A DNA stretch of 64,000 bases from Pollutimonas subterranea (lineage in GTDB: Bacteria; Pseudomonadota; Gammaproteobacteria; Burkholderiales; Burkholderiaceae_B), in NCBI RefSeq assembly GCF_002849655.1, contig NZ_PDNW01000001.1, forward strand, positions 434,001 through 498,000. Reading direction: 5' to 3'. Both the position numbers and the translations under genes were made by a program. The notes beneath the pieces are model-generated. The model was not told the origin of the DNA. It made no database searches and saw nothing but the letters and a program-made list of their open reading frames with translations. Shown in pieces: positions 1-64,000 of the stretch (position 1 is its first letter; every line of letters starts with the position of its first letter).

Positions 1-96
1 ACGGACAAGGAATATATTATTCGCCTGGATCGCACCTATACAGGTCTATTCCAGGATGTCGTCTCCAGCGGCATACTGGGCGTGGATGTTCGCTAG
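1..96 (+). CDS. C-terminal end of a possible TetR-family regulator (5' end outside window)
   Basis: An open frame runs from the first base to TAG at 94-96 and gives 31 residues ending GILGVDVR. The spacing of aromatic and hydrophobic residues (RLDRTY..LFQDVVSSGI) resembles the helix in the ligand-binding half of TetR/AcrR regulators, where a sequence of the type RDxYxxLFxxVxxxGxxxG is common. TetR proteins usually continue several dozen residues beyond this helix, so the early stop hints at a 3'-truncated gene. The decayed hydrolase remnant next door fits that reading. The family call rests on a short stretch and is tentative. What is seen is only that the frame is open up to the stop. Confidence 0.35.
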   Translation, partial: TDKEYIIRLDRTYTGLFQDVVSSGILGVDVR

Positions 97-116
97 CCCG
101 GTAAGGCGCGCCGGCA

Positions 117-590
117 TCACGCCGGCTGGCCCAGGATCTCGTCCAGCCAGTCAAGCACCCTGCGGTTAAGCAAAGAACGGTTGCCCATTTCGCAGTGGTC
201 GCCGGCGCCGTCCCGATTCGACATCTCGAGCAATTTCTTCGGACAGCGCAGCGCATCGTAAAAGGCGACTGCGCCGCCGGCCAGCGGATCATCCTGCGCA
301 CGGATAACGAGGGTAGGGCAGCGGATCTGATCTATTTTTTCCGCCATGGTGTAGCGTTCCATTTCCCGCATGCTTGATGTCGACCCCCATTTTCATTGCA
401 AAGGCTCGAAAGCCATCCGCGGGACAGGCTTGCGCCGGGTCCGCGATGCACGCAGCCAGCCTGTGCTCCACGCCTTCAGCCATCAAGCGGTCTGCGGTAT
501 CGGTCCAGGCCTTATAAAAAGCGCCGTCGTCGCCGTCACCGACGGTGTGGGCGCTGGACACGGAGCGAATGACGATAAGCCGTAACCGTT
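117..590 (-). pseudogene. Frameshifted remnant of an alpha/beta hydrolase
   Basis: Two overlapping minus-strand frames together look like the C-terminal half of an alpha/beta hydrolase. The downstream frame (117-371) has the strand and acid region CPTLVIRAQDDP and the catalytic-His region GAGDHCEMGNRSLL, followed by the final helix RRVLDWLDEILG. The upstream frame (stop-free from 588 down to 289) supplies the preceding cap-like region ending GFRAFAMKMG. Continuity needs a frame change near 365-375, and an in-frame stop lies at 589-591. Further upstream, a third frame around 620-650 has a weak GASNG that could be the old nucleophile elbow, so the original gene may have reached about 700. No intact start or full catalytic triad is present in one frame. 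It is probably non-functional. Confidence 0.6.
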
Positions 591-784
591 ACGGACCGAA
601 ATATGCCATGTGTCCACGGCCATTGGATGCCCCGTATCTGCCATCTGGCTTATTGGTGGCCCGCGGCAGAAAGGCGACTATCTGGGGGCAGTTTCGTACA
701 TGCGTGGGGCAGCCGATGTTGAAACATCGCCTATGGAAACTGCAAATCGACAATCCCGAGTAAACGACTAAATATGGAGATGAT

Positions 785-1012
785 ATGACAGAGAACATTG
801 ATCAAGTAGCCACTCCCGACGAAGGCATTGTCACCGATGCAATTCCAACTGAAGAAAATGCAGACCTCGTTCAAGAGCCTGAAACTGCTCTGGACGATGA
901 TGCCAGCCCCGAAGGGGACGTTGAGCCCGGCGAGGAAGACGACACCGTTCAAGACGCCGTTGTTGAGGACAGCGAAGTTGAAGCCGATGGCGATCAGCCA
1001 GCCACGCCCTAG
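785..1012 (+). CDS. Small acidic, probably disordered protein (75 aa)
   Basis: The ATG at 785 follows GGAGATGAT, which contains a GGAG ribosome-binding site at 776-779. The product is very rich in Asp and Glu, poor in aromatic residues, and has no Cys, membrane segment or recognisable domain. It is probably intrinsically disordered. I do not recognise a family. A second disordered, Asp/Ser/Asn-rich small protein is encoded just downstream in the same direction, and a diguanylate cyclase follows. The two may be stress-type proteins like those often found scattered in Burkholderiales genomes, but no function can be assigned from sequence. Confidence 0.6.
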   Translation: MTENIDQVATPDEGIVTDAIPTEENADLVQEPETALDDDASPEGDVEPGEEDDTVQDAVVEDSEVEADGDQPATP

Positions 1013-1170
1013 TCAATAAGAAAAAAACCGGTCAGAGCAAGGCTTGCTGTTTGCCTGGCTGGTCCAGCGCAATCCGCCCTTTCAGGGTTGGGATGCCACC
1101 AATACTGACGTGATCGCGCGTTAGGCTTGCCGCTTGCTGGATGAACGTCGACGACTATGGGAGATTGATT

Positions 1171-1488
1171 ATGGTTACCGACAAAGACCTGGAAAGGGCT
1201 CAGCAAGATCGTGAATTTGCCGAAGAGGCCAGTCTGATAAAAATAGGCCGTAGCGAACCCGCATTGGGACCCAGCGACTCATCCGACTCGGGCAACGATG
1301 TCCCGCTGAGCATGCCGGACACGGATAGCGACAGGAACAATACAGGTGAACGGCCGCAGGTGGAGAACACCGGCGAGGAGCCTCTGGACGACGATATCGA
1401 GCCCAACAAGATCGTATCCGAAGACCGCGCGGGGTTGGCACGTACCGCGCCGGATCCTGAACGCAACGGCGGCGTGAACGAAAGCTGA
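1171..1488 (+). CDS. Small disordered hydrophilic protein (105 aa)
   Basis: The frame is also open from an ATG at 1141, but the ATG at 1171 is preferred because GGAGATTGATT sits directly upstream and the product then begins MVTDKDLERAQQDREFAEEA, a typical charged N-terminal helix. The rest is rich in Asp, Ser, Asn, Pro and Glu, with no hydrophobic core or signal peptide, so it is probably disordered. No family is recognised. It is the second of two tandem disordered small genes (the first ends at 1012), and an 81-bp gap separates it from the diguanylate cyclase. The 1013-1170 gap shows nothing definite. Confidence 0.6.
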   Translation: MVTDKDLERAQQDREFAEEASLIKIGRSEPALGPSDSSDSGNDVPLSMPDTDSDRNNTGERPQVENTGEEPLDDDIEPNKIVSEDRAGLARTAPDPERNGGVNES

Positions 1489-1569
1489 TGTTGGACCGCT
1501 GACATTCAAAGGAAATTCGCGAGCCGGACCATAATCGTTGTAGTATGAAGCATTATTTTACTAATCGAA

Positions 1570-3444
1570 ATGATGGTCGCGCGAAAACGAATCGGGAGAA
1601 GCCCCTTCCTGACGCAGTGGGTATGGTTGGGAGCGGCGCTGACAGTGCTGCTGACGTTAATCGCGGTAAATCTCTACCGGACGCATGGTCGGATCGCGGA
1701 GCGCGAAGAAGAACGGCTGTCAGCCCAGGTTGGGATAGTCGCCGACAACATGCAGTATCAGTTATTGACAGTCAGTTCGATCCTTGACCGTATCCTGACG
1801 GATATGCAGGAAAGCCGTACAACCTTGCTATCGGGCGATGTGGTCGGAAGCTATTTTTCCGCCTTGGCAGCCGCTTTGCCCGGCGTGCGGTCTATCGCGA
1901 TTGTTGACGCGCATGGCAATACGATCGCCTCGGATCGGAGCCAAACAATCGGTCGAAATGTTGGCGGCCATCCGTATTACCGAGAAATCAAGGCGCATCC
2001 GGACGCGCATGCTTTATATGTTTCTTTACCCTACCAAAGCTCGCTCTATTCCAATGTCGTCAACGTTAGTCGAATGATTCCCGGCCGAGACGGGGAATTT
2101 GCCGGCACGGTCTCTGTAATGCTTAATCCGCCGTACTTCAGCGCGTTGTTGACGTCGGTGCTATACGCCCCTGACATGTGGGGCGGAATTTATCATGCCG
2201 ATGGCCCAGCGTTCGTCACCGATCCCATGAAACTGAGCGCCGCGTCGGTGAGTCACGCTGGCCATATGATTGTGCAGCGTTCAGTGAATCCCGCCACGTT
2301 GAAAATCGACAAGCCATTGATGATCGAGTTAGGCCGAGACGAGACCGAGATATTTTTGCAGTGGAGCCAGGATATTGCGTTTCGGACAATGATTTTTTTA
2401 TCGATCTGTCTTGTCAGCTCTCTGGCCGTGCGGGCGTTTCAGTTTGCTCAGCGCAGGTCGGAACATCAGGCAGCAGGCGCAGAGGCGGTCTTGCAGGCGA
2501 CCCGGGAGAACTATCAGCTTATCGTTGAAAATACTACCGACCTGGTAGCGAAGCTCGACCCGCAGGGAAACTATACCTACCTGAATCAAGCGTTTTCGAG
2601 TATTTATGGGAAGGCTGCAGGCGAGCATCTCGGCGAGCATTTTTCCGCGCGAGTGGTGGAGGCCGACCGCGAGCTTGCCCATACGTCGTTTCGAAAGCTG
2701 TTCGATCCGCCTTACGCACTCAGCTTCACGCTACGCGAGTTGACCATGGGCGGCATCCGCCATTTGCAATGGACCGCGAGGGCCTTGTTCGATGTGCGCG
2801 GGAATACGACAGAAATTATCGCCATCGGACGGGATATGACCGACCATATGCGTCAGGTAGGTATCCTGGAACATCAGGCGTATCAGGATTTCCTGACCGG
2901 ATTGGCGAACCGCCGCTACTTCATGGAACTAGCCAGGGAAGAGCTGATACGTGCTTCATGCAATGCAGAGGCAGCTTGCCTGCTTATGGTCGATGTGGAT
3001 CATTTCAAGCATATCAATGATGCGCATGGACATAGGGTGGGCGACCTGATGCTGCAAAGCTTTAGCAAGGTGCTGCTCAAGACTTTGCGTTCGGGCGACA
3101 TCATTGCGAGAGTGGGCGGGGAGGAATTCGCCGTTCTAATGCCCGAAACGACGCTTGATCTGGCGGTGGAGATAGCTGGGCGGCTGAAAAGCGCCATCGC
3201 TGAAAACGCGCTGTGCGTCGAGAATACACCCGTGTTGCGCGTCACCGCCTCGATCGGGGTCGCCGCGTGGTGCAGTGGTCTCGACCTCGATGACCTGATG
3301 GAAATGGCTGATGGCGCTCTATATCAGGCCAAGCATTCCGGGCGCAATAGGATCTGTGTTGCCGGGAGATCGGCCGGCATTGAACGCCAAGGCGCGCATT
3401 TCACGGTGCCAAATACAGGAAGTGCCGTAGAAACTTTCATTTAG
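1570..3444 (+). CDS. Membrane diguanylate cyclase (Cache-PAS-GGDEF)
   Basis: The 624-residue protein should make cyclic di-GMP from two GTP in response to a periplasmic and possibly a cytoplasmic signal. A first membrane segment (about residues 14-35) and a second (about 272-292) flank a periplasmic domain of about 235 residues that looks like a double-Cache sensor. A PAS domain follows (about 320-430, starting near NYQLIVENTTDLVAKLD), then a GGDEF domain beginning at DFLTGLANRR. The active loop is GGEEF at residues 516-520, an active variant. RSGD lies five residues upstream of it and matches the RxxD product-inhibition site, so feedback control is likely. No EAL domain is present. ATG codons at 1570 and 1573 are both possible starts, and no convincing ribosome site is visible. 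The signal is unknown. Confidence 0.9.
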   Translation: MMVARKRIGRSPFLTQWVWLGAALTVLLTLIAVNLYRTHGRIAEREEERLSAQVGIVADNMQYQLLTVSSILDRILTDMQESRTTLLSGDVVGSYFSALAAALPGVRSIAIVDAHGNTIASDRSQTIGRNVGGHPYYREIKAHPDAHALYVSLPYQSSLYSNVVNVSRMIPGRDGEFAGTVSVMLNPPYFSALLTSVLYAPDMWGGIYHADGPAFVTDPMKLSAASVSHAGHMIVQRSVNPATLKIDKPLMIELGRDETEIFLQWSQDIAFRTMIFLSICLVSSLAVRAFQFAQRRSEHQAAGAEAVLQATRENYQLIVENTTDLVAKLDPQGNYTYLNQAFSSIYGKAAGEHLGEHFSARVVEADRELAHTSFRKLFDPPYALSFTLRELTMGGIRHLQWTARALFDVRGNTTEIIAIGRDMTDHMRQVGILEHQAYQDFLTGLANRRYFMELAREELIRASCNAEAACLLMVDVDHFKHINDAHGHRVGDLMLQSFSKVLLKTLRSGDIIARVGGEEFAVLMPETTLDLAVEIAGRLKSAIAENALCVENTPVLRVTASIGVAAWCSGLDLDDLMEMADGALYQAKHSGRNRICVAGRSAGIERQGAHFTVPNTGSAVETFI

Positions 3445-3467
3445 CGAAGACGTCTCGGCGTCGGTCG

Positions 3468-4346
3468 CTACTCCGTGTCATTCAGCGTGTACAGGAAAGC
3501 GGCGATGTCGCGCGCATCCTGTTCGCTTACGTCCAAATCCGGCATGGCCGACAATGGATCCACGTCGGTCGGATTGCGTAGCCAGCGCAGCATGTTGGCT
3601 GGCGTATTGGGCAGCACACCGGCAATGTATTGCCTGCTGGCGATTCCAGCCAGGGGTGGGCCGACATGGTGATTCGCACCCACGACGCCCGGTATTGCAT
3701 GACACGCTACGCACAGATACTGCTGCAGCGCCTTTTGTCCGGCTGCGGCATCGCCAAGTTGCGCGTCCGGCGCCGTTGACGTGGCCGATATCCTTGGCGT
3801 CTGTATTTCCGCTTGCTTCGGCACCGAACCATGCTGGCTGATCCAGTCCTTGTAGTCGGCGGGTGACAAGGTTGGCAGGACTTTAACGAACGCCACCACG
3901 TCCCATATTTGCTGGTCGGTCATTCGGTACCGCCATGCCGGCATACCGCTCATTTTGATGCCATGCCGGATTACCCAGTAGATCTCGGCTGCCGACCACA
4001 CGCGGGCGGTATCGACCAGAGATGCGGGCACAGGCGTCAAGCCAAGGGCGAAGGGCTGCGGAGCAATGCCCGGTGCGCCGTGACACTGCACGCAATGCGC
4101 ATCAAAATCCTTGAAGCCGTTTACGGCGCGGTCGGCGCTGTTCAGGTCCGGCACGTTCAGTTCACTGGTACGCAACTTGACCGAGCGCCGCAGGGAAGTC
4201 TCGAGCAGGTGGTAGACGACCGCCGTGTGCTGGCTGGTCGCGCTGACGTCGTACACGCCGGTGTAGACAACGATGCCACCCAGCACGGCGGCGGCTACCG
4301 CTGATGTCGCGAGAGTGATGCCGGCCACACGCTTCCATGTCCTCAT
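3468..4346 (-). CDS. Di-haem c-type cytochrome, membrane-anchored
   Basis: The 292-residue protein has an N-terminal hydrophobic segment (about residues 8-30, signal or anchor) and two covalent haem sites, CVQCH at 85-89 and CVACH at 212-216. The first domain has the GIKMSGMPAW Met-ligand region typical of class I cytochrome c. The second ends with SAMPDLDVSEQDARDIAAFLYTL, which supplies Met and the C-terminal helix. It lies 18 bp downstream of a mono-haem lipoprotein cytochrome on the same strand, and both are divergent from coxB. They are likely electron donors to the oxidase encoded on the other side. The start ATG has AAGGA about nine bases upstream. The exact partner is inferred from context. 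Confidence 0.88.
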   Translation of the reverse strand: MRTWKRVAGITLATSAVAAAVLGGIVVYTGVYDVSATSQHTAVVYHLLETSLRRSVKLRTSELNVPDLNSADRAVNGFKDFDAHCVQCHGAPGIAPQPFALGLTPVPASLVDTARVWSAAEIYWVIRHGIKMSGMPAWRYRMTDQQIWDVVAFVKVLPTLSPADYKDWISQHGSVPKQAEIQTPRISATSTAPDAQLGDAAAGQKALQQYLCVACHAIPGVVGANHHVGPPLAGIASRQYIAGVLPNTPANMLRWLRNPTDVDPLSAMPDLDVSEQDARDIAAFLYTLNDTE

Positions 4347-4364
4347 CGTCCAGTGTCCTTGTTC

Positions 4365-4781
4365 TTAGTCCAGGGTGAGGAGGTAGGCGGTGATGTGCCG
4401 GGCATCCGCTGTGCTCATCCCCATGTTGGGCATGGCGGTACGTGGATCGACCGCCGGAGGATCCAGCAACCATCTCACCAAATTGTAGGGGTTATTGGGT
4501 AATACACCGCCCACGTAGCCACGCAATGCCATTTTTTCCAGTGGCGGGCCCACGTTGGACGAAGGCCCACGGACCCCCGGCACGGTATGACAGGCGACGC
4601 AGCCATAACTATCGACAAGCTGCCGTCCACGGATAGGGTCCGCCCCCTCCAATGGGTCGGGTTGACCGCGTGGCGAAAGCGGCAGGCGTTGTTCGCCGCA
4701 ACCGGCAAGCAGCAACAGGGCAATCATCCCCAGCAACGCTGCCGTTCGGCATGCGGGGCTTCGGGTTAGGCGACTGTGCAT
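4365..4781 (-). CDS. Mono-haem cytochrome c lipoprotein
   Basis: The protein has 138 residues with a lipoprotein signal peptide ending LLAGC (lipidated Cys28) and one haem motif, CVACH, at 61-65. The C-terminal part has a Met ligand (TAMPNMGMS) and the helix ADARHITAYLLTLD, giving a small class I cytochrome c anchored to the membrane by lipid. Its C-terminal half is clearly related to the second haem domain of the downstream di-haem cytochrome; both share VGPPL, the GVLPN stretch and the RWL.(N/D)P block. This suggests duplication within the cluster. A 209-bp divergent intergenic region (4782-4990) separates it from coxB and should hold both promoters. No clear operator was seen there. Confidence 0.88.
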   Translation of the reverse strand: MHSRLTRSPACRTAALLGMIALLLLAGCGEQRLPLSPRGQPDPLEGADPIRGRQLVDSYGCVACHTVPGVRGPSSNVGPPLEKMALRGYVGGVLPNNPYNLVRWLLDPPAVDPRTAMPNMGMSTADARHITAYLLTLD

Positions 4782-4990
4782 GTCAGCGATTCCTCATTTG
4801 GGAACAGCACAGCAATTTGTTTGCCAGGGTCAATTTATGGCGAGCAGCAAGGGCGTAGGGACTGGAGAGGAGCAGCGCGGCTGGCGATTCACAGGCAGGC
4901 GTGGTATGCAATGTGCTACGCATAATGCAGCCCCTGCAAGAAACCGAGGCAGGTCCTGCATTTCTTGGTCGAATCTAGTCCAGATACTAC

Positions 4991-5980
4991 ATGTCCCGTT
5001 CGCGCCATCCTTATTCCGTGCTTCTCACCGTATTGCCGCTGCCGGTGTGGGCCGACGTGCAATCAGCCCTCAATCCGGGAAGCGAAGATGCCCGTCGCGT
5101 TGTGGACATCAGCTGGATGCTGTTCGTCGGTGCAACCGTGATCTTTCTGCTGGTGATGCTTATGCTGGTGCTGGCGCTTTATGGTCCGCCGCGCATGCGG
5201 GGGCTGCTTGGCCGTCGTTCATTGATCATTGGCGCCGGCATTGTTTTTCCGGTGGCCGTCCTCAGTGCACTGCTGATTTATACCTTGAGCGCGGCATCGC
5301 TTATGGCTAGAGCCGACACGCCGCCCGCGGCGCGCATCGAGGTAACCGGCGAGATGTGGTGGTGGCGGGTGCGGTATCTGGACAATGACGGCCAGCCGAT
5401 GTTCGAGACGGCGAACGACATCCGCATCCCGGTCGGGCAGCCGGTAGAGCTTGTGCTCAAGTCCGATAATGTGATTCACAGTTTCTGGGTGCCGAATCTG
5501 GCCGGCAAGCTTGATATGGTGCCGGGCCACGTCAACCGGCTGCGCGTGCAGGCGGACGAGCCGGGCCGCTTCCGCGGCCAGTGCGCGGAATACTGTGGAG
5601 CCCAGCATGCGAAGATGATGTTCGATGTGCAGGCGCTTGCTCCAGACGACTTCCAGGCGTGGCTGGCATCGCAGCGCGAGCCGGCGCGAGCGCCGGCCGA
5701 TGACCGGCTTGAGGCGGGAAAGCAATACTTTCTGCAGGCCTGCGCTCAATGCCATGCCATTCGGGGTACCGAGGCAGTCGGCACGCTCGGTCCCGACCTC
5801 ACGCATATCGGTACCCGCCTTTCACTGGCCGCCGGTGTCCTGCCCAATAACGTCGGTACGCTGGCCGGCTGGATTGCAGGTAGCCAGCATATCAAGCCGG
5901 GCAACCAGATGCCTTCGTTCAATCAGTTTTCCGGCGAGGGCCTGCGGGCCATCGCGCACTATATGGAAAGTCTCAAGTGA
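4991..5980 (+). CDS. coxB: Cytochrome c oxidase subunit II fused to cytochrome c (caa3 type)
   Basis: The 329-residue subunit II receives electrons at the binuclear CuA centre and passes them to subunit I. It has a signal peptide ending near VWADV, two membrane helices (about residues 37-62 and 77-104) and a cupredoxin domain with the CuA ligands His163, Cys198, Cys202, His206 and Met209 in CAEYCGAQHAKM. A fused C-terminal cytochrome c domain has CAQCH at 251-255 and a Met ligand in GNQMPSF, which makes it a caa3-type subunit. The stop codon overlaps the start of the subunit I gene (TGATG), indicating translational coupling. The two upstream divergent cytochromes are plausible additional electron carriers. 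Confidence 0.95.
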   Translation: MSRSRHPYSVLLTVLPLPVWADVQSALNPGSEDARRVVDISWMLFVGATVIFLLVMLMLVLALYGPPRMRGLLGRRSLIIGAGIVFPVAVLSALLIYTLSAASLMARADTPPAARIEVTGEMWWWRVRYLDNDGQPMFETANDIRIPVGQPVELVLKSDNVIHSFWVPNLAGKLDMVPGHVNRLRVQADEPGRFRGQCAEYCGAQHAKMMFDVQALAPDDFQAWLASQREPARAPADDRLEAGKQYFLQACAQCHAIRGTEAVGTLGPDLTHIGTRLSLAAGVLPNNVGTLAGWIAGSQHIKPGNQMPSFNQFSGEGLRAIAHYMESLK

Positions 5981-8523
5981 TGCCCGACAATCACGTGACA
6001 GAACAGGCCTGCACGCTGCCCAATCCGCTGCCTCGCCCGGAAGGCGAAATCGAGCAGTTGCGGCGCGCCTGGCAACGACCGACAGGTTGGCGTGCAATCA
6101 CTGTCGTCAATAATAATTATGTAGGCCTGCTTTATGTCGGCACGGCATTGCTGTTCTTTTTGCTCGCAGGCGTGTTGGCGCTGTTGATGCGTACCCAATT
6201 GGCCGTGCCCGACAACGATCTGATCGGGCATGACCTGTATAACCAGCTGTTCACCATGCACGGCACGGTAATGATGTTCCTGTTCGCCGTGCCGGCGGTG
6301 GAAGCGATGGCCGTATTGCTCCTGCCCAATATGCTGGGCGCCCGCGACTTGCCGTTCCCCCGGCTGTCAGCCTATGCATATTGGGCTTATGCCGTTGGCG
6401 GCATCGTCTTCTTTTGCAGCATCTTCGTGGGACTGGCTCCGGAAGGCGGCTGGTTCATGTACCCACCGTTGACCAGCACCGCCTATTCACCAGCGGTCAA
6501 CGCCGACCTTTGGCTGCTGGGCATAGGCTTTATCGAGATCTCGGCGATCGCGGGCGCGATTGAGCTTGCCGTCGGCATACTGCGTACGCGCGCGCCCGGC
6601 ATGACGCTGGACAGGATGCCCGTTTTTGCCTGGGTGATGCTCGTGTTTTCCGGTATGGTGATCATCGCGTTCCCGGCGGTTATTGTCGCAACCGCGCTGT
6701 TGGAACTGGAGCGCGCCTTTGATATGCCGTTCTTTATCGCCGGCCGGGGCGGCGACCCGCTGCTGTGGCAGCACTTGTTTTGGTTCTTCGGGCATCCCGA
6801 GGTCTACATTATCTTCCTGCCGGGGGCCGGCATGGTGTCGATGATCATCCCGGCCATGACTGGCGTCCCGCTGATCGGCTACCGCTATATCGTGCTGGCG
6901 GTGGTCGCCACTGGTTTCCTCAGCTTTGGCTTGTGGGTGCACCACATGTTTGCTACCGGTATTCCGCAGCTATCGCTGAGTTTTGCGTCGGCCGCCAGCA
7001 TGGCGGTGTCTGTGCCGACTGGAATACAGATATTTGCGTGGATCGCCACGATTGCCGTTGCCGTACGATTGCGGCCCTTGAAGGTGCCGATGCTTTTCAT
7101 ACTCGGCTTCTTCTTTATCTTCGTGCTTGGCGGGCTTACCGGGGTGATGGTGGCCGTCATTCCGTTCGACTTGCAGGCGCACGACACGTACTTCATCGTT
7201 GCCCATCTTCATTATGTGCTGGTGGGCGGCATGGTCTTTCCGCTGTTTGCGGCCTTTTATTACTGGGCTCCGTTCGCCAGCGCACGCGTTCTATCGGAGC
7301 GTCTGGGTCGCTGGGCATTCTGGCTGATGTTCCTCGGCTTCAATCTTGGCTTCTTTCCGATGCACCTCACCGGCCTGGCTGGCATGCCGCGACGTGTCTA
7401 CACCTACGCGGACAGTTATGGCTGGGGGCTGCTTAACATGATGTCGACCATCGGCGCCTATATGATCGCCGCCGGCGTGCTGGTGTTCCTGATTGACCTG
7501 CTGCGCAACCTCCGGCCGAGCGGCGACAAGAGTGCCGGCAATGTCTGGCAGGCGGGCACGCTGGAGTGGCTCCCCAGCAGCTCTTTTGGCCCGCGCAGTG
7601 TACCGTTCGTGACAAGCCGCGAACCGCTGTGGGATCAACCCGATCTTGCCGAAGACGTGGACGCCGGTCGCTATTACCTGCCGAATGCGCCGACGGGCGG
7701 GCGTTCGACGCTTGTTACCAGTGCGATCGATGCACGCCCCGAGTACGTGCTCGAGCTTCCGGGTCCAGGCTGGTCGCCTCTTCTTGCCGCGCTGGGCACG
7801 GCTGGGTTTTTCCTGCTCCTGACCTTCAAGTTGGTCGCACTGGCCGCCGCATGCGGCTTCCTTGCCCTGGCAATGATATGGCGCTGGTTATGGGATGCTG
7901 ACGCGGGTCCCCGGCACCCTCCGGTCGACATTGGCGGCGGGCTGCGTCTGCCGGTATCTTGTAGCGGCAGCGCTTCCCATTCCTGGTGGGCAATGATTGT
8001 CCTGGTGATGGTTTGCGCCAGCATCTTCAGCTCCTTGCTGTTTGCCTATTTGTTCTTGTGGACGACGTCTCCCGAGGTATGGCTGGCATCGCCGCAACTT
8101 CCGGCGATGACGTTGCCGGCGCTGTCTGCCTGCCTGTTGCTGGGCAGCGGCGTGCTTGTTGCATGGATGGGTCGCCGGCTAAGGCGGGATCGGCAAAGGC
8201 TGCTTCGCGTGGGCCTGCCGGCCGCCATCCTGATGCTGATCACAGCGATAGCCCTCGAAGGCTACGGGCATTGGCTCACCGGCCTGCGGCCGCAGGACAG
8301 TGGCTATGCCGCGTCCGTCTATGCCTTGGTCGGATTACAGGGCCTGTTTGTGATCGTGCTGAGCTATATGGGTGTATTTACCGTAGCGCGTTCGTTGGCA
8401 GGCAGATTGTCGCCGGAGCGGCCTGCCTGCTTCGATAACACCATGATTTTCTGGTATTACGCGGTCGCACAGGGCTTGCTCGGGCTTGGGGTGGTCCACG
8501 GCTTTCCGCGTCTGGTCGGGTGA
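5980..8523 (+). CDS. coxN: Fused cytochrome c oxidase subunits I and III
   Basis: The 847-residue protein is an haem-copper oxidase subunit I (about residues 25-560) followed by a subunit III-like helical domain (about 600-847). Conserved ligands are visible: low-spin haem His94, CuB His272 with Tyr276 in HPEVY, CuB His321-His322, high-spin haem His409 and low-spin haem His411. It reduces O2 to water at the cytoplasmic membrane and pumps protons. The region before HPEVY reads ALLELERAFDMPFF, not the common ITMLLTDRNFNT, so this is a divergent A-family branch often encoded as an I-III fusion. The linker near 530-600 is hydrophilic. The ATG at 5980 overlaps the coxB stop. I use coxN for the fused form. 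Confidence 0.93.
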   Translation: MPDNHVTEQACTLPNPLPRPEGEIEQLRRAWQRPTGWRAITVVNNNYVGLLYVGTALLFFLLAGVLALLMRTQLAVPDNDLIGHDLYNQLFTMHGTVMMFLFAVPAVEAMAVLLLPNMLGARDLPFPRLSAYAYWAYAVGGIVFFCSIFVGLAPEGGWFMYPPLTSTAYSPAVNADLWLLGIGFIEISAIAGAIELAVGILRTRAPGMTLDRMPVFAWVMLVFSGMVIIAFPAVIVATALLELERAFDMPFFIAGRGGDPLLWQHLFWFFGHPEVYIIFLPGAGMVSMIIPAMTGVPLIGYRYIVLAVVATGFLSFGLWVHHMFATGIPQLSLSFASAASMAVSVPTGIQIFAWIATIAVAVRLRPLKVPMLFILGFFFIFVLGGLTGVMVAVIPFDLQAHDTYFIVAHLHYVLVGGMVFPLFAAFYYWAPFASARVLSERLGRWAFWLMFLGFNLGFFPMHLTGLAGMPRRVYTYADSYGWGLLNMMSTIGAYMIAAGVLVFLIDLLRNLRPSGDKSAGNVWQAGTLEWLPSSSFGPRSVPFVTSREPLWDQPDLAEDVDAGRYYLPNAPTGGRSTLVTSAIDARPEYVLELPGPGWSPLLAALGTAGFFLLLTFKLVALAAACGFLALAMIWRWLWDADAGPRHPPVDIGGGLRLPVSCSGSASHSWWAMIVLVMVCASIFSSLLFAYLFLWTTSPEVWLASPQLPAMTLPALSACLLLGSGVLVAWMGRRLRRDRQRLLRVGLPAAILMLITAIALEGYGHWLTGLRPQDSGYAASVYALVGLQGLFVIVLSYMGVFTVARSLAGRLSPERPACFDNTMIFWYYAVAQGLLGLGVVHGFPRLVG

Positions 8524-8528
8524 ACGCC

Positions 8529-8870
8529 ATGCAGAGCCGCTTCTCGCGCACATTCCTGTCCATGCTTGCCGGCCCTATCATTTGGGCGGCGCACTACCTG
8601 TCCATTTATACCGTCAACGGCATAGCGTGCGCGCGGCCGGCGCTGCACGGCACCTGGGCCGGCATTCCGGTGTCTTCATGGATCATCATCGCCGCGAGCC
8701 TGCTGGCGCTTGTCGCGATGGCGCTGGTCTATTTGCGCCAGCGCACACGCATGCCGCCTATGGAAAATCCAGGATTCCTGCCGTGGCTTGCCGGTGCGCT
8801 AAGCCTGCTGTCCGGCGTCGCGGTGGTTTGGGAGACGATACCTGTATTGCTGCTGCCGGCCTGTGCTTAG
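8529..8870 (+). CDS. Small three-helix membrane protein of the oxidase operon
   Basis: The 113-residue protein has three hydrophobic segments: one starting near LSMLAGPIIWAAHY, a second in WIIIAASLLALVAMALVY, and a third in WLAGALSLLSGVAVVWETIP. It begins five bases after the coxN stop at ATG 8529 (a GTG at 8520 is possible) and is clearly in the same operon. Small membrane proteins at this position often help assemble or stabilise the oxidase, but no copper-binding motif is visible and I do not recognise a named family. It converges with terC, whose stop lies 28 bases downstream. No strong terminator is visible between them. Confidence 0.75.
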   Translation: MQSRFSRTFLSMLAGPIIWAAHYLSIYTVNGIACARPALHGTWAGIPVSSWIIIAASLLALVAMALVYLRQRTRMPPMENPGFLPWLAGALSLLSGVAVVWETIPVLLLPACA

Positions 8871-8898
8871 GCCGCGCCTTTGTTACTGTAGGCGTACC

Positions 8899-9657
8899 TT
8901 AGTGTGGTCGCCGCGACTTTCGCTTCGATCTTCGCGCCATCATGTTCAGGCCTTCAACGGCCGCCGAGAATGCCATGGCTGCGTAGATGTATCCCTTGGG
9001 TACATGCGCGCCGAAGCCTTCGGCAATCAAAGTCATGCCTATCATGATCAGAAAGCCCAGTGCCAACATCACCACAGTAGGATTGTGGTTGATGAACTCG
9101 GCTAACGGGTTGGCGGCAAGCAGCATCACCGTTACCGCAACCACGACTGCGATCACCATGATCGGTATGTGCTCGGTCATTCCCACGGCCGTGATGATGC
9201 TGTCGACAGAAAAAACCAGATCGAGCAACAGGATTTGCACGATGGCAGCCGAAAAGGACATCGACACAGCCTTTCCGGCGTTCTTTCCTTCGAACATGTC
9301 GCCTTCAGGCGGGGGATCGACACTATGATGGATCTCCTTGGTCGCCTTCCATAGGAGGAATAGACCGCCGGCGATCAGGATCATGTCTTTCCACGAAAAG
9401 CCTTGATCGAACAGGTGGATGACCGGCTCGGTAAGCTGCACGATCCAGGCGACTGTACCCAAAAGACCCAAGCGCAAAATCAATGCGAGGCCGATACCTA
9501 TTCGCCGTGCCTTCGTTCGCTGGGCTTCGGGAAGTTTATTGGTAAGAATCGATATGAAAATGAGGTTGTCGATACCCAGCACGACTTCCATTGCAATAAG
9601 AGTGGCCAAAGCCACCCAGGCGGTGGGATTGACGGCAAGCTGTATCAGATAGTCCAT
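8899..9657 (-). CDS. TerC-family integral membrane protein
   Basis: The 252-residue protein has about seven membrane helices and the TerC-family features: an early acidic motif in the first helix ([12 protein letters not shown]), and a second in [14 protein letters not shown] with a conserved Asp. Family members include tellurium-resistance TerC and manganese or calcium exporters such as Alx and MeeF; the exact ion cannot be read from this sequence. The C-terminus is basic ([12 protein letters not shown]), consistent with a cytoplasmic tail. It is a single gene convergent with the oxidase operon. The upstream 217 bp (9658-9874) contain its promoter and that of the b561 gene; no riboswitch-like structure was recognised. 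Confidence 0.88.
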
Positions 9658-9874
9658 GTGGCTTCACCCCTGTTCAACCAGCGCACGTAGCTAAGTGTTT
9701 GTTGAGTTGCGATTTAAGTATTGCACACATTCTCACGCAGCAACACAGGCGGTCAGTGTTATTCGCCAACGCCATCATTTACCGTAATACCCCCGTGTTA
9801 AGCTAAATTTAAGAATTGGTATTCCTCATTTTTTACCAGCATCATTTCATGACCGAACCATACTGGAGCAAGCC

Positions 9875-10402
9875 ATGCGCAACGACTCACCCAGCCACTA
9901 CGGCGGCACAACACGTTTTCTACACTGGGGAATGGGCTTGCTGATTCTGCTTCAGTTCCTGAAGCTTGGGGACCGAATACGCGATGGCGAGCACTGGATT
10001 GGCCAAACCATCGTCCCGTGGCACATATCCATTGGCGTCCTTATATTCGCATTGGCGATCGTACGCTTAGGATGGGCAATGCGACAACGCCCGCATCGAC
10101 CGCAACCCGAGGCCTCCCCGGCAATGGTCAGGCTGGGGCATTTTTTGTTGTATGCCTGTATGTTCCTCATGCCGCTTACCGGCCTCGCGGCAATGCTCGG
10201 AGGCGGCTACGGACTTACCGTCTTCGGCGTCGATATCGTCACAAAAACCGAGGTGGAAATACCTTGGCTTGGCGCGATCGGAAACCTGCATTCGCCGATC
10301 GCGTGGATTTTCGTAGTACTGGTAGTGGGCCATATTGCCGCGGCGCTATTCCATCACTTCGTCAGGCGTGATCAAACACTGCGTCGCATGCTGGGCCAGT
10401 AA
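9875..10402 (+). CDS. Cytochrome b561 family protein
   Basis: The 175-residue protein has four membrane helices with His residues placed to bind two haems b: the first in the N-terminal FLHW motif, others in VPWHISIGVLI, RLGHFLLY and VVGHIAAALFHHF. Bacterial CybB-type b561 proteins oxidise quinol or transfer electrons, including to superoxide, in the inner membrane. The ATG follows GGAGCAAGCC, a reasonable ribosome site. It is a single gene. Proximity to cytochrome oxidase and TerC genes gives a redox or stress setting but no specific partner. Confidence 0.9.
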   Translation: MRNDSPSHYGGTTRFLHWGMGLLILLQFLKLGDRIRDGEHWIGQTIVPWHISIGVLIFALAIVRLGWAMRQRPHRPQPEASPAMVRLGHFLLYACMFLMPLTGLAAMLGGGYGLTVFGVDIVTKTEVEIPWLGAIGNLHSPIAWIFVVLVVGHIAAALFHHFVRRDQTLRRMLGQ

Positions 10403-10526
10403 CAAGGGCACGCTCAGGGCTTCGCACGGCGCCGGCGCTCCGGTACGCGGCTTGCTGCATTTTGTTCTCAAAGCAGTGATGGGCAACCATCCGGTATACG
10501 GAACATTCAGCTAAGGAGAAAGCAAG

Positions 10527-11576
10527 ATGCGTAACGACAATCAGCGCCGATATGGCAGCGATCGTAGTGCAGGCGATCGGAATGAAGAGGATGGCAGGCA
10601 GGGGAGGTCGGGTGGCGGCGGACAGGGCGGCGGTTACCGTGAGCGGGGCCAGCACTACGACGACGCCCCTCGCTATGAAGGCGGATACGAGCGCTCCGAC
10701 CAATTCATGGGTACCCTGAGCCAAGGCCGCGATTTTGATAGCGGTCGGGACTTCGACAATGGTGAGCAGTACGCAAACCGGGAGGGCAGCCATGGACGTG
10801 GACAACGCACTGCTCATGACGACCGTTATGGAGGCGGGGGTCAGAACTACAGCGGTGGCCAGGGACGTTATGGCGGTGGCGGTCAGAACGAAGGCCGTGG
10901 CGGCCGAGAATCGAACTATGGCAGCCATCAAAGCAACTTTGAAAACTGGCCATACGAACAAGGCGGCTATGGAGGCCGTGGCGGTGGCGGATACGAACGC
11001 GAACAAGGTTACGGCGGCTACGGTGGGGGCCTGGGCGGTCGAGGCTTTGGCTCGTCGGAAGGCGGCGAATCGGATTGGCAACGCGGCCAAGGGCGCAGTG
11101 GCCAGGGGCAAGGCCAAGGAATGGGTTGGCAGTCCGGGCGCCAGCGACATACACCCAAAGGCTACAAACGCTCTGATGAACGCCTGCGCGAAGACATCTG
11201 CGAACAGCTAAGCCACAGTGGTCTGGACGTAAGCGACGTATCGGTCAGCGTAGCCGACGGCAAGGTCACCCTTGAGGGTACCGTCCAGGACAGGCGCACA
11301 AAACATGCCATTGAAGATCGGGCCGACGACTGCATGGGCGTGCAAGACGTCGATAACCGTATTCGCGTCGAGCGGGAAGGTTCATTCGGGCAACAAACCC
11401 CCGGAGGCATGAGCCGGCAAATCTCTGCGGAAATGAGGGCGGGGGGCGGTGGCACTGGCTCAGAAGGACAGGGCGCCGACAGCACCGGCGGCAGCAACTC
11501 GATGGGCGGTGCTGGACAGCCCGCAGGAAGCTCGGGTAACAAAACCGGTTCGTCCAGCGGTTCCAACAAGAGTTAA
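10527..11576 (+). CDS. Glycine-rich BON-domain protein
   Basis: The 349-residue protein has a long low-complexity N-terminal half (about residues 1-205) rich in Gly, Arg, Tyr, Gln and Asp. A single BON domain follows (about 220-285: DERLREDICEQLSH, then VSVADGKVTLEGTVQDR and a final AxxVxGVxDVxNRI-type strand). The tail is Gly/Ser rich. BON domains bind phospholipid or other hydrophobic partners and occur in OsmY-type stress proteins. No signal peptide is visible, so it is probably cytoplasmic or exported by an unusual route. An AAGGAG ribosome site lies before ATG 10527. The N-terminal composition resembles phase-separating RNA- or membrane-binding repeats, which is only an impression. Function is unknown. 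Confidence 0.85.
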   Translation: MRNDNQRRYGSDRSAGDRNEEDGRQGRSGGGGQGGGYRERGQHYDDAPRYEGGYERSDQFMGTLSQGRDFDSGRDFDNGEQYANREGSHGRGQRTAHDDRYGGGGQNYSGGQGRYGGGGQNEGRGGRESNYGSHQSNFENWPYEQGGYGGRGGGGYEREQGYGGYGGGLGGRGFGSSEGGESDWQRGQGRSGQGQGQGMGWQSGRQRHTPKGYKRSDERLREDICEQLSHSGLDVSDVSVSVADGKVTLEGTVQDRRTKHAIEDRADDCMGVQDVDNRIRVEREGSFGQQTPGGMSRQISAEMRAGGGGTGSEGQGADSTGGSNSMGGAGQPAGSSGNKTGSSSGSNKS

Positions 11577-11616
11577 GGCAACACGAATCACGTCCTGATC
11601 CAACAGGTTCACGCAT

Positions 11617-11656
11617 CGCCGCCACCGCCCTTGTGCCGCTGGCGGCGGTTTCTTTT
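11617..11656 (+). terminator. Rho-independent terminator after the BON gene
   Basis: An 8-bp stem, CGCCGCCA at 11617-11624 with TGGCGGCG at 11640-11647, is followed by GTTTCTTTT at 11648-11656. It lies about 40 bases after the BON stop codon. The following 11657-11901 hold no recognised gene and should include the autotransporter promoter. Confidence 0.7.
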
Positions 11657-11901
11657 GCGCCCCTGCCGTACCCATCTCGCGTTTAGCGCCTCAATGTGCA
11701 GGGCAATTGGCCGTCGGAAATATCTGCCGCGTTATGCGAGTACGTCATCAGTTTCCGACCGCGCTCGGCGGCCAGTGTGCTCGTGTCCCATGCGGGGGCT
11801 GTGTGATAAAGTTTAGGCCTAATACGATTTGTTACTCATTGCAATAGGCAGTGTGGTGGCATTTGCGTCCCTGACTATTTCCCTTTGGTATCTCACACAA
11901 G

Positions 11902-14900
11902 ATGAAGACAATTGCCCCTTTTGCATTGGTGTTGTTACTCGGGGCTTCCCCATCCTCGGCCATTGAATACCGAAGTATTGAAAACCCGGCGGGAAGGATA
12001 GTATTTGAGGCGCGTTTCTTCGACGTGGAGGATGGACCCTACATCGAGGAAGGCGATGAGTCGCAGGAGTCGGTTTGGGCGTGGCAGCCGCATTTGCAGG
12101 AGCAGATCGTCACCGGTTTGAAATACTGGGCGGAAGTGATACAGCCCATGGGTGACAGCGCGCAGCCGACGATTGTGAATATCGGTACGGACGACACTCC
12201 TGGCAACGCCTTTGGCGGTTCACCGCTGGAGAACGGTGATGCCGGCACCAAGACACTCCTTCAACAGAGTTTGCAAGGACTTCCTGTTGACGAAGACGAT
12301 CTGAATGTCGGCGCACATGGTTACTTTGGCCTAGGCCCATCCGGTTACCCGATCACATCCGCGCTTACGCAGATTCCGCTGTCTGGAAAGGACGACTTGG
12401 TTTCAACCGCAATTCACGAGCTTGCCCATGGTCTGGGCATCCTGGGCGGGGCTGACGACGCGGAGGGCCCCTTCACACCTCAATTTGCGGACGTGCTTAC
12501 CGGTATGGCGCCTTTGATGGTCGACGACAACGGTAATCCGGCCAGGCCGAATCAGGCCATACTGTGTGAGGGCTGCGACAACGCCTATGATCCCGCCGCA
12601 TTCGATGTGCGCAGCGACCGAGGCATACTGGTTGGCCCAAATATTCTTGAGGCGCTGGACGGTGGATTGCCCGGTGTACCTGTCACCATGCTCTATGAGG
12701 TCGGCGGCGAAACGGGCGTGGACAATAACAATATGAGCCATCTCGAGCTCAACAACAGCACGATGAGCCACCAGAACTACCGCAGTTACACGGCGTTCAC
12801 GGAGGCTGAGCTTGCTGTCCTGCAGGACATAGGCTACACGATAGATCGTCGAAACTTCTTCGGGCGCTCGGTATACGGAAGTGGCTTGGATATCGTCAAT
12901 GATCGAGGCTTCTTTGCACGAAATGCAGAAGGCACGCAATATCTGCATGGCCAGTACAACCGCGCATCCCTTGGACTTGGCCTGCACGTTTATGGCAGTC
13001 ACAACCGGATTCGCCAGGTCGGCGACTTGTTGGCCGCGGGTGCGGGCGGCGCTGGAATAAGGGTGGACGGCGAAGGCAACACGCTTATCATCGACCCCGG
13101 AGTGCGTGTGCATGCAAATGGCCTGGACGGCCAGGGCGTCATGTTCGCCTACGGCAAGGATCATGTGCTGGTGCAGCGCGGCGATGTGGAAGCGCAGGGC
13201 ACGCGAGGTGTGGGACTGCGCTTTGACTTCGGCGACAACGGCCTGAGCAACGAGGTTGAGTCCCGCGGGTCATACATCCGTACACTTCATGGCCAGCCCT
13301 TCGATTTGCTGCCGGAGCTGCAAGGTCCACTCGTACGCCAGGCAGACATCAGCGGCCGTGTGGCGGGACGCGAGGCGGCCATCTACATTTCCGCCAACGC
13401 CCATGTGGGCAGCATCAATTTGATGCAGGGTGCACGAGTCGACGGTGACATCGTGTCCCGCTACGCCGAGCGCGATGCGGCCGGCGACCTGCGCTTGACC
13501 ACCGTCTCTTTCGGCCAACGCGCAGACGAGCAAGGCCGGGCGACAGGCGTTGCGGATTCCGATTTTCGCTTTGCCTACGCCGGCAATATCAGCGGGAAGG
13601 ACAACTTGACGCTGTCTTTCGAGGGCGGTGAGACGCGTCTGAGTGGTATGCACCAGGTGCATGGGGCGGCTGTTCGCGATGGCGCAACATTGTCGGGCAC
13701 GTCGACGTTTGGCATGGCGCCAGGCACCAGGTTTTCAAACCATGGCACGCTTGCTCCCGGCAACTCCATTGGACGCATGACCGTCGACGGTGATTACGCG
13801 CAGACGTCTTCCGGTAGGCTGGCAGCGGAGTTCATGGCTAGCGGTGCGCACGATGTAGTGGCCGTCAGCGGCACTGCAGATCTCGCCGGCACGCTCCAGC
13901 TTACCCCGATGGCAGATTGGTACAGCAGCGCCTGGACCGTACAGACGGGCAGCGTGGTCGACGCGGCCGTACAACGCGGTGAATTCGGTATTGTTGCATT
14001 CGCGTCCACATCCCCGACCCTGGACTTCAGCGCGACGGCATTGGGCGGGCAACGCTACCTGCTGGAGGCTCATCGTGCCGCCGATGCTTACAGCCAGTAT
14101 GGCCAGGATGACAATGAGCGGGCGGCGGGTCAGGCGCTGCAGCAGGTCGCCGGGCACGCTCCATCAGATGCGCAGTCCTTTTTCCGTACGCTGGACTTCT
14201 CGGCGCCGGATGGCAGCGAGGTCGGCCGCAGCTTGTCTCTAGTGTCGCCGGCTGGCTATAGCGCAGGCTTTGCCGCATCGTTGCAGCGCGAACGCGATGT
14301 GATGGATACCGCCTTGCGCGGCTTTGGCGAAGGCTTGGGCAATAGCGGTTCAGACTGGAAGGGATTTGCCGTTGCCTTTGGCGGCGAGGGCAGGCAAGAC
14401 GCCCGCGATTCGATCGTAGGTTACGACGCCTCCACCTACGGCGTTGTCATCGGTGGCGGTCGGCGCCTGAACGCGCAGCCGGACACTTTCGTGGGTGTCC
14501 ACCTGGATATCGCCGATCAGTCCGTGAGACTCAAGGCGCCGCAGTGGGGCAAAGGGGAAAGCACCGCCTTCGGCCTGGGCGCGCAAGTTCGATACCAGCC
14601 TGACGCGTTCGCGGGCCCCTATGCCTATGGCGGCGTCCGGTTCGGCATCGAAGAGGGCTCCATGGACCGTCACGTGGCAGTCGGCGACTATTACGCCGCA
14701 CATTCGGCCGACTGGACCGGCCATAGCGCTTCGGTGCAGGCAGGCGGTGGCTATCGATGGCGCCTTAGCCCGACATTGTCGGCAGGTCCCTTTGCGTCAC
14801 TTAACTACGCACGGGTATCGCGCCCAGGCGTCGATGAGTCGGGCGCAGCCGCCACGCGCCTGTACCTGGACAGCCAGCGTATCGACGCGCTGCGCTCCAG

Positions 14901-15207
14901 CATCGGGATGGGTGCCAGCATGATGCTGCCATTGCAATCACAAGGTGAAGTCAGGGCGCACGCCCAGGCGAGCTGGGAGCATGAGTGGCTGAACCGGAAT
15001 GTGACGCAAACGGCGCGGTTCGCGGCGTGGCCGGCGGCTGCTTTCGAAAGCACCAACGCCGTGTTGCCGCGCGACAGCCTCGCCCTGCGCGTAGGGGTGG
15101 ACTGGAAGCGCAGCGAACGCTTTTCTACGGGCATCGACCTGGGTGGCCGGCTGGGCAATGGCTATAAGGCGTTGGAAGGACAGTTGTCGATGCGTTGGCG
15201 GTTCTGA
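11902..15207 (+). CDS. Autotransporter with N-terminal zinc-metalloprotease domain
   Basis: The 1101-residue protein has a signal peptide (residues 1-20, ending SPSSA), a passenger of about 800 residues and a C-terminal beta-barrel (about 830-1101) ending in the outer-membrane signature SMRWRF. The passenger begins with a protease-like domain: the zinc motif HELAHGLG is at 172-179, and an MSHQNY stretch near residue 290 may be the Met-turn or substrate floor. The canonical third metzincin His (HExxHxxGxxH) is absent, with Gly at that position, so another ligand must be used. A beta-helix region follows with an autochaperone-like segment (LAPGNSIGRMTVDGDY). It probably cleaves proteins at the cell surface. 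It lies 97 bp before the sulfatase genes on the same strand. Confidence 0.88.
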   Translation: MKTIAPFALVLLLGASPSSAIEYRSIENPAGRIVFEARFFDVEDGPYIEEGDESQESVWAWQPHLQEQIVTGLKYWAEVIQPMGDSAQPTIVNIGTDDTPGNAFGGSPLENGDAGTKTLLQQSLQGLPVDEDDLNVGAHGYFGLGPSGYPITSALTQIPLSGKDDLVSTAIHELAHGLGILGGADDAEGPFTPQFADVLTGMAPLMVDDNGNPARPNQAILCEGCDNAYDPAAFDVRSDRGILVGPNILEALDGGLPGVPVTMLYEVGGETGVDNNNMSHLELNNSTMSHQNYRSYTAFTEAELAVLQDIGYTIDRRNFFGRSVYGSGLDIVNDRGFFARNAEGTQYLHGQYNRASLGLGLHVYGSHNRIRQVGDLLAAGAGGAGIRVDGEGNTLIIDPGVRVHANGLDGQGVMFAYGKDHVLVQRGDVEAQGTRGVGLRFDFGDNGLSNEVESRGSYIRTLHGQPFDLLPELQGPLVRQADISGRVAGREAAIYISANAHVGSINLMQGARVDGDIVSRYAERDAAGDLRLTTVSFGQRADEQGRATGVADSDFRFAYAGNISGKDNLTLSFEGGETRLSGMHQVHGAAVRDGATLSGTSTFGMAPGTRFSNHGTLAPGNSIGRMTVDGDYAQTSSGRLAAEFMASGAHDVVAVSGTADLAGTLQLTPMADWYSSAWTVQTGSVVDAAVQRGEFGIVAFASTSPTLDFSATALGGQRYLLEAHRAADAYSQYGQDDNERAAGQALQQVAGHAPSDAQSFFRTLDFSAPDGSEVGRSLSLVSPAGYSAGFAASLQRERDVMDTALRGFGEGLGNSGSDWKGFAVAFGGEGRQDARDSIVGYDASTYGVVIGGGRRLNAQPDTFVGVHLDIADQSVRLKAPQWGKGESTAFGLGAQVRYQPDAFAGPYAYGGVRFGIEEGSMDRHVAVGDYYAAHSADWTGHSASVQAGGGYRWRLSPTLSAGPFASLNYARVSRPGVDESGAAATRLYLDSQRIDALRSSIGMGASMMLPLQSQGEVRAHAQASWEHEWLNRNVTQTARFAAWPAAAFESTNAVLPRDSLALRVGVDWKRSERFSTGIDLGGRLGNGYKALEGQLSMRWRF

Positions 15208-15304
15208 TTTAACTGTTGCATTCCATGGAAGTCTGTTACGATTTCGAGCACTTGAAAGTGGTGGCGGAACATGCTGCGGCATTGTGGCTGCATTGGAGAC
15301 AAAT

Positions 15305-17482
15305 TTGAACAAGACGATTCCGGCCTTATTTACCGCGGGCTTGACCGCGCTGGTTCTTACCGGGTGCAACAGCGGCAGCGGCTCCTCGCAGGACTCTGCT
15401 CGAGGCCCGCAGGGCCCGAATATTCTTTTTGTCATCATGGATGACGTTGGCATCGATCAGATGAAGGTCTTCGGCTATGGCGGGACCATCGGGCCCGATC
15501 TGCCAAATATAAATGCCGTCGCCCATGCCGGGGTTCGCTTCCGCAATACGTGGTCCATGCCCGAATGCTCGCCTGGCCGAGCCGCCTTTTTCGTGGGCCG
15601 CTATCCGGTGCGCACCGGCATCAATCAAGCCATCGGACCCAACGATCTGGCTACGTCTCAACTGTCGCCTTACGACATGACCACCCCCAAGTTGCTCAAG
15701 AAGGCCAATTACGAAAGTGCCATGTTCGGCAAGTTTCACCTGGCCGGCCCCGAAAATAACGAAGCAGAGAACGCAACGCCCAGCACGCTTGGCTGGGACC
15801 GCTTTTACGGCTGGGTGGGGGGACTGCCCGGGTCTATCGACACGTCGGCAGGGGGCGCGGCACCTACTAATTCGCATATGTGCGGCTTCATTCCGGGTGA
15901 ATTGGCCAAGGGCGGCGCGAGGACGGGCGCCTGCTATCAGCCCGACAACAGTTGCTCGGTCATTACCCGCACATCACCCGATCAGGACGCGGCTGGTTTG
16001 CAGTGCCTGGCTTCGGGTGGCATCCTGGTCCCCGACGCCACCTGCGGCATTCCACCAGCCTCGCTCGATTTCACACGCCAGAACGGCTATTACGTGTCGC
16101 CCCTTGTCAGCATCGAAAATGGCGATGTAGAGGTGGTGCCGCTGACCGACGCCCGCGCACGCGGTTACCGCACGACTATCGAAACCGATGCCGCGATCGA
16201 CTGGATCAAGTCCCGGCCATCGGATAGGGCCTGGATGGCCACGGTCAGCTACAGCGCTGCCCATACGCCATGGCAACAACCTCCGAAAAAGCTGCTTGCA
16301 GGACACGTCGGCCCGCTCGATCATCTTACTTGCACCGACAGCACTCTTGATACGCGGCTTATTCAGGACCGCATGACGGAAGCCCTGGATACCGAGTTCG
16401 GCAGGCTTCTGGTTGAAACCGGCTTGGCCAAGCGCGGCCAGGATGGCAGCCTCGACTACGACCCCAAAGCAACGAATACTGTCATCGTGATCGTTGGCGA
16501 CAACGGCTCATTAGCCGCTGCGGTGAAGCTTCCTTTCGACCTTACGCGGGCCAAGGGCACCGCCTATCAGACAGGTGTATGGGATCCGCTGATCATCGCG
16601 GGCCCACAGGTTGTCCAGCCAGACCGGGAAGTCGATCACATGGTCAATACTGTCGACTTGTTTCAATTTTTTGGAGAGTTGGCCGGCCTCGACGTTCATA
16701 AAGAAGTTCCCCGGACCGTCGATTCGGTGGGCATTTTGCCCTACCTGACCGATTCCGGCCAGGGTAGCCTGCGTACCATCAATTTCACCATGGGCGGCTT
16801 GAACGAGCAAGCCAACGGCGGACGGAACGGGCCTTGTGTCATCAGCACAGCGTGCACGGTTATCCCGACCTCCAAAAGTGTTTGCCAAGACAACCAAGGT
16901 GTATGGTGGGGGGCCGGTCACACCGACTCCTCGGTGCTGGCCAATCCCGATGGCGATGGGTACCTGTCATGCGCCGCAGTAAACCAGGCGCGGTACAAGA
17001 ACGGCGATTCGCTGCTGAACCTCGTGCCCGAATCATCCGTGGCCATCCGCAATGACCGCTATAAGCTGGTACGCAATTCAAGCGAGGACTACGTGCCGGC
17101 GACGGACAGTTTCGCTATGGAAATCGTCGATGGGTTGTACGAGATCAATCAGGCCGCACCCACGCCGCTGTTGGACACTGCGGATCGCGACTTGTTGCCA
17201 GGCGCGAATGCTGAAACGCTCGCCGTCTACAACGAGTTGCGCACCAAGCTTGAAGATATCCTGGCCTCCGAACCGGAATGCCCGGGCGATGGCAACATGG
17301 ACGGGGTGGTCAATGGTGAAGACCTCGGTAATTGGGCACGGATCGCTCATGCCTGGGGCATGTCCAGCGTTTATGACTTTGTGACCGGAGAATTCCGAGA
17401 CGGCAAGACGGACAACCGCGACGAAACGATCATCCAGGCGAATCTGGGCAAGACCTGCGAACGCACTCATGCTGTCTATTGA
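15305..17482 (+). CDS. Lipoprotein type I sulfatase with dockerin-like C-terminus
   Basis: The start is set at TTG 15305, after GGAGAC. It gives an N-terminus (NKTIPALFTAG) matching that of the sister sulfatase at 18660-20837, whereas earlier starts would bury the signal peptide. The 725-residue product has a lipobox LTGC (Cys21), metal ligands DD in FVIMDDVG, the formylglycine motif CSPGR with Cys88, GKFHL, SAAHTP and GDNG, so all sulfatase catalytic motifs are present. Two Cys-rich insertions (about residues 195-255 and 500-560) suggest disulfides in an exported protein. The end carries a Cys-bounded module with one clear calcium-type loop, DGNMDGVVNGED. It hydrolyses a sulfate ester of unknown substrate, and overlaps the FGE gene by 14 bp. 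Confidence 0.9.
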   Translation: MNKTIPALFTAGLTALVLTGCNSGSGSSQDSARGPQGPNILFVIMDDVGIDQMKVFGYGGTIGPDLPNINAVAHAGVRFRNTWSMPECSPGRAAFFVGRYPVRTGINQAIGPNDLATSQLSPYDMTTPKLLKKANYESAMFGKFHLAGPENNEAENATPSTLGWDRFYGWVGGLPGSIDTSAGGAAPTNSHMCGFIPGELAKGGARTGACYQPDNSCSVITRTSPDQDAAGLQCLASGGILVPDATCGIPPASLDFTRQNGYYVSPLVSIENGDVEVVPLTDARARGYRTTIETDAAIDWIKSRPSDRAWMATVSYSAAHTPWQQPPKKLLAGHVGPLDHLTCTDSTLDTRLIQDRMTEALDTEFGRLLVETGLAKRGQDGSLDYDPKATNTVIVIVGDNGSLAAAVKLPFDLTRAKGTAYQTGVWDPLIIAGPQVVQPDREVDHMVNTVDLFQFFGELAGLDVHKEVPRTVDSVGILPYLTDSGQGSLRTINFTMGGLNEQANGGRNGPCVISTACTVIPTSKSVCQDNQGVWWGAGHTDSSVLANPDGDGYLSCAAVNQARYKNGDSLLNLVPESSVAIRNDRYKLVRNSSEDYVPATDSFAMEIVDGLYEINQAAPTPLLDTADRDLLPGANAETLAVYNELRTKLEDILASEPECPGDGNMDGVVNGEDLGNWARIAHAWGMSSVYDFVTGEFRDGKTDNRDETIIQANLGKTCERTHAVY

Positions 17483-18608
17483 CGCTTCCCATCGCAAATG
17501 GCTATGGGGCTCGGTCGCAGCGCTTGGCGTCCTTGCGGCTGCAGTTGCCGCAGTGTGGCAAAGTCCGTCTTCAACAGCGCTGGCCGAACCGATCGTGGTC
17601 ATCGGAGATGGCGTCTCTACGCCTGCAGACATGGCATGGGTGCCTTCCGGTTCTTTCCAGATGGGCAGCGACAGCAAGCTGGCACAGGCCAACGAGCGGC
17701 CGGCCCATGCGGTAAGGGTGGGGGGCTTCTGGATTGACATTGCCCATGTCACCAACGATCAATTCGCCGAGTTCGTGCGGCAAGCCAGCTATGTCACGAC
17801 TGCTGAAAGAAAGCCCGACTGGGAGACGATCCGCGTCCAGCTGCCACCCGGCATCCCAGCGCCACCGGACGAGGTATTGGTGCCCGGAGCCATGGTCTTC
17901 GTTGGTACCGACCGTCAGGTCGATTTAAGCGATTACTCGCAGTGGTGGCGGTATGTGCCCGGTGCAAATTGGCGCCATCCGCAAGGACCTGGCAGTTCCA
18001 TCGAAGGCAGGGGCGACCATCCCGTCGTACAGGTCAGCTATGAAGACGTGCTGGCGTACGCCAAGTGGGTGGGCAAGCGCTTGCCGACTGAAGCGGAATG
18101 GGAGTATGCCGCACGCGGCGGGCTGGAACAGGCGACCTATGTGTGGGGCGACGAGCTCATGCCGGACGGCAAGCCGATGGCCAACTACTGGGACAGCAAA
18201 CTAGGCACTTTCCCAGTGGTCAGCCCCAAAGCCGGCGGCGCCGAGGGTACTCTGCCGGCCCGAACCTTCCCGCCCAACGGCTACGGCCTTTATGATATGA
18301 CCGGCAACGCCTGGCAATGGGTAGCCGACTGGTATGGCGCCGATTATTTCAGCAAGCAGGCGGGCGCCAAAGGTCCGGTCGCCGACCCGCGTGGCCCGGA
18401 AAAAGCATTTGATCCATCCGATCCGGGTGTGCCCGCCAATGCGCCAAAGCGCGTCATACGAGGCGGCTCGTTTCTTTGCAACGAGAGCTATTGCCTGTCA
18501 TACCGTCCCAGTGCGCGGCGGGGCTCCGATCCATACAGTCCCATGTCGCATGTGGGATTCCGGCTAGTCAAGGACGCGCCCGCACCGGCGGCTCAAGCGG
18601 CTTCTTAA
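17469..18608 (+). CDS. Exported or membrane-anchored formylglycine-generating enzyme
   Basis: The 379-residue protein belongs to the SUMF1/FGE family, which uses O2 and Cu(I) to convert the Cys of CxPxR in sulfatases to formylglycine. The two active cysteines are Cys337 and Cys342 in RGGSFLCNESYC, aligned with the human FGE pair. PTEAEWEYAARGG, DMTGNAWQWVADW and the final VGFRLV are other family blocks. Unusually for a bacterial FGE, the N-terminus (RKWLWGSVAALGVLAAAVAA, residues 9-28) is a membrane anchor or signal peptide, so it should act in the periplasm or at the inner-membrane face. It overlaps the upstream sulfatase gene and converges with the second sulfatase, so these are almost certainly its substrates. 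Confidence 0.9.
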   Translation: MLSIDASHRKWLWGSVAALGVLAAAVAAVWQSPSSTALAEPIVVIGDGVSTPADMAWVPSGSFQMGSDSKLAQANERPAHAVRVGGFWIDIAHVTNDQFAEFVRQASYVTTAERKPDWETIRVQLPPGIPAPPDEVLVPGAMVFVGTDRQVDLSDYSQWWRYVPGANWRHPQGPGSSIEGRGDHPVVQVSYEDVLAYAKWVGKRLPTEAEWEYAARGGLEQATYVWGDELMPDGKPMANYWDSKLGTFPVVSPKAGGAEGTLPARTFPPNGYGLYDMTGNAWQWVADWYGADYFSKQAGAKGPVADPRGPEKAFDPSDPGVPANAPKRVIRGGSFLCNESYCLSYRPSARRGSDPYSPMSHVGFRLVKDAPAPAAQAAS

Positions 18609-18659
18609 GAGCCGCCGCTGCCGGTTACCGATCTCCCCCTAGAAGCGCGGTGCGTCGGC

Positions 18660-20837
18660 CTACGAGCTAGGCCGGCAATCCTTGCCCATGTTCTGCTCGA
18701 TGACGGACCGGTCGGCTTCATTTGTCAGGCCATCGTGATTGAAGTCGTACCAACTGGATCGTCCGCCGTTCAGGGTGCTGTAGTGCTTCCAGTTTTCAAT
18801 GTCTGCGTCATCCACCATCAGATCCAGGTTGCCGTCGCCCGGGCAGACGGTTCGGCTGTCGAGAAGCGCGCTTAATTTACTCTGAAGCGCTGCGTAGTTT
18901 TGCTGTGCTTCAGGTGTCATGTTGGGCAGAGCCAGCAGATTGCTGAGCGCATTATCCAGTTTGGGCAACGGTGCGGCCTGGTCGACCTGATAAAACTCAT
19001 CGGCTGATTCAATTTGCTGGCTGGCGCAGTTCAGGCGATCGATGCGCACCAATTTGTAGAAGTCGTTGCGAATGGCTTTTTGCGAATTGGGCAAGATATC
19101 GACCGGTGATTCACCCTGGGCAACCAAATAATCATTGACAGCGCAGCACGAGCCTAATCCCTGGGGGCCGGCCACTCCGCCCGGCCCATACCAGGTTCCG
19201 CTTTGGTCTTCACAGATTCCTTTCTGGGGAAAGACTTGCACGCACATATTGGATGTCGGGATGACGCAAGGCGGCGGCGCGCTGGCATTGCTCGAAGCAA
19301 TGTTGGTTCCCGTCTCGGTATAGTTGGTGTCGCGTATGCTTTCCCGGCCAGGTTCGGTCAAGTACGCCAGCACGGGCTTGGCATCGACCTGCAGTGATTC
19401 CGGCAGCGTCTTCTGTAGATCGATACCGGCCAGCTCGCTGAACAGGCTGTACATATCGACGGAGCTCACCATGTGCGGAACCTCTCGGCCGGGTTCCTTG
19501 ACCATCGGGCCAGCCACGATCAAGGGCACCCAGACGCCTGACTGATAAGGAAAGCCCTTGGCGCGGGTCAGATTGAAGGGCAACTTCACGCTGGGACCAT
19601 AGGTGCCATTGTCGGCCATGACCACCACCACCGTGTTGCTGTTCTCGGGGCGGTAATCCAATGTGCCGTCCTTGGCATAACGGGCAATGCCGGTCTCGAC
19701 CAGCAAGCGGCCTATCTCTTTGTCCATGGCCTCGAGCATGTGGTTGGTAAGCTGCCGCTGTTCCTGCAAGTCGGAGGAGCATGTATAAGCGCCGATCTTG
19801 AGCGCATCGCCAGGCAGAAGAGAGGCCGGCGGCGGCTGAAGCGGCGTATGGATGGCTGAGTAGCCTACACTGAGCATCCAGGGCTGACCGAGCTTCTGTT
19901 GCTTCACCCAGGCGACCGCTCGATCGGTTTCCAGGGTGCTGCGATAACCGCGGCTGCGTGCATCGGAAGGCGGCAAGACCTCCACCCCGCCATCCGGCTG
20001 GTTAATGATCAACTCGCTGGTGTAATAGCCGTTCTGCAAGTTGAAATCCAGATAGGCGGGCACGGATGCGCGGCACGACTGTCCCGGATCGAAGATCCCG
20101 CCGCCTTCGAGGCAGGCGAGGCCTGGTGTTGCCGTGCTGGCGGTGGAGATTGCCGTGCAGCTGCCATTGGGCTTATAGCAGGCGCCGCTGTCGGCTCCAT
20201 GGGTTGGATCGTTGTTGACGTTGGGCACGAAGCCGCAGCCATAAACGGCTCCGCTTACATGGTTGGCGCCCCCCGCCGTTTTATCGATTGGATAGGGACC
20301 GCCGTCGAGGTAGCCTTCGAAGTAGTCCCACCCAAGTTCGTGCATCACGCCGTCTCCAAACGGATTGTTCGCCGGATTGAGGTTGGAGCCCGATAGGTGC
20401 ATCTTGCCGATGACGGCATTCACGTATCCTTTTTCCTTCAGGAGCTTGGGTGTCGTGATTTCAAAGGGGGATACCTGCGAATTGGCCAGGTCAGATGCAA
20501 CGATGGCATTTTTGACATCGGTACGGAAGGGATAACGCCCTTGAAAGAATGTGGCTCGACTCGGCGTGCACGTGGGCATGGACCATGCGTTTCGGAAGCG
20601 TACGCCGACATGGGCGATGGCGTCTATGTTCGGCGTTCTGGGCACCTGCGAGGGGATGAGCCCACCGTAGCCAAATGCCGACAATTGGTCGACACCCAAG
20701 TCGTCGAGGACGACAAAAAGAATATTCGGCGGTTGTGGCCCTTTATCGGATGCCACCTCGCCGCCGCTGCTGTCGCATGAAGCCAGTATAAAGACGGATA
20801 ATATCGCTGCAAGCAAAGCTGGGATTGTTCTGTTCAA
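18660..20837 (-). CDS. Second lipoprotein type I sulfatase with dockerin-like C-terminus
   Basis: The 725-residue paralogue of the sulfatase at 15305-17482 is in opposite orientation. It has a lipobox LASC (Cys21) with Asp at +2, DD in FVVLDDLG, CTPSR with Cys90, GKMHL, SAIHTP and ADNG. The +2 Asp is the inner-membrane retention signal also seen in pullulanase, a lipoprotein moved to the cell surface by type II secretion. The C-terminus has two good 12-residue calcium loops, DGNLDLMVDDAD and DFNHDGLTNEAD, framed by Cys residues (VCPGDG and GKDC), like a type I dockerin. The two Cys-rich insertions are shared with the paralogue. The substrate is unknown. It is divergent from the prepilin-peptidase gene. 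Confidence 0.9.
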   Translation of the reverse strand: MNRTIPALLAAILSVFILASCDSSGGEVASDKGPQPPNILFVVLDDLGVDQLSAFGYGGLIPSQVPRTPNIDAIAHVGVRFRNAWSMPTCTPSRATFFQGRYPFRTDVKNAIVASDLANSQVSPFEITTPKLLKEKGYVNAVIGKMHLSGSNLNPANNPFGDGVMHELGWDYFEGYLDGGPYPIDKTAGGANHVSGAVYGCGFVPNVNNDPTHGADSGACYKPNGSCTAISTASTATPGLACLEGGGIFDPGQSCRASVPAYLDFNLQNGYYTSELIINQPDGGVEVLPPSDARSRGYRSTLETDRAVAWVKQQKLGQPWMLSVGYSAIHTPLQPPPASLLPGDALKIGAYTCSSDLQEQRQLTNHMLEAMDKEIGRLLVETGIARYAKDGTLDYRPENSNTVVVVMADNGTYGPSVKLPFNLTRAKGFPYQSGVWVPLIVAGPMVKEPGREVPHMVSSVDMYSLFSELAGIDLQKTLPESLQVDAKPVLAYLTEPGRESIRDTNYTETGTNIASSNASAPPPCVIPTSNMCVQVFPQKGICEDQSGTWYGPGGVAGPQGLGSCCAVNDYLVAQGESPVDILPNSQKAIRNDFYKLVRIDRLNCASQQIESADEFYQVDQAAPLPKLDNALSNLLALPNMTPEAQQNYAALQSKLSALLDSRTVCPGDGNLDLMVDDADIENWKHYSTLNGGRSSWYDFNHDGLTNEADRSVIEQNMGKDCRPSS

Positions 20838-21000
20838 GGTATCCTCCGTGTGTTGCCAGACCCCCCCGAATGCAGCGCAATCGAGCTTTTATATTGTCTA
20901 TAAATTCGGTCACCCACACGCATTGTGAGGATTGGATAAAATCGTAACAGTATTTATCGTGCAGGTCACTGAGATAATGCTGCAAGACAAGGACATGATG

Positions 21001-21675
21001 ATGGGCATGTGGACAACTTGGGATCTTGGGCCGGCTGCTGTCGTGCTGGCGGCGGTGGCGTTTGCGTTGGTTCTGTCGACGCCCCTAAGCCGCGCCGCTT
21101 ACCGTTTGCCCCGGGCCCTGGATGCCCAATTACCACAGCAACCCTCAATGACCCATCGACGTTATCGCTTGGGTTTTTGGGTGGCCGCCCCGATTCTGGC
21201 TATCTTGTGTGCCTGGCGATTTGGCGCAACACCTGCCACGGCCGCTGCCATTGTCTATGTCGTTGTTCTTCTTGCGCTGGCCTGGATCGATGCCGAATCG
21301 GGCTTTCTGCCGGACATGTTGACCATCCCCTTATTGTGGCTGGGCTTGCTCGTGAATTTGGATGGCACCTTTTCCATGCTGGCCGACGCCGTGGTGGGTG
21401 CCACGGCAGGCTATCTAGCGCTCTGGGTCATTTGCGCCTTCTTCTTACTGCTGACCGGCCGCCAAGGGATGGGCCGAGGCGACTTTAAGTTGCTGGCTGC
21501 GTTGGGTGCGTGGTTGGGCTGGGCGCCACTGCCTTTAATAGTGTTGACCTCATCGTCGCTGGCGTTAGCAATTGCCCTGCTGCGGCGCATGGCCGGTCGC
21601 ATGAAAGCAGGTGAATCGTTCAGTTTTGGCCCGTACCTGGTGATAGCGGGCATTGCCGCTCTGCTGCGGCTGTAG
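21001..21675 (+). CDS. gspO: Prepilin peptidase of type II secretion, short form
   Basis: This inner-membrane aspartic peptidase removes the leader of the pseudopilins encoded downstream. The two catalytic Asp motifs are present: WIDAESGFLPD and GMGRGDFKLLAALGAW. About six membrane helices and the terminal SFGPYLVIAG block are also seen. Normal GspO/PilD proteins are near 270-290 residues and have a cytoplasmic tetra-cysteine domain plus N-methyltransferase function; this protein (224 residues from this start) has no CxxC pairs there, only a short remnant after AAYRLPRAL. The start is uncertain: the frame opens at TTG 20932, with ATG at 20977, 20995, 20998 and 21001. AAGGA at 20989-20993 favours 20998 or 21001. 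Confidence 0.85.
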   Translation: MGMWTTWDLGPAAVVLAAVAFALVLSTPLSRAAYRLPRALDAQLPQQPSMTHRRYRLGFWVAAPILAILCAWRFGATPATAAAIVYVVVLLALAWIDAESGFLPDMLTIPLLWLGLLVNLDGTFSMLADAVVGATAGYLALWVICAFFLLLTGRQGMGRGDFKLLAALGAWLGWAPLPLIVLTSSSLALAIALLRRMAGRMKAGESFSFGPYLVIAGIAALLRL

Positions 21676-21714
21676 TAATAAGCACGGCCCACGTTAGTCG
21701 ATGGGGCCGGCGGG

Positions 21715-22185
21715 CTATTGTCCGGATGTGCGCGAAGGGCTGGCATGAACGAAACCCGCGGGCGGCGCGGCCCGGCCGAGTATCTGGATCTCTTCGATAA
21801 TACCGTCCTGGTCTATCGAGATCCCATGGGGCAGCACGGCCGAAAGGGTGACGCCCTGGGCCAAGGTGTGTCCCACGCTGTAGGCTTTGGGCGGCCCACC
21901 GTTAATCGAAAGCAGGGCCGTGCCGCGTTGACCGGCAGAGAGCAAACCCAGGACCGCAACGCGCAGGCGGGCACTGCCGCCACCAAACCAATTGACCAGG
22001 GGAGAGATGTTCTCACCCGGCGCTGGACCAGAGGCTAGAAGGGGGGGCGCTACTGTTGGCTGGGGGGCGAGCAGCAGCGCGCTCCACAGGCCAATGCCCG
22101 CCGCCGTGGCCAACATGGCCAGCGACTGCACAATGAGAGGGCGACGATTCGGCCATGCCGCCAGGGTAATAATGCGTGAGATCAT
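21715..22185 (-). CDS. gspC: Type II secretion inner-membrane protein GspC, short form without PDZ
   Basis: The 156-residue protein has one membrane helix (about residues 18-40, from VQSLAMLATAAGIGLW) and a periplasmic homology-region domain (LRVAVLGLLSAGQRGTALLSI, then AYSVGHTL and VLPHGISI), the part of GspC that contacts the secretin. No C-terminal PDZ or coiled-coil domain follows the linker. GspC proteins vary here, and short ones exist. It is encoded alone, divergent from the gspG-F run and convergent with gspO (39 bp between stops). ATG at 22185 is used; an in-frame TTG lies at 22197. Substrate selection in T2SS is often attributed to GspC and GspD. Confidence 0.8.
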   Translation of the reverse strand: MISRIITLAAWPNRRPLIVQSLAMLATAAGIGLWSALLLAPQPTVAPPLLASGPAPGENISPLVNWFGGGSARLRVAVLGLLSAGQRGTALLSINGGPPKAYSVGHTLAQGVTLSAVLPHGISIDQDGIIEEIQILGRAAPPAGFVHASPSRTSGQ

Positions 22186-22355
22186 GATCTTGGACAAAAT
22201 TGGTCAACGGTCGAATCATGCCTTAAAAAAAAATAAGACGCTTGTCTTTCGCTGTCGCCAAAATTATCGACGAGTCCTTTATCGGGTAAGATCTATCCCA
22301 ACTCAATGTATCCGATTGAATCAAACTCCTTCTTCCGGAATATCGGCCGATCTCA

Positions 22356-22796
22356 ATGACAGGCAATTTTCATCTACGCAAAGCCAGCGCTCGCAAGTCC
22401 GGGCACCAGCAAGGCTTTTCACTCATAGAGATCATGGTGGTGGTGGTCATCATGGGAGTGCTTGCCGCATTGGTCGTACCCAACGTCATGGATCGTCCCG
22501 ATCAGGCGCGCGCCATCGCCGCCAAGCAGGACATCGGTGCCATCATGCAAGCGCTGAAACTATACAGGCTGGATCATGGCCGCTATCCGTCGTCCACCGA
22601 GGGTCTTGAAGCCTTCGTAGCCGAACAAGGAAAGGGTTCGCGGTATATGGATCGCCTCCCTCACGACCCGTGGAGTACACCTTATCAGTACTTGAATCCC
22701 GGTGTGCATGGCGAAATCGACGTGTTTTCATTGGGCGCCGATGGGAAACCCGGGGGCGAAGGCGCTGATGCCGACATTGGTTCCTGGACCCGCTAG
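22356..22796 (+). CDS. gspG: Major pseudopilin GspG
   Basis: The 146-residue protein has a type IV prepilin leader cleaved between Gly and Phe in QQGFSLIEIMVVVVIMG, with Glu at +5. The C-terminal domain has the GspG features LKLYRLDHGRYPSSTEGLEA, DPWSTPYQYL and a calcium-loop region near SLGADGKPGGEG. It is the main subunit of the pseudopilus that drives substrates through the secretin. It is the first gene of the gspG-F run. The 170 bp upstream (22186-22355) separate it from divergent gspC, contain an A-run (22225-22232), and should hold both promoters. Confidence 0.95.
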   Translation: MTGNFHLRKASARKSGHQQGFSLIEIMVVVVIMGVLAALVVPNVMDRPDQARAIAAKQDIGAIMQALKLYRLDHGRYPSSTEGLEAFVAEQGKGSRYMDRLPHDPWSTPYQYLNPGVHGEIDVFSLGADGKPGGEGADADIGSWTR

Positions 22797-23283
22797 CCGT
22801 CAGGACGGCTTTACGCTGCTCGAAATGATGATCGTTCTGGTCATCATCGGTATAGCGACTACCCTGGCCGGTGTCTCGGCATTTGGTGACGATAGCGCCC
22901 GTGCACTGCGCCAGGACGCACTTAGGTTGACACATTTATTTGCCACCGCGCAGGCTGAGGCCCGGACTAGCGGCCAGCCCATTGTCTGGTCATACAATGA
23001 CGGCGGTTATCATTTTTCTCGCTTGCCGCGACGCCTGATGCTACCGGCTCGAATGGCGGCGCGTGCGCAGCCTGTCAGTGACACGGCCATTGGCGCCGAC
23101 ACCGCCTTGCGTCCACGCGAATGGATTACGTCCGATGCGATGGTGATACGCATCGAACCTGATAGTGGCATCGTGTTCGGCGCCGACTGGATACCCGGCC
23201 CCTTCCTGATGGAGCTCAAAGCAGGCGACAACGTGGTTCGGTTATCGCGCCTGGGTAACGGGCGCTTCGTGGTGGGTCCATGA
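22768..23283 (+). CDS. gspH: Minor pseudopilin GspH
   Basis: The product has 171 residues with leader cleavage in RQDGFTLLEMMIVLVIIG and Glu at +5. The start at ATG 22768 overlaps the end of gspG by 29 bp and gives a leader of normal length; the frame is open further upstream but would add an unlikely tail. The C-terminal part (RALRQDALRLTHLFATAQAEAR) is the helix common to GspH/FimT proteins. GspH sits in the pseudopilus below the GspI-J-K tip. It is followed by gspI with a 4-bp overlap. Confidence 0.92.
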   Translation: MPTLVPGPASRQDGFTLLEMMIVLVIIGIATTLAGVSAFGDDSARALRQDALRLTHLFATAQAEARTSGQPIVWSYNDGGYHFSRLPRRLMLPARMAARAQPVSDTAIGADTALRPREWITSDAMVIRIEPDSGIVFGADWIPGPFLMELKAGDNVVRLSRLGNGRFVVGP

Positions 23284-23651
23284 CCGACCATAGCCGCCAG
23301 CGTGGCTTTACGCTGATCGAAGTCCTGATCGCGCTCGCCATTGCCGGCGTCGCGCTGGCGGCCTGTGTGCGAGCATTGAGCGTAGGAGTCAATGGCGTGC
23401 GCAACATGCAGGAACGAAGCCTCGCGCAGCAAGCGGCACAGAATTTTTTGGCGGAAATGCGTCTGCAAGCCGTCTTGCCGGTGCTTGGCCGGCGCACTCA
23501 GCCATGCCCGCAAGGTACGCTGGCGCTTGATTGCGAACAAGTGGTGCAAGCTACGCCGAACCCGAGTTTCCGGCGAGTTACAGTCCGTGTCAGCCTCGGC
23601 AAAGGGGCGGTATTGGCCCAGCTTGATGGCCTGATGTCGGAGCTGCGATGA
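23280..23651 (+). CDS. gspI: Minor pseudopilin GspI
   Basis: The 123-residue protein is cleaved in RQRGFTLIEVLIALAIAG with Glu at +5, followed by the GspI-type MQERSLAQQAAQNFLAEMRL helix. Together with GspJ and GspK it forms the pseudopilus tip complex. It overlaps gspH and gspJ by 4 bp (ATGA type), so translation is coupled across the run. Two Cys residues (CPQGTLALDC) near the C-terminus may form a disulfide. Confidence 0.92.
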   Translation: MTDHSRQRGFTLIEVLIALAIAGVALAACVRALSVGVNGVRNMQERSLAQQAAQNFLAEMRLQAVLPVLGRRTQPCPQGTLALDCEQVVQATPNPSFRRVTVRVSLGKGAVLAQLDGLMSELR

Positions 23652-24283
23652 TGAACCCGCATGACACGCAGCAAGGTTTCACACTTATAGAAGTACTGGT
23701 TGCGCTTACACTGATGGCGCTGGTCAGCCTTATATCCTGGCGCGGCCTCGAAGCGGTACAGCACACAGGCGAACGACTTGATGATCGTGCAGAAGAAACC
23801 CTGTCGCTGTTGCGCGCGCTGAGTCAGATCGAGCGAGACATCTTGCTGCATGCCGGACCCGATATTTTGCCGGGTCCGACGGCGACCGGGGTTGCCGAAA
23901 CGCAGGCTAATACTCAACTGCCACCCGGTATTGTCTGGAATGCCAGTACGGGTTTAGGCTTGGTGCGCGACGCCGGTGACGGAAGGTGGCAACAATTGCG
24001 CTGGTATCTCAAAGATGGCCGCTTATTTCGGGCGGCCGGCGCACCTTCCCATCTTTTACCCTTACCGGCGGCCGAAAAAAGCGTCATTGTGCTGGAGCAG
24101 GTTCGCGCAATGACCGTCAAGGTATGGAAAGCAAATCAGGGCTGGATCGCACCGCAGCAAGACCAGGCGGCTAATCCAGCCAACCGTGGTGGCGGCGCTG
24201 GCATGATCGGCCTCGAGATTGCCTTATACCGCGAGGGACCAGCCAGCGACAAGCCCTACCGCAAGGTGGTGCTGCTGCCATGA
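23648..24283 (+). CDS. gspJ: Minor pseudopilin GspJ
   Basis: The 211-residue protein has leader cleavage in TQQGFTLIEVLVALTLMA with Glu at +5. SLISWRGLEAVQHTGERL and the length match GspJ, the largest of the helper pseudopilins after GspK. It forms part of the GspI-J-K tip that is thought to touch the secreted substrate. ATG codons at 23648 and 23651 are both possible. It overlaps gspK by 4 bp. Confidence 0.92.
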   Translation: MMNPHDTQQGFTLIEVLVALTLMALVSLISWRGLEAVQHTGERLDDRAEETLSLLRALSQIERDILLHAGPDILPGPTATGVAETQANTQLPPGIVWNASTGLGLVRDAGDGRWQQLRWYLKDGRLFRAAGAPSHLLPLPAAEKSVIVLEQVRAMTVKVWKANQGWIAPQQDQAANPANRGGGAGMIGLEIALYREGPASDKPYRKVVLLP

Positions 24284-25179
24284 GTCCGCAGAGAGCACTT
24301 CGCCAACGCGGCATGGCCGTTATCGCCGCCTTGGTGGTCGTCGTCGCCGCATCGGCGATGGCCACCTCCATCATCGAGCGCCAAGGCTTGCTGGCAAATA
24401 TCCTCATTTCCGAAGGCGACCGAAGTCAGGCGGTCTGGATGTTGAGGGGCGGCCTGGACTGGTCGCGCGTCGTGCTGCAAATGGATGCCGGGAGCAGTCC
24501 ATCCACCCGCCTTGACGGAATCTGGGCCCGTCCCATTATCGGTCTGCCGGTCGGTGCTGCCGACAATCCCGAGGGCGCATTGTTTTCGGGACAGATTGAA
24601 GACGAACAAGGCAAATACAATTTGCGGAACCTGGCCGAGAACGCCCAGATCAATCCATTAGAGGTCCTGGCGCTGGAACGCCTGTTCGAATGGCTGGGCA
24701 TTGATTCTTCATTGGCCGCGATCATCGCGCAACGAGTAGCGGACGCTCAATTTGGCAAAGCGGCCGGCCCCCGCGCGGTGGGGCTGAGAGGCATCAACGA
24801 TTTGCGTGTGCTGCAAGGCATGACTTCGCATGCCATCGAGACCTTGCAACCCTATATTACTGTCTTGCCGATCGCCACCACGGTCAACGCCAACACCGCT
24901 ACGGCCGAAGTGCTTGGCGCCGTCGTCGATGAACTCGGGCTGGCGGGCGCACGGGACCTGATCGTTCAACGGGACAGAGGCCTTTGGTTTGCCAATCGAG
25001 CGGACTTCGTCAACCGCCTGCGTAGCCGGAAACCGGATGCTGGGCGGCGCATCAGTGTCAACAGCAATTGGTTTCGCGCAACCGGTGAAGTTACGGTTGG
25101 TGATACGATGGTCGGCCTCAGAGCACTGCTGCACCGAAGCGAACACGGCGTATCATCGATCCGCTGGGCCGCCTATTAA
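24280..25179 (+). CDS. gspK: Minor pseudopilin GspK
   Basis: The 299-residue protein has a leader ending RQRG followed by MAVIAALVVVVAASAMA. As is normal for GspK, the +5 Glu is missing (Ala here), so it is thought to cap the pseudopilus. The large globular domain includes DEQGKYNLRNLAEN, which matches the GspK core, and the helical insert with LRVLQGM and VNANTATAEVLGAV. The stop is five bases before the gspL start. Confidence 0.92.
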   Translation: MSPQRALRQRGMAVIAALVVVVAASAMATSIIERQGLLANILISEGDRSQAVWMLRGGLDWSRVVLQMDAGSSPSTRLDGIWARPIIGLPVGAADNPEGALFSGQIEDEQGKYNLRNLAENAQINPLEVLALERLFEWLGIDSSLAAIIAQRVADAQFGKAAGPRAVGLRGINDLRVLQGMTSHAIETLQPYITVLPIATTVNANTATAEVLGAVVDELGLAGARDLIVQRDRGLWFANRADFVNRLRSRKPDAGRRISVNSNWFRATGEVTVGDTMVGLRALLHRSEHGVSSIRWAAY

Positions 25180-25183
25180 TAAT

Positions 25184-26209
25184 ATGAGACACCATTTGCG
25201 ACTGGCTCTGCCGTTACTCTCCGACCTGGCGCTTGATACGACTATTGCCTTTGTCCTGATCGATCGGGACGGACGCGTGGCGCGCGCCGGACAACTGCCT
25301 CTGGCCGAACTGGGCGCAGAGGCAGACTCCGTGGCTGTCCACGCCATTCTGCATCCTGATGATGCCGTCGTGGCCGACATCACGGTCCCGCCCGTGTCCA
25401 CTCAAAGGCTTAGCGCGGCCGTCGCCGGCAGCATCGAGCCGATGGCCTTGTCTGAAATCAGCCAGTTGTGCGTGGCACACGGATCTCGCGCGGCCGACGG
25501 CACCGTGACCGTAGCTTGGGTGGCACGGCATTCGCTGGCAAAAGCATGGGCCTTGCTGGCCGAAGCCGGCTTGAATGTCGTGGCGTTCATCCCTCAGTCG
25601 CTGGCTCTGCCCGCCAACGATCCTCGGCCTGCCGAACCACTGGGATTGCCCGCGGATTCGCGTTGGCTGGCGCCCTTGCCGGGTTGGTCGTTGGCAAGTG
25701 AGGAATTGCGGCCAGCTTCGGCGAGCGGCAGATGGCGCAGGGCAATATACTGGTCCACCGCGGCTACCGTGGTATGGGTGGTGGGCTTGAACTGGTATGC
25801 AGCGCGGCTCGCCAACGAGGTGAAGACCCTGCAGCAGAACATGCAACACGCCGTGGTACAGGCTTTTCCGCAAATTCCTGTCGTCATTGATCCCGTGCGC
25901 CAAGCGCAGAATCAACGCGATGCACTGAGGCTTGCGCAAGGTGTGGCGGGCGATGACGATTTCATGTCCTTGGCGATCACTACGGCCAAGGTCCTTGATT
26001 TTGCCCAAAGTCATGTTCGCAGTCTGAGCTACGAGAACGACGTGCTCACGCTGATATTGGCCGAAGGTTATCTACCGCCTGCCAACGAGGCCGCGCTGGC
26101 TCAGTCGGCAGCGGTGCATCAACTCGTGCTTCAGAAAGATGAAACCCGGCCCCACGTGTGGAAGGTGCAGCGTCCTGCACTCGCCGAGCCTCAAGCGAGG
26201 CGGCCATGA
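25184..26209 (+). CDS. gspL: Type II secretion protein GspL
   Basis: The 341-residue protein has an actin-like cytoplasmic N-terminal domain that in the family binds the GspE ATPase, one membrane helix (IYWSTAATVVWVVGLNWY, about residues 187-204), and a ferredoxin-like periplasmic domain. The frame is open upstream, but ATG 25184, four bases after the gspK stop, gives the expected N-terminus RHHLRLALPLLSDLALDTT. The 3' end overlaps gspM by 4 bp. The platform role is known for the family. Confidence 0.9.
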   Translation: MRHHLRLALPLLSDLALDTTIAFVLIDRDGRVARAGQLPLAELGAEADSVAVHAILHPDDAVVADITVPPVSTQRLSAAVAGSIEPMALSEISQLCVAHGSRAADGTVTVAWVARHSLAKAWALLAEAGLNVVAFIPQSLALPANDPRPAEPLGLPADSRWLAPLPGWSLASEELRPASASGRWRRAIYWSTAATVVWVVGLNWYAARLANEVKTLQQNMQHAVVQAFPQIPVVIDPVRQAQNQRDALRLAQGVAGDDDFMSLAITTAKVLDFAQSHVRSLSYENDVLTLILAEGYLPPANEAALAQSAAVHQLVLQKDETRPHVWKVQRPALAEPQARRP

Positions 26210-26799
26210 CATTCAACACCCGATTGACGGAGCTCGATGACGCATTGCGCATGCGCCTGGAGCCACTCGCAAGCCGGATTCGCGCCGCGTGGCATCGAAG
26301 AACCTCTCGCGAGCAAGCTGTTTTACGTGGCGCTGCGCTGCTGCTTCTTGCCGTGCTGCTCTGGACGCTTGCACTACGTCCCGCATTGCAGACCATTCAG
26401 ACTGCACGCCAGCAGTTGCCCTTGGTGCAGGCCCAGACGGCACGACTTGGCGCGATCATCCTTGAAGCGGATGCGCTGACCCGCGGGCGCTCTGGCGCCA
26501 TACCTGCCGGCGACACAGAACAAGCGCTACAGGTCAGCCTGGATGCGGCGGGGCTGGAGACGGTCAGTGTCTTGAGCAGGTCGGATGGCGTCTCCGCCAA
26601 GGAAATGCAGTGGCAGGTACAGTTCGCCAACGCTCCCGCAGGGCGCATCATGGAGTGGATGAGCAATTTGCCATTCGTGGCACAGATGCAGACACGCCGG
26701 GTAGACTTGGCGCGCAGCAATGTGGACGGCCGTGATCGACCGGGGCAGCTTAGTGGCGTCATTGTGTTGGCGCTGACGCCGCAGGCGAAGGCCCCGTGA
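26206..26799 (+). CDS. gspM: Type II secretion protein GspM
   Basis: The 197-residue protein has a cytoplasmic N-terminus, one membrane helix (AALLLLAVLLWTLALRPAL, about residues 45-63) and a periplasmic ferredoxin-like domain (RGRSGAIPAGDTEQALQVSLDAAGLE...). It pairs with GspL to hold the ATPase at the inner-membrane platform. ATG 26206 overlaps the gspL stop; an earlier in-frame start at 26158 would lie well inside gspL. It overlaps gspN by 4 bp. Confidence 0.88.
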   Translation: MTFNTRLTELDDALRMRLEPLASRIRAAWHRRTSREQAVLRGAALLLLAVLLWTLALRPALQTIQTARQQLPLVQAQTARLGAIILEADALTRGRSGAIPAGDTEQALQVSLDAAGLETVSVLSRSDGVSAKEMQWQVQFANAPAGRIMEWMSNLPFVAQMQTRRVDLARSNVDGRDRPGQLSGVIVLALTPQAKAP

Positions 26800-27563
26800 G
26801 GCGCGGCGTCCAGGCGACATGGCTGGCACTGCTGCTCGCCATTGGGTGCACCGCTGCACTTTGGGCGCTGCCAGCCCGCTGGGTGATGGCATGGATACCT
26901 GAGTCTTCTCCAGTCCGGGTTACCGACGCTTCAGGCACCCTATGGAAAGCCAGCGCGACGATGGCTGTCGGGGTTGGCGGCTTGCAACGCACCTTGCCCG
27001 ACCCGCTGCAGTGGCGCCTGAGCGTCGAGGGTGGGCCACATCTGATATTGACCCACGCCTGGCTGCGTGGACCGCTGACGCTGGCACTTTCGTGGCGGGG
27101 CTTGCGCATGTCGGCTCAGTCGCTGCAACTGCCCGCATCTGCGCTGACCACCGTGCATGGCATGTTCAACACGCTGGATCCAGGCGGTGAACTGTTCATC
27201 AATTGGCCTGAACTCTTTTTCGGAAAGAACGCCGTCGCCTCCAAGGACAATGGCCCGCTATTGTCTGCGCAATGGCGTAACGCTTCTTCCTCACTGACCC
27301 GCATACGCCCATTGGGCGAATACACCCTGATACTGAGCCAAGCTGCGGGCAATAGCATTGCATTAGCACTTGCTACCAATCAGGGGCCCTGGATGATGGA
27401 AGGTACGGGCATCCTGTCGCAGGCGGGCAGGGCGCAGTTCGACGGCAAGGCATGGGTTCACGAATCGGCCAGCGGGGACACCCATGCCGCCTTGCAGGGC
27501 CTACTGGATGCTATCGGCCCCCGGTCAGGACAGAACGGCCCCACCATCATGAAAATACGCTAG
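26796..27563 (+). CDS. gspN: Type II secretion protein GspN
   Basis: The 255-residue protein starts at GTG 26796 inside the gspM stop. It has an N-terminal membrane segment (ATWLALLLAIGCTAALWALPARW) and a beta-rich periplasmic domain with the family block ASGTLWKASATMAVG. GspN occurs in only part of the known T2SS, usually next to gspD as here, and its role is not settled. Its presence between gspM and gspD gives a gene order like the Xanthomonas xps type. Confidence 0.85.
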   Translation: MRRGVQATWLALLLAIGCTAALWALPARWVMAWIPESSPVRVTDASGTLWKASATMAVGVGGLQRTLPDPLQWRLSVEGGPHLILTHAWLRGPLTLALSWRGLRMSAQSLQLPASALTTVHGMFNTLDPGGELFINWPELFFGKNAVASKDNGPLLSAQWRNASSSLTRIRPLGEYTLILSQAAGNSIALALATNQGPWMMEGTGILSQAGRAQFDGKAWVHESASGDTHAALQGLLDAIGPRSGQNGPTIMKIR

Positions 27564-27593
27564 CGTCTGCCCACTTCCTATGAAACTGTTGCC

Positions 27594-30047
27594 ATGATCA
27601 CCTCTAATCTATCACTCGAACGTCTGTCTGCCGGCCCTGCTCAATGGCGCCTGCGCATGCCGCTGTTGATGCTTGCCGCCGTGCTCGGCGGCTGTGCTGC
27701 CACAGAGACCGGCCAGCAAGCGGCCAGTGCCCCGCTGGTGGCATATACAACCGTGGGTTCGGGCCAGCCACACAGAGCGCAGCCATTCACCACCCAAGCC
27801 GAATCGTCGCAAACCAGACAGCGAACCCTGTCTCCGATACGCGAACGCCCCAGATACGAAGACGAAGCAGTTCCTGCCCGGCAACCGGGCGACCCAGCGG
27901 CGGCAGGACAGCGAACGACGCTGAACTTCAATGACGCTGAACTGCACGGGGTATTGCGGGCACTGGCTCAATTTACAGGACGCAATTTCGTGGTGGATCC
28001 GCGAGTACGTGGGAAGTTGACGCTGATATCCGAGGTCCCGGTAGACGTTGATACGGCGTACTCCATGCTGTTGGGCGCCTTACGCATGCAGGGTTTCGCG
28101 GTCATTGATGTGGACGGCGTCAACCGTGTGGTGCCCGAGGCAGACGCCAAGCTGCAGGGCGGTCCAGTCGTATCGAGGAGCCTGCCCGCACGCGGCGGCG
28201 AATTGGTGACGCGGGTGTTTCCGCTACGCTATGAAAGCGCCACAGCGCTGGTGCCCATCTTGCGACCGATGGTAGCGCCCAACAACACCATTGCCGCGCA
28301 CGCGGGCAACAACACGTTGGTCATTACCGACTACGCCGATAACCTGGACCGTGTGGCCGAGGTCATTGCCCGCATCGACACTCCCACGTCCATCAGCACC
28401 GATGTGATTCCCATCGAATATGGGGTAGCGCTCGACGTGGCAGCATTGGCGCAGCAGCTTCTACAAGCTAACGGAGGCGACCAAATCAAGCAGGTGAATA
28501 TTGTGGCCGACCCGCGCAGTAACTCGGTGCTGGTACGAGCCAGCACGCCCGAGCGTCTGAAGCTGGCTCGGGACCTGATCCTTCGCATTGACACCCCCGA
28601 GTCGCGTGCCGGCAATTTGCACGTGGTGTACTTGCGCAATGCACACGCTGCCCATCTTGCCGAAGTTCTTCGTGGCGTGCTGACAGGGCAGGGTGGCTCC
28701 GGTCCGGCGACGGAGCCCGATGCTCCTCTGTCCGGCGGAGATTTTGAGGGAAACCGCGGTTCCTCGATGATGGAAGGTGCTTTTTCCACTCCTGTCAGCG
28801 GCACGGCCATGGGCACCTCAAACCCTGGCGCGTCCATGCCGGACATGACAAGCACCAACCGGAACCCAATCTCCTTTTCCGCTGGCGGTGCGACGGTGCA
28901 AGCGGATCCCACGACGAACACCTTGATCATCTCGGCACCGGACCCGCTGTATCGCAGCTTGCGCGAGGTGATTGACTTGCTCGACCAACGCCGTGCGCAA
29001 GTGCTGATTGAAAGCCTTATTGTCGAAGTCAATGCCGAAGACGCCGCGGAATTCGGGGTCCAGTGGTCGGCCGGTGCCAATAGCATCAATAGTGGCGGAA
29101 CCTCGTTTTTGGGCGGATCCAACCTGGGAGGTAGCGGCATCGGTACCAATCTGTCCGCTGCGGGTACCACCATCGACGCACTGGCTTCGGGTATGAGTCT
29201 GGGAGTGGTCAAGGGCACCGTCGACGTGCTGGGAACCCAACTGCTCAATCTGGGCGTGCTGGCACGCGCCATGCAAAAGCAGGGCGGCGTCAACATTCTT
29301 TCAACGCCTAACCTCATGACACTCGACAATGAGCAGGCCAGTATTATCGTCGGCCGGACCGTGCCGTTCGTAACAGGCACCTATACCACCACCGGGGATG
29401 GGGCCAGTAACCCTTTCCAGACTGTGCAGCGTGAAGACATCGGCCTGACGCTGCGGATCCGGCCGCAGATTTCGGAAGGTGGAACAGTCAAGCTGTCGCT
29501 GTACCAGGAGGTCAGCAGCATAGATCCATCGTCGACACTTCCGAGCGCGACCTCGGGCGGATCCATCATCACGCGCAAGCGCGCGCTGGAAACCAATGTG
29601 CTGGTCGACGACGGGCAAATCATCGTGCTGGGCGGCCTGCTGGAAGAAGTGGTCGACGACAGCATTACCTCGGTACCGTTGCTGGGAGACATTCCCGTGC
29701 TGGGCAACCTGTTCAAATACCAGAAGCGTGGTCGCAGCAAGACAAACCTGATGGTCTTCCTGCGCCCGCACATCGTGCGCAACGCCCAGGACGGCGCCGG
29801 CTTGACGCTGGACCGCTACAACTACATGCGGGCGGCGCAGGCCGGCCTGCCCGTCAGGGCAGCGTCATGGTTGGTGCCCGACGCGACCACGGCTACGTTG
29901 CCCGCCATCGATCGCGACCCGAGTACCGGCCTGCTGGATTTGCGCGGTCTGGAGAACAACGCTGTAGCGCCCGAGTCGGCGGAAAGCGCTACGACGCGTC
30001 CGGCCAATCCCGCGCGGACGCAGCCCGGCCCGTCCGACAATCTATGA
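27594..30047 (+). CDS. gspD: Type II secretion outer-membrane secretin GspD
   Basis: The 817-residue protein forms the outer-membrane channel. A lipobox LGGC (Cys34) suggests it is a lipoprotein that may target itself; a start at ATG 27657 would give a more usual signal peptide. N0 domain (from TLNFNDAELHGVLRALAQ), N1-N3 repeats, a Ser/Gly/Pro-rich linker (about residues 365-430) and the secretin core follow, including VPFVTGTYTTTGDG and the VPLLGDIPVLGNLFKYQ block. The C-terminal 80 residues are variable and could carry the S-domain or pilotin contact. The last bases overlap gspE by 4 bp. No separate pilotin gene is seen in the run. Confidence 0.95.
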   Translation: MITSNLSLERLSAGPAQWRLRMPLLMLAAVLGGCAATETGQQAASAPLVAYTTVGSGQPHRAQPFTTQAESSQTRQRTLSPIRERPRYEDEAVPARQPGDPAAAGQRTTLNFNDAELHGVLRALAQFTGRNFVVDPRVRGKLTLISEVPVDVDTAYSMLLGALRMQGFAVIDVDGVNRVVPEADAKLQGGPVVSRSLPARGGELVTRVFPLRYESATALVPILRPMVAPNNTIAAHAGNNTLVITDYADNLDRVAEVIARIDTPTSISTDVIPIEYGVALDVAALAQQLLQANGGDQIKQVNIVADPRSNSVLVRASTPERLKLARDLILRIDTPESRAGNLHVVYLRNAHAAHLAEVLRGVLTGQGGSGPATEPDAPLSGGDFEGNRGSSMMEGAFSTPVSGTAMGTSNPGASMPDMTSTNRNPISFSAGGATVQADPTTNTLIISAPDPLYRSLREVIDLLDQRRAQVLIESLIVEVNAEDAAEFGVQWSAGANSINSGGTSFLGGSNLGGSGIGTNLSAAGTTIDALASGMSLGVVKGTVDVLGTQLLNLGVLARAMQKQGGVNILSTPNLMTLDNEQASIIVGRTVPFVTGTYTTTGDGASNPFQTVQREDIGLTLRIRPQISEGGTVKLSLYQEVSSIDPSSTLPSATSGGSIITRKRALETNVLVDDGQIIVLGGLLEEVVDDSITSVPLLGDIPVLGNLFKYQKRGRSKTNLMVFLRPHIVRNAQDGAGLTLDRYNYMRAAQAGLPVRAASWLVPDATTATLPAIDRDPSTGLLDLRGLENNAVAPESAESATTRPANPARTQPGPSDNL

Positions 30048-31465
30048 TCGTCCGCTTGCCCTATACGTGGGCGCGTGCTTATCGCGCCCTCATACAAACC
30101 GGAGCCGCCGGCGTTGCGCTCATTATTTCAGAGCGCACGCCTGCCTGGGCGCTGGACGAAATCCGCCGCTATCACGGTCCGTTGCCGGTCAAGGAAGTGA
30201 GCGACCAAGAACTGGACACACTTTTGGCCGCTGCGTATGCGCAGACGGGAGACGCTGCCGAGATCGTGGATGCCGCCGCCAACGAAATCGATCTCGATCG
30301 CCTGATGCAGGACATGCCGGAAATCGAAGACCTGCTTGAAACTCGCGATGATGCACCCATCATTCGCATGATCAACGCACTATTCACCCAGGCTGCGCGC
30401 GACGGTGCCAGCGATATCCACATTGAGCCTTTCGAGACGCACTCCGTCGTGCGCTACCGGGTCGACGGGACGCTGCGCGATATTGTCAGTCCGCGCCGCG
30501 CGCTGCATAATGCCCTGGTTTCACGCATCAAGATCATGGCCAGCTTGGACATCGCCGAAAAACGCTTGCCCCAGGACGGCCGGATCGCCTTACGGGTGGG
30601 CGGACGGCCCATTGATGTCCGGGTCTCGACCCTGCCGACCGGCCATGGCGAGCGCGCCGTGCTTCGCCTGCTGGATAAAGAGGTGGGGCGGCTGGAGCTT
30701 GAGCGTTTGGGCATGGCTGCAGACGTGCTTGGCGGGCTCGATGCGCTGATTCGTCGTCCGCACGGCATTTTCCTGGTAACCGGCCCCACCGGCAGCGGCA
30801 AGACCACCACGCTGTATGCGGCGCTTGGCCGACTCGATGCCGCCACCACCAACATCCTCACGGTCGAGGATCCGATCGAATACGACCTTCCGGGTATCGG
30901 CCAGACTCAGGTCAATACCCGAATCAACCTGACTTTCGCGTCTGCCTTGCGCGCGATTTTGCGCCAGGATCCCGACATAATCATGATAGGCGAGATCCGC
31001 GACCTGGAAACGGCGCAGATTGCGGTGCAAGCCTCGTTGACCGGACACTTGGTTCTTGCCACGCTACATACGAACGATGCCGTTTCGGCCGTGACGCGCC
31101 TTGTCGACATGGGCGTGGAGCCATTCCTGCTGGCATCCACCTTGCAAGGCGTGCTTGCGCAACGCCTGGTGCGCAAGCTGTGTCCTCACTGCAAGGTGCC
31201 TCAACCCGACGGTACATCGGCTTGGAACATAAAAGGATGTCCGGCCTGCAGCCATACCGGATATAGCGGTCGGACAGGTGTCCATGAATTGTTTATATTG
31301 GATGATGCTTTGCGCGCCATGATCCACGCCGACGAAGGGGAGCAGGCCTTGCGTAGCGCGGCCCAGCAGGGAGGCATGCGTAGCCTGCGGCAGGACGCCG
31401 AGCGCTGGGTTCAGCAGGGCACCACCTCCCGTGAAGAAATCGCGCGCGTCACTCGCGACGCCTGA
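30044..31465 (+). CDS. gspE: Type II secretion ATPase GspE
   Basis: The 473-residue cytoplasmic ATPase powers pseudopilus assembly. The Walker A motif GPTGSGKT is at residues 247-254, Asp box VEDPIEY, Walker B region IIMIGEIRD and His box HLVLATLHTNDA follow, and the zinc-type tetracysteine motif is C380PHC383...C399PAC402. The N-terminal domain is shorter than in many GspE (no long N1 part), which would affect GspL binding. ATG 30044 overlaps the gspD stop. The longer open frame upstream lies inside gspD in another frame. Confidence 0.95.
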   Translation: MIVRLPYTWARAYRALIQTGAAGVALIISERTPAWALDEIRRYHGPLPVKEVSDQELDTLLAAAYAQTGDAAEIVDAAANEIDLDRLMQDMPEIEDLLETRDDAPIIRMINALFTQAARDGASDIHIEPFETHSVVRYRVDGTLRDIVSPRRALHNALVSRIKIMASLDIAEKRLPQDGRIALRVGGRPIDVRVSTLPTGHGERAVLRLLDKEVGRLELERLGMAADVLGGLDALIRRPHGIFLVTGPTGSGKTTTLYAALGRLDAATTNILTVEDPIEYDLPGIGQTQVNTRINLTFASALRAILRQDPDIIMIGEIRDLETAQIAVQASLTGHLVLATLHTNDAVSAVTRLVDMGVEPFLLASTLQGVLAQRLVRKLCPHCKVPQPDGTSAWNIKGCPACSHTGYSGRTGVHELFILDDALRAMIHADEGEQALRSAAQQGGMRSLRQDAERWVQQGTTSREEIARVTRDA

Positions 31466-31483
31466 CGCCTACGGAGCTACGCC

Positions 31484-32689
31484 ATGCCTTCATACCAGTA
31501 CGATGCGATTGATGCCGCGGGCCGAAGCGACCGGGGCATGATCGATGCCGATAGCGAACGCAGCGCCCGCCATGCCTTACGCGCGCGGGGTCTGTTGCCC
31601 TTGGCGGTGCGCGAGACGCGTAAGCGGGCAGAGTCGGGCTGGTACACCGGAGCCAGGATCAGCGATGCTGACCTGGGCTGGCTGACCCGCCAGCTTGCCA
31701 GTTTGCTGGCTGCCAGGCTGCCACTGGAGGCAGCGCTGCGCGCAACGCTGGAACAAGCCGAGCGCCGGCACGTCGCCCGGACTTTGGCCGCGGTGCGCGA
31801 CGACGTGCGAGCCGGTCATCGTTTGGGCGAGGCCCTAGCCGCACATCCAAAAGACTTCCCCGAGATTTACCAGGCCTTGGTCGACGCCGGGGAGCAGTCG
31901 GGAGACCTTGCTCAAGTGCTCGAGCGGTTGGCCGACTACATCGAATCGCGTGGTGCTCTGCGGAACAAGGTGCTGACGGCTTTTATCTACCCCATTATCG
32001 TCACCGTGGTTTCCATCGGCATCGTCATCTTTCTGCTCAGTTATGTGGTGCCGCAGGTGGTCGGCGCATTTTCACAGGCGCATCAGACCTTGCCCTTGTT
32101 GACGCGCATGATGCTGTCCGCTAGTGACTTTGCCCGTAATTGGGGCTTGCTTACGGCCATTAGCCTCACAGCGCTTTTTGCATTATGGCGCTTGTGGCTG
32201 CGCAATCCATCGGCCCGTATGGCTTGGCACGCGCGCGTGCTCCGGCTGCCGGTTCTGGGCCGTTATGCGATGGGTGTGGACGTAGCGCGATTTTCTGCCA
32301 CGATGGCCATTTTGACGGGCAGCAGTGTGCCGCTGCTCACTGCCTTGAATGCAGCGCGGCGCACGCTGAAAAATCGGAAGCTGCAGGCCGCCGTCGACGA
32401 AGCTACCAGCCGCGTGCGAGAGGGCAGCCCTTTGGCGCAGGCGCTGCAAGCGCAAAGGGTTTTTCCACCGCTGTTGATTCATCTGGTGGACAGCGGCGAA
32501 CGCACCGGTGAGCTGCCTGCCATGCTGGACCGCGCCGCAAACGTACTGTCGATTGAACTGGAAAGGCGCGCCATGACCATGACCGCCGTGCTCGAACCTC
32601 TGATGATTCTTGTAATGGGAGGAATCGTGCTGGTTATTGTGCTGGCGGTCATGATGCCGATCATTGAGATCAACCAGCTGGTGCAATGA
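31484..32689 (+). CDS. gspF: Type II secretion inner-membrane platform protein GspF
   Basis: The 401-residue protein has two repeated cytoplasmic helical domains and three membrane helices (first IIVTVVSIGIVIFLLSYVVP; last MILVMGGIVLVIVLAVMMPI). PLEAALRATLEQAE, ALVDAGEQSGDLAQVLERLADYIE and LVDSGERTGELPAMLDRAA are the duplicated GspF signatures. It is the last gene of the run, after a GGAGCTACGCC ribosome region. With gspC and gspO nearby, all core T2SS parts are encoded between 21001 and 32689. Confidence 0.95.
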   Translation: MPSYQYDAIDAAGRSDRGMIDADSERSARHALRARGLLPLAVRETRKRAESGWYTGARISDADLGWLTRQLASLLAARLPLEAALRATLEQAERRHVARTLAAVRDDVRAGHRLGEALAAHPKDFPEIYQALVDAGEQSGDLAQVLERLADYIESRGALRNKVLTAFIYPIIVTVVSIGIVIFLLSYVVPQVVGAFSQAHQTLPLLTRMMLSASDFARNWGLLTAISLTALFALWRLWLRNPSARMAWHARVLRLPVLGRYAMGVDVARFSATMAILTGSSVPLLTALNAARRTLKNRKLQAAVDEATSRVREGSPLAQALQAQRVFPPLLIHLVDSGERTGELPAMLDRAANVLSIELERRAMTMTAVLEPLMILVMGGIVLVIVLAVMMPIIEINQLVQ

Positions 32690-32918
32690 GCGAGGCATTG
32701 GGTAGACCCAAGCCAAGCCGGTGAGGGCCGTAATGAATAGCGATGATAGCGTAGCGCGTAGTTGCGGCTATGCACATAGCGTAGCTCAGCGAGGTAGAGC
32801 GATTCTTGCGTTTCAGGTTTCGGCCGTTTCGCGTTCCGCTGCCGACGCGGGATAGGTCGATATCGATGAGCATCCGGAACCCGCCGTCCTGGTGGTCGGG
32901 ATGATATATCGTCGGAGC
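32690..32918. other. Non-coding stretch after gspF
   Basis: No gene is supported here. A minus-strand frame through 32670-33035 stays open, but its product has a disordered composition and no family features, and most of it lies opposite a more convincing plus-strand fragment (32919-33059). The plus strand has a 39-codon frame from ATG 32733 that I do not recognise. No terminator with a T-run was found directly after gspF. Confidence 0.5.
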
Positions 32919-33059
32919 ATGACATACGTTGTGGGCATAGCTGAAGCTGGCCAGGTTTACATCGGCGGAGGTTCGGCTGGCGTGGCCGCCCTTGACCTTG
33001 GGCTGCGTACTGACGCACTGCGATCCGCAGCCCAAAAAACAAAAACGCCACCCGGTTAA
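32919..33059 (+). pseudogene. N-terminal scrap of an Ntn-hydrolase-like protein
   Basis: A 46-codon frame begins MTYVVGIAEAGQVYIGGGSA and continues GVAALDLGLRTDA before becoming unrelated and stopping inside the tRNA-Thr terminator. The start resembles the N-terminal strands of proteasome-like Ntn hydrolases, where forms such as VYIGGDSAG and a following LTVR.D are common. Here the Asp of GGDSAG is Gly. The likeness ends after about 35 residues, so this appears to be a truncated remnant. The resemblance is from memory of the family and is short. Its place beside a tRNA gene suggests a past insertion or deletion. Confidence 0.4.
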
Positions 33060-33068
33060 GAGTGGCGT
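33035..33068 (-). terminator. Rho-independent terminator of tRNA-Thr
   Basis: On the minus strand ACGCCAC (33068-33062) pairs with GTGGCGT (33051-33045), a 7-bp stem with a 10-base loop. It is followed by TTTTGTTTTTTGGG (33044-33031). It lies 17 bases beyond the encoded CCA end of tRNA-Thr. Confidence 0.85.
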
Positions 33069-33084
33069 AAGCGCTTGATTCTAT

Positions 33085-33160
33085 TGGTGCCGATGAGAGG
33101 AGTCGAACCCCCGACCTTCTCATTACGAATGAGCTGCTCTACCAACTGAGCTACATCGGC
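33085..33160 (-). tRNA. tRNA-Thr (anticodon CGT)
   Basis: The minus strand reads GCCGATG for the 5' acceptor arm at 33160-33154 and CATCGGC plus ACCA at the 3' end, so CCA is encoded (33087-33085). The D-arm GCTC/GAGC, the anticodon loop TTCGTAA with anticodon CGT, and the T-arm with GTTCGAC are all present. Total length is 76 bases. It reads ACG threonine codons. A strong terminator follows directly. Confidence 0.95.
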
Positions 33161-33380
33161 TTCCTGGGTGTACACAGACCCTTTGATGCGAGCCTTGTAT
33201 TTTGCCAAGCCCATAATTATACATATTCCGCGCGTTTTTGTCGGGCGCGTATCGACGTGAAATTTCGTGTGCCCGAACACTACCTGCCCAGTGTTGTGGA
33301 ACTGTGCTTTCGATCGGCTTATAGTGTGCCTAGGCGCCTAGCGCAGCTTTCCGGTATAACGAACGCGAGGGGAATAGCCC

Positions 33381-33749
33381 ATGAGAACCATTTCCTGGCT
33401 AATGTTGGCCGCCGCCATATTGCCTATTGTCGCGGCCGGCATATCGAAAGCGGGTGGAAAGCACTACAACAACAATAATCCGCGTTCCTGGTTGGCGAAT
33501 CAGGAGGGCTGGCGTGCCAGGGCAAATGCCGCACAGGCCAATTTGTTCGAGAGCTTGCCTTTCTTCTATGCGGCCGTGCTGTTCGCACTGTTCAAAATGG
33601 CGGATCCAGCCACGCTTGTCAGCCTGATGCTTGCGTGGATCGTGCTCAGGATGATCTATCTTGCCGTGTACCTCGTTGGCTACGGCCTGGTGCGAACGGT
33701 AGTCTGGGTACTGGGACTGGGCGTGAATATTGTCATTCTGTTCCTGTGA
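33381..33749 (+). CDS. MAPEG-family membrane protein
   Basis: The 122-residue protein has four membrane helices. The MAPEG core is seen in PRSWLANQEGWRARANAAQANLFES: an Arg/Asn/Glu-rich loop after the first helix, then FFYAAVLFALF and the third helix WIVLRMIYLAVYLVGYG. The family includes glutathione- and eicosanoid-metabolising enzymes and many uncharacterised bacterial proteins, so the substrate cannot be stated. ATG 33381 follows AACGCGAGGGGAATAGCCC with a GAGGGG ribosome site. It converges with the AI-2E permease, with 8 bases between stops. Confidence 0.85.
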   Translation: MRTISWLMLAAAILPIVAAGISKAGGKHYNNNNPRSWLANQEGWRARANAAQANLFESLPFFYAAVLFALFKMADPATLVSLMLAWIVLRMIYLAVYLVGYGLVRTVVWVLGLGVNIVILFL

Positions 33750-33757
33750 GGGCAGCG

Positions 33758-34819
33758 CTAGTCTTGCTGGTTCATGCGAATCGCCGAGGGAAACAAGTCC
33801 CAGCAAGCAATGAACAGGGCGGCAAATAACGGTCCGATGACGAAGCCGTTGAGTCCGAAGACCGACAGGCCGCCCAGCGTTGAAATCAATATGACGTAGT
33901 CAGGTATCTTGGTGTCTTTGCCGACCAGCAGCGGGCGCAATATATTGTCGACCAGCCCGATGACCAGTACGCCGAATAGCGCCAGCGTTATGCCTTCCCA
34001 GATGGCGCCCGTGACGAGAAAATAGATGGCTACCGGCAACCAGATCAAGGCGGCGCCAACGGCTGGCAACAGAGACAGGAAGGCCATAAGGACCCCCCAC
34101 AGCAATGCACCCTGGATGCCCAGGAACCAGAACATCACGCCTCCCAGGAAGCCCTGGGTCATGGCCACGACGATATTACCCTTGACGGTGGCGCGCACCA
34201 CCGTAGCGAACTTGCGGAATAAATGCTGCTTATGCTCTTCGCTGAGCGGTATCAGATGCTTGCTGGTTCTGGCCAGATGGGCGCCGTCTCGCAACAGGAA
34301 GTATAGGATGTACAGCATTACGCCCATGCCGACCAGGAATTCAAATGTGTTCTGCCCAACGTTTACGGCTTGTGTCGCAAGGAATTTGCTACCCTGAAGG
34401 GCGCCGGTGGTCAGTTTTTCCTGCAAGCTGAAAATGTCTCCGACGCCGAAACGGTCGAGCATGGCATGAACCGATGGAGGCAGGGCATTCAGCACCTGTT
34501 CCAAATACCGTCCCACATTGACTTCGCCGGAACTGATGAGTTTATAGATGGCGGCGCCCTCTTGCAGCAAGGCGCCCGTTATGAGGATCGCGGGCAGGAT
34601 GACGATAAGAATGATGATAAGCAGCGTGGTAAGGGCTGCCAGATTGGGGCGCCCGCGCAGTTTCGCCAGCAGGCGCTTATGCAGTGGCGTGAACAGTATG
34701 GCCAGTATGGCGCCCCAGAAAATCGCGGCGTAGAAGGGGAGCAGCACAATGATGAAGGCCACCGTGACGATGACCAGCATGAGTATGAAAGTGCGAAAAT
34801 ACAGGTCGGAATTGTTCAT
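33758..34819 (-). CDS. AI-2E (TqsA/PerM) family permease
   Basis: The 353-residue protein has about eight helices and the family blocks FYAAIFWGAILAILFTPLHKRL near the N-terminus and LLPAVGAALIWLPVAIYFLVTG plus the GLVDNILRPLLVGKDTKIPDYVI region towards the C-terminus. Family members are linked to autoinducer-2 export or to sodium-driven transport, and the substrate here is unknown. A second member is encoded 103 bp upstream on the same strand; they share the fold but differ enough to suggest separate roles. Confidence 0.88.
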   Translation of the reverse strand: MNNSDLYFRTFILMLVIVTVAFIIVLLPFYAAIFWGAILAILFTPLHKRLLAKLRGRPNLAALTTLLIIILIVILPAILITGALLQEGAAIYKLISSGEVNVGRYLEQVLNALPPSVHAMLDRFGVGDIFSLQEKLTTGALQGSKFLATQAVNVGQNTFEFLVGMGVMLYILYFLLRDGAHLARTSKHLIPLSEEHKQHLFRKFATVVRATVKGNIVVAMTQGFLGGVMFWFLGIQGALLWGVLMAFLSLLPAVGAALIWLPVAIYFLVTGAIWEGITLALFGVLVIGLVDNILRPLLVGKDTKIPDYVILISTLGGLSVFGLNGFVIGPLFAALFIACWDLFPSAIRMNQQD

Positions 34820-34922
34820 CCAGCATCCAGGAAAGGGGAAGACGGCAGGGGCGAGCCGCGCGGCTTCTTTGTGGGTATAAGGTCAGGGCGCTGCGATTCG
34901 ATAATTCTATGCGAAAGCGCAT

Positions 34923-36131
34923 TTACTCGCCCAATAGTTCGGCGACCGGATGTAGTCCTTCGATATGTTGTGATACCACCTTAACCACGACGACTATGGG
35001 CACGCACAGTAACATGCCCCACACGCCCCAAAGCCATCCGCCAAACAACAAGGCCACGAAAACAGCTGTTGCATTCATTTTGGCGATGCGACCTGTCATC
35101 CAGGTTGTGACCAGGGTGCCGACGATGGAAGCGATCGCGAGCGTGGCGGCCATCACCAGCGCCATCATCGAGAATGACTCGAATTGCAGGAACGCGGCCG
35201 AGCCGGTCGCTGCGGCGGCAATCACTGTCCCGAAATAGGGAATGATATGCAGGAGCCCGGCCACCACAGCCCACGCACCGGCGTTTTCCATGCCGATTAC
35301 GTAGAGGACCACCCAGGTCACCAACCCCAGCAGCGTGTTCGTGACCAGCAGCATCAGCATGTATTTCTGGATCGACAGGTTGATGTCGTCCAGAATCTGG
35401 ACGGTGATTTTCTTGTTTGATAAGGACGGCCCGGTCATTTTGACCAGCTTGCGCTTGAAGGTGTCGCCCGACAGCAAGGCGAAAAATACCAGGAACATAA
35501 TCACAATCAGTTTGCCGGCAAAGGCGGCAACGCTAAGGGATCCAGTCCAAAGCCATTGATTCAAATTGAAGTCGGGCGGTTGGACTGCAGTCGGTGCAGC
35601 GGCGGCGTCCTGCATCGCGTCAGTGTTTGGACTGGCCGCCTTTTTCAAGGCGTCCGCGGCACTGCGCAGCTTTTCCAGCGTGCCAAGCTCGCCATTGTCA
35701 ATCCGCTGCAGGGCGTTGTTCAGCTTATAGGTAGCGATAGGGAGTTCGTCGACAATGGATTGCGCTTCGTTATACACGGAGGTCAGCACACCGGCGGCTG
35801 ATCCGAACAAGGCCAGCATGACGAGCGTGGCGCCTATGACTCGTGGAACCCGGCGTCGCTCCAGCCATAATACGACCGGGCTCAAGGTGTAGGCGATCAG
35901 GATTCCGAATACGAGCGGGATAAAAAATTCCCGAGCCCATTGCAGCGCGAAGATGAAGGCAATGGTGGCAAGCACGGTCAATGCCATTCCACCGGCCTGG
36001 ACCCGGGGGCGCAGCTCGGGCAGGGATATCTCGGCCACGGGTTTTGCGGTGGCGCCGATATCCGCGACGTCGGAGCTGGTATTTACGGCCGCCGGAACGT
36101 GGGCGGCTGGGGTAGTCTTGATCGTATCCAT
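34923..36131 (-). CDS. AI-2E (TqsA/PerM) family permease, longer form
   Basis: The 402-residue protein has a hydrophilic N-terminal tail of about 45 residues, then helices beginning ALTVLATIAFIFALQW and FFIPLVFGILIAYTLSPVVLWLERR. The family blocks IPYFGTVIAAAATG and MNATAVFVALLFGGWLWGVWGMLL are near the end. A charged segment of about 95 residues (from YNEAQSIVDELPI) sits between helices, as in PerM-type proteins. It is upstream of the second AI-2E permease and probably in the same operon. The start is ATG 36131; the 100 bases beyond it (36132-36231) show nothing definite. Confidence 0.88.
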   Translation of the reverse strand: MDTIKTTPAAHVPAAVNTSSDVADIGATAKPVAEISLPELRPRVQAGGMALTVLATIAFIFALQWAREFFIPLVFGILIAYTLSPVVLWLERRRVPRVIGATLVMLALFGSAAGVLTSVYNEAQSIVDELPIATYKLNNALQRIDNGELGTLEKLRSAADALKKAASPNTDAMQDAAAAPTAVQPPDFNLNQWLWTGSLSVAAFAGKLIVIMFLVFFALLSGDTFKRKLVKMTGPSLSNKKITVQILDDINLSIQKYMLMLLVTNTLLGLVTWVVLYVIGMENAGAWAVVAGLLHIIPYFGTVIAAAATGSAAFLQFESFSMMALVMAATLAIASIVGTLVTTWMTGRIAKMNATAVFVALLFGGWLWGVWGMLLCVPIVVVVKVVSQHIEGLHPVAELLGE

Positions 36132-36231
36132 TGTGGTCTCATGCGGATAAGCAGCGCGTTGCCTGCGCGCATAGTATAAATGCCCGCGCGTGCGCGTATT
36201 CCATTAGCGGCTACCTGCCTGGGGGACTGTA

Positions 36232-36456
36232 TCAAGGAAGCAGCCGGAAGCCCGCATCGACGCCCCAACGATCAGTACGTCGCAGCCATACCGTATTGCA
36301 CGCCACGCATCGGTATTGCCGTTCAAGCGCTCCATCGTACGATTCGGGTGGCCTCGCACCCTGTAGTCGCATGGATACGTGAGGTTTGGTGCCTCCTGTT
36401 CCCAGCGACAATTCACGACAAGACGGACAAAGGGTTATGTTATTAGTAAGGTCCAT
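36232..36456 (-). CDS. Small zinc-ribbon-like protein (74 aa)
   Basis: The frame from ATG 36456 gives a 74-residue basic protein with two CxxC pairs, CPSC near residue 10 and CVAC near residue 51, the typical ligand set of a zinc ribbon. Between them lies GALERQYRC, and after them VWLRRTDRWGVDAGFRLLP. The evenly spaced Cys pairs and conserved-looking Trp/Arg motifs are unlikely in a random frame. A TTG at 36474 is an alternative start. The ribosome site is weak. A possible role in nucleic-acid binding is inferred only from the fold. 36457-36583 upstream is AT-rich, with nothing recognised. Confidence 0.6.
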   Translation of the reverse strand: MDLTNNITLCPSCRELSLGTGGTKPHVSMRLQGARPPESYDGALERQYRCVACNTVWLRRTDRWGVDAGFRLLP

Positions 36457-36583
36457 GTCACTAGGGTATAGCAAAAAGAAATAGTAGAAAGGTTTACTTA
36501 CCTTGTGGCGAAAATAGCTCGCGGGCTTTCAGGCTGTGCAAGTTATTGCTGTATCGAGCCGTAACGATCAGCAACTTTCGTGC

Positions 36584-36967
36584 CTATTGACGCGTATTGG
36601 GTGCCCGTGATTTCGATGGCTTTTCGGCATCTCCGGTCGCTGTTGGCTGAGAGCCGCTCGAAGGGTGCGTGCTGTTCCCGCTGGCTGACCTATTAGGGGC
36701 CTGTACACCTTCGCTACCGTCTTTCAGCGTCGATCCAGGACGCGTTGACGCCTTATCTGTGGAAGAACTCGCACTGTTTGGCTCGATCTGGCGGTTATCC
36801 GGCTTGATGCCCGTACTTCCGGCAAGCCCGCTTGGATTGGTTGACTCGGCTTGCGCTTCAACACCGGCCGAGTCGGAGCCGGAACGGCCGCTGGGGCCTT
36901 GTGAGTAAGCTGTCGTCGCCACGGCGAGTGGCAGTAAACAGGCGGCGATAGAAAACATCTTTTTCAT
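36584..36967 (-). CDS. Small secreted, disordered protein
   Basis: The 127-residue product starts at ATG 36967, set by the strong AAGGAGG site just upstream; the longer frame is not preferred. Residues 1-22 are a signal peptide (KKMFSIAACLLPLAVATTAYS). The mature part is almost entirely Ser, Gly, Pro, Asn, Asp, Thr and Lys, without Cys or hydrophobic core, so it is probably a disordered periplasmic protein. Similar low-complexity exported proteins are common in this bacterial group with no known function. The 37000-37146 region upstream has no other gene. Confidence 0.7.
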   Translation of the reverse strand: MKKMFSIAACLLPLAVATTAYSQGPSGRSGSDSAGVEAQAESTNPSGLAGSTGIKPDNRQIEPNSASSSTDKASTRPGSTLKDGSEGVQAPNRSASGNSTHPSSGSQPTATGDAEKPSKSRAPNTRQ

Positions 36968-37146
36968 GGCTTCCTCCTTGGTGCTGGCAGATAAGTGACA
37001 GTTCAGCAAACGATGTGCCGCTGCAGCGTAAAGCACACGCTTTGGCCTCTTGGCCGCGACTGGAAAGTAGGTGGAGCGTCAGTAGCACGCGAATCGAAGG
37101 CACGGCGCTTGCTCGCGTGCCATGATCGTTCAGAGGAGTTCAATTC

Positions 37147-37338
37147 ATGATAGATAATCCGGAAAATAATGTGCCCCGGGACCCGTCTCGCATAGACATC
37201 AATCAAGAGCGCGAACTTCGTTACTGGTGCGATCAGTTCCAGTGCAAGCCCGACGAACTCAGGGTCGCGGTTGATTCGGTCGGTACGTCCGTCCAGGACG
37301 TCAAAATCTACTTAGGAAAAGACCGGCGACCTGTATAG
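37147..37338 (+). CDS. DUF3606 small protein
   Basis: The 63-residue protein has the DUF3606 pattern: a Pro/Asp-rich start with DPSRIDINQERELRYWC, then a helix-turn-helix-like CKPDELRVAVDSVG followed by SVQDVKIYL. DUF3606 proteins are small, usually in stress-related accessory settings, and their role is unknown. An AGAGGAG ribosome site precedes the ATG. An unrelated membrane-protein gene starts 18 bases downstream. Confidence 0.85.
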   Translation: MIDNPENNVPRDPSRIDINQERELRYWCDQFQCKPDELRVAVDSVGTSVQDVKIYLGKDRRPV

Positions 37339-37356
37339 GCCAGTCATCGCCGTGCA

Positions 37357-37638
37357 ATGAACATCTCCAACTTCGAGCACGTCCTCTATGCCTTGTTGAT
37401 ACAGGCGGCGGTGTGGTTGCTGACGCGCAACTGGGGGCTGGGAGCGATGCTGGTCATCGGAGTGTTCATCGGACGAGAGCATGCCCAACGCGAGTACAAC
37501 GTCGACGGCTCGTCAAAGCTCACTCCTTGGGAGGCGTTCAATGTTTGGGATTGGAGCGTTGATGCCCAGCTCGACCTGGCTTTGCCTGTGGTTGCGGTGG
37601 TGCTTGTCGCCTTGGTAGCGAGCTATAGGTCTCGCTGA
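37357..37638 (+). CDS. Small two-helix membrane protein
   Basis: The 93-residue protein has a hydrophobic segment from YALLIQAAVWLLTRNWGLGAMLVIGVFIG (one long or two short helices) and a second at the C-terminus, LDLALPVVAVVLVALVASY. The segment between them, REHAQREYNVDGSSKLTPWEAFNVWDW, is hydrophilic with several Trp. Similar proteins of unknown function occur in phage or plasmid regions, but I do not assign a family. It lies between DUF3606 and an integrase fragment, in an accessory-looking stretch. Confidence 0.6.
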   Translation: MNISNFEHVLYALLIQAAVWLLTRNWGLGAMLVIGVFIGREHAQREYNVDGSSKLTPWEAFNVWDWSVDAQLDLALPVVAVVLVALVASYRSR

Positions 37639-37663
37639 CTGCAGTGCTGCGCTGTGTTCGCAC

Positions 37664-37894
37664 TTAGTTTGGAAACCGCGCCGCGTTCTTGCTTTTCGGA
37701 AACGCCACAGCGTAATCGAATTCATCTTTTTCTATAGCGCGCAGTATTCCGGCCCTTAAATCTGACGCCCGCTTCAAGTTGGAGGCGCTGGGCGTTAGCC
37801 GGAGCCTTTCGCGGCAGAGTGTGCCCCGATACTGGAATTCGATCTCAATGCTTGACTCCGAAGCGGGGCGGACGCCGTCGAGTTGATTCGCCAT
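37664..37894 (-). pseudogene. Integrase N-terminal arm domain only (DUF3596-like)
   Basis: The 76-residue product contains the arm DNA-binding domain found at the N-terminus of many phage tyrosine integrases: SSIEIEFQYRGTLCRERLRL, ASNLKRASDLRAGILRAIE and FDYAVAFP in the usual order. The core-binding and catalytic domains are missing; the frame ends soon after AFPKSKNAARFPN. It is most likely a remnant of an integrase from a lost element. The ATG is 10 bases after the stop of the short HD-domain gene. tRNA-Asn, a common integration site, is 560 bp away in the same orientation. Confidence 0.7.
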
Positions 37895-37904
37895 GCTATG
37901 CCTT

Positions 37905-38327
37905 TTAGTTTGCTGCGGTATTCCCTGCTGCTGGTCCTGAGAAGTGTTGGATTATCCATCGCTCACATATTTCCCATAGTTCGGGTGCACCTCTTTTGAT
38001 GGCAGGACCGTACCGGGAAAAGACCTGTTCAATTGATACGTCTTGTTCGGCCTGCATGTCGCTTGAAGAGCCGCTATGGATTGGAAAATCGCCGACGTCT
38101 ATCTCGACGATGTCATGCAGTAAAAGCATTTGTATGACTCGATTTGTATCCACAGCGCCGCAGGCATACTCATCCAATATCAAGGCGTATACCGCCAAGT
38201 GCCAGGAATGCTCGGCTGAATTTTCCTTCCGACTTTTATCAAGCAGCGGTGATTGCCGCATGACGTTTTTCAGTCGGTCGATTTCCTTTAGGAAGCTCAG
38301 CTGCTTTTCCAATCTGGTCAATTGCAT
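37905..38327 (-). CDS. HD-domain phosphohydrolase, shortened C-terminus
   Basis: The product has 140 residues. The N-terminal part matches HDDC2/YfbR-type nucleotide hydrolases: FLKEIDRLKNVMRQ, NSAEHSWHLAVYAL (metal-binding His of the first motif), LLLHDIVEIDVGDFPIH (HD dyad and neighbouring acids). Family members act on nucleotide phosphates and are usually about 180-200 residues. Here the sequence after about residue 95 departs from the family and ends with SGPAAGNTAAN, and the C-terminal LWEEFE-type helix and following region are missing. The gene may be inactive or a truncated form cut by integration. It lies 127 bp from tRNA-Asn. Confidence 0.65.
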   Translation of the reverse strand: MQLTRLEKQLSFLKEIDRLKNVMRQSPLLDKSRKENSAEHSWHLAVYALILDEYACGAVDTNRVIQMLLLHDIVEIDVGDFPIHSGSSSDMQAEQDVSIEQVFSRYGPAIKRGAPELWEICERWIIQHFSGPAAGNTAAN

Positions 38328-38414
38328 GATCTTTTACTTCTAAAGCGGGGACCGATAGACCCCCGAGTTCGGCGCGGATGCCGTATCGGGTTTTCGTTGC
38401 CGTCTTGTGGAGCA

Positions 38415-38444
38415 ACAAAAAGCCCCTCAATTGCTTGAGGGGCT
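38415..38444 (-). terminator. Rho-independent terminator of tRNA-Asn
   Basis: A perfect 10-bp stem, AGCCCCTCAA (38421-38430) with TTGAGGGGCT (38435-38444) and a 4-base loop, is followed on the minus strand by TTTTTGTT. It lies 9 bases beyond the 3' end of tRNA-Asn. Confidence 0.9.
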
Positions 38445-38453
38445 TGGTATTCT

Positions 38454-38529
38454 TGGCTCCCCGAACTGGGTTCGAACCAGTGACCTGCGGATTAACAGTC
38501 CGTCGCTCTACCGACTGAGCTATCGGGGA
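38454..38529 (-). tRNA. tRNA-Asn (anticodon GTT)
   Basis: The minus strand shows TCCCCGA at the 5' end (38529-38523), a matching 3' acceptor arm, an encoded GCCA end, D-arm GCTC, anticodon loop with GTT (CTGTTAA), and T-arm GGTTCGAACC. It is 76 bases long. Tyrosine integrases often target tRNA-Asn genes, and an integrase scrap lies about 560 bp downstream. No second copy of its 3' end was seen in the window. Confidence 0.95.
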
Positions 38530-38626
38530 ATTGGAGAAGCGAAACTATAGCACATTAATTTCATCTCTCGCAACTCGACCCGGGAAATGACCAATTACAG
38601 TCTCCCGGCGACGGGATTTTTCCGCT

Positions 38627-39169
38627 TCAATCCAGCAAATCCTTCATGTCGTCAGCATGCTCTTCTTCCACGGCCATGATGTCGATCAGCAAGTGCTTCG
38701 TCGTGGGATCGGTGTCGCCGATACGTTCGATCATTTGCCGATAGGACTCGATCGCGACGCGTTCGGCGATAAGGTTGGCCTTGATCATGCCCTTGATGTC
38801 GCTGCATTCGTCGTATTCAGCATGGCTGCGATCGACAAGAGTGGATGGATTGAAATCCGGGTCGCCGTTCAGTTGCACGATGCGTTCCGCAATCCGGCCG
38901 GCATGGTCTTCTTCTTCCTGTGCATGTTGCAGGAACTCAGCTTTTATCGGCTCGTTGACCAGGCCTGTGGCGGTGTAGTAGTGACGCTTATAGCGCAACG
39001 CACAGACCAGTTCGGTGGCCAGGGCGGCGTTCAGCATTTCTATGATTTCTTCGCGGTTTCCCTGATATCCGGACGGCACGGCTCCGCCTTCCAGGTCTTT
39101 GGCCGCGTTACGGATTGCAGCGACGTCGATAGGGGCGTGCAGGGTACTGGCAGGATTGTTGGCGTTCAT
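38627..39169 (-). CDS. Ferritin-like di-iron protein
   Basis: The 180-residue four-helix protein has the di-iron pattern: Glu in LNAALATELVCALRYKRHYY, ExxH in LQHAQEEEDHAGRIAERI, Glu in IKANLIAERVAIESYRQMI, and a second ExxH in AVEEEHADDM. It belongs with bacterioferritin/Dps-like proteins that store iron or detoxify peroxide; no Met for haem binding is evident. ATG at 39169 is preferred because AAAGGA lies five bases upstream of it; the ATG at 39175 overlaps that site. It is a single gene. A short divergent region (39170-39320) separates it from the DMT permease. Confidence 0.88.
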   Translation of the reverse strand: MNANNPASTLHAPIDVAAIRNAAKDLEGGAVPSGYQGNREEIIEMLNAALATELVCALRYKRHYYTATGLVNEPIKAEFLQHAQEEEDHAGRIAERIVQLNGDPDFNPSTLVDRSHAEYDECSDIKGMIKANLIAERVAIESYRQMIERIGDTDPTTKHLLIDIMAVEEEHADDMKDLLD

Positions 39170-39320
39170 GGGCATCCTTTATATTGTGGGCGGCTGTGTG
39201 CCGCAGAGCCATTCGATAGCAAGTACCGTGCCGCCAAGTACGGCTGGCGGTTGCCGTTGCCTTTGTCCTCAATGCAGTAAAGTATCACCTTGGTTTGTTT
39301 ATTTATTTTTCTGCGATGTC

Positions 39321-40250
39321 ATGAGCTCTCTTCCTGCCAATACCGACACAATAAAAACAAAAGAGTTCTGGATGGGCTTTTTGCTGGCAGGGGTTGGTGC
39401 GGTACTCTTTTCCGCCAAAGCCATCGTGGTGAAGCTTACTTATCGCTATGGGGTCGATGCCCTGACGATCATCGGTTTTCGCATGATGTTGTCGCTGCCT
39501 TTCTTCGCGGTCGTCGGCTGCTACCAGGCTCGCCGGGCGCACCTGGGTAAAATCCAACGCCTGACCGCAAAGGAAAGCGGGCAAATCGTTTTCCTGGGCT
39601 TCATCGGCTATTACTTGTCCAGTTATCTGGATTTTTTGGGCCTGCAATACATTACCGCGGGGCTTGAGCGCCTGATTCTCTTCCTGTCTCCCACTTTTGT
39701 GCTTTTGTTGACGGCGCTGTACCTGAAGCGGCCCATACCGGGCAAACAATGGTTTGCACTGGCCATGGCTTACCTGGGTGTAATCCTGGTTTTCCTGCAG
39801 GACTTATCCTTGAGCGGCGACAACGTCGTGCTGGGATCACTGTTCGTGCTGGGCTCGGCGGTGTCGTATGCCGTGTACATCATCAGTTCGGGTGAGCTTA
39901 TCAAGCGTGTGGGCGCCACCCGCCTGGTGGCCTATGCCATGTCGGTATCCGCAGTAATAAGCATGGTGCACTTTCTGGGCGTGCATTCGTGGCAGGGGCT
40001 CCAGCAGCCTTTGCCGGTGTACCAGCTGTCTCTGCTGCACGCCGTCGTCAATACCGTGGCACCTACATTCATGATCATGTGGTCGGTGGCGCGTATAGGC
40101 GCGCCCATGACATCCCAATTGGGCTTGCTCGGCCCCGTATCGGTATTGTTCCTGGCGGGATGGATATTAGGCGAGCCGATCACGACGCTGCAGCTGGTTG
40201 GCACTGCCTTTGTGCTGGCTGGCGCCGTGGTGCTCGGGCGCCGGCGCTAG
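39321..40250 (+). CDS. DMT-superfamily (EamA) permease
   Basis: The 309-residue protein has about ten helices in two EamA repeats (first from WMGFLLAGVGAVLFSAKAIVVKL, second from VVLGSLFVLGSAVSYAVYII). GLQYITAGLERLILFLSPTFVLLLTALYL is the end of the first repeat and ALYL..EPITTLQLVGTAFVLAGAVVL closes the second. It probably exports an amino acid or small metabolite. The open frame starts further upstream, but ATG 39321 gives a normal N-terminus. Its stop shares bases with the stop of the convergent patatin gene. Confidence 0.88.
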   Translation: MSSLPANTDTIKTKEFWMGFLLAGVGAVLFSAKAIVVKLTYRYGVDALTIIGFRMMLSLPFFAVVGCYQARRAHLGKIQRLTAKESGQIVFLGFIGYYLSSYLDFLGLQYITAGLERLILFLSPTFVLLLTALYLKRPIPGKQWFALAMAYLGVILVFLQDLSLSGDNVVLGSLFVLGSAVSYAVYIISSGELIKRVGATRLVAYAMSVSAVISMVHFLGVHSWQGLQQPLPVYQLSLLHAVVNTVAPTFMIMWSVARIGAPMTSQLGLLGPVSVLFLAGWILGEPITTLQLVGTAFVLAGAVVLGRRR

Positions 40251-41566
40251 CTTTTCCGGGCGTGGGCGCGCCGGGTGTTCCGGTGCATCCTGTGCTCCAG
40301 CTCTTCGCGGTGCACGTCATGCGTGACAAAGCCGGATACGTCTTCGGGCATTGCCAGGCGCTCGGGCTCTTGAAGCGTCAGGCGTATATCCTTCTGGCCG
40401 CATTCCCAGTGCTCGCGCATGGTGGCCAGGCCGAACTGATAATCCTTGTAGTGCTGCTCGTAAGGTCTGTTGCGGTAGATCAGGTGTATGACGTTATAGC
40501 GTTTGCTGCAGGCCAAGTCTTCGGCGAGCTGATAGTAGGCTTTCTTGTCGTTGCGGACGTCCTGCGGAATGTCCTCCAGCATACTCAGCAGCATGTGGCG
40601 CAAGTATTGTGACCAGCGCAATTGCTCGGTAACCAGGCGCGTACGGCTGGAATACTGGATATCCTTGATGCGGTCGGATACTTCGCTCATATTGGTGGGT
40701 ACGCTGCCGCGAGCGCTCCACAGGTCCACCTGAAATGCCAATGTGTCGCGCATTGGACGGGATTCCAGCACATGTGCCAGGGGGGTGTTTGAGACCAGCC
40801 CACCGTCCCAATAGTAGTCGCCGTCAATTTCAACGGGTGCGAAGGCCGGTGGCAGCGCGCCCGATGCCATGAAGTGTTCGGCACGCAGGCGAATTTTGGT
40901 ATTTTCGAAATAGACAAAATTACCGGTGCGCACATTGACCGCGCCTACCGATACTTCATGTTCGCCCGAGTTGATACGGTCAAAATCACAAAGCCTTTCC
41001 AATGTGTCTTTCAGTGCGCTGGTGTCGTAGTAGCTGGCCGTCTCCGGTTTGCCCGGCGTAATTTGAGGAGCCGGCGGGAAGCGGGGCGTAAAGAAACCCT
41101 TCTGGCCATTCATCATGGCGCTGCCGGCATGCCAGGCGCTCAAGGATTGCCGAACCATGTCGTTCAAATTGAAAAGCGATTGCTCAACAAAGGGATGCAG
41201 CGCCACGCCGAAATTCGGTTGGCAGATGGTTTCCCAGAATTCGGTCAGGCGCGCGATGCGCTTCTCCGGCGGGTTGCCGGCAATAATGGCGATATTCAAC
41301 GCACCTATCGATATCCCGGCCAGGCAGGTCAATTCAATGCCGGCTTCATGCAGACCCTGGTAGACGCCGGCCTGGTAAGCACCCAGCGCGCCGCCGCCTT
41401 GCAACACCAATGCCACCGTCTCGTAGGGAGGCAGTGTGGGATCGGTGTTCAGTGGCGCCTCGGCCTGATGGTTAACCGGATCGGGGGTGGCGGCCGCGTC
41501 GGGCGGCGCCGTGGAGTCGGCTTGTTGGGTGCCGCCTAGCGGTGAAGTCGGGCGTTTTTTAGTCAT
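40247..41566 (-). CDS. Patatin-like phospholipase
   Basis: The 439-residue protein has the patatin core: an oxyanion-hole loop VLQGGGALGAYQAGVYQG, the nucleophile motif GISIG with Ser, and the Asp dyad motif YYWDGGLVSNTPL. The C-terminal 150 residues (from VDLWSARGSVPTN) contain the DUF3734-like domain frequent in bacterial members. The N-terminal 50 residues are a Pro/Ala-rich disordered tail. It likely hydrolyses phospholipid or acyl esters in the cytoplasm or at the membrane. It converges with the DMT permease; the palindrome CTAG at 40247-40250 supplies both stop codons. Confidence 0.9.
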   Translation of the reverse strand: MTKKRPTSPLGGTQQADSTAPPDAAATPDPVNHQAEAPLNTDPTLPPYETVALVLQGGGALGAYQAGVYQGLHEAGIELTCLAGISIGALNIAIIAGNPPEKRIARLTEFWETICQPNFGVALHPFVEQSLFNLNDMVRQSLSAWHAGSAMMNGQKGFFTPRFPPAPQITPGKPETASYYDTSALKDTLERLCDFDRINSGEHEVSVGAVNVRTGNFVYFENTKIRLRAEHFMASGALPPAFAPVEIDGDYYWDGGLVSNTPLAHVLESRPMRDTLAFQVDLWSARGSVPTNMSEVSDRIKDIQYSSRTRLVTEQLRWSQYLRHMLLSMLEDIPQDVRNDKKAYYQLAEDLACSKRYNVIHLIYRNRPYEQHYKDYQFGLATMREHWECGQKDIRLTLQEPERLAMPEDVSGFVTHDVHREELEHRMHRNTRRAHARKS

Positions 41567-41620
41567 GAGTGCCTATATGTGTCGGGGAATACCCTTGCGG
41601 TAACGATAACATTTTCGTTC

Positions 41621-42508
41621 TCACCGATCTGGAATGACGCACTCCACGAAGGCGTCGATCAGGGCGCCGCGATATCGGGACTTATGCAGAACCAGTGCAA
41701 GCCGCCGGTGCAGATTCAAAAACGGCGTATCCAGGATCTTGAGTCGTCCGACGGCTACGGCATCCACGGTCGCCGCCGACGGCAGGCAGGCGATACCCAA
41801 TCCGGCAATGACGGCTTGTTTAATGGCTTCGACCTGACCCAGCTCCAAAAGTATCCGCCCCGGCGGCAAGTGGGTCAGCGCCTGTTCGGCCAGGACCCGC
41901 ATCGCGGAACCGTGTTCGCGCAATATCCAGAGCGCATCCTTGAAATGGCGTGCTTTCAGGTCATCGCGCTGAGCCAGCGGATGAGAGGGCGCTGCGCAAA
42001 CCACCAGCGCATCGTCGCGCCAGGGGATGATATCGAGCTGCGGGTGGTTGACAGGGCCTTCGACGCACGCAACGTCAATGCGGTGCTCGAGCAACGCTGC
42101 GGCAATCCGGTCGGTATTCTCGACGCTTACCTGCAAGGCAACTTGGGGATGCCGGGCGATGAAGGGGCCCAGCAGGGCGCCCACCAGGTAGTTGCCAACC
42201 GTATTGCTGGTACCCACGCGTAGCTCGCCGGTGAGCACCAGTGGATGGTCGCCGGTCTGGCGCATTATTTCGTGGATGCGCTCGATGACTTCCTGGGCCA
42301 TGGGCAGGAGCTCTTTTCCACGTGGGCTCAGCCGCAGCCGCCCCCGCTCCCGGTCGAACAGCTGAGTGTTCAATTGCCGTTCGAGTTCGCCCAGGGCCAT
42401 GCTTACAGCGGGCTGGGTTACAAAAAGCCGTTCGGCTGCGGCGCCGACGGTGCCGGTGGCTGCGATTGTGACGAATACCTCAAGTTGGCGTACGCTGATT
42501 CCTATCAT
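41621..42508 (-). CDS. yeiE: LysR-family regulator, YeiE type
   Basis: The 295-residue protein has a winged helix-turn-helix (RQLEVFVTIAATGTVGAAAERLFVTQPAVSMALGELE) and a periplasmic-binding-like effector domain. It is divergent from the UPF0324 gene yeiH with a 97-bp gap, the same arrangement as yeiE-yeiH in enteric bacteria, where YeiE regulates its neighbour and responds to sulfite. The name is therefore a family plus context inference. The AT-rich gap contains a LysR-type site (see 42518-42591). Confidence 0.85.
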   Translation of the reverse strand: MIGISVRQLEVFVTIAATGTVGAAAERLFVTQPAVSMALGELERQLNTQLFDRERGRLRLSPRGKELLPMAQEVIERIHEIMRQTGDHPLVLTGELRVGTSNTVGNYLVGALLGPFIARHPQVALQVSVENTDRIAAALLEHRIDVACVEGPVNHPQLDIIPWRDDALVVCAAPSHPLAQRDDLKARHFKDALWILREHGSAMRVLAEQALTHLPPGRILLELGQVEAIKQAVIAGLGIACLPSAATVDAVAVGRLKILDTPFLNLHRRLALVLHKSRYRGALIDAFVECVIPDR

Positions 42509-42517
42509 CAGTAAATT

Positions 42518-42591
42518 TTATACGTTTTATAAATGTTAATGAATTTATTTATGGTGCTGGGAGATTTAACATAACTGCAAGTAATTAACAT
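42518..42591. promoter_or_regulatory. Probable LysR operator region between yeiE and yeiH
   Basis: The 97-bp gap is markedly AT-rich. It contains the palindrome TTATA-N5-TATAA at 42518-42532, which fits a LysR-type dyad, and two direct copies of TTAACAT at 42566-42572 and 42585-42591, starting 19 bases apart. The second copy is 14 bases before the yeiH ATG. Binding is inferred from position and symmetry only. Confidence 0.4.
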
Positions 42592-42605
42592 ATGCGACTT
42601 TCTCC

Positions 42606-43682
42606 ATGCGTTCCACCACTGTATCGCGCCCAATACGGCCTACCCATTCACACTCGCATGCGGCGTCTAGCCACGCATCGCTCACCGGCCGCCGGTCTCC
42701 CACCTTGCTCCTCGGGCTGGTGCTGGCCGTGGTCGTGGCGATCTTCGCGATGATGCTGGGCCGGATGTTCCCGCTTATCGGCGGACCGGTATTCGCGATT
42801 CTGCTGGGCATGGCAATCCGGAATACGGTCGGCATAGGGCCTATGTTCCGACCCGGCCTGCAGTTTGCATCTCGACAAGTGCTGCAGTGGTCGATCGTGG
42901 CGCTGGGCTTCGGCCTGAGCATTCAGCAAGTGGCCAAGACGGGGATGGAGTCGCTGTCGGTGACCCTGGTCACGATAGCGGTGGCATTTGTCTCGGCGTG
43001 GTTGCTGGGCAAGTGGCTGGACATTCCCTCGAAACTCCAGACCCTGATAGGTGTGGGCACGGCCATCTGCGGCGGATCGGCCATCGCAGCGGTTACGCCC
43101 ATCATCAAGCCGGAGGAGCATGACACGGCTTATGCGATTTCCACGATATTCATTTTCAATATTGTGGCTGTCGTTGCGTTTCCTGTTATGGGCCATTGGC
43201 TGGGCATGTCGGACATGGGCTTCGGCATGTGGGCAGGCACGGCAATCAACGACACGTCTTCGGTGGTGGCTGCCGGCTACAGCTATAGCGAGTCGGCGGG
43301 CGATTACGCGACCATCGTCAAGCTTACCCGGGCTACGCTCATTATTCCGATTTGCCTGATCCTGGTCGCCATCCAGGCATGGCACCACAAAAAGCAGGGT
43401 GTCGGCAGCTTCAGCCTGGCGCGGATCTTTCCCTGGTTCATCTTGTGGTTCCTGCTGGCGTCGGCCATACGCTCGACAGGCTATATTCCCGAAGCGTTGC
43501 TGGCCCCCTTGCAGTTGACCGCGCAATTCCTGATCGTGGTGGCGCTCGCCGCCATCGGCCTGTCATCAGACCTTCGGCGCATGGTGACCGCCGGCCTGCG
43601 GCCGGTTTTGCTGGGGTTGGGAGTCTGGCTTGCAGTATGTACCAGCAGCTTGGCGGTACAGCACGTCATGGGAAGCTGGTAA
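42606..43682 (+). CDS. yeiH: YeiH-type membrane protein (UPF0324, putative sulfate/sulfite exporter)
   Basis: The 358-residue protein has about ten to eleven helices. Family blocks include FPLIGGPVFAILLGMAIRN, the VGIGPMFRPGLQFASRQVLQWSIVALGFGLS stretch, GVGTAICGGSAIAAVTP, and GMWAGTAINDTSSVVAAGYSYS, all typical of UPF0324/YeiH. The family is annotated as a sulfate exporter in some systems, but this is not firmly settled. Control by the divergent LysR gene is likely. A GC-rich inverted repeat GTAGGGCG/CGCCCTAC (43694-43723) after the stop may act as a shared terminator with SirB2, though it lacks a T-run. Confidence 0.88.
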   Translation: MRSTTVSRPIRPTHSHSHAASSHASLTGRRSPTLLLGLVLAVVVAIFAMMLGRMFPLIGGPVFAILLGMAIRNTVGIGPMFRPGLQFASRQVLQWSIVALGFGLSIQQVAKTGMESLSVTLVTIAVAFVSAWLLGKWLDIPSKLQTLIGVGTAICGGSAIAAVTPIIKPEEHDTAYAISTIFIFNIVAVVAFPVMGHWLGMSDMGFGMWAGTAINDTSSVVAAGYSYSESAGDYATIVKLTRATLIIPICLILVAIQAWHHKKQGVGSFSLARIFPWFILWFLLASAIRSTGYIPEALLAPLQLTAQFLIVVALAAIGLSSDLRRMVTAGLRPVLLGLGVWLAVCTSSLAVQHVMGSW

Positions 43683-43739
43683 TGAATTGCCGGTAGGGCG
43701 GCGCGCCATGCGCACGCCCTACGGTTGGGCCGCCCTAGA

Positions 43740-44120
43740 TCAGGCGAACCACGATGCGGGATTATGGTTGATGGCCACGCCGACGATATAAGCAAAAATC
43801 GCGATGGAAATCACTGCCGCAATGCCGCGGCTCTTGGCGGTCTTGCCGCGCTTGATGGCAATGGTGCCCACGCCAATATAGGCAATAAGCAGCACAATCT
43901 TGGTCAGCACCCATGGCTGCATGCCGGCAGCACCCAGCATGACGGACAGGGTCACGGCACAGGCGAGCAGGACAGTGTCGACAATGTGGGGCACGATCTT
44001 GACAGCGCGGCGCTGAAGCATGGCCGAACCCGTTACCGACCAATAAGCCCGAATGACGAAAAGAAGGATGCTCAGGGCAGCTGCCGTTACGTGCAGGTGT
44101 TTGATAGCTAAGTAATTCAT
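43740..44120 (-). CDS. SirB2-family membrane protein
   Basis: The 126-residue protein has four membrane helices. It begins YLAIKHLHVTAAALSILLFVIRAYW, a strong SirB2 signature with two His and an Arg, and has the conserved KIVPHIVDTVLLACAV segment with His and Asp in the second helix. SirB2 proteins have no confirmed biochemical role. It is a single gene between convergent yeiH and the ABC protein. 44121-44233 has no recognisable feature. Confidence 0.88.
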   Translation of the reverse strand: MNYLAIKHLHVTAAALSILLFVIRAYWSVTGSAMLQRRAVKIVPHIVDTVLLACAVTLSVMLGAAGMQPWVLTKIVLLIAYIGVGTIAIKRGKTAKSRGIAAVISIAIFAYIVGVAINHNPASWFA

Positions 44121-44233
44121 GGTGGGAAGTCAGGTGCTCGAAGAAAGTTAGTGGATCGGCGGCGTAGCCACAGGGGAGGCGCCAAAGATGCCCGGCCCGC
44201 CGCTATCGTAGCAGGTCCGGGCACCGTGGCTGC

Positions 44234-46243
44234 TCACGATATGCCGGCGAGCACCCATGCGCCCGTGCCCTTGCCCTTCAGGATAAGTTGGCAGGCATGG
44301 TGTTTGGCCAAGGTGCTGCGATGACCCACGCTTACCAGCCGGGTGTGTGGCAGTTGCTCCCGAACCAGGCGGTACATGGCATCTTCCAGGCCTTCGTCCA
44401 TGGCTGACGTCGCTTCGTCGAGGAAGGCGGCAGCCGGTGCCGACAGCAACAGGCGCCCGAATGCCAGGCGCTGTTGTTCGCCAAGCGACAGGATGCGGCC
44501 CCAGTCGGCAACCTGATCCAGCCTGTCGACAAGATGCCCCATCTGTACCCGATGCAGAACTTCTTCGGCCCGACCGCGGCTTGCGGCACCTGTTTCCGCA
44601 TCCGGCGGCGCGCTGTCACGTGGGTCTCCCGAGGCGTCCAAAGCATCGGCATGCACGGCCAGTGAGCTCGTTTCCGGTTCAGTGCCCAGTTCAACACTGC
44701 GGCTGGTGGCCAGCGCATCGAGGTCGCTGGGTGCTCCATGCGCGCTGGCGATGGCGGCTTCTTGTTGTTGGTGTATGGCGGCCTGCGGGGCCGTATCGAG
44801 GCTGGGTAGCTGCTGCGGATAGTACAAGGCGTCGCGCAAGGTGCCCAAGGGCAGATATGGCTTTTGCGACAGGAAGAGCACATTTTCTTCCGGACGGATG
44901 ATCGTACCGTCGCAGTACGGCCACAGCCCGGCGATCGCCCGCAGCAGTGTTGTCTTGCCCGACCCCGATGGACCTTGTATCAGCAGGGGCGCGTTCGGCG
45001 ACACCTCGATCGTGAGGCTGTCAATCAGCAAGGCCGCGGCCGGAGTATGAATAGTGAGCTGCTCCACGGCCAGGCGCGGACCTTGCGCGTGGATCGTCGG
45101 TTCGGGCAGTTCGCGGGATTCCGCGATGGCTTTGGTGAAGCCGCTTAAACGATCCAGCGTGGCGCGATACGTGGCGAAACTATCGTACGCGGTCCGAAAG
45201 AACGACAAGTTGTCCTGCAGCCGTCCGAAGGCTTGCGCAGTCTGCATCAGGTCGCCCAGGCTGATCTGTTTGGAAAAAAAGCGTTGTGCCTGGATGATGA
45301 AGGGAAAAACGACGGCCGCCTGGCTGACGGACAGATTGAAGCCCTGAAACTTGATGGAGCGAAAAACAATCGCCCAGGCATTGCTGATCACGTGGGTGAA
45401 GCGGCTGCGCAACAATGCGCCTTCCACTTTCTCGCCGGCATAGAATGCAATGCTTTCGGAGTATTCGCGTAACCGCACCAATGCGTACCGGTAGTCGGCG
45501 TTGAAGCGCTCGTTCAGGAAGTTCAGCATGATCAGGGGGCGACCGATCTTGACGGCAAAAACGGTGGCGATAATCACATAGGCAAACACGAGGAACACCA
45601 TGCCGCGGGGCAGCTCCACGCCCATCGCCGAAAGAGGTCCCGACAGGGTCCATAGAATCAAGGTAAAGGCAAAGGTGGAAACCAGGGCATTGACCACGCC
45701 CATGGACAAGACCAGCGACATCTCCACAAAGGTGGCGACATCCTGCTGGATACGCTGGTCGGGGTTATCGATAGGCGTGTCCAGGTACTGGGTCCGATAG
45801 TAGGTTTGCCTGTCCAGCCACCGGCTCAGCAATTCTTCGTTCAACCACACGCGCCAGCGTATGGTGAAGGCCTGCTGCACGTAGAACTCGATCAACACGC
45901 GCAGGACGTGTACCGTAGCCAATATGGCGAACAACACCATGGCGCGCCAGAATCCCGTTGAATCCAGGTTCTGCAGCGAGGTGTACATGGTGTTGCTCCA
46001 GTCGGACAGCAACACATCCAGGCGAACCGCGCACAGCGTCAGGAACAATATCAGCAGCAGGGTGGCAAGAGGACGCCAATCACGCCGCGGCAAGAAGTAA
46101 GCGGCGGTCAGGCTCCAGAACTGGCGGCCCCAAACGGTGAACCTTGCAAGACCCCAGACGGTGGCGGCCGACAACACCACCGTAATGAGATAGGCCTGTA
46201 CCAGCCACATACCGCTATCCATTAGCGCCTTGTTCAAGTTCAA
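44234..46243 (-). CDS. ABC transporter half-size protein, SbmA/BacA-YddA type
   Basis: The 669-residue protein fuses a membrane domain of the ABC_membrane_2 type (PRRDWRPLATLLLILFLTLCAV, LNEELLSRWLDRQTYYRTQY, NPDQRIQQDVATFVE) with an ATPase domain: Walker A GPSGSGKTT, signature LSLGEQQRLAF, Walker B AAFLDEATSAMDEG, switch SVGHRS. It likely moves peptides or long-chain substrates. About 80 residues of Ala/Asp/Glu-rich low-complexity sequence (encoded by 44571-44811) are inserted between the Q-loop region and the signature. The TTG start at 46243 is chosen because GGGAGA lies six bases upstream; ATG at 46222 has no such site. Confidence 0.85.
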   Translation of the reverse strand: MNLNKALMDSGMWLVQAYLITVVLSAATVWGLARFTVWGRQFWSLTAAYFLPRRDWRPLATLLLILFLTLCAVRLDVLLSDWSNTMYTSLQNLDSTGFWRAMVLFAILATVHVLRVLIEFYVQQAFTIRWRVWLNEELLSRWLDRQTYYRTQYLDTPIDNPDQRIQQDVATFVEMSLVLSMGVVNALVSTFAFTLILWTLSGPLSAMGVELPRGMVFLVFAYVIIATVFAVKIGRPLIMLNFLNERFNADYRYALVRLREYSESIAFYAGEKVEGALLRSRFTHVISNAWAIVFRSIKFQGFNLSVSQAAVVFPFIIQAQRFFSKQISLGDLMQTAQAFGRLQDNLSFFRTAYDSFATYRATLDRLSGFTKAIAESRELPEPTIHAQGPRLAVEQLTIHTPAAALLIDSLTIEVSPNAPLLIQGPSGSGKTTLLRAIAGLWPYCDGTIIRPEENVLFLSQKPYLPLGTLRDALYYPQQLPSLDTAPQAAIHQQQEAAIASAHGAPSDLDALATSRSVELGTEPETSSLAVHADALDASGDPRDSAPPDAETGAASRGRAEEVLHRVQMGHLVDRLDQVADWGRILSLGEQQRLAFGRLLLSAPAAAFLDEATSAMDEGLEDAMYRLVREQLPHTRLVSVGHRSTLAKHHACQLILKGKGTGAWVLAGIS

Positions 46244-46370
46244 TCAATTCTCCCGGAATACGCGACGCTGGCGCGCCGAAAAACGCATTCTGGTCGAAAT
46301 ATCAAGATAGCGCCAGCGCATGGACGCCGTTTGGCCGCCTTGCGGCAAGCAACGATGCCTATGCCCGGTC

Positions 46371-47237
46371 TTACAAGACGTTGAGTGGCGTCTTCAGGTA
46401 GTGCGTGCCGTTGCTGTCGGGCTCTGGATAGCGGCCCGCGCGGATATTGATCTGTATGGAGGGTATGATTAGCGCCGGCATGTCCAGCGTCTTGTCACGC
46501 GCTGTCCGCATGGCAACGAAGTCGTCCGCACTGATTCCGTCGCGCACATGTATATTGCCGTCGCGCTGTTCCTTCACCGAGACGCAACATTGGCGGGCAC
46601 GGGATTCGGGCGGGTAGTCATGGCACAGGTACAGCAGGGTGTCGTCGCCCAATGAAAGAATGCGCTGTATCGAGTCATAGAGTGCGTGCGGGTCGCCGCC
46701 CGGAAAATCGCAACGCGCGGTGCCCACATCGGGCATGAAGAGGGTATCGCCAATAAATACGCCAACCCCGTCTATGCAATAGGCCATGTCTGCCGGCGTG
46801 TGTCCCGGCACGTGCAAGGCTTTGACCGCCAGGTCGCCTATCGAGAAAGTGTGACCGTCTTCGAAGACCTGATCAAACTGCGAAGCGTCCGTCGTGAATT
46901 CGGGGCCAAGATTGAAGATATCCTTGAACACGCTTTGTACCTGCACAATCTGAGCACCGATGGCGGTGCGTCCGCCCAGCTGTGCTTTCAGGTAGGCGGC
47001 GGCGCTCAGGTGATCGGCATGCGCGTGCGTCTCGAGCACCCATTGCACGCGCAACCGATTCCGCGATATATAGGCAATGATCTGATCGGCGCAGGAGGTC
47101 GATGTGCGCCCGGACTTGGGATCGTAGTCGAGCACGGAATCGATGATGGCGCAGGAATCATTGCCTGCCTGATGCACGACATATGAGAATGTGGCGGTCT
47201 GCTTGTGGAAAAAAGTCTCCACCTGAGCGTTCAGCAT
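46371..47237 (-). CDS. MBL-fold hydrolase, persulfide dioxygenase/Blh type
   Basis: The 288-residue protein has the metallo-beta-lactamase metal motif THAHADHL, then HVPGHTPADM, VFIGDTLF with GTARCDFPGG, and a final CHDYPP. This set and order match ETHE1/Blh-like enzymes that oxidise glutathione persulfide or act in sulfide handling. No rhodanese domain is fused. A GAGGAG ribosome site precedes ATG 47237. It is divergent from the tautomerase (69-bp gap). The exact substrate is inferred from family. Confidence 0.85.
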   Translation of the reverse strand: MLNAQVETFFHKQTATFSYVVHQAGNDSCAIIDSVLDYDPKSGRTSTSCADQIIAYISRNRLRVQWVLETHAHADHLSAAAYLKAQLGGRTAIGAQIVQVQSVFKDIFNLGPEFTTDASQFDQVFEDGHTFSIGDLAVKALHVPGHTPADMAYCIDGVGVFIGDTLFMPDVGTARCDFPGGDPHALYDSIQRILSLGDDTLLYLCHDYPPESRARQCCVSVKEQRDGNIHVRDGISADDFVAMRTARDKTLDMPALIIPSIQINIRAGRYPEPDSNGTHYLKTPLNVL

Positions 47238-47306
47238 AGGGACTCCTCTTGTGAGCGGTCGGATGTTCGATTATGGTGTGCAATCATCCAACTATACAGA
47301 GGTCTT

Positions 47307-47681
47307 ATGCCGTACGTCACGATTTCCGCCTCCAAAGGCCTGTCGGCCGAACAAACCAGGCAACTGCTGCTGGGCGCCAGCGAAGCCGTAGTGCAAAGCA
47401 TAGGCGCGCCGCTGGCCAGCGTGCGGGTAATGCTGCACGAGCTGGCAGACGGGCATTATCTGAATGCCGGTCAGTTCGACACGAAGGCGCTTATGTTTGT
47501 CGTAGAACTGATAGAGGGGCGCAACGATGAATTGAAAGAAGCGCTGATTGCAGCGCTGAGCCGGACGGGCGCCGAAACCACCGGTATTCCGGAAGACCAG
47601 GTGCGCGTGCGGCTTATTGACTTTCCGAAATCCGACATGGGAATGGCCGGGGGCGTCAGCGCTCGCGCCATGGGGCGCTAA
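47307..47681 (+). CDS. Tautomerase-family protein
   Basis: The 124-residue product begins MPYVTISAS, so processing of the initiator Met would expose Pro1, the catalytic base of the 4-oxalocrotonate tautomerase family. SVRVMLHELADGHYLNAGQ and FVVELIEGR are consistent with a long-form tautomerase made of two linked beta-alpha-beta units. ATG 47307 follows AGAGGTCTT. The stop is 3 bases from the norR stop (convergent). The substrate is unknown. Confidence 0.85.
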   Translation: MPYVTISASKGLSAEQTRQLLLGASEAVVQSIGAPLASVRVMLHELADGHYLNAGQFDTKALMFVVELIEGRNDELKEALIAALSRTGAETTGIPEDQVRVRLIDFPKSDMGMAGGVSARAMGR

Positions 47682-47684
47682 GCG

Positions 47685-49331
47685 CTATTTGAGCCCCAGT
47701 TTCCTGGCCAGTTTGTGCAGGTTGCTGGAATCCAGCTCAAGCGAGCGTGCCGCCTGCGACCAGTTATGGTTGCAGGCGCCCAGGGCCTGCTGTATGGCTT
47801 CGCGCTGGGCGTTCTCAAGCGTCTGGCGCAGTGGCACGATTTTTTGCTGGGCGCCGTAGGGGCTAGCCGGGTTGGCGGACTGTGACGATCCGGGTCCATA
47901 AAACGGCTCGTTGTCATACAGATTGTCGTCGTCCTGTGTAACAACACCGGTCATGAGGCCGGATGCGTTTTCAACCCGGGATACCCGAATATCCTGAAGG
48001 TGTCCGGCAATGGGTTGTGCAATGTCGAGATCCAGCAGCTCCGGGCCCAGCGTAAGAATTTGATCGCGCGACGCGCCCCGGCTCAGCATTTTCAACGCCG
48101 CCCGGCTGATGACATGCTCAAGCTCGCGAACGTTGCCGGGCCAGCCATAGCTCAGCAAGGCACGCTCGGCCGCATACGACAGGCGCACGCCACGCAATCC
48201 CAGGCGCGCGCGGTTGAACTCCAGGAAATGGCCGGCCAGTATCAGGATGTCCTGGTCGCGCTCGCGCAGGGGAGGGATGGGCACAGGATAGACCGATAGC
48301 CGATGATAGAGGTCGGCCCGGAAGTCCCCGGCAAGCGTGCTTTCCTTCAGGTCACGATTGGTGGCGGCGATGATGCGCACGTCGGTCTTGATGGTTTCAT
48401 CCGTACCCAGGCGCTGGATTTCGCCGTTCTGCAGCGTGCGCAGCAGTTTGGCTTGTATCGATAAAGAAAGTTCGCCCACCTCGTCCAGAAACAAGGTCCC
48501 GCCCTGCGCTGTTTCAAAGCGGCCGGCGCGATCGCTGGTGGCGCCGGAGAACGCGCCTTTCACGTGCCCGAAGAGCTCGCTTTCGGCCAGCGATTCGGGC
48601 AGGGCGGCGCAATTGATGTGCACCATCGGCTTGGCGCTACGCCGGGAGTGGCGGTGCACGCGCCGCGCGAACAGTTCCTTACCCACCCCAGTTTCTCCCA
48701 ATAACAACACAGGCAGGTCGGAGTCGGCCACGACGTCCAATTCGTGCAGCAGGCCCGAGATGGCCTCGCTTTCGCCCAGGATTTCGTTCTCATCGATGAT
48801 TTGCATGGAGCCGCTGACCGTCGTGCCCAACTGGCGCAGGTTGCGGTTCTCTTTTTCGAGCGCGGTAATGCGTATGGCGGCGGCCAGTATCAGGCCGAAG
48901 CGTCGCAGTTCGAGTTGCGCGGCGGAATCGAAGGTGCCGGTTTTCAGGGCATCCAGCGTGACGGCTCCCCACAAGCGGCCCTCCAGGTACAAGCTCATGC
49001 CTAGGCAATCGTGCACCGGCAACGGAGAGCCCTTGCGGTCATCCAGCAGGCCATCGTAAGGGTCGGGCAATACGCTGCCCGGTTCGAACCAGGTCGGTTC
49101 CCGGCGAGCCAGGATGGTGGCGAATCTGGGATGTTGCGCCACTGCAAAGCGGCGTCCCAGTGCTTCGTGTGCCAGGCCGGACGCGGCGACCAACCGCAGG
49201 CTGTCGGTATCCAGGCTCAATAATCCCACTGCATCGCAGCAGAACCGCTCACGCATCGTGTGAACAGCGCGCTGCAGGCGCACGGCATTGGGCAGGTCGG
49301 TAACAAGGTCGGCAAGTATGAGTTGATCCAT
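47685..49331 (-). CDS. norR: NorR nitric-oxide-responsive sigma-54 activator
   Basis: The 548-residue activator has an N-terminal GAF domain (residues 1-165; conserved RFAVAQHPRF, LPDPYDGL), which in NorR holds a mononuclear iron that binds NO, then an AAA+ domain with GETGVGKE at 212-219 and the sigma-54 contact loop GAFSGA at 259-264 (the usual form is GAFTGA), and a C-terminal Fis-type helix-turn-helix (NWSQAARSLEL). ATG 49331 is chosen because it leaves all three GT-N7-AC sites upstream; an ATG at 49349 would place one inside the gene. It is divergent from ytfE-norB, its likely targets. Confidence 0.92.
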   Translation of the reverse strand: MDQLILADLVTDLPNAVRLQRAVHTMRERFCCDAVGLLSLDTDSLRLVAASGLAHEALGRRFAVAQHPRFATILARREPTWFEPGSVLPDPYDGLLDDRKGSPLPVHDCLGMSLYLEGRLWGAVTLDALKTGTFDSAAQLELRRFGLILAAAIRITALEKENRNLRQLGTTVSGSMQIIDENEILGESEAISGLLHELDVVADSDLPVLLLGETGVGKELFARRVHRHSRRSAKPMVHINCAALPESLAESELFGHVKGAFSGATSDRAGRFETAQGGTLFLDEVGELSLSIQAKLLRTLQNGEIQRLGTDETIKTDVRIIAATNRDLKESTLAGDFRADLYHRLSVYPVPIPPLRERDQDILILAGHFLEFNRARLGLRGVRLSYAAERALLSYGWPGNVRELEHVISRAALKMLSRGASRDQILTLGPELLDLDIAQPIAGHLQDIRVSRVENASGLMTGVVTQDDDNLYDNEPFYGPGSSQSANPASPYGAQQKIVPLRQTLENAQREAIQQALGACNHNWSQAARSLELDSSNLHKLARKLGLK

Positions 49332-49334
49332 GCG

Positions 49335-49389
49335 GTGAATTATACCCATGTAGGGTACTGTATACCCTTATCGCCAGGGTTTGTACTAC
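49335..49389. promoter_or_regulatory. Three NorR enhancer sites (GT-N7-AC)
   Basis: Three copies of the NorR core GT-N7-AC occur at 49335-49345 (GTGAATTATAC), 49355-49365 (GTACTGTATAC) and 49379-49389 (GTTTGTACTAC). The last two are extended to GGGT...ACCC and the first to GGT...ACC. Centres are 20 and 24 bp apart. E. coli NorR also uses three such sites upstream of its target. They lie between divergent norR and the sigma-54 promoter of ytfE-norB. Confidence 0.85.
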
Positions 49390-49429
49390 CCTACACCCTC
49401 GTGGTGCTTGAAAATAAACAATAAAAAAG

Positions 49430-49447
49430 TTGGCACGAATTCTGCTT
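49430..49447 (+). promoter_or_regulatory. Sigma-54 promoter of ytfE-norB
   Basis: TTGGCACGAATTCTGCTT matches the -24/-12 pattern: GG at 49432-49433 and GC at 49444-49445, separated by exactly 10 bases, with TGGCACG well conserved. It is 42 bases upstream of the ytfE ATG and 41 bases after the last NorR site, a normal geometry for activation by DNA looping. Confidence 0.8.
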
Positions 49448-49489
49448 AATGTCGTGTGGGAATCCATACCATTTTAAGGATGAAGCCAA

Positions 49490-50179
49490 ATGAACAAAAA
49501 CTTGCCGGACCAGACGCTGGGCACACTCGCCAGTGCCGTCCCCGGCGCTACCCGCGTATTTCACGAGTTTCAGCTGGACTTCTGTTGCGGTGGCGACAAG
49601 ACGCTGGCTGAAGCAGCGGCACAACAAGGCCTGGACCTGGACCTGATGGTTGCCGCCCTGGCCGCGCTGTCGGTCGATCCAGCGGAAGGCATCGATTGGC
49701 GCCAAGCGCGGCCTGACGAGCTCGTTGCGCATATCGTAGCGCGATTCCACGAGCGCCATCGCGTACAGCTGCCCGAGCTCATTCGCCTTGCGCGCCGTGT
49801 CGAACACGTGCATGCCGGTAGGCCGGCGTGTCCCATTGGCTTGGCAGAGGCGTTGGAAGGCCTGCAACAAGAACTGGAAAGCCACATGATGAAAGAAGAG
49901 CAAATGCTTTTCCCCATGCTGGCCAACGGCATGAATGGGCCGGCCCAGGCGCCTATCTCGGTGATGCGCTTCGAGCACGACCAGCACGGCAGCGCGCTGG
50001 CCAATATTCAGCGCCTCACCAACAACATTACGACCCCCGTCAATGCCTGCAATACCTGGCGCGCACTGTATGGCGGTCTCAACGCATTCAAGGAAGACTT
50101 GATGCAGCACATTCATCTTGAAAACAATGTGCTGTTCTTAAATGCCTCAATTGCAGCAGAAGGAGCTCATCATGGGTGA
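49490..50179 (+). CDS. ytfE: YtfE/RIC iron-sulfur cluster repair di-iron protein
   Basis: The 229-residue protein has an N-terminal ScdA_N domain with the FCCGGDKTL motif (Cys32-Cys33) and a hemerythrin-like C-terminal domain with His/Glu ligands in HIVARFHERHRVQLPEL, ESHMMKEEQMLFPML, RFEHDQHGSALANI and QHIHLENNVLF. RIC proteins repair Fe-S clusters damaged by nitric oxide. The gene follows a NorR-controlled sigma-54 promoter and overlaps norB by 8 bp, so damage repair and NO removal are co-expressed. AAGGATGAAGCCAA precedes the ATG. Confidence 0.93.
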   Translation: MNKNLPDQTLGTLASAVPGATRVFHEFQLDFCCGGDKTLAEAAAQQGLDLDLMVAALAALSVDPAEGIDWRQARPDELVAHIVARFHERHRVQLPELIRLARRVEHVHAGRPACPIGLAEALEGLQQELESHMMKEEQMLFPMLANGMNGPAQAPISVMRFEHDQHGSALANIQRLTNNITTPVNACNTWRALYGGLNAFKEDLMQHIHLENNVLFLNASIAAEGAHHG

Positions 50180-52451
50180 GTACAAGAAGTTATGGTGGTT
50201 ATTACTGGCCGTTTTGGCAGTCACGTTCGGAGTTCTCGGGTGGAGCGGTGTTGAAATTTATCGGCAAGTTCCACCCATTCCGGCTCAAGTCGTCACCACC
50301 TCCGGCCAGGAGCTGATGACCAAAGAGCAGATTCTAGATGGTCAAACCGCCTGGCAAAGCACCGGCGGCATGCAGGTTGGTTCGATCTGGGGCCATGGCG
50401 CCTATCAGGCGCCCGACTGGAGCGCCGACTGGTTGCACCGCGAATTGCTGGCCTGGCTCGAAGTAGCCGCCCAGGAAACAGCGGGTGTTCCTTTTGCCGA
50501 GCTGAATGAAGACCAGCAGGCGGCATTGAAGAACCAGCTGAAAAATGAATATCGCCGCAACACGCTCAATCCCGACACCGGTGTGGTCACCGTGTCGGAG
50601 CGGCGGGCCAAGGCGATGGCCACTACCGGCGATTACTACATCAGGCTTTATGGCGACGCCCCCGAGCTGCAAAAGACACGGTCCAACTTCGCCATGAAGG
50701 AAAACACGCTGCCCGATGCGGGCCGGCGTGCAGACCTGGTCAAGTTCTACTTCTGGCTGTCCTGGGCCGCGTCGACTGAACGTCCGAATGCGGATGTCAC
50801 CTATACCAACAACTGGCCGCACGAGCCTCTGGTGGATAACCATCCTTCGGGCGCCAACATCATGTGGTCGATTGCCAGCGTGGTGTTCTTGCTGGCGGGT
50901 ATTGCGTTCCTGGTATGGGGATGGGCATTCCTGCATCGGGATCACCCCGAACCCGAGTCGCCCAAAAAGGATCCGCTTACGCTTGGCGCCTTGACGCCTT
51001 CACAGCGCGCATTGGGTAAATACTTGTTCCTGGTCGTTGCACTGTTCATCGCGCAAGTATTGCTGGGTGGCTTGACCGCACACTATACCGTCGAAGGGCA
51101 GACTTTCTACGGCATCAACATTTCGGAATGGCTGCCGTACTCGCTGACCCGGACATGGCACTTGCAAACCGCCTTGTTCTGGATTGCATCGGGATTCCTG
51201 GCCGCCGGCTTGTTTCTTGCACCGATTGTCAATGGCGGCAAGGATCCCAAGTACCAGAAGCTGGGCGTGGATATCCTGTTCTGGGCACTGGTGGTCCTGG
51301 TCGTTGGGGCCTACGTGGGCAACTTCCTTGCCATCAAGCACATCATGCCTCCGCAGTTCAATTTCTGGCTCGGTCATCAAGGCTACGAATACCTTGAGCT
51401 GGGTCGCCTCTGGCAAATCGTGAAGTTCCTGGGCTTGGCATTCTGGCTGTTGCTGATGCTGCGCGGCATGCTGCCTGCCTTCAAAAAGGGTGGCGACAAG
51501 AACCTGCTGGCCTTGCTGGTTGCCTCGACCATTGCCATCGGCGTGTTCTATGGTACCGGTCTGTTCTACGGTGAACGCACGCACATCACCATCATGGAAT
51601 ACTGGCGCTGGTGGGTCGTCCACCTTTGGGTGGAAGGCTTCTTCGAAGTCTTTGCAACCACAGCCTTGGCATTCATCTTCGCGACCATGGGCCTGGTGTC
51701 CAAACGCGGCGCAACGGTAGCCAGCCTGGCCTCCGCGTCCTTGTTCATGCTGGGCGGCGTGCCCGGTACCTTGCACCACATGTATTTCTCGGGCACCACC
51801 ACGCCCATCATGGCTATCGGTGCAAGCTTCAGTGCTCTTGAAGTCGTACCCCTGATCATCCTGGGCTATGAAGCATGGGAAAACTGGCGCCTGAAAGAAC
51901 GCGCTCCCTGGATGGAAGCGGTTCGCTGGCCCTTGATGTGCTTTGTTGCCGTCGCCTTCTGGAACATGCTGGGTGCGGGTGTATTTGGCTTCATGGTCAA
52001 TCCTCCCATCTCCCTGTACTACATCCAGGGCCTTAACACCACGCCGGTCCACGCTCATGCGGCCCTCTTCGGTGTATACGGCTTCCTGGCCATCGGCTTC
52101 ACCTTACTGGTACTGCGCTACATCGTGCCTGGCTTCAAGTTCAACGACTCGCTCATGCGTACCGGCTTTTGGGGCTTGAACCTTGGCCTGGTGCTCATGA
52201 TTGGTACAAGCCTGTTCCCCATTGGGCTTATCCAGGCTTATGCCAGCATCACCGAAGGCATGTGGTACGCCCGCAGTGAAGAATTCATGCAGCAACCCAT
52301 TCTGCAAACGCTGCGCTGGGTTCGTACCTTCGGTGACGTGGTCTTCATCGTGGGTGCATTCGCTGTGTTCTGGCAAGTCGTGATCGGCGTCTTCCAGCCA
52401 AAGAGCTACCTCAAGCATGACGTCTACGGTGTAACAGCCGCCGCCGAGTAA
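50172..52451 (+). CDS. norB: Quinol-dependent nitric oxide reductase (qNOR)
   Basis: The 759-residue membrane enzyme reduces NO to N2O with quinol as donor. The N-terminal extension of about 220 residues (TSGQELMTKEQILDGQTAWQ onward) carries the fused NorC-like periplasmic domain without haem c, which separates qNOR from cNOR. The C-terminal 12-helix domain has His ligands in YWRWWVVHLWVEGFFEVF, VPGTLHHMYFSGTT and the THVHAHAALFGVYGFL-like stretch (VHAHAALFGV). ATG 50172 follows an AGGAG site; the frame is open from 50142 but that lacks one. The gene ends before a strong terminator at 52526. Confidence 0.93.
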   Translation: MGEYKKLWWLLLAVLAVTFGVLGWSGVEIYRQVPPIPAQVVTTSGQELMTKEQILDGQTAWQSTGGMQVGSIWGHGAYQAPDWSADWLHRELLAWLEVAAQETAGVPFAELNEDQQAALKNQLKNEYRRNTLNPDTGVVTVSERRAKAMATTGDYYIRLYGDAPELQKTRSNFAMKENTLPDAGRRADLVKFYFWLSWAASTERPNADVTYTNNWPHEPLVDNHPSGANIMWSIASVVFLLAGIAFLVWGWAFLHRDHPEPESPKKDPLTLGALTPSQRALGKYLFLVVALFIAQVLLGGLTAHYTVEGQTFYGINISEWLPYSLTRTWHLQTALFWIASGFLAAGLFLAPIVNGGKDPKYQKLGVDILFWALVVLVVGAYVGNFLAIKHIMPPQFNFWLGHQGYEYLELGRLWQIVKFLGLAFWLLLMLRGMLPAFKKGGDKNLLALLVASTIAIGVFYGTGLFYGERTHITIMEYWRWWVVHLWVEGFFEVFATTALAFIFATMGLVSKRGATVASLASASLFMLGGVPGTLHHMYFSGTTTPIMAIGASFSALEVVPLIILGYEAWENWRLKERAPWMEAVRWPLMCFVAVAFWNMLGAGVFGFMVNPPISLYYIQGLNTTPVHAHAALFGVYGFLAIGFTLLVLRYIVPGFKFNDSLMRTGFWGLNLGLVLMIGTSLFPIGLIQAYASITEGMWYARSEEFMQQPILQTLRWVRTFGDVVFIVGAFAVFWQVVIGVFQPKSYLKHDVYGVTAAAE

Positions 52452-52525
52452 ACAGACATTCGCCTTGCAGCGTATGCCTGGCAATGCAGTATCCCGCCCT
52501 GAACAGGGTGGTGCTTGAAGGACAG

Positions 52526-52558
52526 AAGGGGCTGCCATGTGCAGCCCCTTCTCTCGTT
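52526..52558 (+). terminator. Rho-independent terminator after norB
   Basis: A perfect 10-bp stem, AAGGGGCTGC (52526-52535) with GCAGCCCCTT (52541-52550) and a 5-base loop, is followed by CTCTCGTT. The T-run is poor. It is 74 bases past the norB stop. Confidence 0.75.
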
Positions 52559-52595
52559 CTATTCTGAATGAGACGCTGACGGAAGTTTGTTACAT

Positions 52596-52617
52596 CGCAT
52601 TACATTATAATAATGCG
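52596..52617. promoter_or_regulatory. Operator-like inverted repeat over the sulP promoter
   Basis: CGCATTA (52596-52602) and TAATGCG (52611-52617) form a perfect 7-bp inverted repeat with an 8-base spacer. A good -10 element TATAAT lies inside it (52606-52611), so a bound regulator would cover the promoter. The sequence GCGCTACATT just beyond is repeated near the dsbB promoter at 55042-55051. The regulator is unknown. Confidence 0.5.
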
Positions 52618-52647
52618 CTACATTGCACTGGCTACTCTGGAGTCTCG

Positions 52648-54306
52648 ATGTTTGCTCTTATTGATGCGTACCGCGCCGGGCTGTTGCAACGACCACACTG
52701 GTTCCGCAATATTGTCGCCGGCCTGATCGTTGGCGTCGTGGCCCTGCCCCTGGCCATGGCTTTCGCAATCGCTTCGGGGGTGAAGCCCGAGCAGGGCATT
52801 TATACCGCCATCATCGCGGGCATTATCGTTTCGCTGTTTGGTGGCAGCCGGGTGCAGATCGCAGGGCCAACAGGCGCATTCATCGTAATTCTTGCAGCCG
52901 TTGTCGCGCAGCACGGCGTCGACGGCTTGCAGATTGCCACCGCAATGGCCGGCATCATCTTGCTGCTCTTTGGCATTGCCCGCATGGGCGCTGTCATCAA
53001 GTTCATTCCGGCCCCCGTCATCGTCGGTTTTACGGCCGGCATTGGCGTGGTCATATGGGTCGGCCAATGGAAAGACTTCTTCGGCTTGCCGCCCGTTGCC
53101 GGCGAGCATTTCCACCAGAAATTGTGGCAGTTGCTGCAGGCCTTGCCCCAGTTCGACTGGGCAACAACCATCCTGGCGCTCATCGCCCTGGCCCTGCTCA
53201 TTGTCACGCCGCGCATACACGTGCTGGCACGAGTGCCGGGCCCGCTGCTGGCTTTGGTGATCGTCACGATCATCCAGGCCATATTCAATTTCGAAAGCGT
53301 GGCGACCATAGGCAGCACTTACGGCGAGATACCGCGTGGCTTGCCCTCATGGCAGTTTCCTGACATTACGCTATCGCGCCTGGTCGAGCTTATCGGTCCT
53401 GCTTTTGCCATTGCAATGCTGGGTGCAATCGAGTCGCTGCTTTCGGCGGTGGTGGCCGACGGCATGGCAGGCACACGGCACAATTCCAACCAGGAACTCA
53501 TCGGCCAGGGACTGGCCAACATCGTGGCGCCCTTATTCGGCGGTATTGCGGCGACCGGCGCCATCGCGCGCACAGCCACCAATATCCGCAACGGGGGTAC
53601 CAGCCCCATTGCCGGCGTCGTGCACGCGTTGACACTGGTTGTAGTCCTGCTCTTTCTGGCGCCGCTGGCCGCCAATATTCCCTTGGCCTGCCTTGCCGCC
53701 ATCCTTTTTATCGTCGCCTGGAACATGAGCGAACTGCGTCACGTGATCAAGATGATCAAAGGCGCGCCGAGGGCGGACGTCGTCATACTGCTGGTTACCT
53801 TCGTACTGACAGTTTTTGCCGATCTGGTTGTCGCGGTGAACATCGGCGTGGTGCTGGCCATGCTGCACTTCATGCGCCGCATGGCCGAAAGCGTGGTGGT
53901 ACGCCGCCAGAATGGTCCCGCGCTGGATAAAGAACTGGCGCAAGAAGGTGTGCACCACTTGCCGGCGGGCGTGTTGGTGTATGCCGTGGAAGGGCCGTTC
54001 TTCTTCGCGGCCGTCGAGGCGTTCGAGCGCGCGCTGGCCGATACCAATACCGACCCCGAGGTTCTCGTGATTCGCCTGCGGAATGTACCGTTTATCGATG
54101 CAACCGGTTTGCAAACGCTGGAAGAAGTGGTGCTTGACCTGCAGGCACGCGGGGTGCGCGTGATGATCGTGGAGGCGAACTCACGAGTCTACGAGAAGCT
54201 TGGCAAAATGGGCCTTATTGCCACGCTTGGTCCTGGAAACGTGGCCGCCACGCTTATCGAGGCCATTGTCCAGTTGACGGGACCTATTGCAGCCAGAGAT
54301 AGCTGA
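52648..54306 (+). CDS. SulP-family anion transporter with STAS domain
   Basis: The 552-residue protein has about twelve to fourteen helices of the SLC26/SulP fold (AGLIVGVVALPLAMAFAIASGVKPEQGIYTAIIAG; GGSRVQIAGPTGAFIVIL) and a C-terminal STAS domain (residues about 440-540; VLVIRLRNVPFIDATGLQTLEEVV). It may carry sulfate, bicarbonate or another anion. ATG 52648 follows CTGGAGTCTCG. It overlaps the convergent dsbB gene by 23 bp at the 3' end. No carbonic-anhydrase gene is next to it. Confidence 0.9.
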   Translation: MFALIDAYRAGLLQRPHWFRNIVAGLIVGVVALPLAMAFAIASGVKPEQGIYTAIIAGIIVSLFGGSRVQIAGPTGAFIVILAAVVAQHGVDGLQIATAMAGIILLLFGIARMGAVIKFIPAPVIVGFTAGIGVVIWVGQWKDFFGLPPVAGEHFHQKLWQLLQALPQFDWATTILALIALALLIVTPRIHVLARVPGPLLALVIVTIIQAIFNFESVATIGSTYGEIPRGLPSWQFPDITLSRLVELIGPAFAIAMLGAIESLLSAVVADGMAGTRHNSNQELIGQGLANIVAPLFGGIAATGAIARTATNIRNGGTSPIAGVVHALTLVVVLLFLAPLAANIPLACLAAILFIVAWNMSELRHVIKMIKGAPRADVVILLVTFVLTVFADLVVAVNIGVVLAMLHFMRRMAESVVVRRQNGPALDKELAQEGVHHLPAGVLVYAVEGPFFFAAVEAFERALADTNTDPEVLVIRLRNVPFIDATGLQTLEEVVLDLQARGVRVMIVEANSRVYEKLGKMGLIATLGPGNVAATLIEAIVQLTGPIAARDS

Positions 54307-54850
54307 CCGGATCGTCGGGACAAGCACCAAACCCGCATTCCAGCAAGGTCGACACCATATTGCCGGCTACCAGAATAACAAATACCCACATGATGCTGCG
54401 GGCGATACGGCTGACTTGCTGGGCATTGGGCTGGTCGGAACAGCGGCGGTCTACGATCAACATGATCGCGGTCCACCCCAGGAAGGCAATAAAAAAGATC
54501 AGGGCCCAGGTGTAAAAATGCAGGCCCATGAAGGGGGGGCCGTAGCCCGGGTCACCGGCACCGATATGCAGGAGTACCTGTCGTCCGGCCGCAAATGCGC
54601 CTCCCAGGGCCGACAGGATGATCATGCCGTAATGCATGGCGGAAGGGCCGAACCGCAGGTTCAGCAGCAGCCCAATTCCAATCATGACGAAAGCGACGCG
54701 CTGCAAGAGACACAGCGGACAGGGCAGGTCGTTGAAGGCAAATTGCCAGATGAAAGCAAACAGCAATATCCCGCAGATGCCGGCCAGCGCCAGCAGGTTA
54801 AGCGCACGCGACAGCGGATAGGTAGTGTTCGTGTAGTAGGAGTTCGCCAT
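54284..54850 (-). CDS. dsbB: Disulfide bond formation protein DsbB
   Basis: The 188-residue protein has four membrane helices and the two redox Cys pairs of DsbB: CPLC at residues 44-47 in the first periplasmic loop and Cys172/Cys177 near the C-terminus, an unusual position after the last helix. It passes electrons from DsbA to quinone. A small DUF5993-like membrane gene lies 3 bases upstream on the same strand. No dsbA is seen in this window. Confidence 0.88.
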   Translation of the reverse strand: MANSYYTNTTYPLSRALNLLALAGICGILLFAFIWQFAFNDLPCPLCLLQRVAFVMIGIGLLLNLRFGPSAMHYGMIILSALGGAFAAGRQVLLHIGAGDPGYGPPFMGLHFYTWALIFFIAFLGWTAIMLIVDRRCSDQPNAQQVSRIARSIMWVFVILVAGNMVSTLLECGFGACPDDPVSYLWLQ

Positions 54851-54853
54851 GGC

Positions 54854-55012
54854 TTAGAGTGAAAGTCCCATAGGATCGGTCATGTGGAATTTGCACCACG
54901 CGGCAAAGATCACCAGGGTAAGCAGCCACAGTGAAATACAGGCGGGGCGATGGCCTTTCAGGCCAAACCAGGCGGCGAGCATGCCGGTCAGAAAAGGCAG
55001 CATCATAATCAT
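54854..55012 (-). CDS. Tiny two-helix membrane protein, DUF5993-like, upstream of dsbB
   Basis: The 52-residue product from ATG 55012 is nearly all membrane helix: IMMLPFLTGMLAAWFGLKGH and ISLWLLTLVIFAAWCKFHMTDPMGL. The pattern of a short hydrophobic start, a basic loop and a terminal W.K.H.TDP..L motif resembles DUF5993 proteins, which often sit beside dsbB. Met codons at 55006 and 55003 are alternative starts; the longer frame to 55072 is less likely because it crosses the promoter region. A role with DsbB is inferred from context. Confidence 0.7.
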   Translation of the reverse strand: MIMMLPFLTGMLAAWFGLKGHRPACISLWLLTLVIFAAWCKFHMTDPMGLSL

Positions 55013-55045
55013 GGGCGCACATACTCTCGACGTAAATAATAGCGC

Positions 55046-55056
55046 TACATTATGTA
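55046..55056. promoter_or_regulatory. Palindrome at the dsbB promoter
   Basis: TACATTATGTA is a perfect 11-base palindrome, 34 bases upstream of the ATG at 55012. On the minus strand a possible -10 TATTAT lies just downstream. The stretch GCGCTACATT (55042-55051) is shared with the sulP upstream region (52615-52624), which suggests one regulator for both units. Confidence 0.4.
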
Positions 55057-55088
55057 ACGTAACCTGCGCCAATGCCAGCGTTTAATCA

Positions 55089-55811
55089 TTAAAGAGACTG
55101 GATCTGACGTTCCAGCGCTGCACTCACCGCCGCTACGAAGTGACGGTCGTCCGTCGCGGGCACAGTGGCCAACGTATGCAGCGAGGCAATCTTGTCGCTG
55201 GAATATCGTTTCTCGCTGCCGATGGCTTGCTCAAAACGATTGGCGCATTGGGTCAGCGCTGCGACGTCGACCTCTGCCAGTATCAACCCGTGTACGAGCA
55301 CGATCTGAATGGTGTCCGTGCCCGAGGCGACGGCTTGACGGCGCCATAGCTGGGCCGTGCCGGCAACTTTCCTGGCACTCGGCCCGCAGCCGACCGCGAG
55401 GTTATAACGGCCATCGCAAAACGAACCTTCCACGGCCTGGGGATGGCTATCTATGCCGACCTCCCGCAAGGCGGCTGCGATCACACGGCAAATTAGCAGA
55501 TAGGCGTCGTCCGAATGGTCCAGTGGCTTGCCGTCGACCGCGTAGGCCAGGCTGAGGTTTATGATGCCTGGTCCTTGCGGGACAATGCCGCCGCCGGATT
55601 GCCGGACGGTTACCGGCCAGCCCAGTCCGGCGAACGACGTGCAGCTTGCCGCAAAAGAAGCATGGCGCTGATAGGTACGAGGCACAACCAGGCCCTGGCC
55701 GGACTCCCATAGGCACGCGGTAGGTCCGTGTTGAGCGGCCAAGCCGACCAGGCATTCGTCGAAGCGGGCATCCTGGCATAAGCCCGTTGAAGGCAGCAAC
55801 TGGAATCGCAT
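55089..55811 (-). CDS. Lipoate-protein ligase A family protein
   Basis: The 240-residue protein belongs to the BPL/LplA/LipB fold. The conserved ligase block appears as VTVRQSGGGIVPQGPGIINLSL, and the catalytic Lys region as CGPSARKVAGTAQLWRR. It joins lipoic acid or octanoate to lipoyl domains, or transfers it between proteins. It is shorter than full LplA (about 340 residues) and lacks the C-terminal accessory domain, so it may rely on a partner or use an acyl-protein donor. The neighbours give no clear pathway clue. Confidence 0.8.
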   Translation of the reverse strand: MRFQLLPSTGLCQDARFDECLVGLAAQHGPTACLWESGQGLVVPRTYQRHASFAASCTSFAGLGWPVTVRQSGGGIVPQGPGIINLSLAYAVDGKPLDHSDDAYLLICRVIAAALREVGIDSHPQAVEGSFCDGRYNLAVGCGPSARKVAGTAQLWRRQAVASGTDTIQIVLVHGLILAEVDVAALTQCANRFEQAIGSEKRYSSDKIASLHTLATVPATDDRHFVAAVSAALERQIQSL

Positions 55812-55836
55812 GGGCTTTCGGGTAACTAGCCCAAGG

Positions 55837-56304
55837 TCAAGTACGGACCATGGCGAATTCTTCGTCGCTCATGAACATATAGCGCACCGCGTCGATAAGG
55901 CCCAGAATGATGACCAGCGGCGCGAAGAAATAGAAGATGGCCAGGTAGAAAATGCCCCAGCCGATCTGCCCGAGAAAAAAGCGGTGCGCACCTAGCCAGC
56001 CCAGAAAAATCGCCAACACAATCGCGATCTTGCGGTGATTGGTGGGCTTCTCCAGTTCGGAGCCTTTGCTCTTGATGATCCACAGGCTGATGGGGACGGT
56101 AAGAAGCAGGGCGATGATGACCTTGGTGGCGTGAAGGGTAACGTAGTTTTTGGCCGCGTAGTACACGTCGGAAAAGTTATGAAATACCAGCCCGGTCAGA
56201 TGCGATATCCAGGCAAAGGCTTCATATGCTATCGCTTCGCCAAAGGTCAGCGCCACCAGAATAATGATAAAGACGGCGATGGCCAGAATGATTTTTTGCA
56301 GCAT
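55837..56304 (-). CDS. TM2-domain membrane protein
   Basis: The 155-residue protein has an N-terminal helix (IILAIAVFIIILVALTF), a second one (TKVIIALLLTVPISLWII) and a C-terminal TM2 domain with the family core AIFLGWLGAHRFFLGQIGWGIFYLAI and the end-motif LGLIDAVRYMFMSDEEF. TM2 proteins have no clear common function. It is transcribed with or next to the methyltransferase gene (30 bp). Confidence 0.88.
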   Translation of the reverse strand: MLQKIILAIAVFIIILVALTFGEAIAYEAFAWISHLTGLVFHNFSDVYYAAKNYVTLHATKVIIALLLTVPISLWIIKSKGSELEKPTNHRKIAIVLAIFLGWLGAHRFFLGQIGWGIFYLAIFYFFAPLVIILGLIDAVRYMFMSDEEFAMVRT

Positions 56305-56334
56305 GGTTCAGTGTGCCTCCGCACAGGACAAGCG

Positions 56335-57489
56335 TTAGTGTAGGGCCAGTCGCCACAACGACGTGGTTTCGGCGCTGCGCGCCGCGTGCAGCGGGTCGGC
56401 GTCGTCCGTAGCCTTGGGATGCGTGGGACGCGCATCCAGGCGGTCGATCACCCGCAATCCGGCATCGGTAAACGCTTCAAGCAGGAACTCGCGACTGCGC
56501 AGCCCCAGGTGCTCGGCCAAGTCAGACATGATCAGCCATCCTTCACCATCGGGGGTCAAGTGGCTGGCCAGTCCGTTCAGGAACCCCAGCAACATAGTGT
56601 TGTCCGGATCGTAAATGGCGCGTTCGATCGCGACGGTAGGCTTGGCCGGCAGCCATGGCGGATTGCAGACGATCAGCCCGCTGCGGCCTGCCGGGAACAG
56701 GTCGGCGTGCTGCAGGGTAATAACGCCTCCGAGGTCCAGCATTGCGATGTTTTCCTCTGCACAGGCCAGCGCTCGCGGGTCCTGGTCGGTTGCAATGACC
56801 TTGCGTACGCCGCGGTGGGCCAGTACGGCGGCCAGCACACCGCTGCCGGTTCCGATATCGAAAGCCAGCTCTTGCGTGGGCAGCGGAGCACGCGCGATCA
56901 AGTCTATGTATTCACCGCGATTGGGCGAGAACACGCCGTAGTCCACATGTATGCGGCGGCCGAGGGCAGAAATGGACACGCCTTTCTTCTTCCATTCGTA
57001 TGCGCCGATAATTCCTTGCAAGGCTCTGAGCGGCAGCAGAAACGGCTCGGGCGTTTCACCCAGGGCTGCCCGGCAGGCGTCGCGAACATCGGGTGCGCGG
57101 CGCAAGGCTATACCCGCATCAGGCCCCAATTCGATCAACAGCTTGTTCAGCAGTTGGCTGCGCTGGGACTGTTGCAGGCGGTGCCGGTTGAAGGTGTCAA
57201 TCGGCGACAGGGCGGCCTCGTCGGCGGGTACCGGCTTCTTTCTTTTATCGACGCGGCGCGTCAGCGCCTGCAGCAGCTGCCTTGCGTTCTGGAAGTCGCC
57301 GCGCCACAGCAAGGCGGTGCCCTGGCTGATCAGGCGATAGGCCGCATCGGCGCTCAGCGTGTCGTCGGCCGTAATGATCCGCTTGGGCGGCGCGCTGCTG
57401 TTTTGTGCATACCATCGTGCCGAACGGGCTTGTTCATTTTCCGTCCATCTTACGTGGACGGGTTCGGCGTTGGAGCTTGTTTCGAGCAT
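56335..57489 (-). CDS. SAM-dependent methyltransferase (class I, NPPW type)
   Basis: The 384-residue protein has an N-terminal domain of about 190 residues and a Rossmann methyltransferase domain: motif I in LAFDIGTGSGVLAAVLAHRGV, an acidic loop ATDQDPRALACAEENI, and the active-site NPPW (VCNPPWLP). The NPPW/NPPY motif is typical of enzymes that methylate a planar nitrogen in nucleic acid or glutamine, such as RlmG or PrmC types; the target is not known. ATG 57489 gives a plausible N-terminus. It is followed downstream by TM2. Confidence 0.85.
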   Translation of the reverse strand: MLETSSNAEPVHVRWTENEQARSARWYAQNSSAPPKRIITADDTLSADAAYRLISQGTALLWRGDFQNARQLLQALTRRVDKRKKPVPADEAALSPIDTFNRHRLQQSQRSQLLNKLLIELGPDAGIALRRAPDVRDACRAALGETPEPFLLPLRALQGIIGAYEWKKKGVSISALGRRIHVDYGVFSPNRGEYIDLIARAPLPTQELAFDIGTGSGVLAAVLAHRGVRKVIATDQDPRALACAEENIAMLDLGGVITLQHADLFPAGRSGLIVCNPPWLPAKPTVAIERAIYDPDNTMLLGFLNGLASHLTPDGEGWLIMSDLAEHLGLRSREFLLEAFTDAGLRVIDRLDARPTHPKATDDADPLHAARSAETTSLWRLALH

Positions 57490-57532
57490 GATTGGGCCAT
57501 TGATGGAATACCGTTATTGTAGGCCACCGGCA

Positions 57533-59032
57533 TCAAGACCTGGGCAGGCAGGTTTGCCGTACCGCATGCTCCCATTGTTCCATCAGCGCCTGTGCATCGG
57601 CCCGTGCGAGTTCCGGCGTGAAACTCCGCTCGACTTGCCACAGTGTGGATAGCTGCTCTTTGTTCTTGTAGACGCCGCTGGTCAGGCCGGCAAGATACGC
57701 GGCGCCCAATGCGGTTGTTTCCACCATCGTGGGGCGCAATACCGGAATGCCCAACAGGTCGGCCTGGAATTGCATCAGCAAATCGTTCACGCAGGCGCCG
57801 CCGTCCACACGCAGTTCGGCCAACGGTTCGGACCCGGCGGCCACCGCATCGCGGCTCATGGCCTGCAGCAAAGCGGCGCTTTGATACGCAATGCTTTCCA
57901 GCGCCGCGCGGGCAATATGTGCCATGGTGCTGCCGCGTGTAAGTCCCGTAATGGTGCCGCGCGCCTCGGGCGTCCAGTAGGGCGCGCCCAGGCCGGTAAA
58001 GGCCGGCACCAGCATTACGCCGCCCGAGTCGGGCACGGTTCGGGCAAGCTCTTCGATTTCGCTGCTTTTCTTGACGGCATTAAGGCCATCGCGCAACCAC
58101 TGCACCACGGCGCCTCCGACGAATACGCTGCCTTCCATGGCAAATTCCGTTTGCGTGCCTGTCTGCGCGGCGCTGGTGGTGACCAGGCCGTTTTGTGATG
58201 TCTGGAACTTTGTACCGGTGTGCATAAGCATGAAGCAGCCCGTGCCATAGGTGTTCTTGGCCATGCCGGCGCTAAAGCAGGCTTGGCCGAACAGGGCGCT
58301 TTGCTGGTCGCCGGCCACTCCGCAAATAGGAATGGCATGTCCCAGGAGTTCGGCATGTACGGCGCCGAATTCGGCGGCGGAAGGCAGGACTTGGGGCATG
58401 AGCGCGGGCTCGATGTCCAAGGCCTGCAGCAGTTCGTCGTCCCATTGGTTGTCATGGACATTGAACAGCATGGTGCGCGAGGCATTGCTGACGTCGGTAC
58501 TGTGCTTCTGGCCTTTGGTCAGTTGCCAGATCAGCCAGCTGTCCACCGTGCCGAAAGCCAGCTCGCCCCGGCGGGCTTGCTCGCGCGCTTCGGGTACATG
58601 GTCCAGTATCCATTTCAGCTTGGTGCCCGAAAAGTAGGCGTCGACGCGCAGGCCGGTTTTCGCAAGTATGCTGCGGTCCATGCCGTTTTCACGCAGCGCC
58701 GCACACGTCGGTTCGGCGCGCCGGTCCTGCCACACGATGGCGTTGTAGACCGGCTTGCCTGTCTTGCGATTCCACACCAGGGTGGTTTCTCGCTGGTTGG
58801 TGATGCCGATGGCGCGGATATCGCTGGCATCAAGGCCGGCTTTGGCGATGGCGTCCCGGGCGGTTGCTAGCTGCGTCGCCCAGATCTCCATGGGATCGTG
58901 TTCGACCCAGCCCAGTTCCGGATAGATCTGGGTGATTTCCTTTTGCGCCAGCGCCACGATGTTCCCCGCTACATCGAAGACGATGCTGCGCGTGCTGGAG
59001 GTTCCCTGGTCGAGTGCAAGTAGGTAGGTCAT
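57533..59032 (-). CDS. glpK: Glycerol kinase
   Basis: The 499-residue protein is a FGGY-family kinase: ATP site start [16 protein letters not shown], glycerol-binding region [11 protein letters not shown], the [16 protein letters not shown] loop and [20 protein letters not shown]. It phosphorylates glycerol to glycerol 3-phosphate. It lies just before glpR on the same strand (33 bp between them), both divergent from a glycerol ABC importer. No glycerol 3-phosphate dehydrogenase is in the window, though glpD may follow elsewhere. Confidence 0.95.
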
Positions 59033-59065
59033 GGCGGGCCGCTAAAAAGAATAGGCTGATTTGTA

Positions 59066-59830
59066 TCACATCGCGATGTCGCAGCGCACTTGCGCACGTG
59101 CCAGCAGATCCGGAAACGGATCGGGCGGCACCTCGTCGGTAAAAAGCCGGTCAATCTGGCCAAGATGGGCGACGCGCACCATGGCAAGGCGATTGAATTT
59201 GCTGGCATCGGCCGCCAGCCAGACTTCGCGCGCGTGCGAAATGATAGCCTGGGACACCTTCACTTCGCGATAGTCGAAGTCGCGCAAGGAGCCATCCGCC
59301 TCGATGCCCGATATGCCGATCAGCGCAATATCGACCTTGAACTGATGGATGAAATCCACAGTGGCTTCGCCGACGATGCCGTGATCGCGCGGCCGCACTA
59401 CGCCGCCCGCCACGATGACCTCGCTATTCTGGTTGAGACTCAGGATGGCCGCTACATTAATGTTGTTCGTGATGACGCGCAAACCGGTGTGCTGCATCAG
59501 CGCCTTGGCGATCGCCTCGGTCGTGGTGCCGATATTGATCAACAGGGAACAGTCGTTCGGCACGGCCTGGGCGACGGCTAGTGCAATACGGCGCTTGCCT
59601 TCCGCATGCAGGTTCTCGCGCTGATGGTGCGCAATATTCTCGATGGTGGAATCGGGCACTCGCACGCCACCATGAAAGCGAGCCAGGAGGCCGGCTTCGG
59701 AAAGCCGCTGCACATCGCGGCGCACGGTCTGGACGGTCACGCCCAAATGGCCGGCCAACTCGTCGACCGTACTGGAATGATGCTTCTGCACGTGTTGCAA
59801 GAGCTTGAGCTGGCGCGGGTTTGGATTCAT
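59066..59830 (-). CDS. glpR: DeoR-family repressor, GlpR type
   Basis: The 254-residue protein has a DeoR helix-turn-helix (HHSSTVDELAGHLGVTVQTVRRDVQRLSEAGLLARFHGG) and a sugar-phosphate-isomerase-like effector domain (LLINIGTTTEAIAKAL, VIVAGGVVRPRDHGIVG). GlpR senses glycerol 3-phosphate and represses glp genes. Its place between glpK and the ABC operon supports the name. ATG 59830 has no strong ribosome site. Confidence 0.92.
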   Translation of the reverse strand: MNPNPRQLKLLQHVQKHHSSTVDELAGHLGVTVQTVRRDVQRLSEAGLLARFHGGVRVPDSTIENIAHHQRENLHAEGKRRIALAVAQAVPNDCSLLINIGTTTEAIAKALMQHTGLRVITNNINVAAILSLNQNSEVIVAGGVVRPRDHGIVGEATVDFIHQFKVDIALIGISGIEADGSLRDFDYREVKVSQAIISHAREVWLAADASKFNRLAMVRVAHLGQIDRLFTDEVPPDPFPDLLARAQVRCDIAM

Positions 59831-59965
59831 GATTTAAATCGATGACAAAACAAAAAGACTGTACATCGAAAGAAAACGAATCGACCCTAGGGTTTTCATC
59901 TAGGGAAAATAGTCGGTAAACGAACAATAATGCGCAGAATAGAACAAGTACAGCGAGACAAGACC
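59831..59965. promoter_or_regulatory. Divergent glpR / glpS promoter region
   Basis: The 135-bp gap is AT-richer than its flanks. It contains TCGAAAGAAAACGAATCG near 59867, two copies of AAACGAA (about 59873 and 59917), and two copies of CTAGGG (about 59888 and 59901). DeoR-family regulators bind short repeats of this kind, so GlpR operators are likely here, but no consensus was tested. Confidence 0.4.
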
Positions 59966-61042
59966 ATGCAGTTGGCGCTAGACGGCATCAGCAAGAAGGT
60001 GGGAAGCGAAACTTGGCTTTATGACATGAGCCTGCGTCCGCAGGCGGGCGCCGTGACGGTATTGCTGGGCGCCACCCTTGCCGGCAAGACCAGCCTCATG
60101 CGGATCATGGCCGGGCTCGACGCGCCCAGCGCGGGCAGGGTTCTGGTCGACGATAGCGATGTCACGGGCAAGTCGGTGCGCCATCGCAATGTTGCCATGG
60201 TCTATCAGCAGTTCATCAACTATCCCTCGTTTACGGTCCGGCAGAACATTGCGTCGCCGCTGAAATTGCGTGGCGAGAAAAATATTCCGGCGCAGGTGCA
60301 GGCCCTGGCCGACAAGCTGCACATCGGCATGTTCCTCGATCGCCTTCCGGCCGAGCTGTCGGGCGGCCAGCAGCAGCGGGTGGCGCTGGCGCGCGCCCTG
60401 GCAAAGAATGCTCCGCTCATGTTGCTGGACGAGCCGCTGGTCAATCTTGATTACAAGTTGCGCGAAGAATTGCGCGATGAGCTCGGGCTATTGTTCGAGT
60501 CAGGCGGCTCGACCATCGTCTATGCCACGACAGAACCGGGGGAAGCCTTGCTGCTGGGCGGCTATACCGCGGTGCTCGACCGCGGCGAGTTGCTGCAGTA
60601 TGGCCCGGCCACCGACGTGTTCAATTTCCCAGCCTCGGTTCGGGTTGCCCGCGCCTTCAGCGATCCGCCCATGAACTTCATCAAGGCGTCGCGTTCCGGC
60701 ACAGGCGTACAGCTGCCTTCCGGCGACACGCTCGCGATGGCCCTGCCCGATAGCGCGATCGCAGGCGGAGCCGATGTCACCGTAGGCCTGCGCGCCAGTA
60801 CCTTGCGCCTGCAGCCACGCGATGGCGACCTTGCCTTGCACGGCATCGTCCAGCTGGCTGAAATCTCGGGGTCCGACACCTTCGTGCACCTGACGTCGGA
60901 CATCGGCGACCTGGTGGCACAGGTGACCGGCGTTCATCACTTCGATATTGCCGCGCCGCTGGCGCTGTACTTTGACCCGGCCATGGCCTTCGTTTTCGAT
61001 ACCTCCGGCAAGCTGGTGTATGCGCCGCAAAGGAAACATTGA
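59966..61042 (+). CDS. glpS: Glycerol ABC importer ATPase GlpS
   Basis: The 358-residue ATPase has Walker A GATLAGKT (35-42), the canonical signature LSGGQQQ (131-137), and Walker B LMLLDE (151-156). At the switch position the usual His is Thr189 (VYATTEPGEA, not VYVTHDQ.EA). The C-terminal regulatory domain is of the MalK/UgpC type. It pairs with GlpT, the second ATPase, which has the opposite set of motif changes. The frame is open from 59930, but ATG 59966 gives the conserved start MQLALDGISK. It is the first gene of the glpSTPQ operon. Confidence 0.9.
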   Translation: MQLALDGISKKVGSETWLYDMSLRPQAGAVTVLLGATLAGKTSLMRIMAGLDAPSAGRVLVDDSDVTGKSVRHRNVAMVYQQFINYPSFTVRQNIASPLKLRGEKNIPAQVQALADKLHIGMFLDRLPAELSGGQQQRVALARALAKNAPLMLLDEPLVNLDYKLREELRDELGLLFESGGSTIVYATTEPGEALLLGGYTAVLDRGELLQYGPATDVFNFPASVRVARAFSDPPMNFIKASRSGTGVQLPSGDTLAMALPDSAIAGGADVTVGLRASTLRLQPRDGDLALHGIVQLAEISGSDTFVHLTSDIGDLVAQVTGVHHFDIAAPLALYFDPAMAFVFDTSGKLVYAPQRKH

Positions 61043-61043
61043 T

Positions 61044-62120
61044 ATGGCTCGCATCGATCTGGACCTGTCTCATTCCTATGTGGCCCATCCCCAGAGCGAT
61101 GAGGACTACGCCTTGCTGCCCATGACGATGACATTCCGTGACGGCGGCGCGTATGCGTTGCTTGGGCCGTCGGGTTGCGGCAAGACGACCATGCTTAATA
61201 TTATTTCGGGCCTGCTCGAGCCCTCGCACGGAACGGTCCACTTCGATGGCATCGACAAGACCGGCGCCACGCCGCAAGCGCGCAATATCGCCCAGGTATT
61301 CCAGTTTCCCGTGGTGTACGACACGATGACGGTAGGGGAAAACCTTGCGTTTCCACTGCGCAATCGCAATATGCCGGCGGCGCAGATCAAAGCCCGCGTC
61401 GGCCAGATTGCCGAGATGCTGGAATTGAATCATCAGCTGGACCAGCGGGCGGCAGGGCTTTCCGCCGATGCCAAGCAGAAGATATCCCTGGGGCGGGGCC
61501 TGGTCAGGTCCGACGTATCGGCGGTCTTGTTCGACGAACCGCTTACCGTGATCGATCCCCAGCTGAAATGGCAACTGCGACGCAAGCTCAAGCAGATTCA
61601 CCATGAATTAAAGCTCACGCTTATCTATGTCACCCATGATCAGGTCGAGGCGTTGACCTTTGCCGAACAGATCATGGTCATGTCGCGCGGCAAGGTAGTG
61701 CAGGTGGGTACGCCCGAAGACCTGTTCGAGCGTCCCGCCCATACCTTTGTGGGCCATTTCATCGGCTCGCCGGGCATGAATATCCTGCCCATTGAATCGG
61801 CCGATGGCGTGATCAGGCTGGAAGGCCAGTCGGTGCCCGTGCCGGCTGGCATCGCCTCGGCCCGCGGCCACATCAAATTGGGCATACGCCCCGAATATAC
61901 GGAACTGGCCGAGCCGGGCAAGCCCGGCGTCTTTTCGGCCGTTGTCGAGAAAGTGCAGAACGTCGGCACGTACCAGCTGCTGACAGCGCGGGTGGGCTCC
62001 CATCTTGTGCGCGCACGCTTGGGCCTGGAGCATGACCTTCCCGAACCAGGCGCTACGGCGGGTCTTGCGCTCCTGGGCAGGCACTCCTGTTTTTATCGGG
62101 ACGAGGAGCTTATCGCATGA
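61044..62120 (+). CDS. glpT: Glycerol ABC importer ATPase GlpT
   Basis: The 358-residue ATPase partner has Walker A GPSGCGKT (41-48), Walker B VLFDE (161-165) and switch His198 (VTHDQ), but the signature is degraded to LSADAKQ (139-145). Combined with GlpS, one composite site would be consensus (GlpT Walker and His with GlpS LSGGQ) and the other doubly non-consensus (GlpS Thr189 with GlpT LSADAKQ). AAGGAAAC precedes ATG 61044, one base after the glpS stop. This gene is named after the rhizobial glycerol transporter, not the glycerol-3-phosphate antiporter GlpT. Confidence 0.9.
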   Translation: MARIDLDLSHSYVAHPQSDEDYALLPMTMTFRDGGAYALLGPSGCGKTTMLNIISGLLEPSHGTVHFDGIDKTGATPQARNIAQVFQFPVVYDTMTVGENLAFPLRNRNMPAAQIKARVGQIAEMLELNHQLDQRAAGLSADAKQKISLGRGLVRSDVSAVLFDEPLTVIDPQLKWQLRRKLKQIHHELKLTLIYVTHDQVEALTFAEQIMVMSRGKVVQVGTPEDLFERPAHTFVGHFIGSPGMNILPIESADGVIRLEGQSVPVPAGIASARGHIKLGIRPEYTELAEPGKPGVFSAVVEKVQNVGTYQLLTARVGSHLVRARLGLEHDLPEPGATAGLALLGRHSCFYRDEELIA

Positions 62121-63010
62121 GTGTATCGACCAAGCCCGTCAACCAGAGAGCCTGGTGGCTGATATTGCCGGTCGTCGTGTGCGTGGCGTTCTCCGCCATA
62201 TTGCCGCTCATGACGGTTGTGAACTATTCGGTGCAGGATGTCATATCGCCGACGCGCGCGGTATTTGTCGGCACCGAGTGGTTTACCGCGGTCATGCGCG
62301 ACCAGGATCTGCATGGCGCACTGCTGCGGCAATTGGTGTTCTCGTTTTCCGTGCTGGCTATCGAGATACCATTGGGCATCATGCTGGCGCTGGCCATGCC
62401 GTCCACCGGGTGGAAGTCATCCGCCGTGCTGGTGCTGATCGCCTTGTCCCTGCTTATTCCGTGGAATGTCGTCGGCACGATCTGGCAGATATTCGGACGC
62501 CCGGATATTGGCCTGATGGGCCATGCCTTGCGATCGATGGGAATTGAGTTCAGCTACGCCAGCAACCCAACTCATGCCTGGCTGACCGTGCTGCTGATGG
62601 ATGTATGGCATTGGACACCGCTGGTCGCCTTGCTTGCGTTTGCGGGTTTGCGTTCCATTCCCGACGCCTATTACCAGGCAGCGAGCATCGACGGCGCCAG
62701 CAAGTTTTCAATATTCCGCTACATACAGCTGCCCAAGATGCGTGGCGTACTGATGATTGCGGTGCTGCTCAGGTTCATGGATAGCTTCATGATCTATACC
62801 GAGCCCTTTGTGCTGACCGGCGGCGGCCCCGGCGACGCCACGACTTTCCTTAGCCAGTACCTGACCCAGAAGGCAGTCGGGCAATTCGACGTGGGCCCGG
62901 CGGCCGCGTTCTCGCTCATCTATTTCTTGATCATCCTGTTGCTGTGCTTCATTCTGTACAGTTGGATGCTGCGCGTGGGAACCCAGGATAAGGAGCCCGG
63001 CCATGACTAA
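62117..63010 (+). CDS. glpP: Glycerol ABC importer permease GlpP
   Basis: The 297-residue membrane protein has six helices and the permease coupling motif with EAA-like sequence near PDAYYQAASIDGASKFSIFRYIQLP, which docks on an ATPase. The first helix is LILPVVVCVAFSAILPLMTVVNY. ATG 62117 overlaps the glpT stop by 4 bp. It pairs with GlpQ in the importer. Confidence 0.9.
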   Translation: MSVSTKPVNQRAWWLILPVVVCVAFSAILPLMTVVNYSVQDVISPTRAVFVGTEWFTAVMRDQDLHGALLRQLVFSFSVLAIEIPLGIMLALAMPSTGWKSSAVLVLIALSLLIPWNVVGTIWQIFGRPDIGLMGHALRSMGIEFSYASNPTHAWLTVLLMDVWHWTPLVALLAFAGLRSIPDAYYQAASIDGASKFSIFRYIQLPKMRGVLMIAVLLRFMDSFMIYTEPFVLTGGGPGDATTFLSQYLTQKAVGQFDVGPAAAFSLIYFLIILLLCFILYSWMLRVGTQDKEPGHD

Positions 63011-63818
63011 CAGCAAGCGCTTCCGCAAGCGCAGCATTTTCCTGGTTTTGTACCTGATATTCGCCATGTTGCCCATCTACTGGATGATCAACATGAGCTT
63101 CAAGACCAATCAGGGCATCCTGTCCAGCTTTGCGCTGTGGCCCACTACCTTCACGTGGGACAACTACAAGACCATTTTCACCGACCGGTCCTGGTATAGC
63201 GGCTATATCAACAGCCTGATTTACGTGGTGCTCAATACCGTCATCTCCGTTAGCGTGGCGCTGCCGGCCGCTTATGCGTTTTCCCGCTATCGGTTCCTGG
63301 GCGACAAGCATGTGTTCTTCTGGCTGCTTACCAACCGCATGACGCCGCCGGCGGTATTTCTTCTGCCCTTTTTCCAGCTGTATTCGACCTTGGGGCTGAT
63401 GGATACGTATTGGGCGGTGGCCCTGGCGCATCTGGTGTTCAACGTGCCGCTGGCGGTATGGATACTGGAAGGCTTCATGAGCGGGATCCCGCGTGAAATC
63501 GACGAAACGGCCTATATCGACGGCTATAGTTTTCCCCGGTTTTTCCTGACCATCTTCCTGCCGCTGATCAAGGCGGGTGTCGGCGTCGCCGCCTTCTTCT
63601 GCTTCATGTTCAGTTGGGTTGAATTGCTGCTGGCCCGTACGCTGACCAGTGTGCATGCCAAGCCCATTGTCGCCACCATGACCCGGACGGTTTCCGCCTC
63701 GGGTATGGATTGGGCGACGCTCGCTGCGGCGGGAACCCTCACCATCATTCCGGGCGCCATCGTGATCTGGTTCGTCCGGCACTACATTGCAAAGGGTTTT
63801 GCAATGGGACGCGTGTAA
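63003..63818 (+). CDS. glpQ: Glycerol ABC importer permease GlpQ
   Basis: The 271-residue membrane protein has six helices; the coupling motif is PREIDETAYIDGYSFPRFFLTIFLPL. It starts LVLYLIFAMLPIYWMINMSFKTNQGI, a typical MalG-like permease. It overlaps glpP by 8 bp. The name refers to the transporter permease, not to the glycerophosphodiesterase also called GlpQ. Confidence 0.9.
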   Translation: MTNSKRFRKRSIFLVLYLIFAMLPIYWMINMSFKTNQGILSSFALWPTTFTWDNYKTIFTDRSWYSGYINSLIYVVLNTVISVSVALPAAYAFSRYRFLGDKHVFFWLLTNRMTPPAVFLLPFFQLYSTLGLMDTYWAVALAHLVFNVPLAVWILEGFMSGIPREIDETAYIDGYSFPRFFLTIFLPLIKAGVGVAAFFCFMFSWVELLLARTLTSVHAKPIVATMTRTVSASGMDWATLAAAGTLTIIPGAIVIWFVRHYIAKGFAMGRV

Positions 63819-63828
63819 AGGAGCCGGC

Positions 63829-64000
63829 ATGCTGGACTGGATGGTTTGGACTCTGCCCACGGCCGTGTTCTTCATTTGCATAGTGCTGATGCTGGTGGGC
63901 ATGACGCTGTGGGAAATCAAGCGTCCCACCACCGTGCGCAAAGGCTTTCTGCCCATGGCCACTACGCGTGGCGACCGCCTCTTCATGGGGCTGCTCATTG
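63829..64000 (+). CDS. glpU: DUF2160-type small membrane protein, GlpU-like (cut by window end)
   Basis: Fifty-seven codons from ATG 63829, after AAGGAGCCGGC, encode a first helix WTLPTAVFFICIVLMLVGMTLWEI followed by RPTTVRKGFLPMATTRGDRLFMGLL. This matches the small membrane protein commonly present after glpQ in glycerol ABC operons. The 3' end and the substrate-binding protein gene (glpV expected) are outside the window. Confidence 0.8.
   Translation, partial: MLDWMVWTLPTAVFFICIVLMLVGMTLWEIKRPTTVRKGFLPMATTRGDRLFMGLLI

Follow-up and report, generated by a model that had tools for sequence, protein, structure and literature searches.

Linkage of lipoprotein sulfatases, an exported FGE and type II secretion genes in Pollutimonas subterranea suggests sulfatase activation outside the cytoplasm followed by surface display

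The window analyzed here, a stretch of 64,000 nucleotides from Pollutimonas subterranea, carries two sulfatase genes and an FGE gene next to the genes of a type II secretion system (T2SS), and this raises the question of whether the neighbors form a single pathway for sulfatase activation and display. The block spans positions 15305-32689 (17.4 kb) and contains the two sulfatases, the FGE and gspO, C, G-N, D, E and F, confirming the preliminary description of two lipoprotein CxPxR sulfatases, an overlapping FGE and T2SS genes within 17 kb. SulfA, a lipoprotein S1-type sulfatase of 725 aa with a PF00884 domain, is encoded at 15305..17482 (+ strand) from a TTG start; the FGE (17469..18608, + strand; 379 aa) has its ATG within the 3' end of SulfA, giving an overlap of 14 bp; and SulfB, a second lipoprotein S1-type sulfatase of 725 aa with a TTG start, lies on the - strand at 18660..20837.

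The T2SS genes begin with gspO for the prepilin peptidase (20932..21675, + strand; PF01478, over the Pfam cut-off) and a short gspC of 160 aa (21715..22197, - strand), which is matched by a similar gene at this position in most relatives despite its sub-cut-off PF11356 score (23.9 bits, cut-off 27). All the remaining genes are on the + strand: gspG for the major pseudopilin (22356..22796; over the NCBIfam cut-off), gspH, gspI and gspJ for minor pseudopilins (22780..23283, with a TIGR01708 score of 76.5 against a cut-off of 80; 23280..23651, over the Pfam cut-off; and 23648..24283, assigned by its N-methylation motif, its position and its similarity in relatives), gspK (24280..25179), gspL (25184..26209, the start being approximate within ORF 24989-26209), gspM (26206..26799) and gspN (26796..27563), these four over Pfam cut-offs, gspD for the secretin (27594..30047; TIGR02517, 634 bits, over the NCBIfam cut-off), which has a lipobox-like LGGC of its own, and gspE for the ATPase (30044..31465) and gspF for the platform protein (31484..32689), both over NCBIfam cut-offs. 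GspC-GspM, prepilin peptidase, secretin and ATPase are thus all encoded at the locus, and the earlier claim of a complete T2SS holds, with GspN included.

SulfA and SulfB are 49% identical, and with PF00884 matches over the cut-off, the CxPxR motif and the active-site residues they belong to the formylglycine-dependent S1 sulfatases. SulfA has the lipobox LTGC followed by NSGSGSS, and CSPGR at residue 88; SulfB has LASC followed by DSSGGEV, and CTPSR at residue 90. In an alignment of 13 sequences D46, D47, C88, R92, K143, H145, H320, D399, N400 and K417 were invariant, residues to which we assign metal-binding and active-site roles, and P90 was almost invariant, two related sulfatases (G023 and G058) carrying CSLGR in place of CxPxR. 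Twelve cysteines are conserved besides the lipid-bearing and catalytic ones. Inspection by eye also indicated a C-terminal dockerin-like segment with a double calcium loop in both proteins, both loops being conserved; since PF00404 matched SulfB with E 0.087 and 13.5 bits (cut-off 22.9) and SulfA not at all, we speak of a resemblance to dockerin. The predicted structure (mean pLDDT 71) matched generic S1 sulfatases, naming no substrate, and the earlier proposal of an environmental or host glycan gains no support from the analysis.

The FGE gave a PF03781 match with E 3.5e-79 (266 bits) and has just two cysteines, 337 and 342, which form the catalytic pair in the motif GGSxxCxxx[YF]C of the aerobic enzymes; phmmer matched it to solved FGEs, the pair being aligned in the alignments to 5nxl and 6s07. 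A hydrophobic N-terminal segment was present in all 25 FGEs scored (mean hydropathy below 1.6 in five), and K/R residues were commoner before than after it in 23. As an obvious cleavage site was absent by eye from this segment in most relatives, "membrane-anchored" may fit better than "secreted". The comparison supports the proposal that the FGE is exported.

As a test of conservation we used a sample of 150 relatives, in which this sulfatase subfamily was found in 24 genomes including the window genome itself; 23 were evaluable, G081 being left out as too fragmented. In 19 of the 23, representing 13 genera, gsp genes stood about 15 kb or less from the FGE and/or the sulfatase, so that the expected linkage of sulfatase, FGE and gsp genes was borne out; in two of them (G024 and G059) the FGE alone is linked, and the sulfatase itself is therefore linked in 17 of 23. 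The exceptions are three unlinked genomes (G010, G070 and G075) and one with the genes 45 kb apart (G053), all four of which keep the sulfatase, FGE and T2SS. Close relatives gave a mixed answer: the four same-genus genomes G001-G004 had neither these sulfatases nor the linkage, three of them also being without a T2SS, whereas 12 other genera were linked. Two arrangements occur: in one the FGE and sulfatase adjoin the gspC-gspO end of the block, in the other its gspF end, and they belong to two different GspD subclades. On a GspD tree in which 15 of the 46 T2SS genomes lacking the sulfatase were represented, linkage required 3 changes compared with 13.4 for shuffled labels, and the linked GspDs all fell within one 22-row part. 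No other family recurred in more than 8 genomes in the flanks, and among the families listed with 3 to 8 occurrences most were either reading-frame shadows or widespread kinds of transporter, regulator or enzyme. Judged from these gene neighborhoods, chance is a poor explanation for the linkage of sulfatase and FGE to gsp genes.

Several linked genomes carry further sulfatase copies distant from the T2SS, and in Acidovorax MR-S7 and Pseudidiomarina no gsp genes were found within the 22 kb fetched. A class-wide sample of 369 genomes, including the window genome, gave two further matches to the subfamily, one (G217) lacking both FGE and gsp genes across the 20 kb fetched, the other (G284) with an FGE adjoining the sulfatase and no gsp genes in 35 kb; in these samples the subfamily was confined almost entirely to one family. 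A plasmid search with SulfA returned 519 records, all below 60% identity and only distant sulfatases. Distances between FGEs correlated with distances between T2SSs (r 0.43 to 0.59), whereas those between sulfatases did not (r -0.01 to 0.18), a mismatch that is not read as evidence for transfer because best-hit choice among paralogues may blur it.

Sulfatase and T2SS also go together at the level of whole genomes: of the 24 sulfatase genomes, 23 have a T2SS over the cut-off, while 46 of the 126 others do (Fisher p 2.6e-8; p 2 to 3e-8 within the family, its size estimated at 91-93). Of the 23 evaluable sulfatase genomes, 22 gave a single over-cut-off GspD match (one partial GspD, in G090, being counted as single since the gene was matched in two pieces), the other, G070, having three, and for this reason the T2SS probably serves other clients too. 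The suggestion of a "dedicated" system is accordingly not supported: the T2SS is the only one of the genome, and close linkage is missing from 4 of the 23. GspN, reported to be necessary for lipoprotein transport by the T2SS in Acinetobacter and Klebsiella (PMC12802150, sections consulted), was present in 24 of 24 sulfatase genomes, but it is near-universal with T2SS (66 of the 69 T2SS genomes in the sample) and its presence does not discriminate.

Surface lipoproteins of the T2SS carry an SPase II lipobox followed by a G/S-rich or N/D-rich sorting motif, according to the sections consulted of PMC12802150. A lipobox is present in every one of the 51 sulfatases whose N-terminus could be read, in support of the proposal that the two in the window are lipoproteins; the 51 comprise 47 of the 52 matches from the 150 relatives (34 plus 13; the other five, one from G010 and two each from G069 and G081, were unreadable or fragments) and four from Acidovorax MR-S7 and Pseudidiomarina. 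A locus from Eoetvoesiella was left out as an apparent duplicate of the G020 contig. At least five G/S/N/D residues were found at P2'-P8' in 47 of 51 sulfatases, with means of 5.6 and 5.8 of 7 in two batches (38 and 13), compared with 4 of 17 and a mean of 3.0 in a control set of other lipoprotein-like ORFs from these regions; the controls include several GspD secretins and an identical octapeptide from two sister genomes (L061 and L076), and the difference persisted after four wrongly matched GspI pseudopilins were removed from the original 21 rows. The 16 T2SS lipoproteins tabulated in the consulted part of PMC12802150 have a mean of 5.8 by the same score, which pools G/S/N/D and is looser than the two separate groups of that paper, most sulfatase motifs mixing G, S, D and N and not following strict GGG or ND(N/D). 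Lipobox and sorting-like motif occur together in these sulfatases, as in T2SS-dependent surface lipoproteins, and by composition the residues after the lipobox resemble the sorting motif published for lipoproteins that the T2SS exports. As a separate observation, lipoproteins with G/S/N/D-rich starts also occur near two gsp blocks and are possible further clients of the T2SS.

Taken together, the linkage of lipoprotein sulfatases, exported FGE and T2SS suggests activation outside the cytoplasm and then surface display, and we consider it likely that these genes form a conserved module for periplasmic maturation followed by T2SS-dependent display. In this model SulfA and SulfB would be exported unfolded by Sec as lipoproteins, and the membrane-anchored FGE, facing the periplasm, would turn the CxPxR cysteine into formylglycine ahead of sulfatase folding and of the formation of the presumed six or seven disulfides. 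The folded, lipidated sulfatase would then escape the Lol pathway, reach the cell surface through the linked T2SS with its GspN, and there cleave sulfate from an external ester. Gene content, linkage, lipoboxes, FGE N-termini, the sorting-like motif and, in most genomes, the failure to find another known maturase were seen by comparison; what we infer is that disulfides form, that maturation takes place in the periplasm, that display depends on the T2SS and ends at the surface, and that the enzymes are active on such a substrate.

The same neighborhood might reflect shared regulation or history and not transport, which we regard as unlikely. Of the 40 sulfatase N-termini scored, a number that includes duplicates, 19 have Asp at +2, a residue that in E. 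coli frequently signals retention in the inner membrane (PMC12802150). The four genomes without close linkage would also fit, as would seven genomes (G004, G007, G043, G050, G052, G077 and G079) that have the exported FGE clade without this subfamily, with a different sulfatase near the FGE and no gsp genes in the 18-20 kb fetched for each; the start of that sulfatase is ordinary and signal peptide-like in three of four examined (G004, G007 and G043) and ambiguous in G050. Pullulanase, however, has a +2 Asp too, the residues at P2'-P8' are closer to T2SS lipoproteins than to neighboring lipoproteins, the co-occurrence of sulfatase and T2SS is far over background, and linkage either arose or was retained in two arrangements. 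That an old gene order was merely inherited vertically in one family, without function, is very improbable: the confinement of linked GspDs to one part of the tree and the near-confinement of the subfamily to one family would agree with it, but the two arrangements place the FGE and sulfatase at different ends of the gsp genes, identity among these genes falls as low as 32-36% and their surroundings share little else, and sulfatase and T2SS are jointly absent in three of the four same-genus genomes.

Maturation could alternatively be cytosolic, with an FGE or anSME of the cytosol forming formylglycine ahead of export while the anchored FGE acts otherwise or faces the cytoplasm. Bacterial FGE is usually viewed as cytosolic, and the window genome has two more Cys-pair FGEs (C4 and C44) with no obvious export signal, so that cytosolic maturation is possible there; a second Cys-pair FGE was also found in G053, G062 and G065, and a fragment in G085. 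Against this, the FGE is the sole one found with the catalytic Cys motif in 18 of 23 sulfatase genomes, in 17 of 23 the search turned up no second Cys-pair FGE and no anSME over the cut-off, and the charge pattern of the anchor favors an N-in, C-out orientation in 23 of 25. We therefore judge cytosolic maturation improbable, and periplasmic activation by the anchored FGE is the best reading, no other known maturase having been found in those 17 genomes.

If the periplasmic model is true, bacteria can form formylglycine outside the cytosol in a disulfide-forming compartment, as the ER does, and the lipoprotein route of the T2SS gains a chemically marked client whose formylglycine content and surface exposure are both measurable; the module also supplies predicted T2SS lipoprotein substrates for this bacterial group. 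Lipoprotein display by the T2SS is the known part, and its linkage to an exported formylglycine maturase is the new part. The novelty claimed is that of the combination, and an exported bacterial FGE alone is not claimed as unreported. We found no description of T2SS, sulfatase and FGE together in titles and abstract starts of open-licence PubMed Central.

In Klebsiella the pullulanase gene sits with the Pul secretion genes, and pullulanase is not known to require formylglycine or to have a maturase encoded nearby, unlike the sulfatases here with their linked FGE. Both are lipoprotein hydrolases, and surface localization of pullulanase (PulA) needs the T2SS and GspN/PulN (PMC12802150). Acinetobacter baumannii has a lipoprotein "Arylsulfatase", RE180_12660, with an N/D-rich motif after the lipobox cysteine (P1'-P8' CNDNDSQE), listed among verified or putative T2SS lipoprotein substrates (PMC12802150, Table 1); the view that no such system had been described thus holds, in the literature searched, for the exact combination, a lipoprotein arylsulfatase being already listed as a putative substrate. 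That entry is drawn from secretome data of reference 11 therein, presumed to be PMC9245377, the consulted main text of which does not mention a sulfatase, and the consulted sections of PMC12802150 gave no linkage of RE180_12660 to FGE or gsp genes. Caulobacter ElpS is likewise a surface lipoprotein encoded beside a complete T2SS with a proposed nutrient-mobilizing role, but ElpS needs the T2SS in order to be released and not to reach the surface, and the protein is phosphatase-associated, with no FGE mentioned in the abstract (PMC2996285). BT1636 of Bacteroides thetaiotaomicron is an S1 sulfatase at the bacterial surface, most other sulfatases discussed in the consulted part of the same paper being periplasmic (PMC10154612). 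For SulfA and SulfB the surface location is predicted. B. thetaiotaomicron is not known to have a T2SS. Human SUMF1/FGE (structures 1y1e, 2aii and others) is a true FGE of the same family, an ER enzyme that acts on unfolded secretory sulfatases outside the cytosol and without a bacterial secretion system; we see an even chance that the module described here is a bacterial counterpart of this ER pathway, in which an anchored FGE forms formylglycine in the periplasm on cysteine-rich lipoprotein sulfatases after their export and hands them straight over to a linked T2SS for surface display, in one assembly line.

In the window, the gene for the lipoprotein S1-type sulfatase SulfA (15305-17482, + strand; 725 aa, TTG start, lipobox LTGC, intact CSPGR) is followed by that for the formylglycine-generating enzyme FGE (17469-18608, +), whose start codon falls within the 3' end of SulfA (14-bp overlap), and by a second lipoprotein sulfatase gene, SulfB (18660-20837, -; 725 aa, TTG start, lipobox LASC, intact CTPSR), the two sulfatases being 49% identical. 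The genes of the type II secretion system (T2SS) continue the block, with gspO (20932-21675, +), a short gspC with a weak Pfam match (21715-22197, -; most relatives' blocks have a similar gene next to gspG) and gspG-H-I-J-K-L-M-N-D-E-F (22356-32689, +). A tRNA-Thr gene (33085-33160, -), about 400 bp downstream of gspF, lies at the block edge and is a possible integration or rearrangement point. Directly upstream of SulfA (gap of 97 bp) is an autotransporter gene (PF03797; 11902-15207, +; 1101 aa), which had no match within the fetched blocks of relatives; its product carries HELAHG, which we take to be a zinc-protease-like motif. The region 15-22 kb downstream of the block (47685-54306) encodes a GAF-domain sigma-54 activator, the nitric oxide reductase NorB and a member of the sulfate permease family; this permease may or may not have to do with sulfatase action. 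The same genome carries a second, only distantly related sulfatase-FGE pair (G000:C44:40122-42730), of which the FGE is 39% identical and has no obvious export signal.

Matches to the SulfA/SulfB profile (E 1e-60 or better) were found in 24 of 150 relatives (own genome counted), belonging to 17 of 97 genera, all of the window's own family; all four other genomes of the genus (G001-G004) were without these sulfatases, with no GspD over the cut-off in G001, G003 and G004 and two in G002. In the rest of the class the sulfatase was found in 2 of 368 genomes; Pseudidiomarina indica has two copies, with no gsp genes within 22 kb. After locating GspD and FGE in the sulfatase genomes, we fetched the surrounding regions, leaving G081 out of the linkage count because its assembly is too fragmented. 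In 19 of the 23 evaluable genomes, from 13 genera, FGE and/or sulfatase lay no more than about 15 kb from gsp genes, the sulfatase itself in 17 and FGE only in two (G024, G059); in G062 and G069 the block is split between contigs, and gspF, or gspC plus gspO, still adjoins FGE and sulfatase. Linkage was absent from G010, G070 and G075, and in G053 the gap is 45 kb. When the ORFs of these regions were compared, no further family around the block was shared by more than 8 genomes; the listed families seen in 3 to 8 were for the most part widespread kinds of transporter, regulator or enzyme, or else reading-frame shadows. The linkage of sulfatase, FGE and gsp genes noted in the preliminary description is real, and stronger than that description could know. 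In two close relatives, G023 and G058, CSLGR replaces CxPxR in sulfatases (G023:C1:820334-822502, locus L032; G058:C21:274169-276334, locus L031) that adjoin FGE and T2SS genes.

GspD exceeded the cut-off in 69 of the 150 relatives, 23 of 24 sulfatase genomes versus 46 of 126 others (Fisher p 2.6e-8; p 2 to 3e-8 for family members alone, with family size estimated at 91-93), p values that are too small owing to the relatedness of the genomes. A single GspD over the cut-off was found in 22 of the 23 evaluable genomes (G090 partial) and three in G070. The further claim that this T2SS is dedicated to sulfatases was therefore not upheld; with one GspD in nearly all of these genomes, the system likely carries other clients as well. 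Two lipoproteins with G/S/N/D-rich starts, CGSNKSAD (L078:7953-9494, +) and CSSNSSSD (L097:7528-9075, -), could be such clients; they are encoded near gsp blocks, in G059 and G085, and by eye resemble serine beta-lactamase-family proteins. In the one-contig genome G090, GspD was matched in two separate pieces (G090:C1:2772604-2774486), possibly by a frameshift; FGE, sulfatase and other gsp genes are all present.

A tree was built from 40 GspD rows, omitting G090 and taking in 15 of the 46 T2SS genomes that lack the sulfatases. All 18 linked rows fell into one 22-row part of it, and the linkage label changed 3 times versus 13.4 when shuffled. Within this part, genomes with FGE/sulfatase at the gspC-gspO end (G000, G006, G032, G038, G065, G069) form one subclade, adjacent to unlinked G010, and those with them at the gspF end form the other, shared with sulfatase-free G002 and G025, which implies that the linkage either arose on two occasions or survived a rearrangement. 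Distances between FGEs tracked those of gspE, gspF and gspG (Spearman 0.45, 0.59, 0.43; permutation p 0.0025, 0.0015, 0.001), and sulfatase distances did not (0.06, 0.18, -0.01; p 0.37, 0.17, 0.51).

FGE was scored in 25 cases: once for every evaluable sulfatase genome (23, whether linked or not), plus G004 and Acidovorax MR-S7. Each of these proteins has a hydrophobic stretch at the N-terminus, with a mean hydropathy of 1.3 to 2.3; K/R was in excess before the stretch relative to after it in 23 (ties in G028 and G075), and 18 satisfied both this charge rule and a stricter hydropathy limit. Among PF03781 matches across the 24 sulfatase genomes (E 1e-15 or better), a second GGSxxCxxx[YF]C protein occurred only in G000 (two), G053, G062, G065 and G085 (a 131-aa fragment); of the 28 weaker matches (<200 bits), all checked, the G085 fragment alone carried the catalytic motif. 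The anaerobic maturase TIGR03942 exceeded its cut-off in G072 only, which leaves the anchored FGE as the sole known sulfatase maturase found in 17 of 23 genomes. G081 has one motif-bearing FGE and yielded none of the anchored type. Seven genomes lacking the SulfA/B subfamily (G004, G007, G043, G050, G052, G077, G079; loci L176-L181, L100) also carry an FGE of the anchored clade, each with another sulfatase and none with gsp genes within the 18-20 kb fetched, indicating that exported FGE is wider than the T2SS module. The sulfatases in the fetched regions of four of these seven carry CTAGR, CTPGR or CSPTR motifs, and the start of the FGE-adjacent sulfatase resembles an ordinary signal peptide in G004, G007 and G043 and is ambiguous in G050.

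FGE substrates are unfolded proteins. The simplest reading is that the sulfatase would cross Sec unfolded and encounter FGE on the periplasmic face. Apart from the lipid-bearing and catalytic ones, there are 12 cysteines in SulfA and 14 in SulfB, and 12 cysteine columns are invariant or nearly so among 13 diverse aligned sulfatases, a number consistent with periplasmic disulfide formation; the window FGE has two cysteines, both catalytic. Two conserved calcium-loop-like motifs flanked by two cysteines at the sulfatase C-terminus look dockerin-like by eye, a membership that Pfam did not support. Structure prediction (mean pLDDT 71) gave an ordinary S1 sulfatase, closest in Foldseek to carrageenan sulfatase PsS1_19B and human 4-sulfatase at 16-17% identity, and therefore names no substrate.

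A lipobox was found in every one of the 51 sulfatases whose N-terminus could be read (two sets, of 38 and 13; 47 of 52 profile matches plus four from Acidovorax MR-S7 and Pseudidiomarina). Roberts and colleagues (PMC12802150) state that T2SS transport of lipoproteins requires GspN and that, in lipoproteins so transported, the stretch following the lipobox cysteine is rich in G/S or N/D. Of the seven positions P2'-P8' of the sulfatases, a mean of 5.6 (38 rows) and 5.8 (13 rows) were G/S/N/D, with at least 5 in 47 of 51; 16 Acinetobacter lipoproteins taken from Table 1 of that paper score 5.8, and control lipoprotein-like ORFs of the same regions average 3.0, with at least 5 in 4 of 17 (4 pseudopilin false matches discarded). 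The window GspD itself reads CAATETGQ from its lipobox-like cysteine onward. GspN (PF01203) was present in 24 of 24 sulfatase genomes and also in 66 of 69 T2SS genomes, and so permits the lipoprotein route without proving it. The sulfatases thus carry the sequence features of T2SS-dependent surface lipoproteins, and surface exposure is predicted.

In the titles and abstract openings of the literature searched, no description of the sulfatase, FGE and T2SS combination was found. The nearest printed precedent found is an arylsulfatase lipoprotein among the verified or putative T2SS substrates of Table 1 of PMC12802150; the main text of PMC9245377, taken as the source cited there, does not mention a sulfatase. 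Maturation followed by T2SS transport is a predicted mechanism, well supported by genome comparison, and would make the sulfatase module a parallel to pullulanase secretion in which a maturation step is added.
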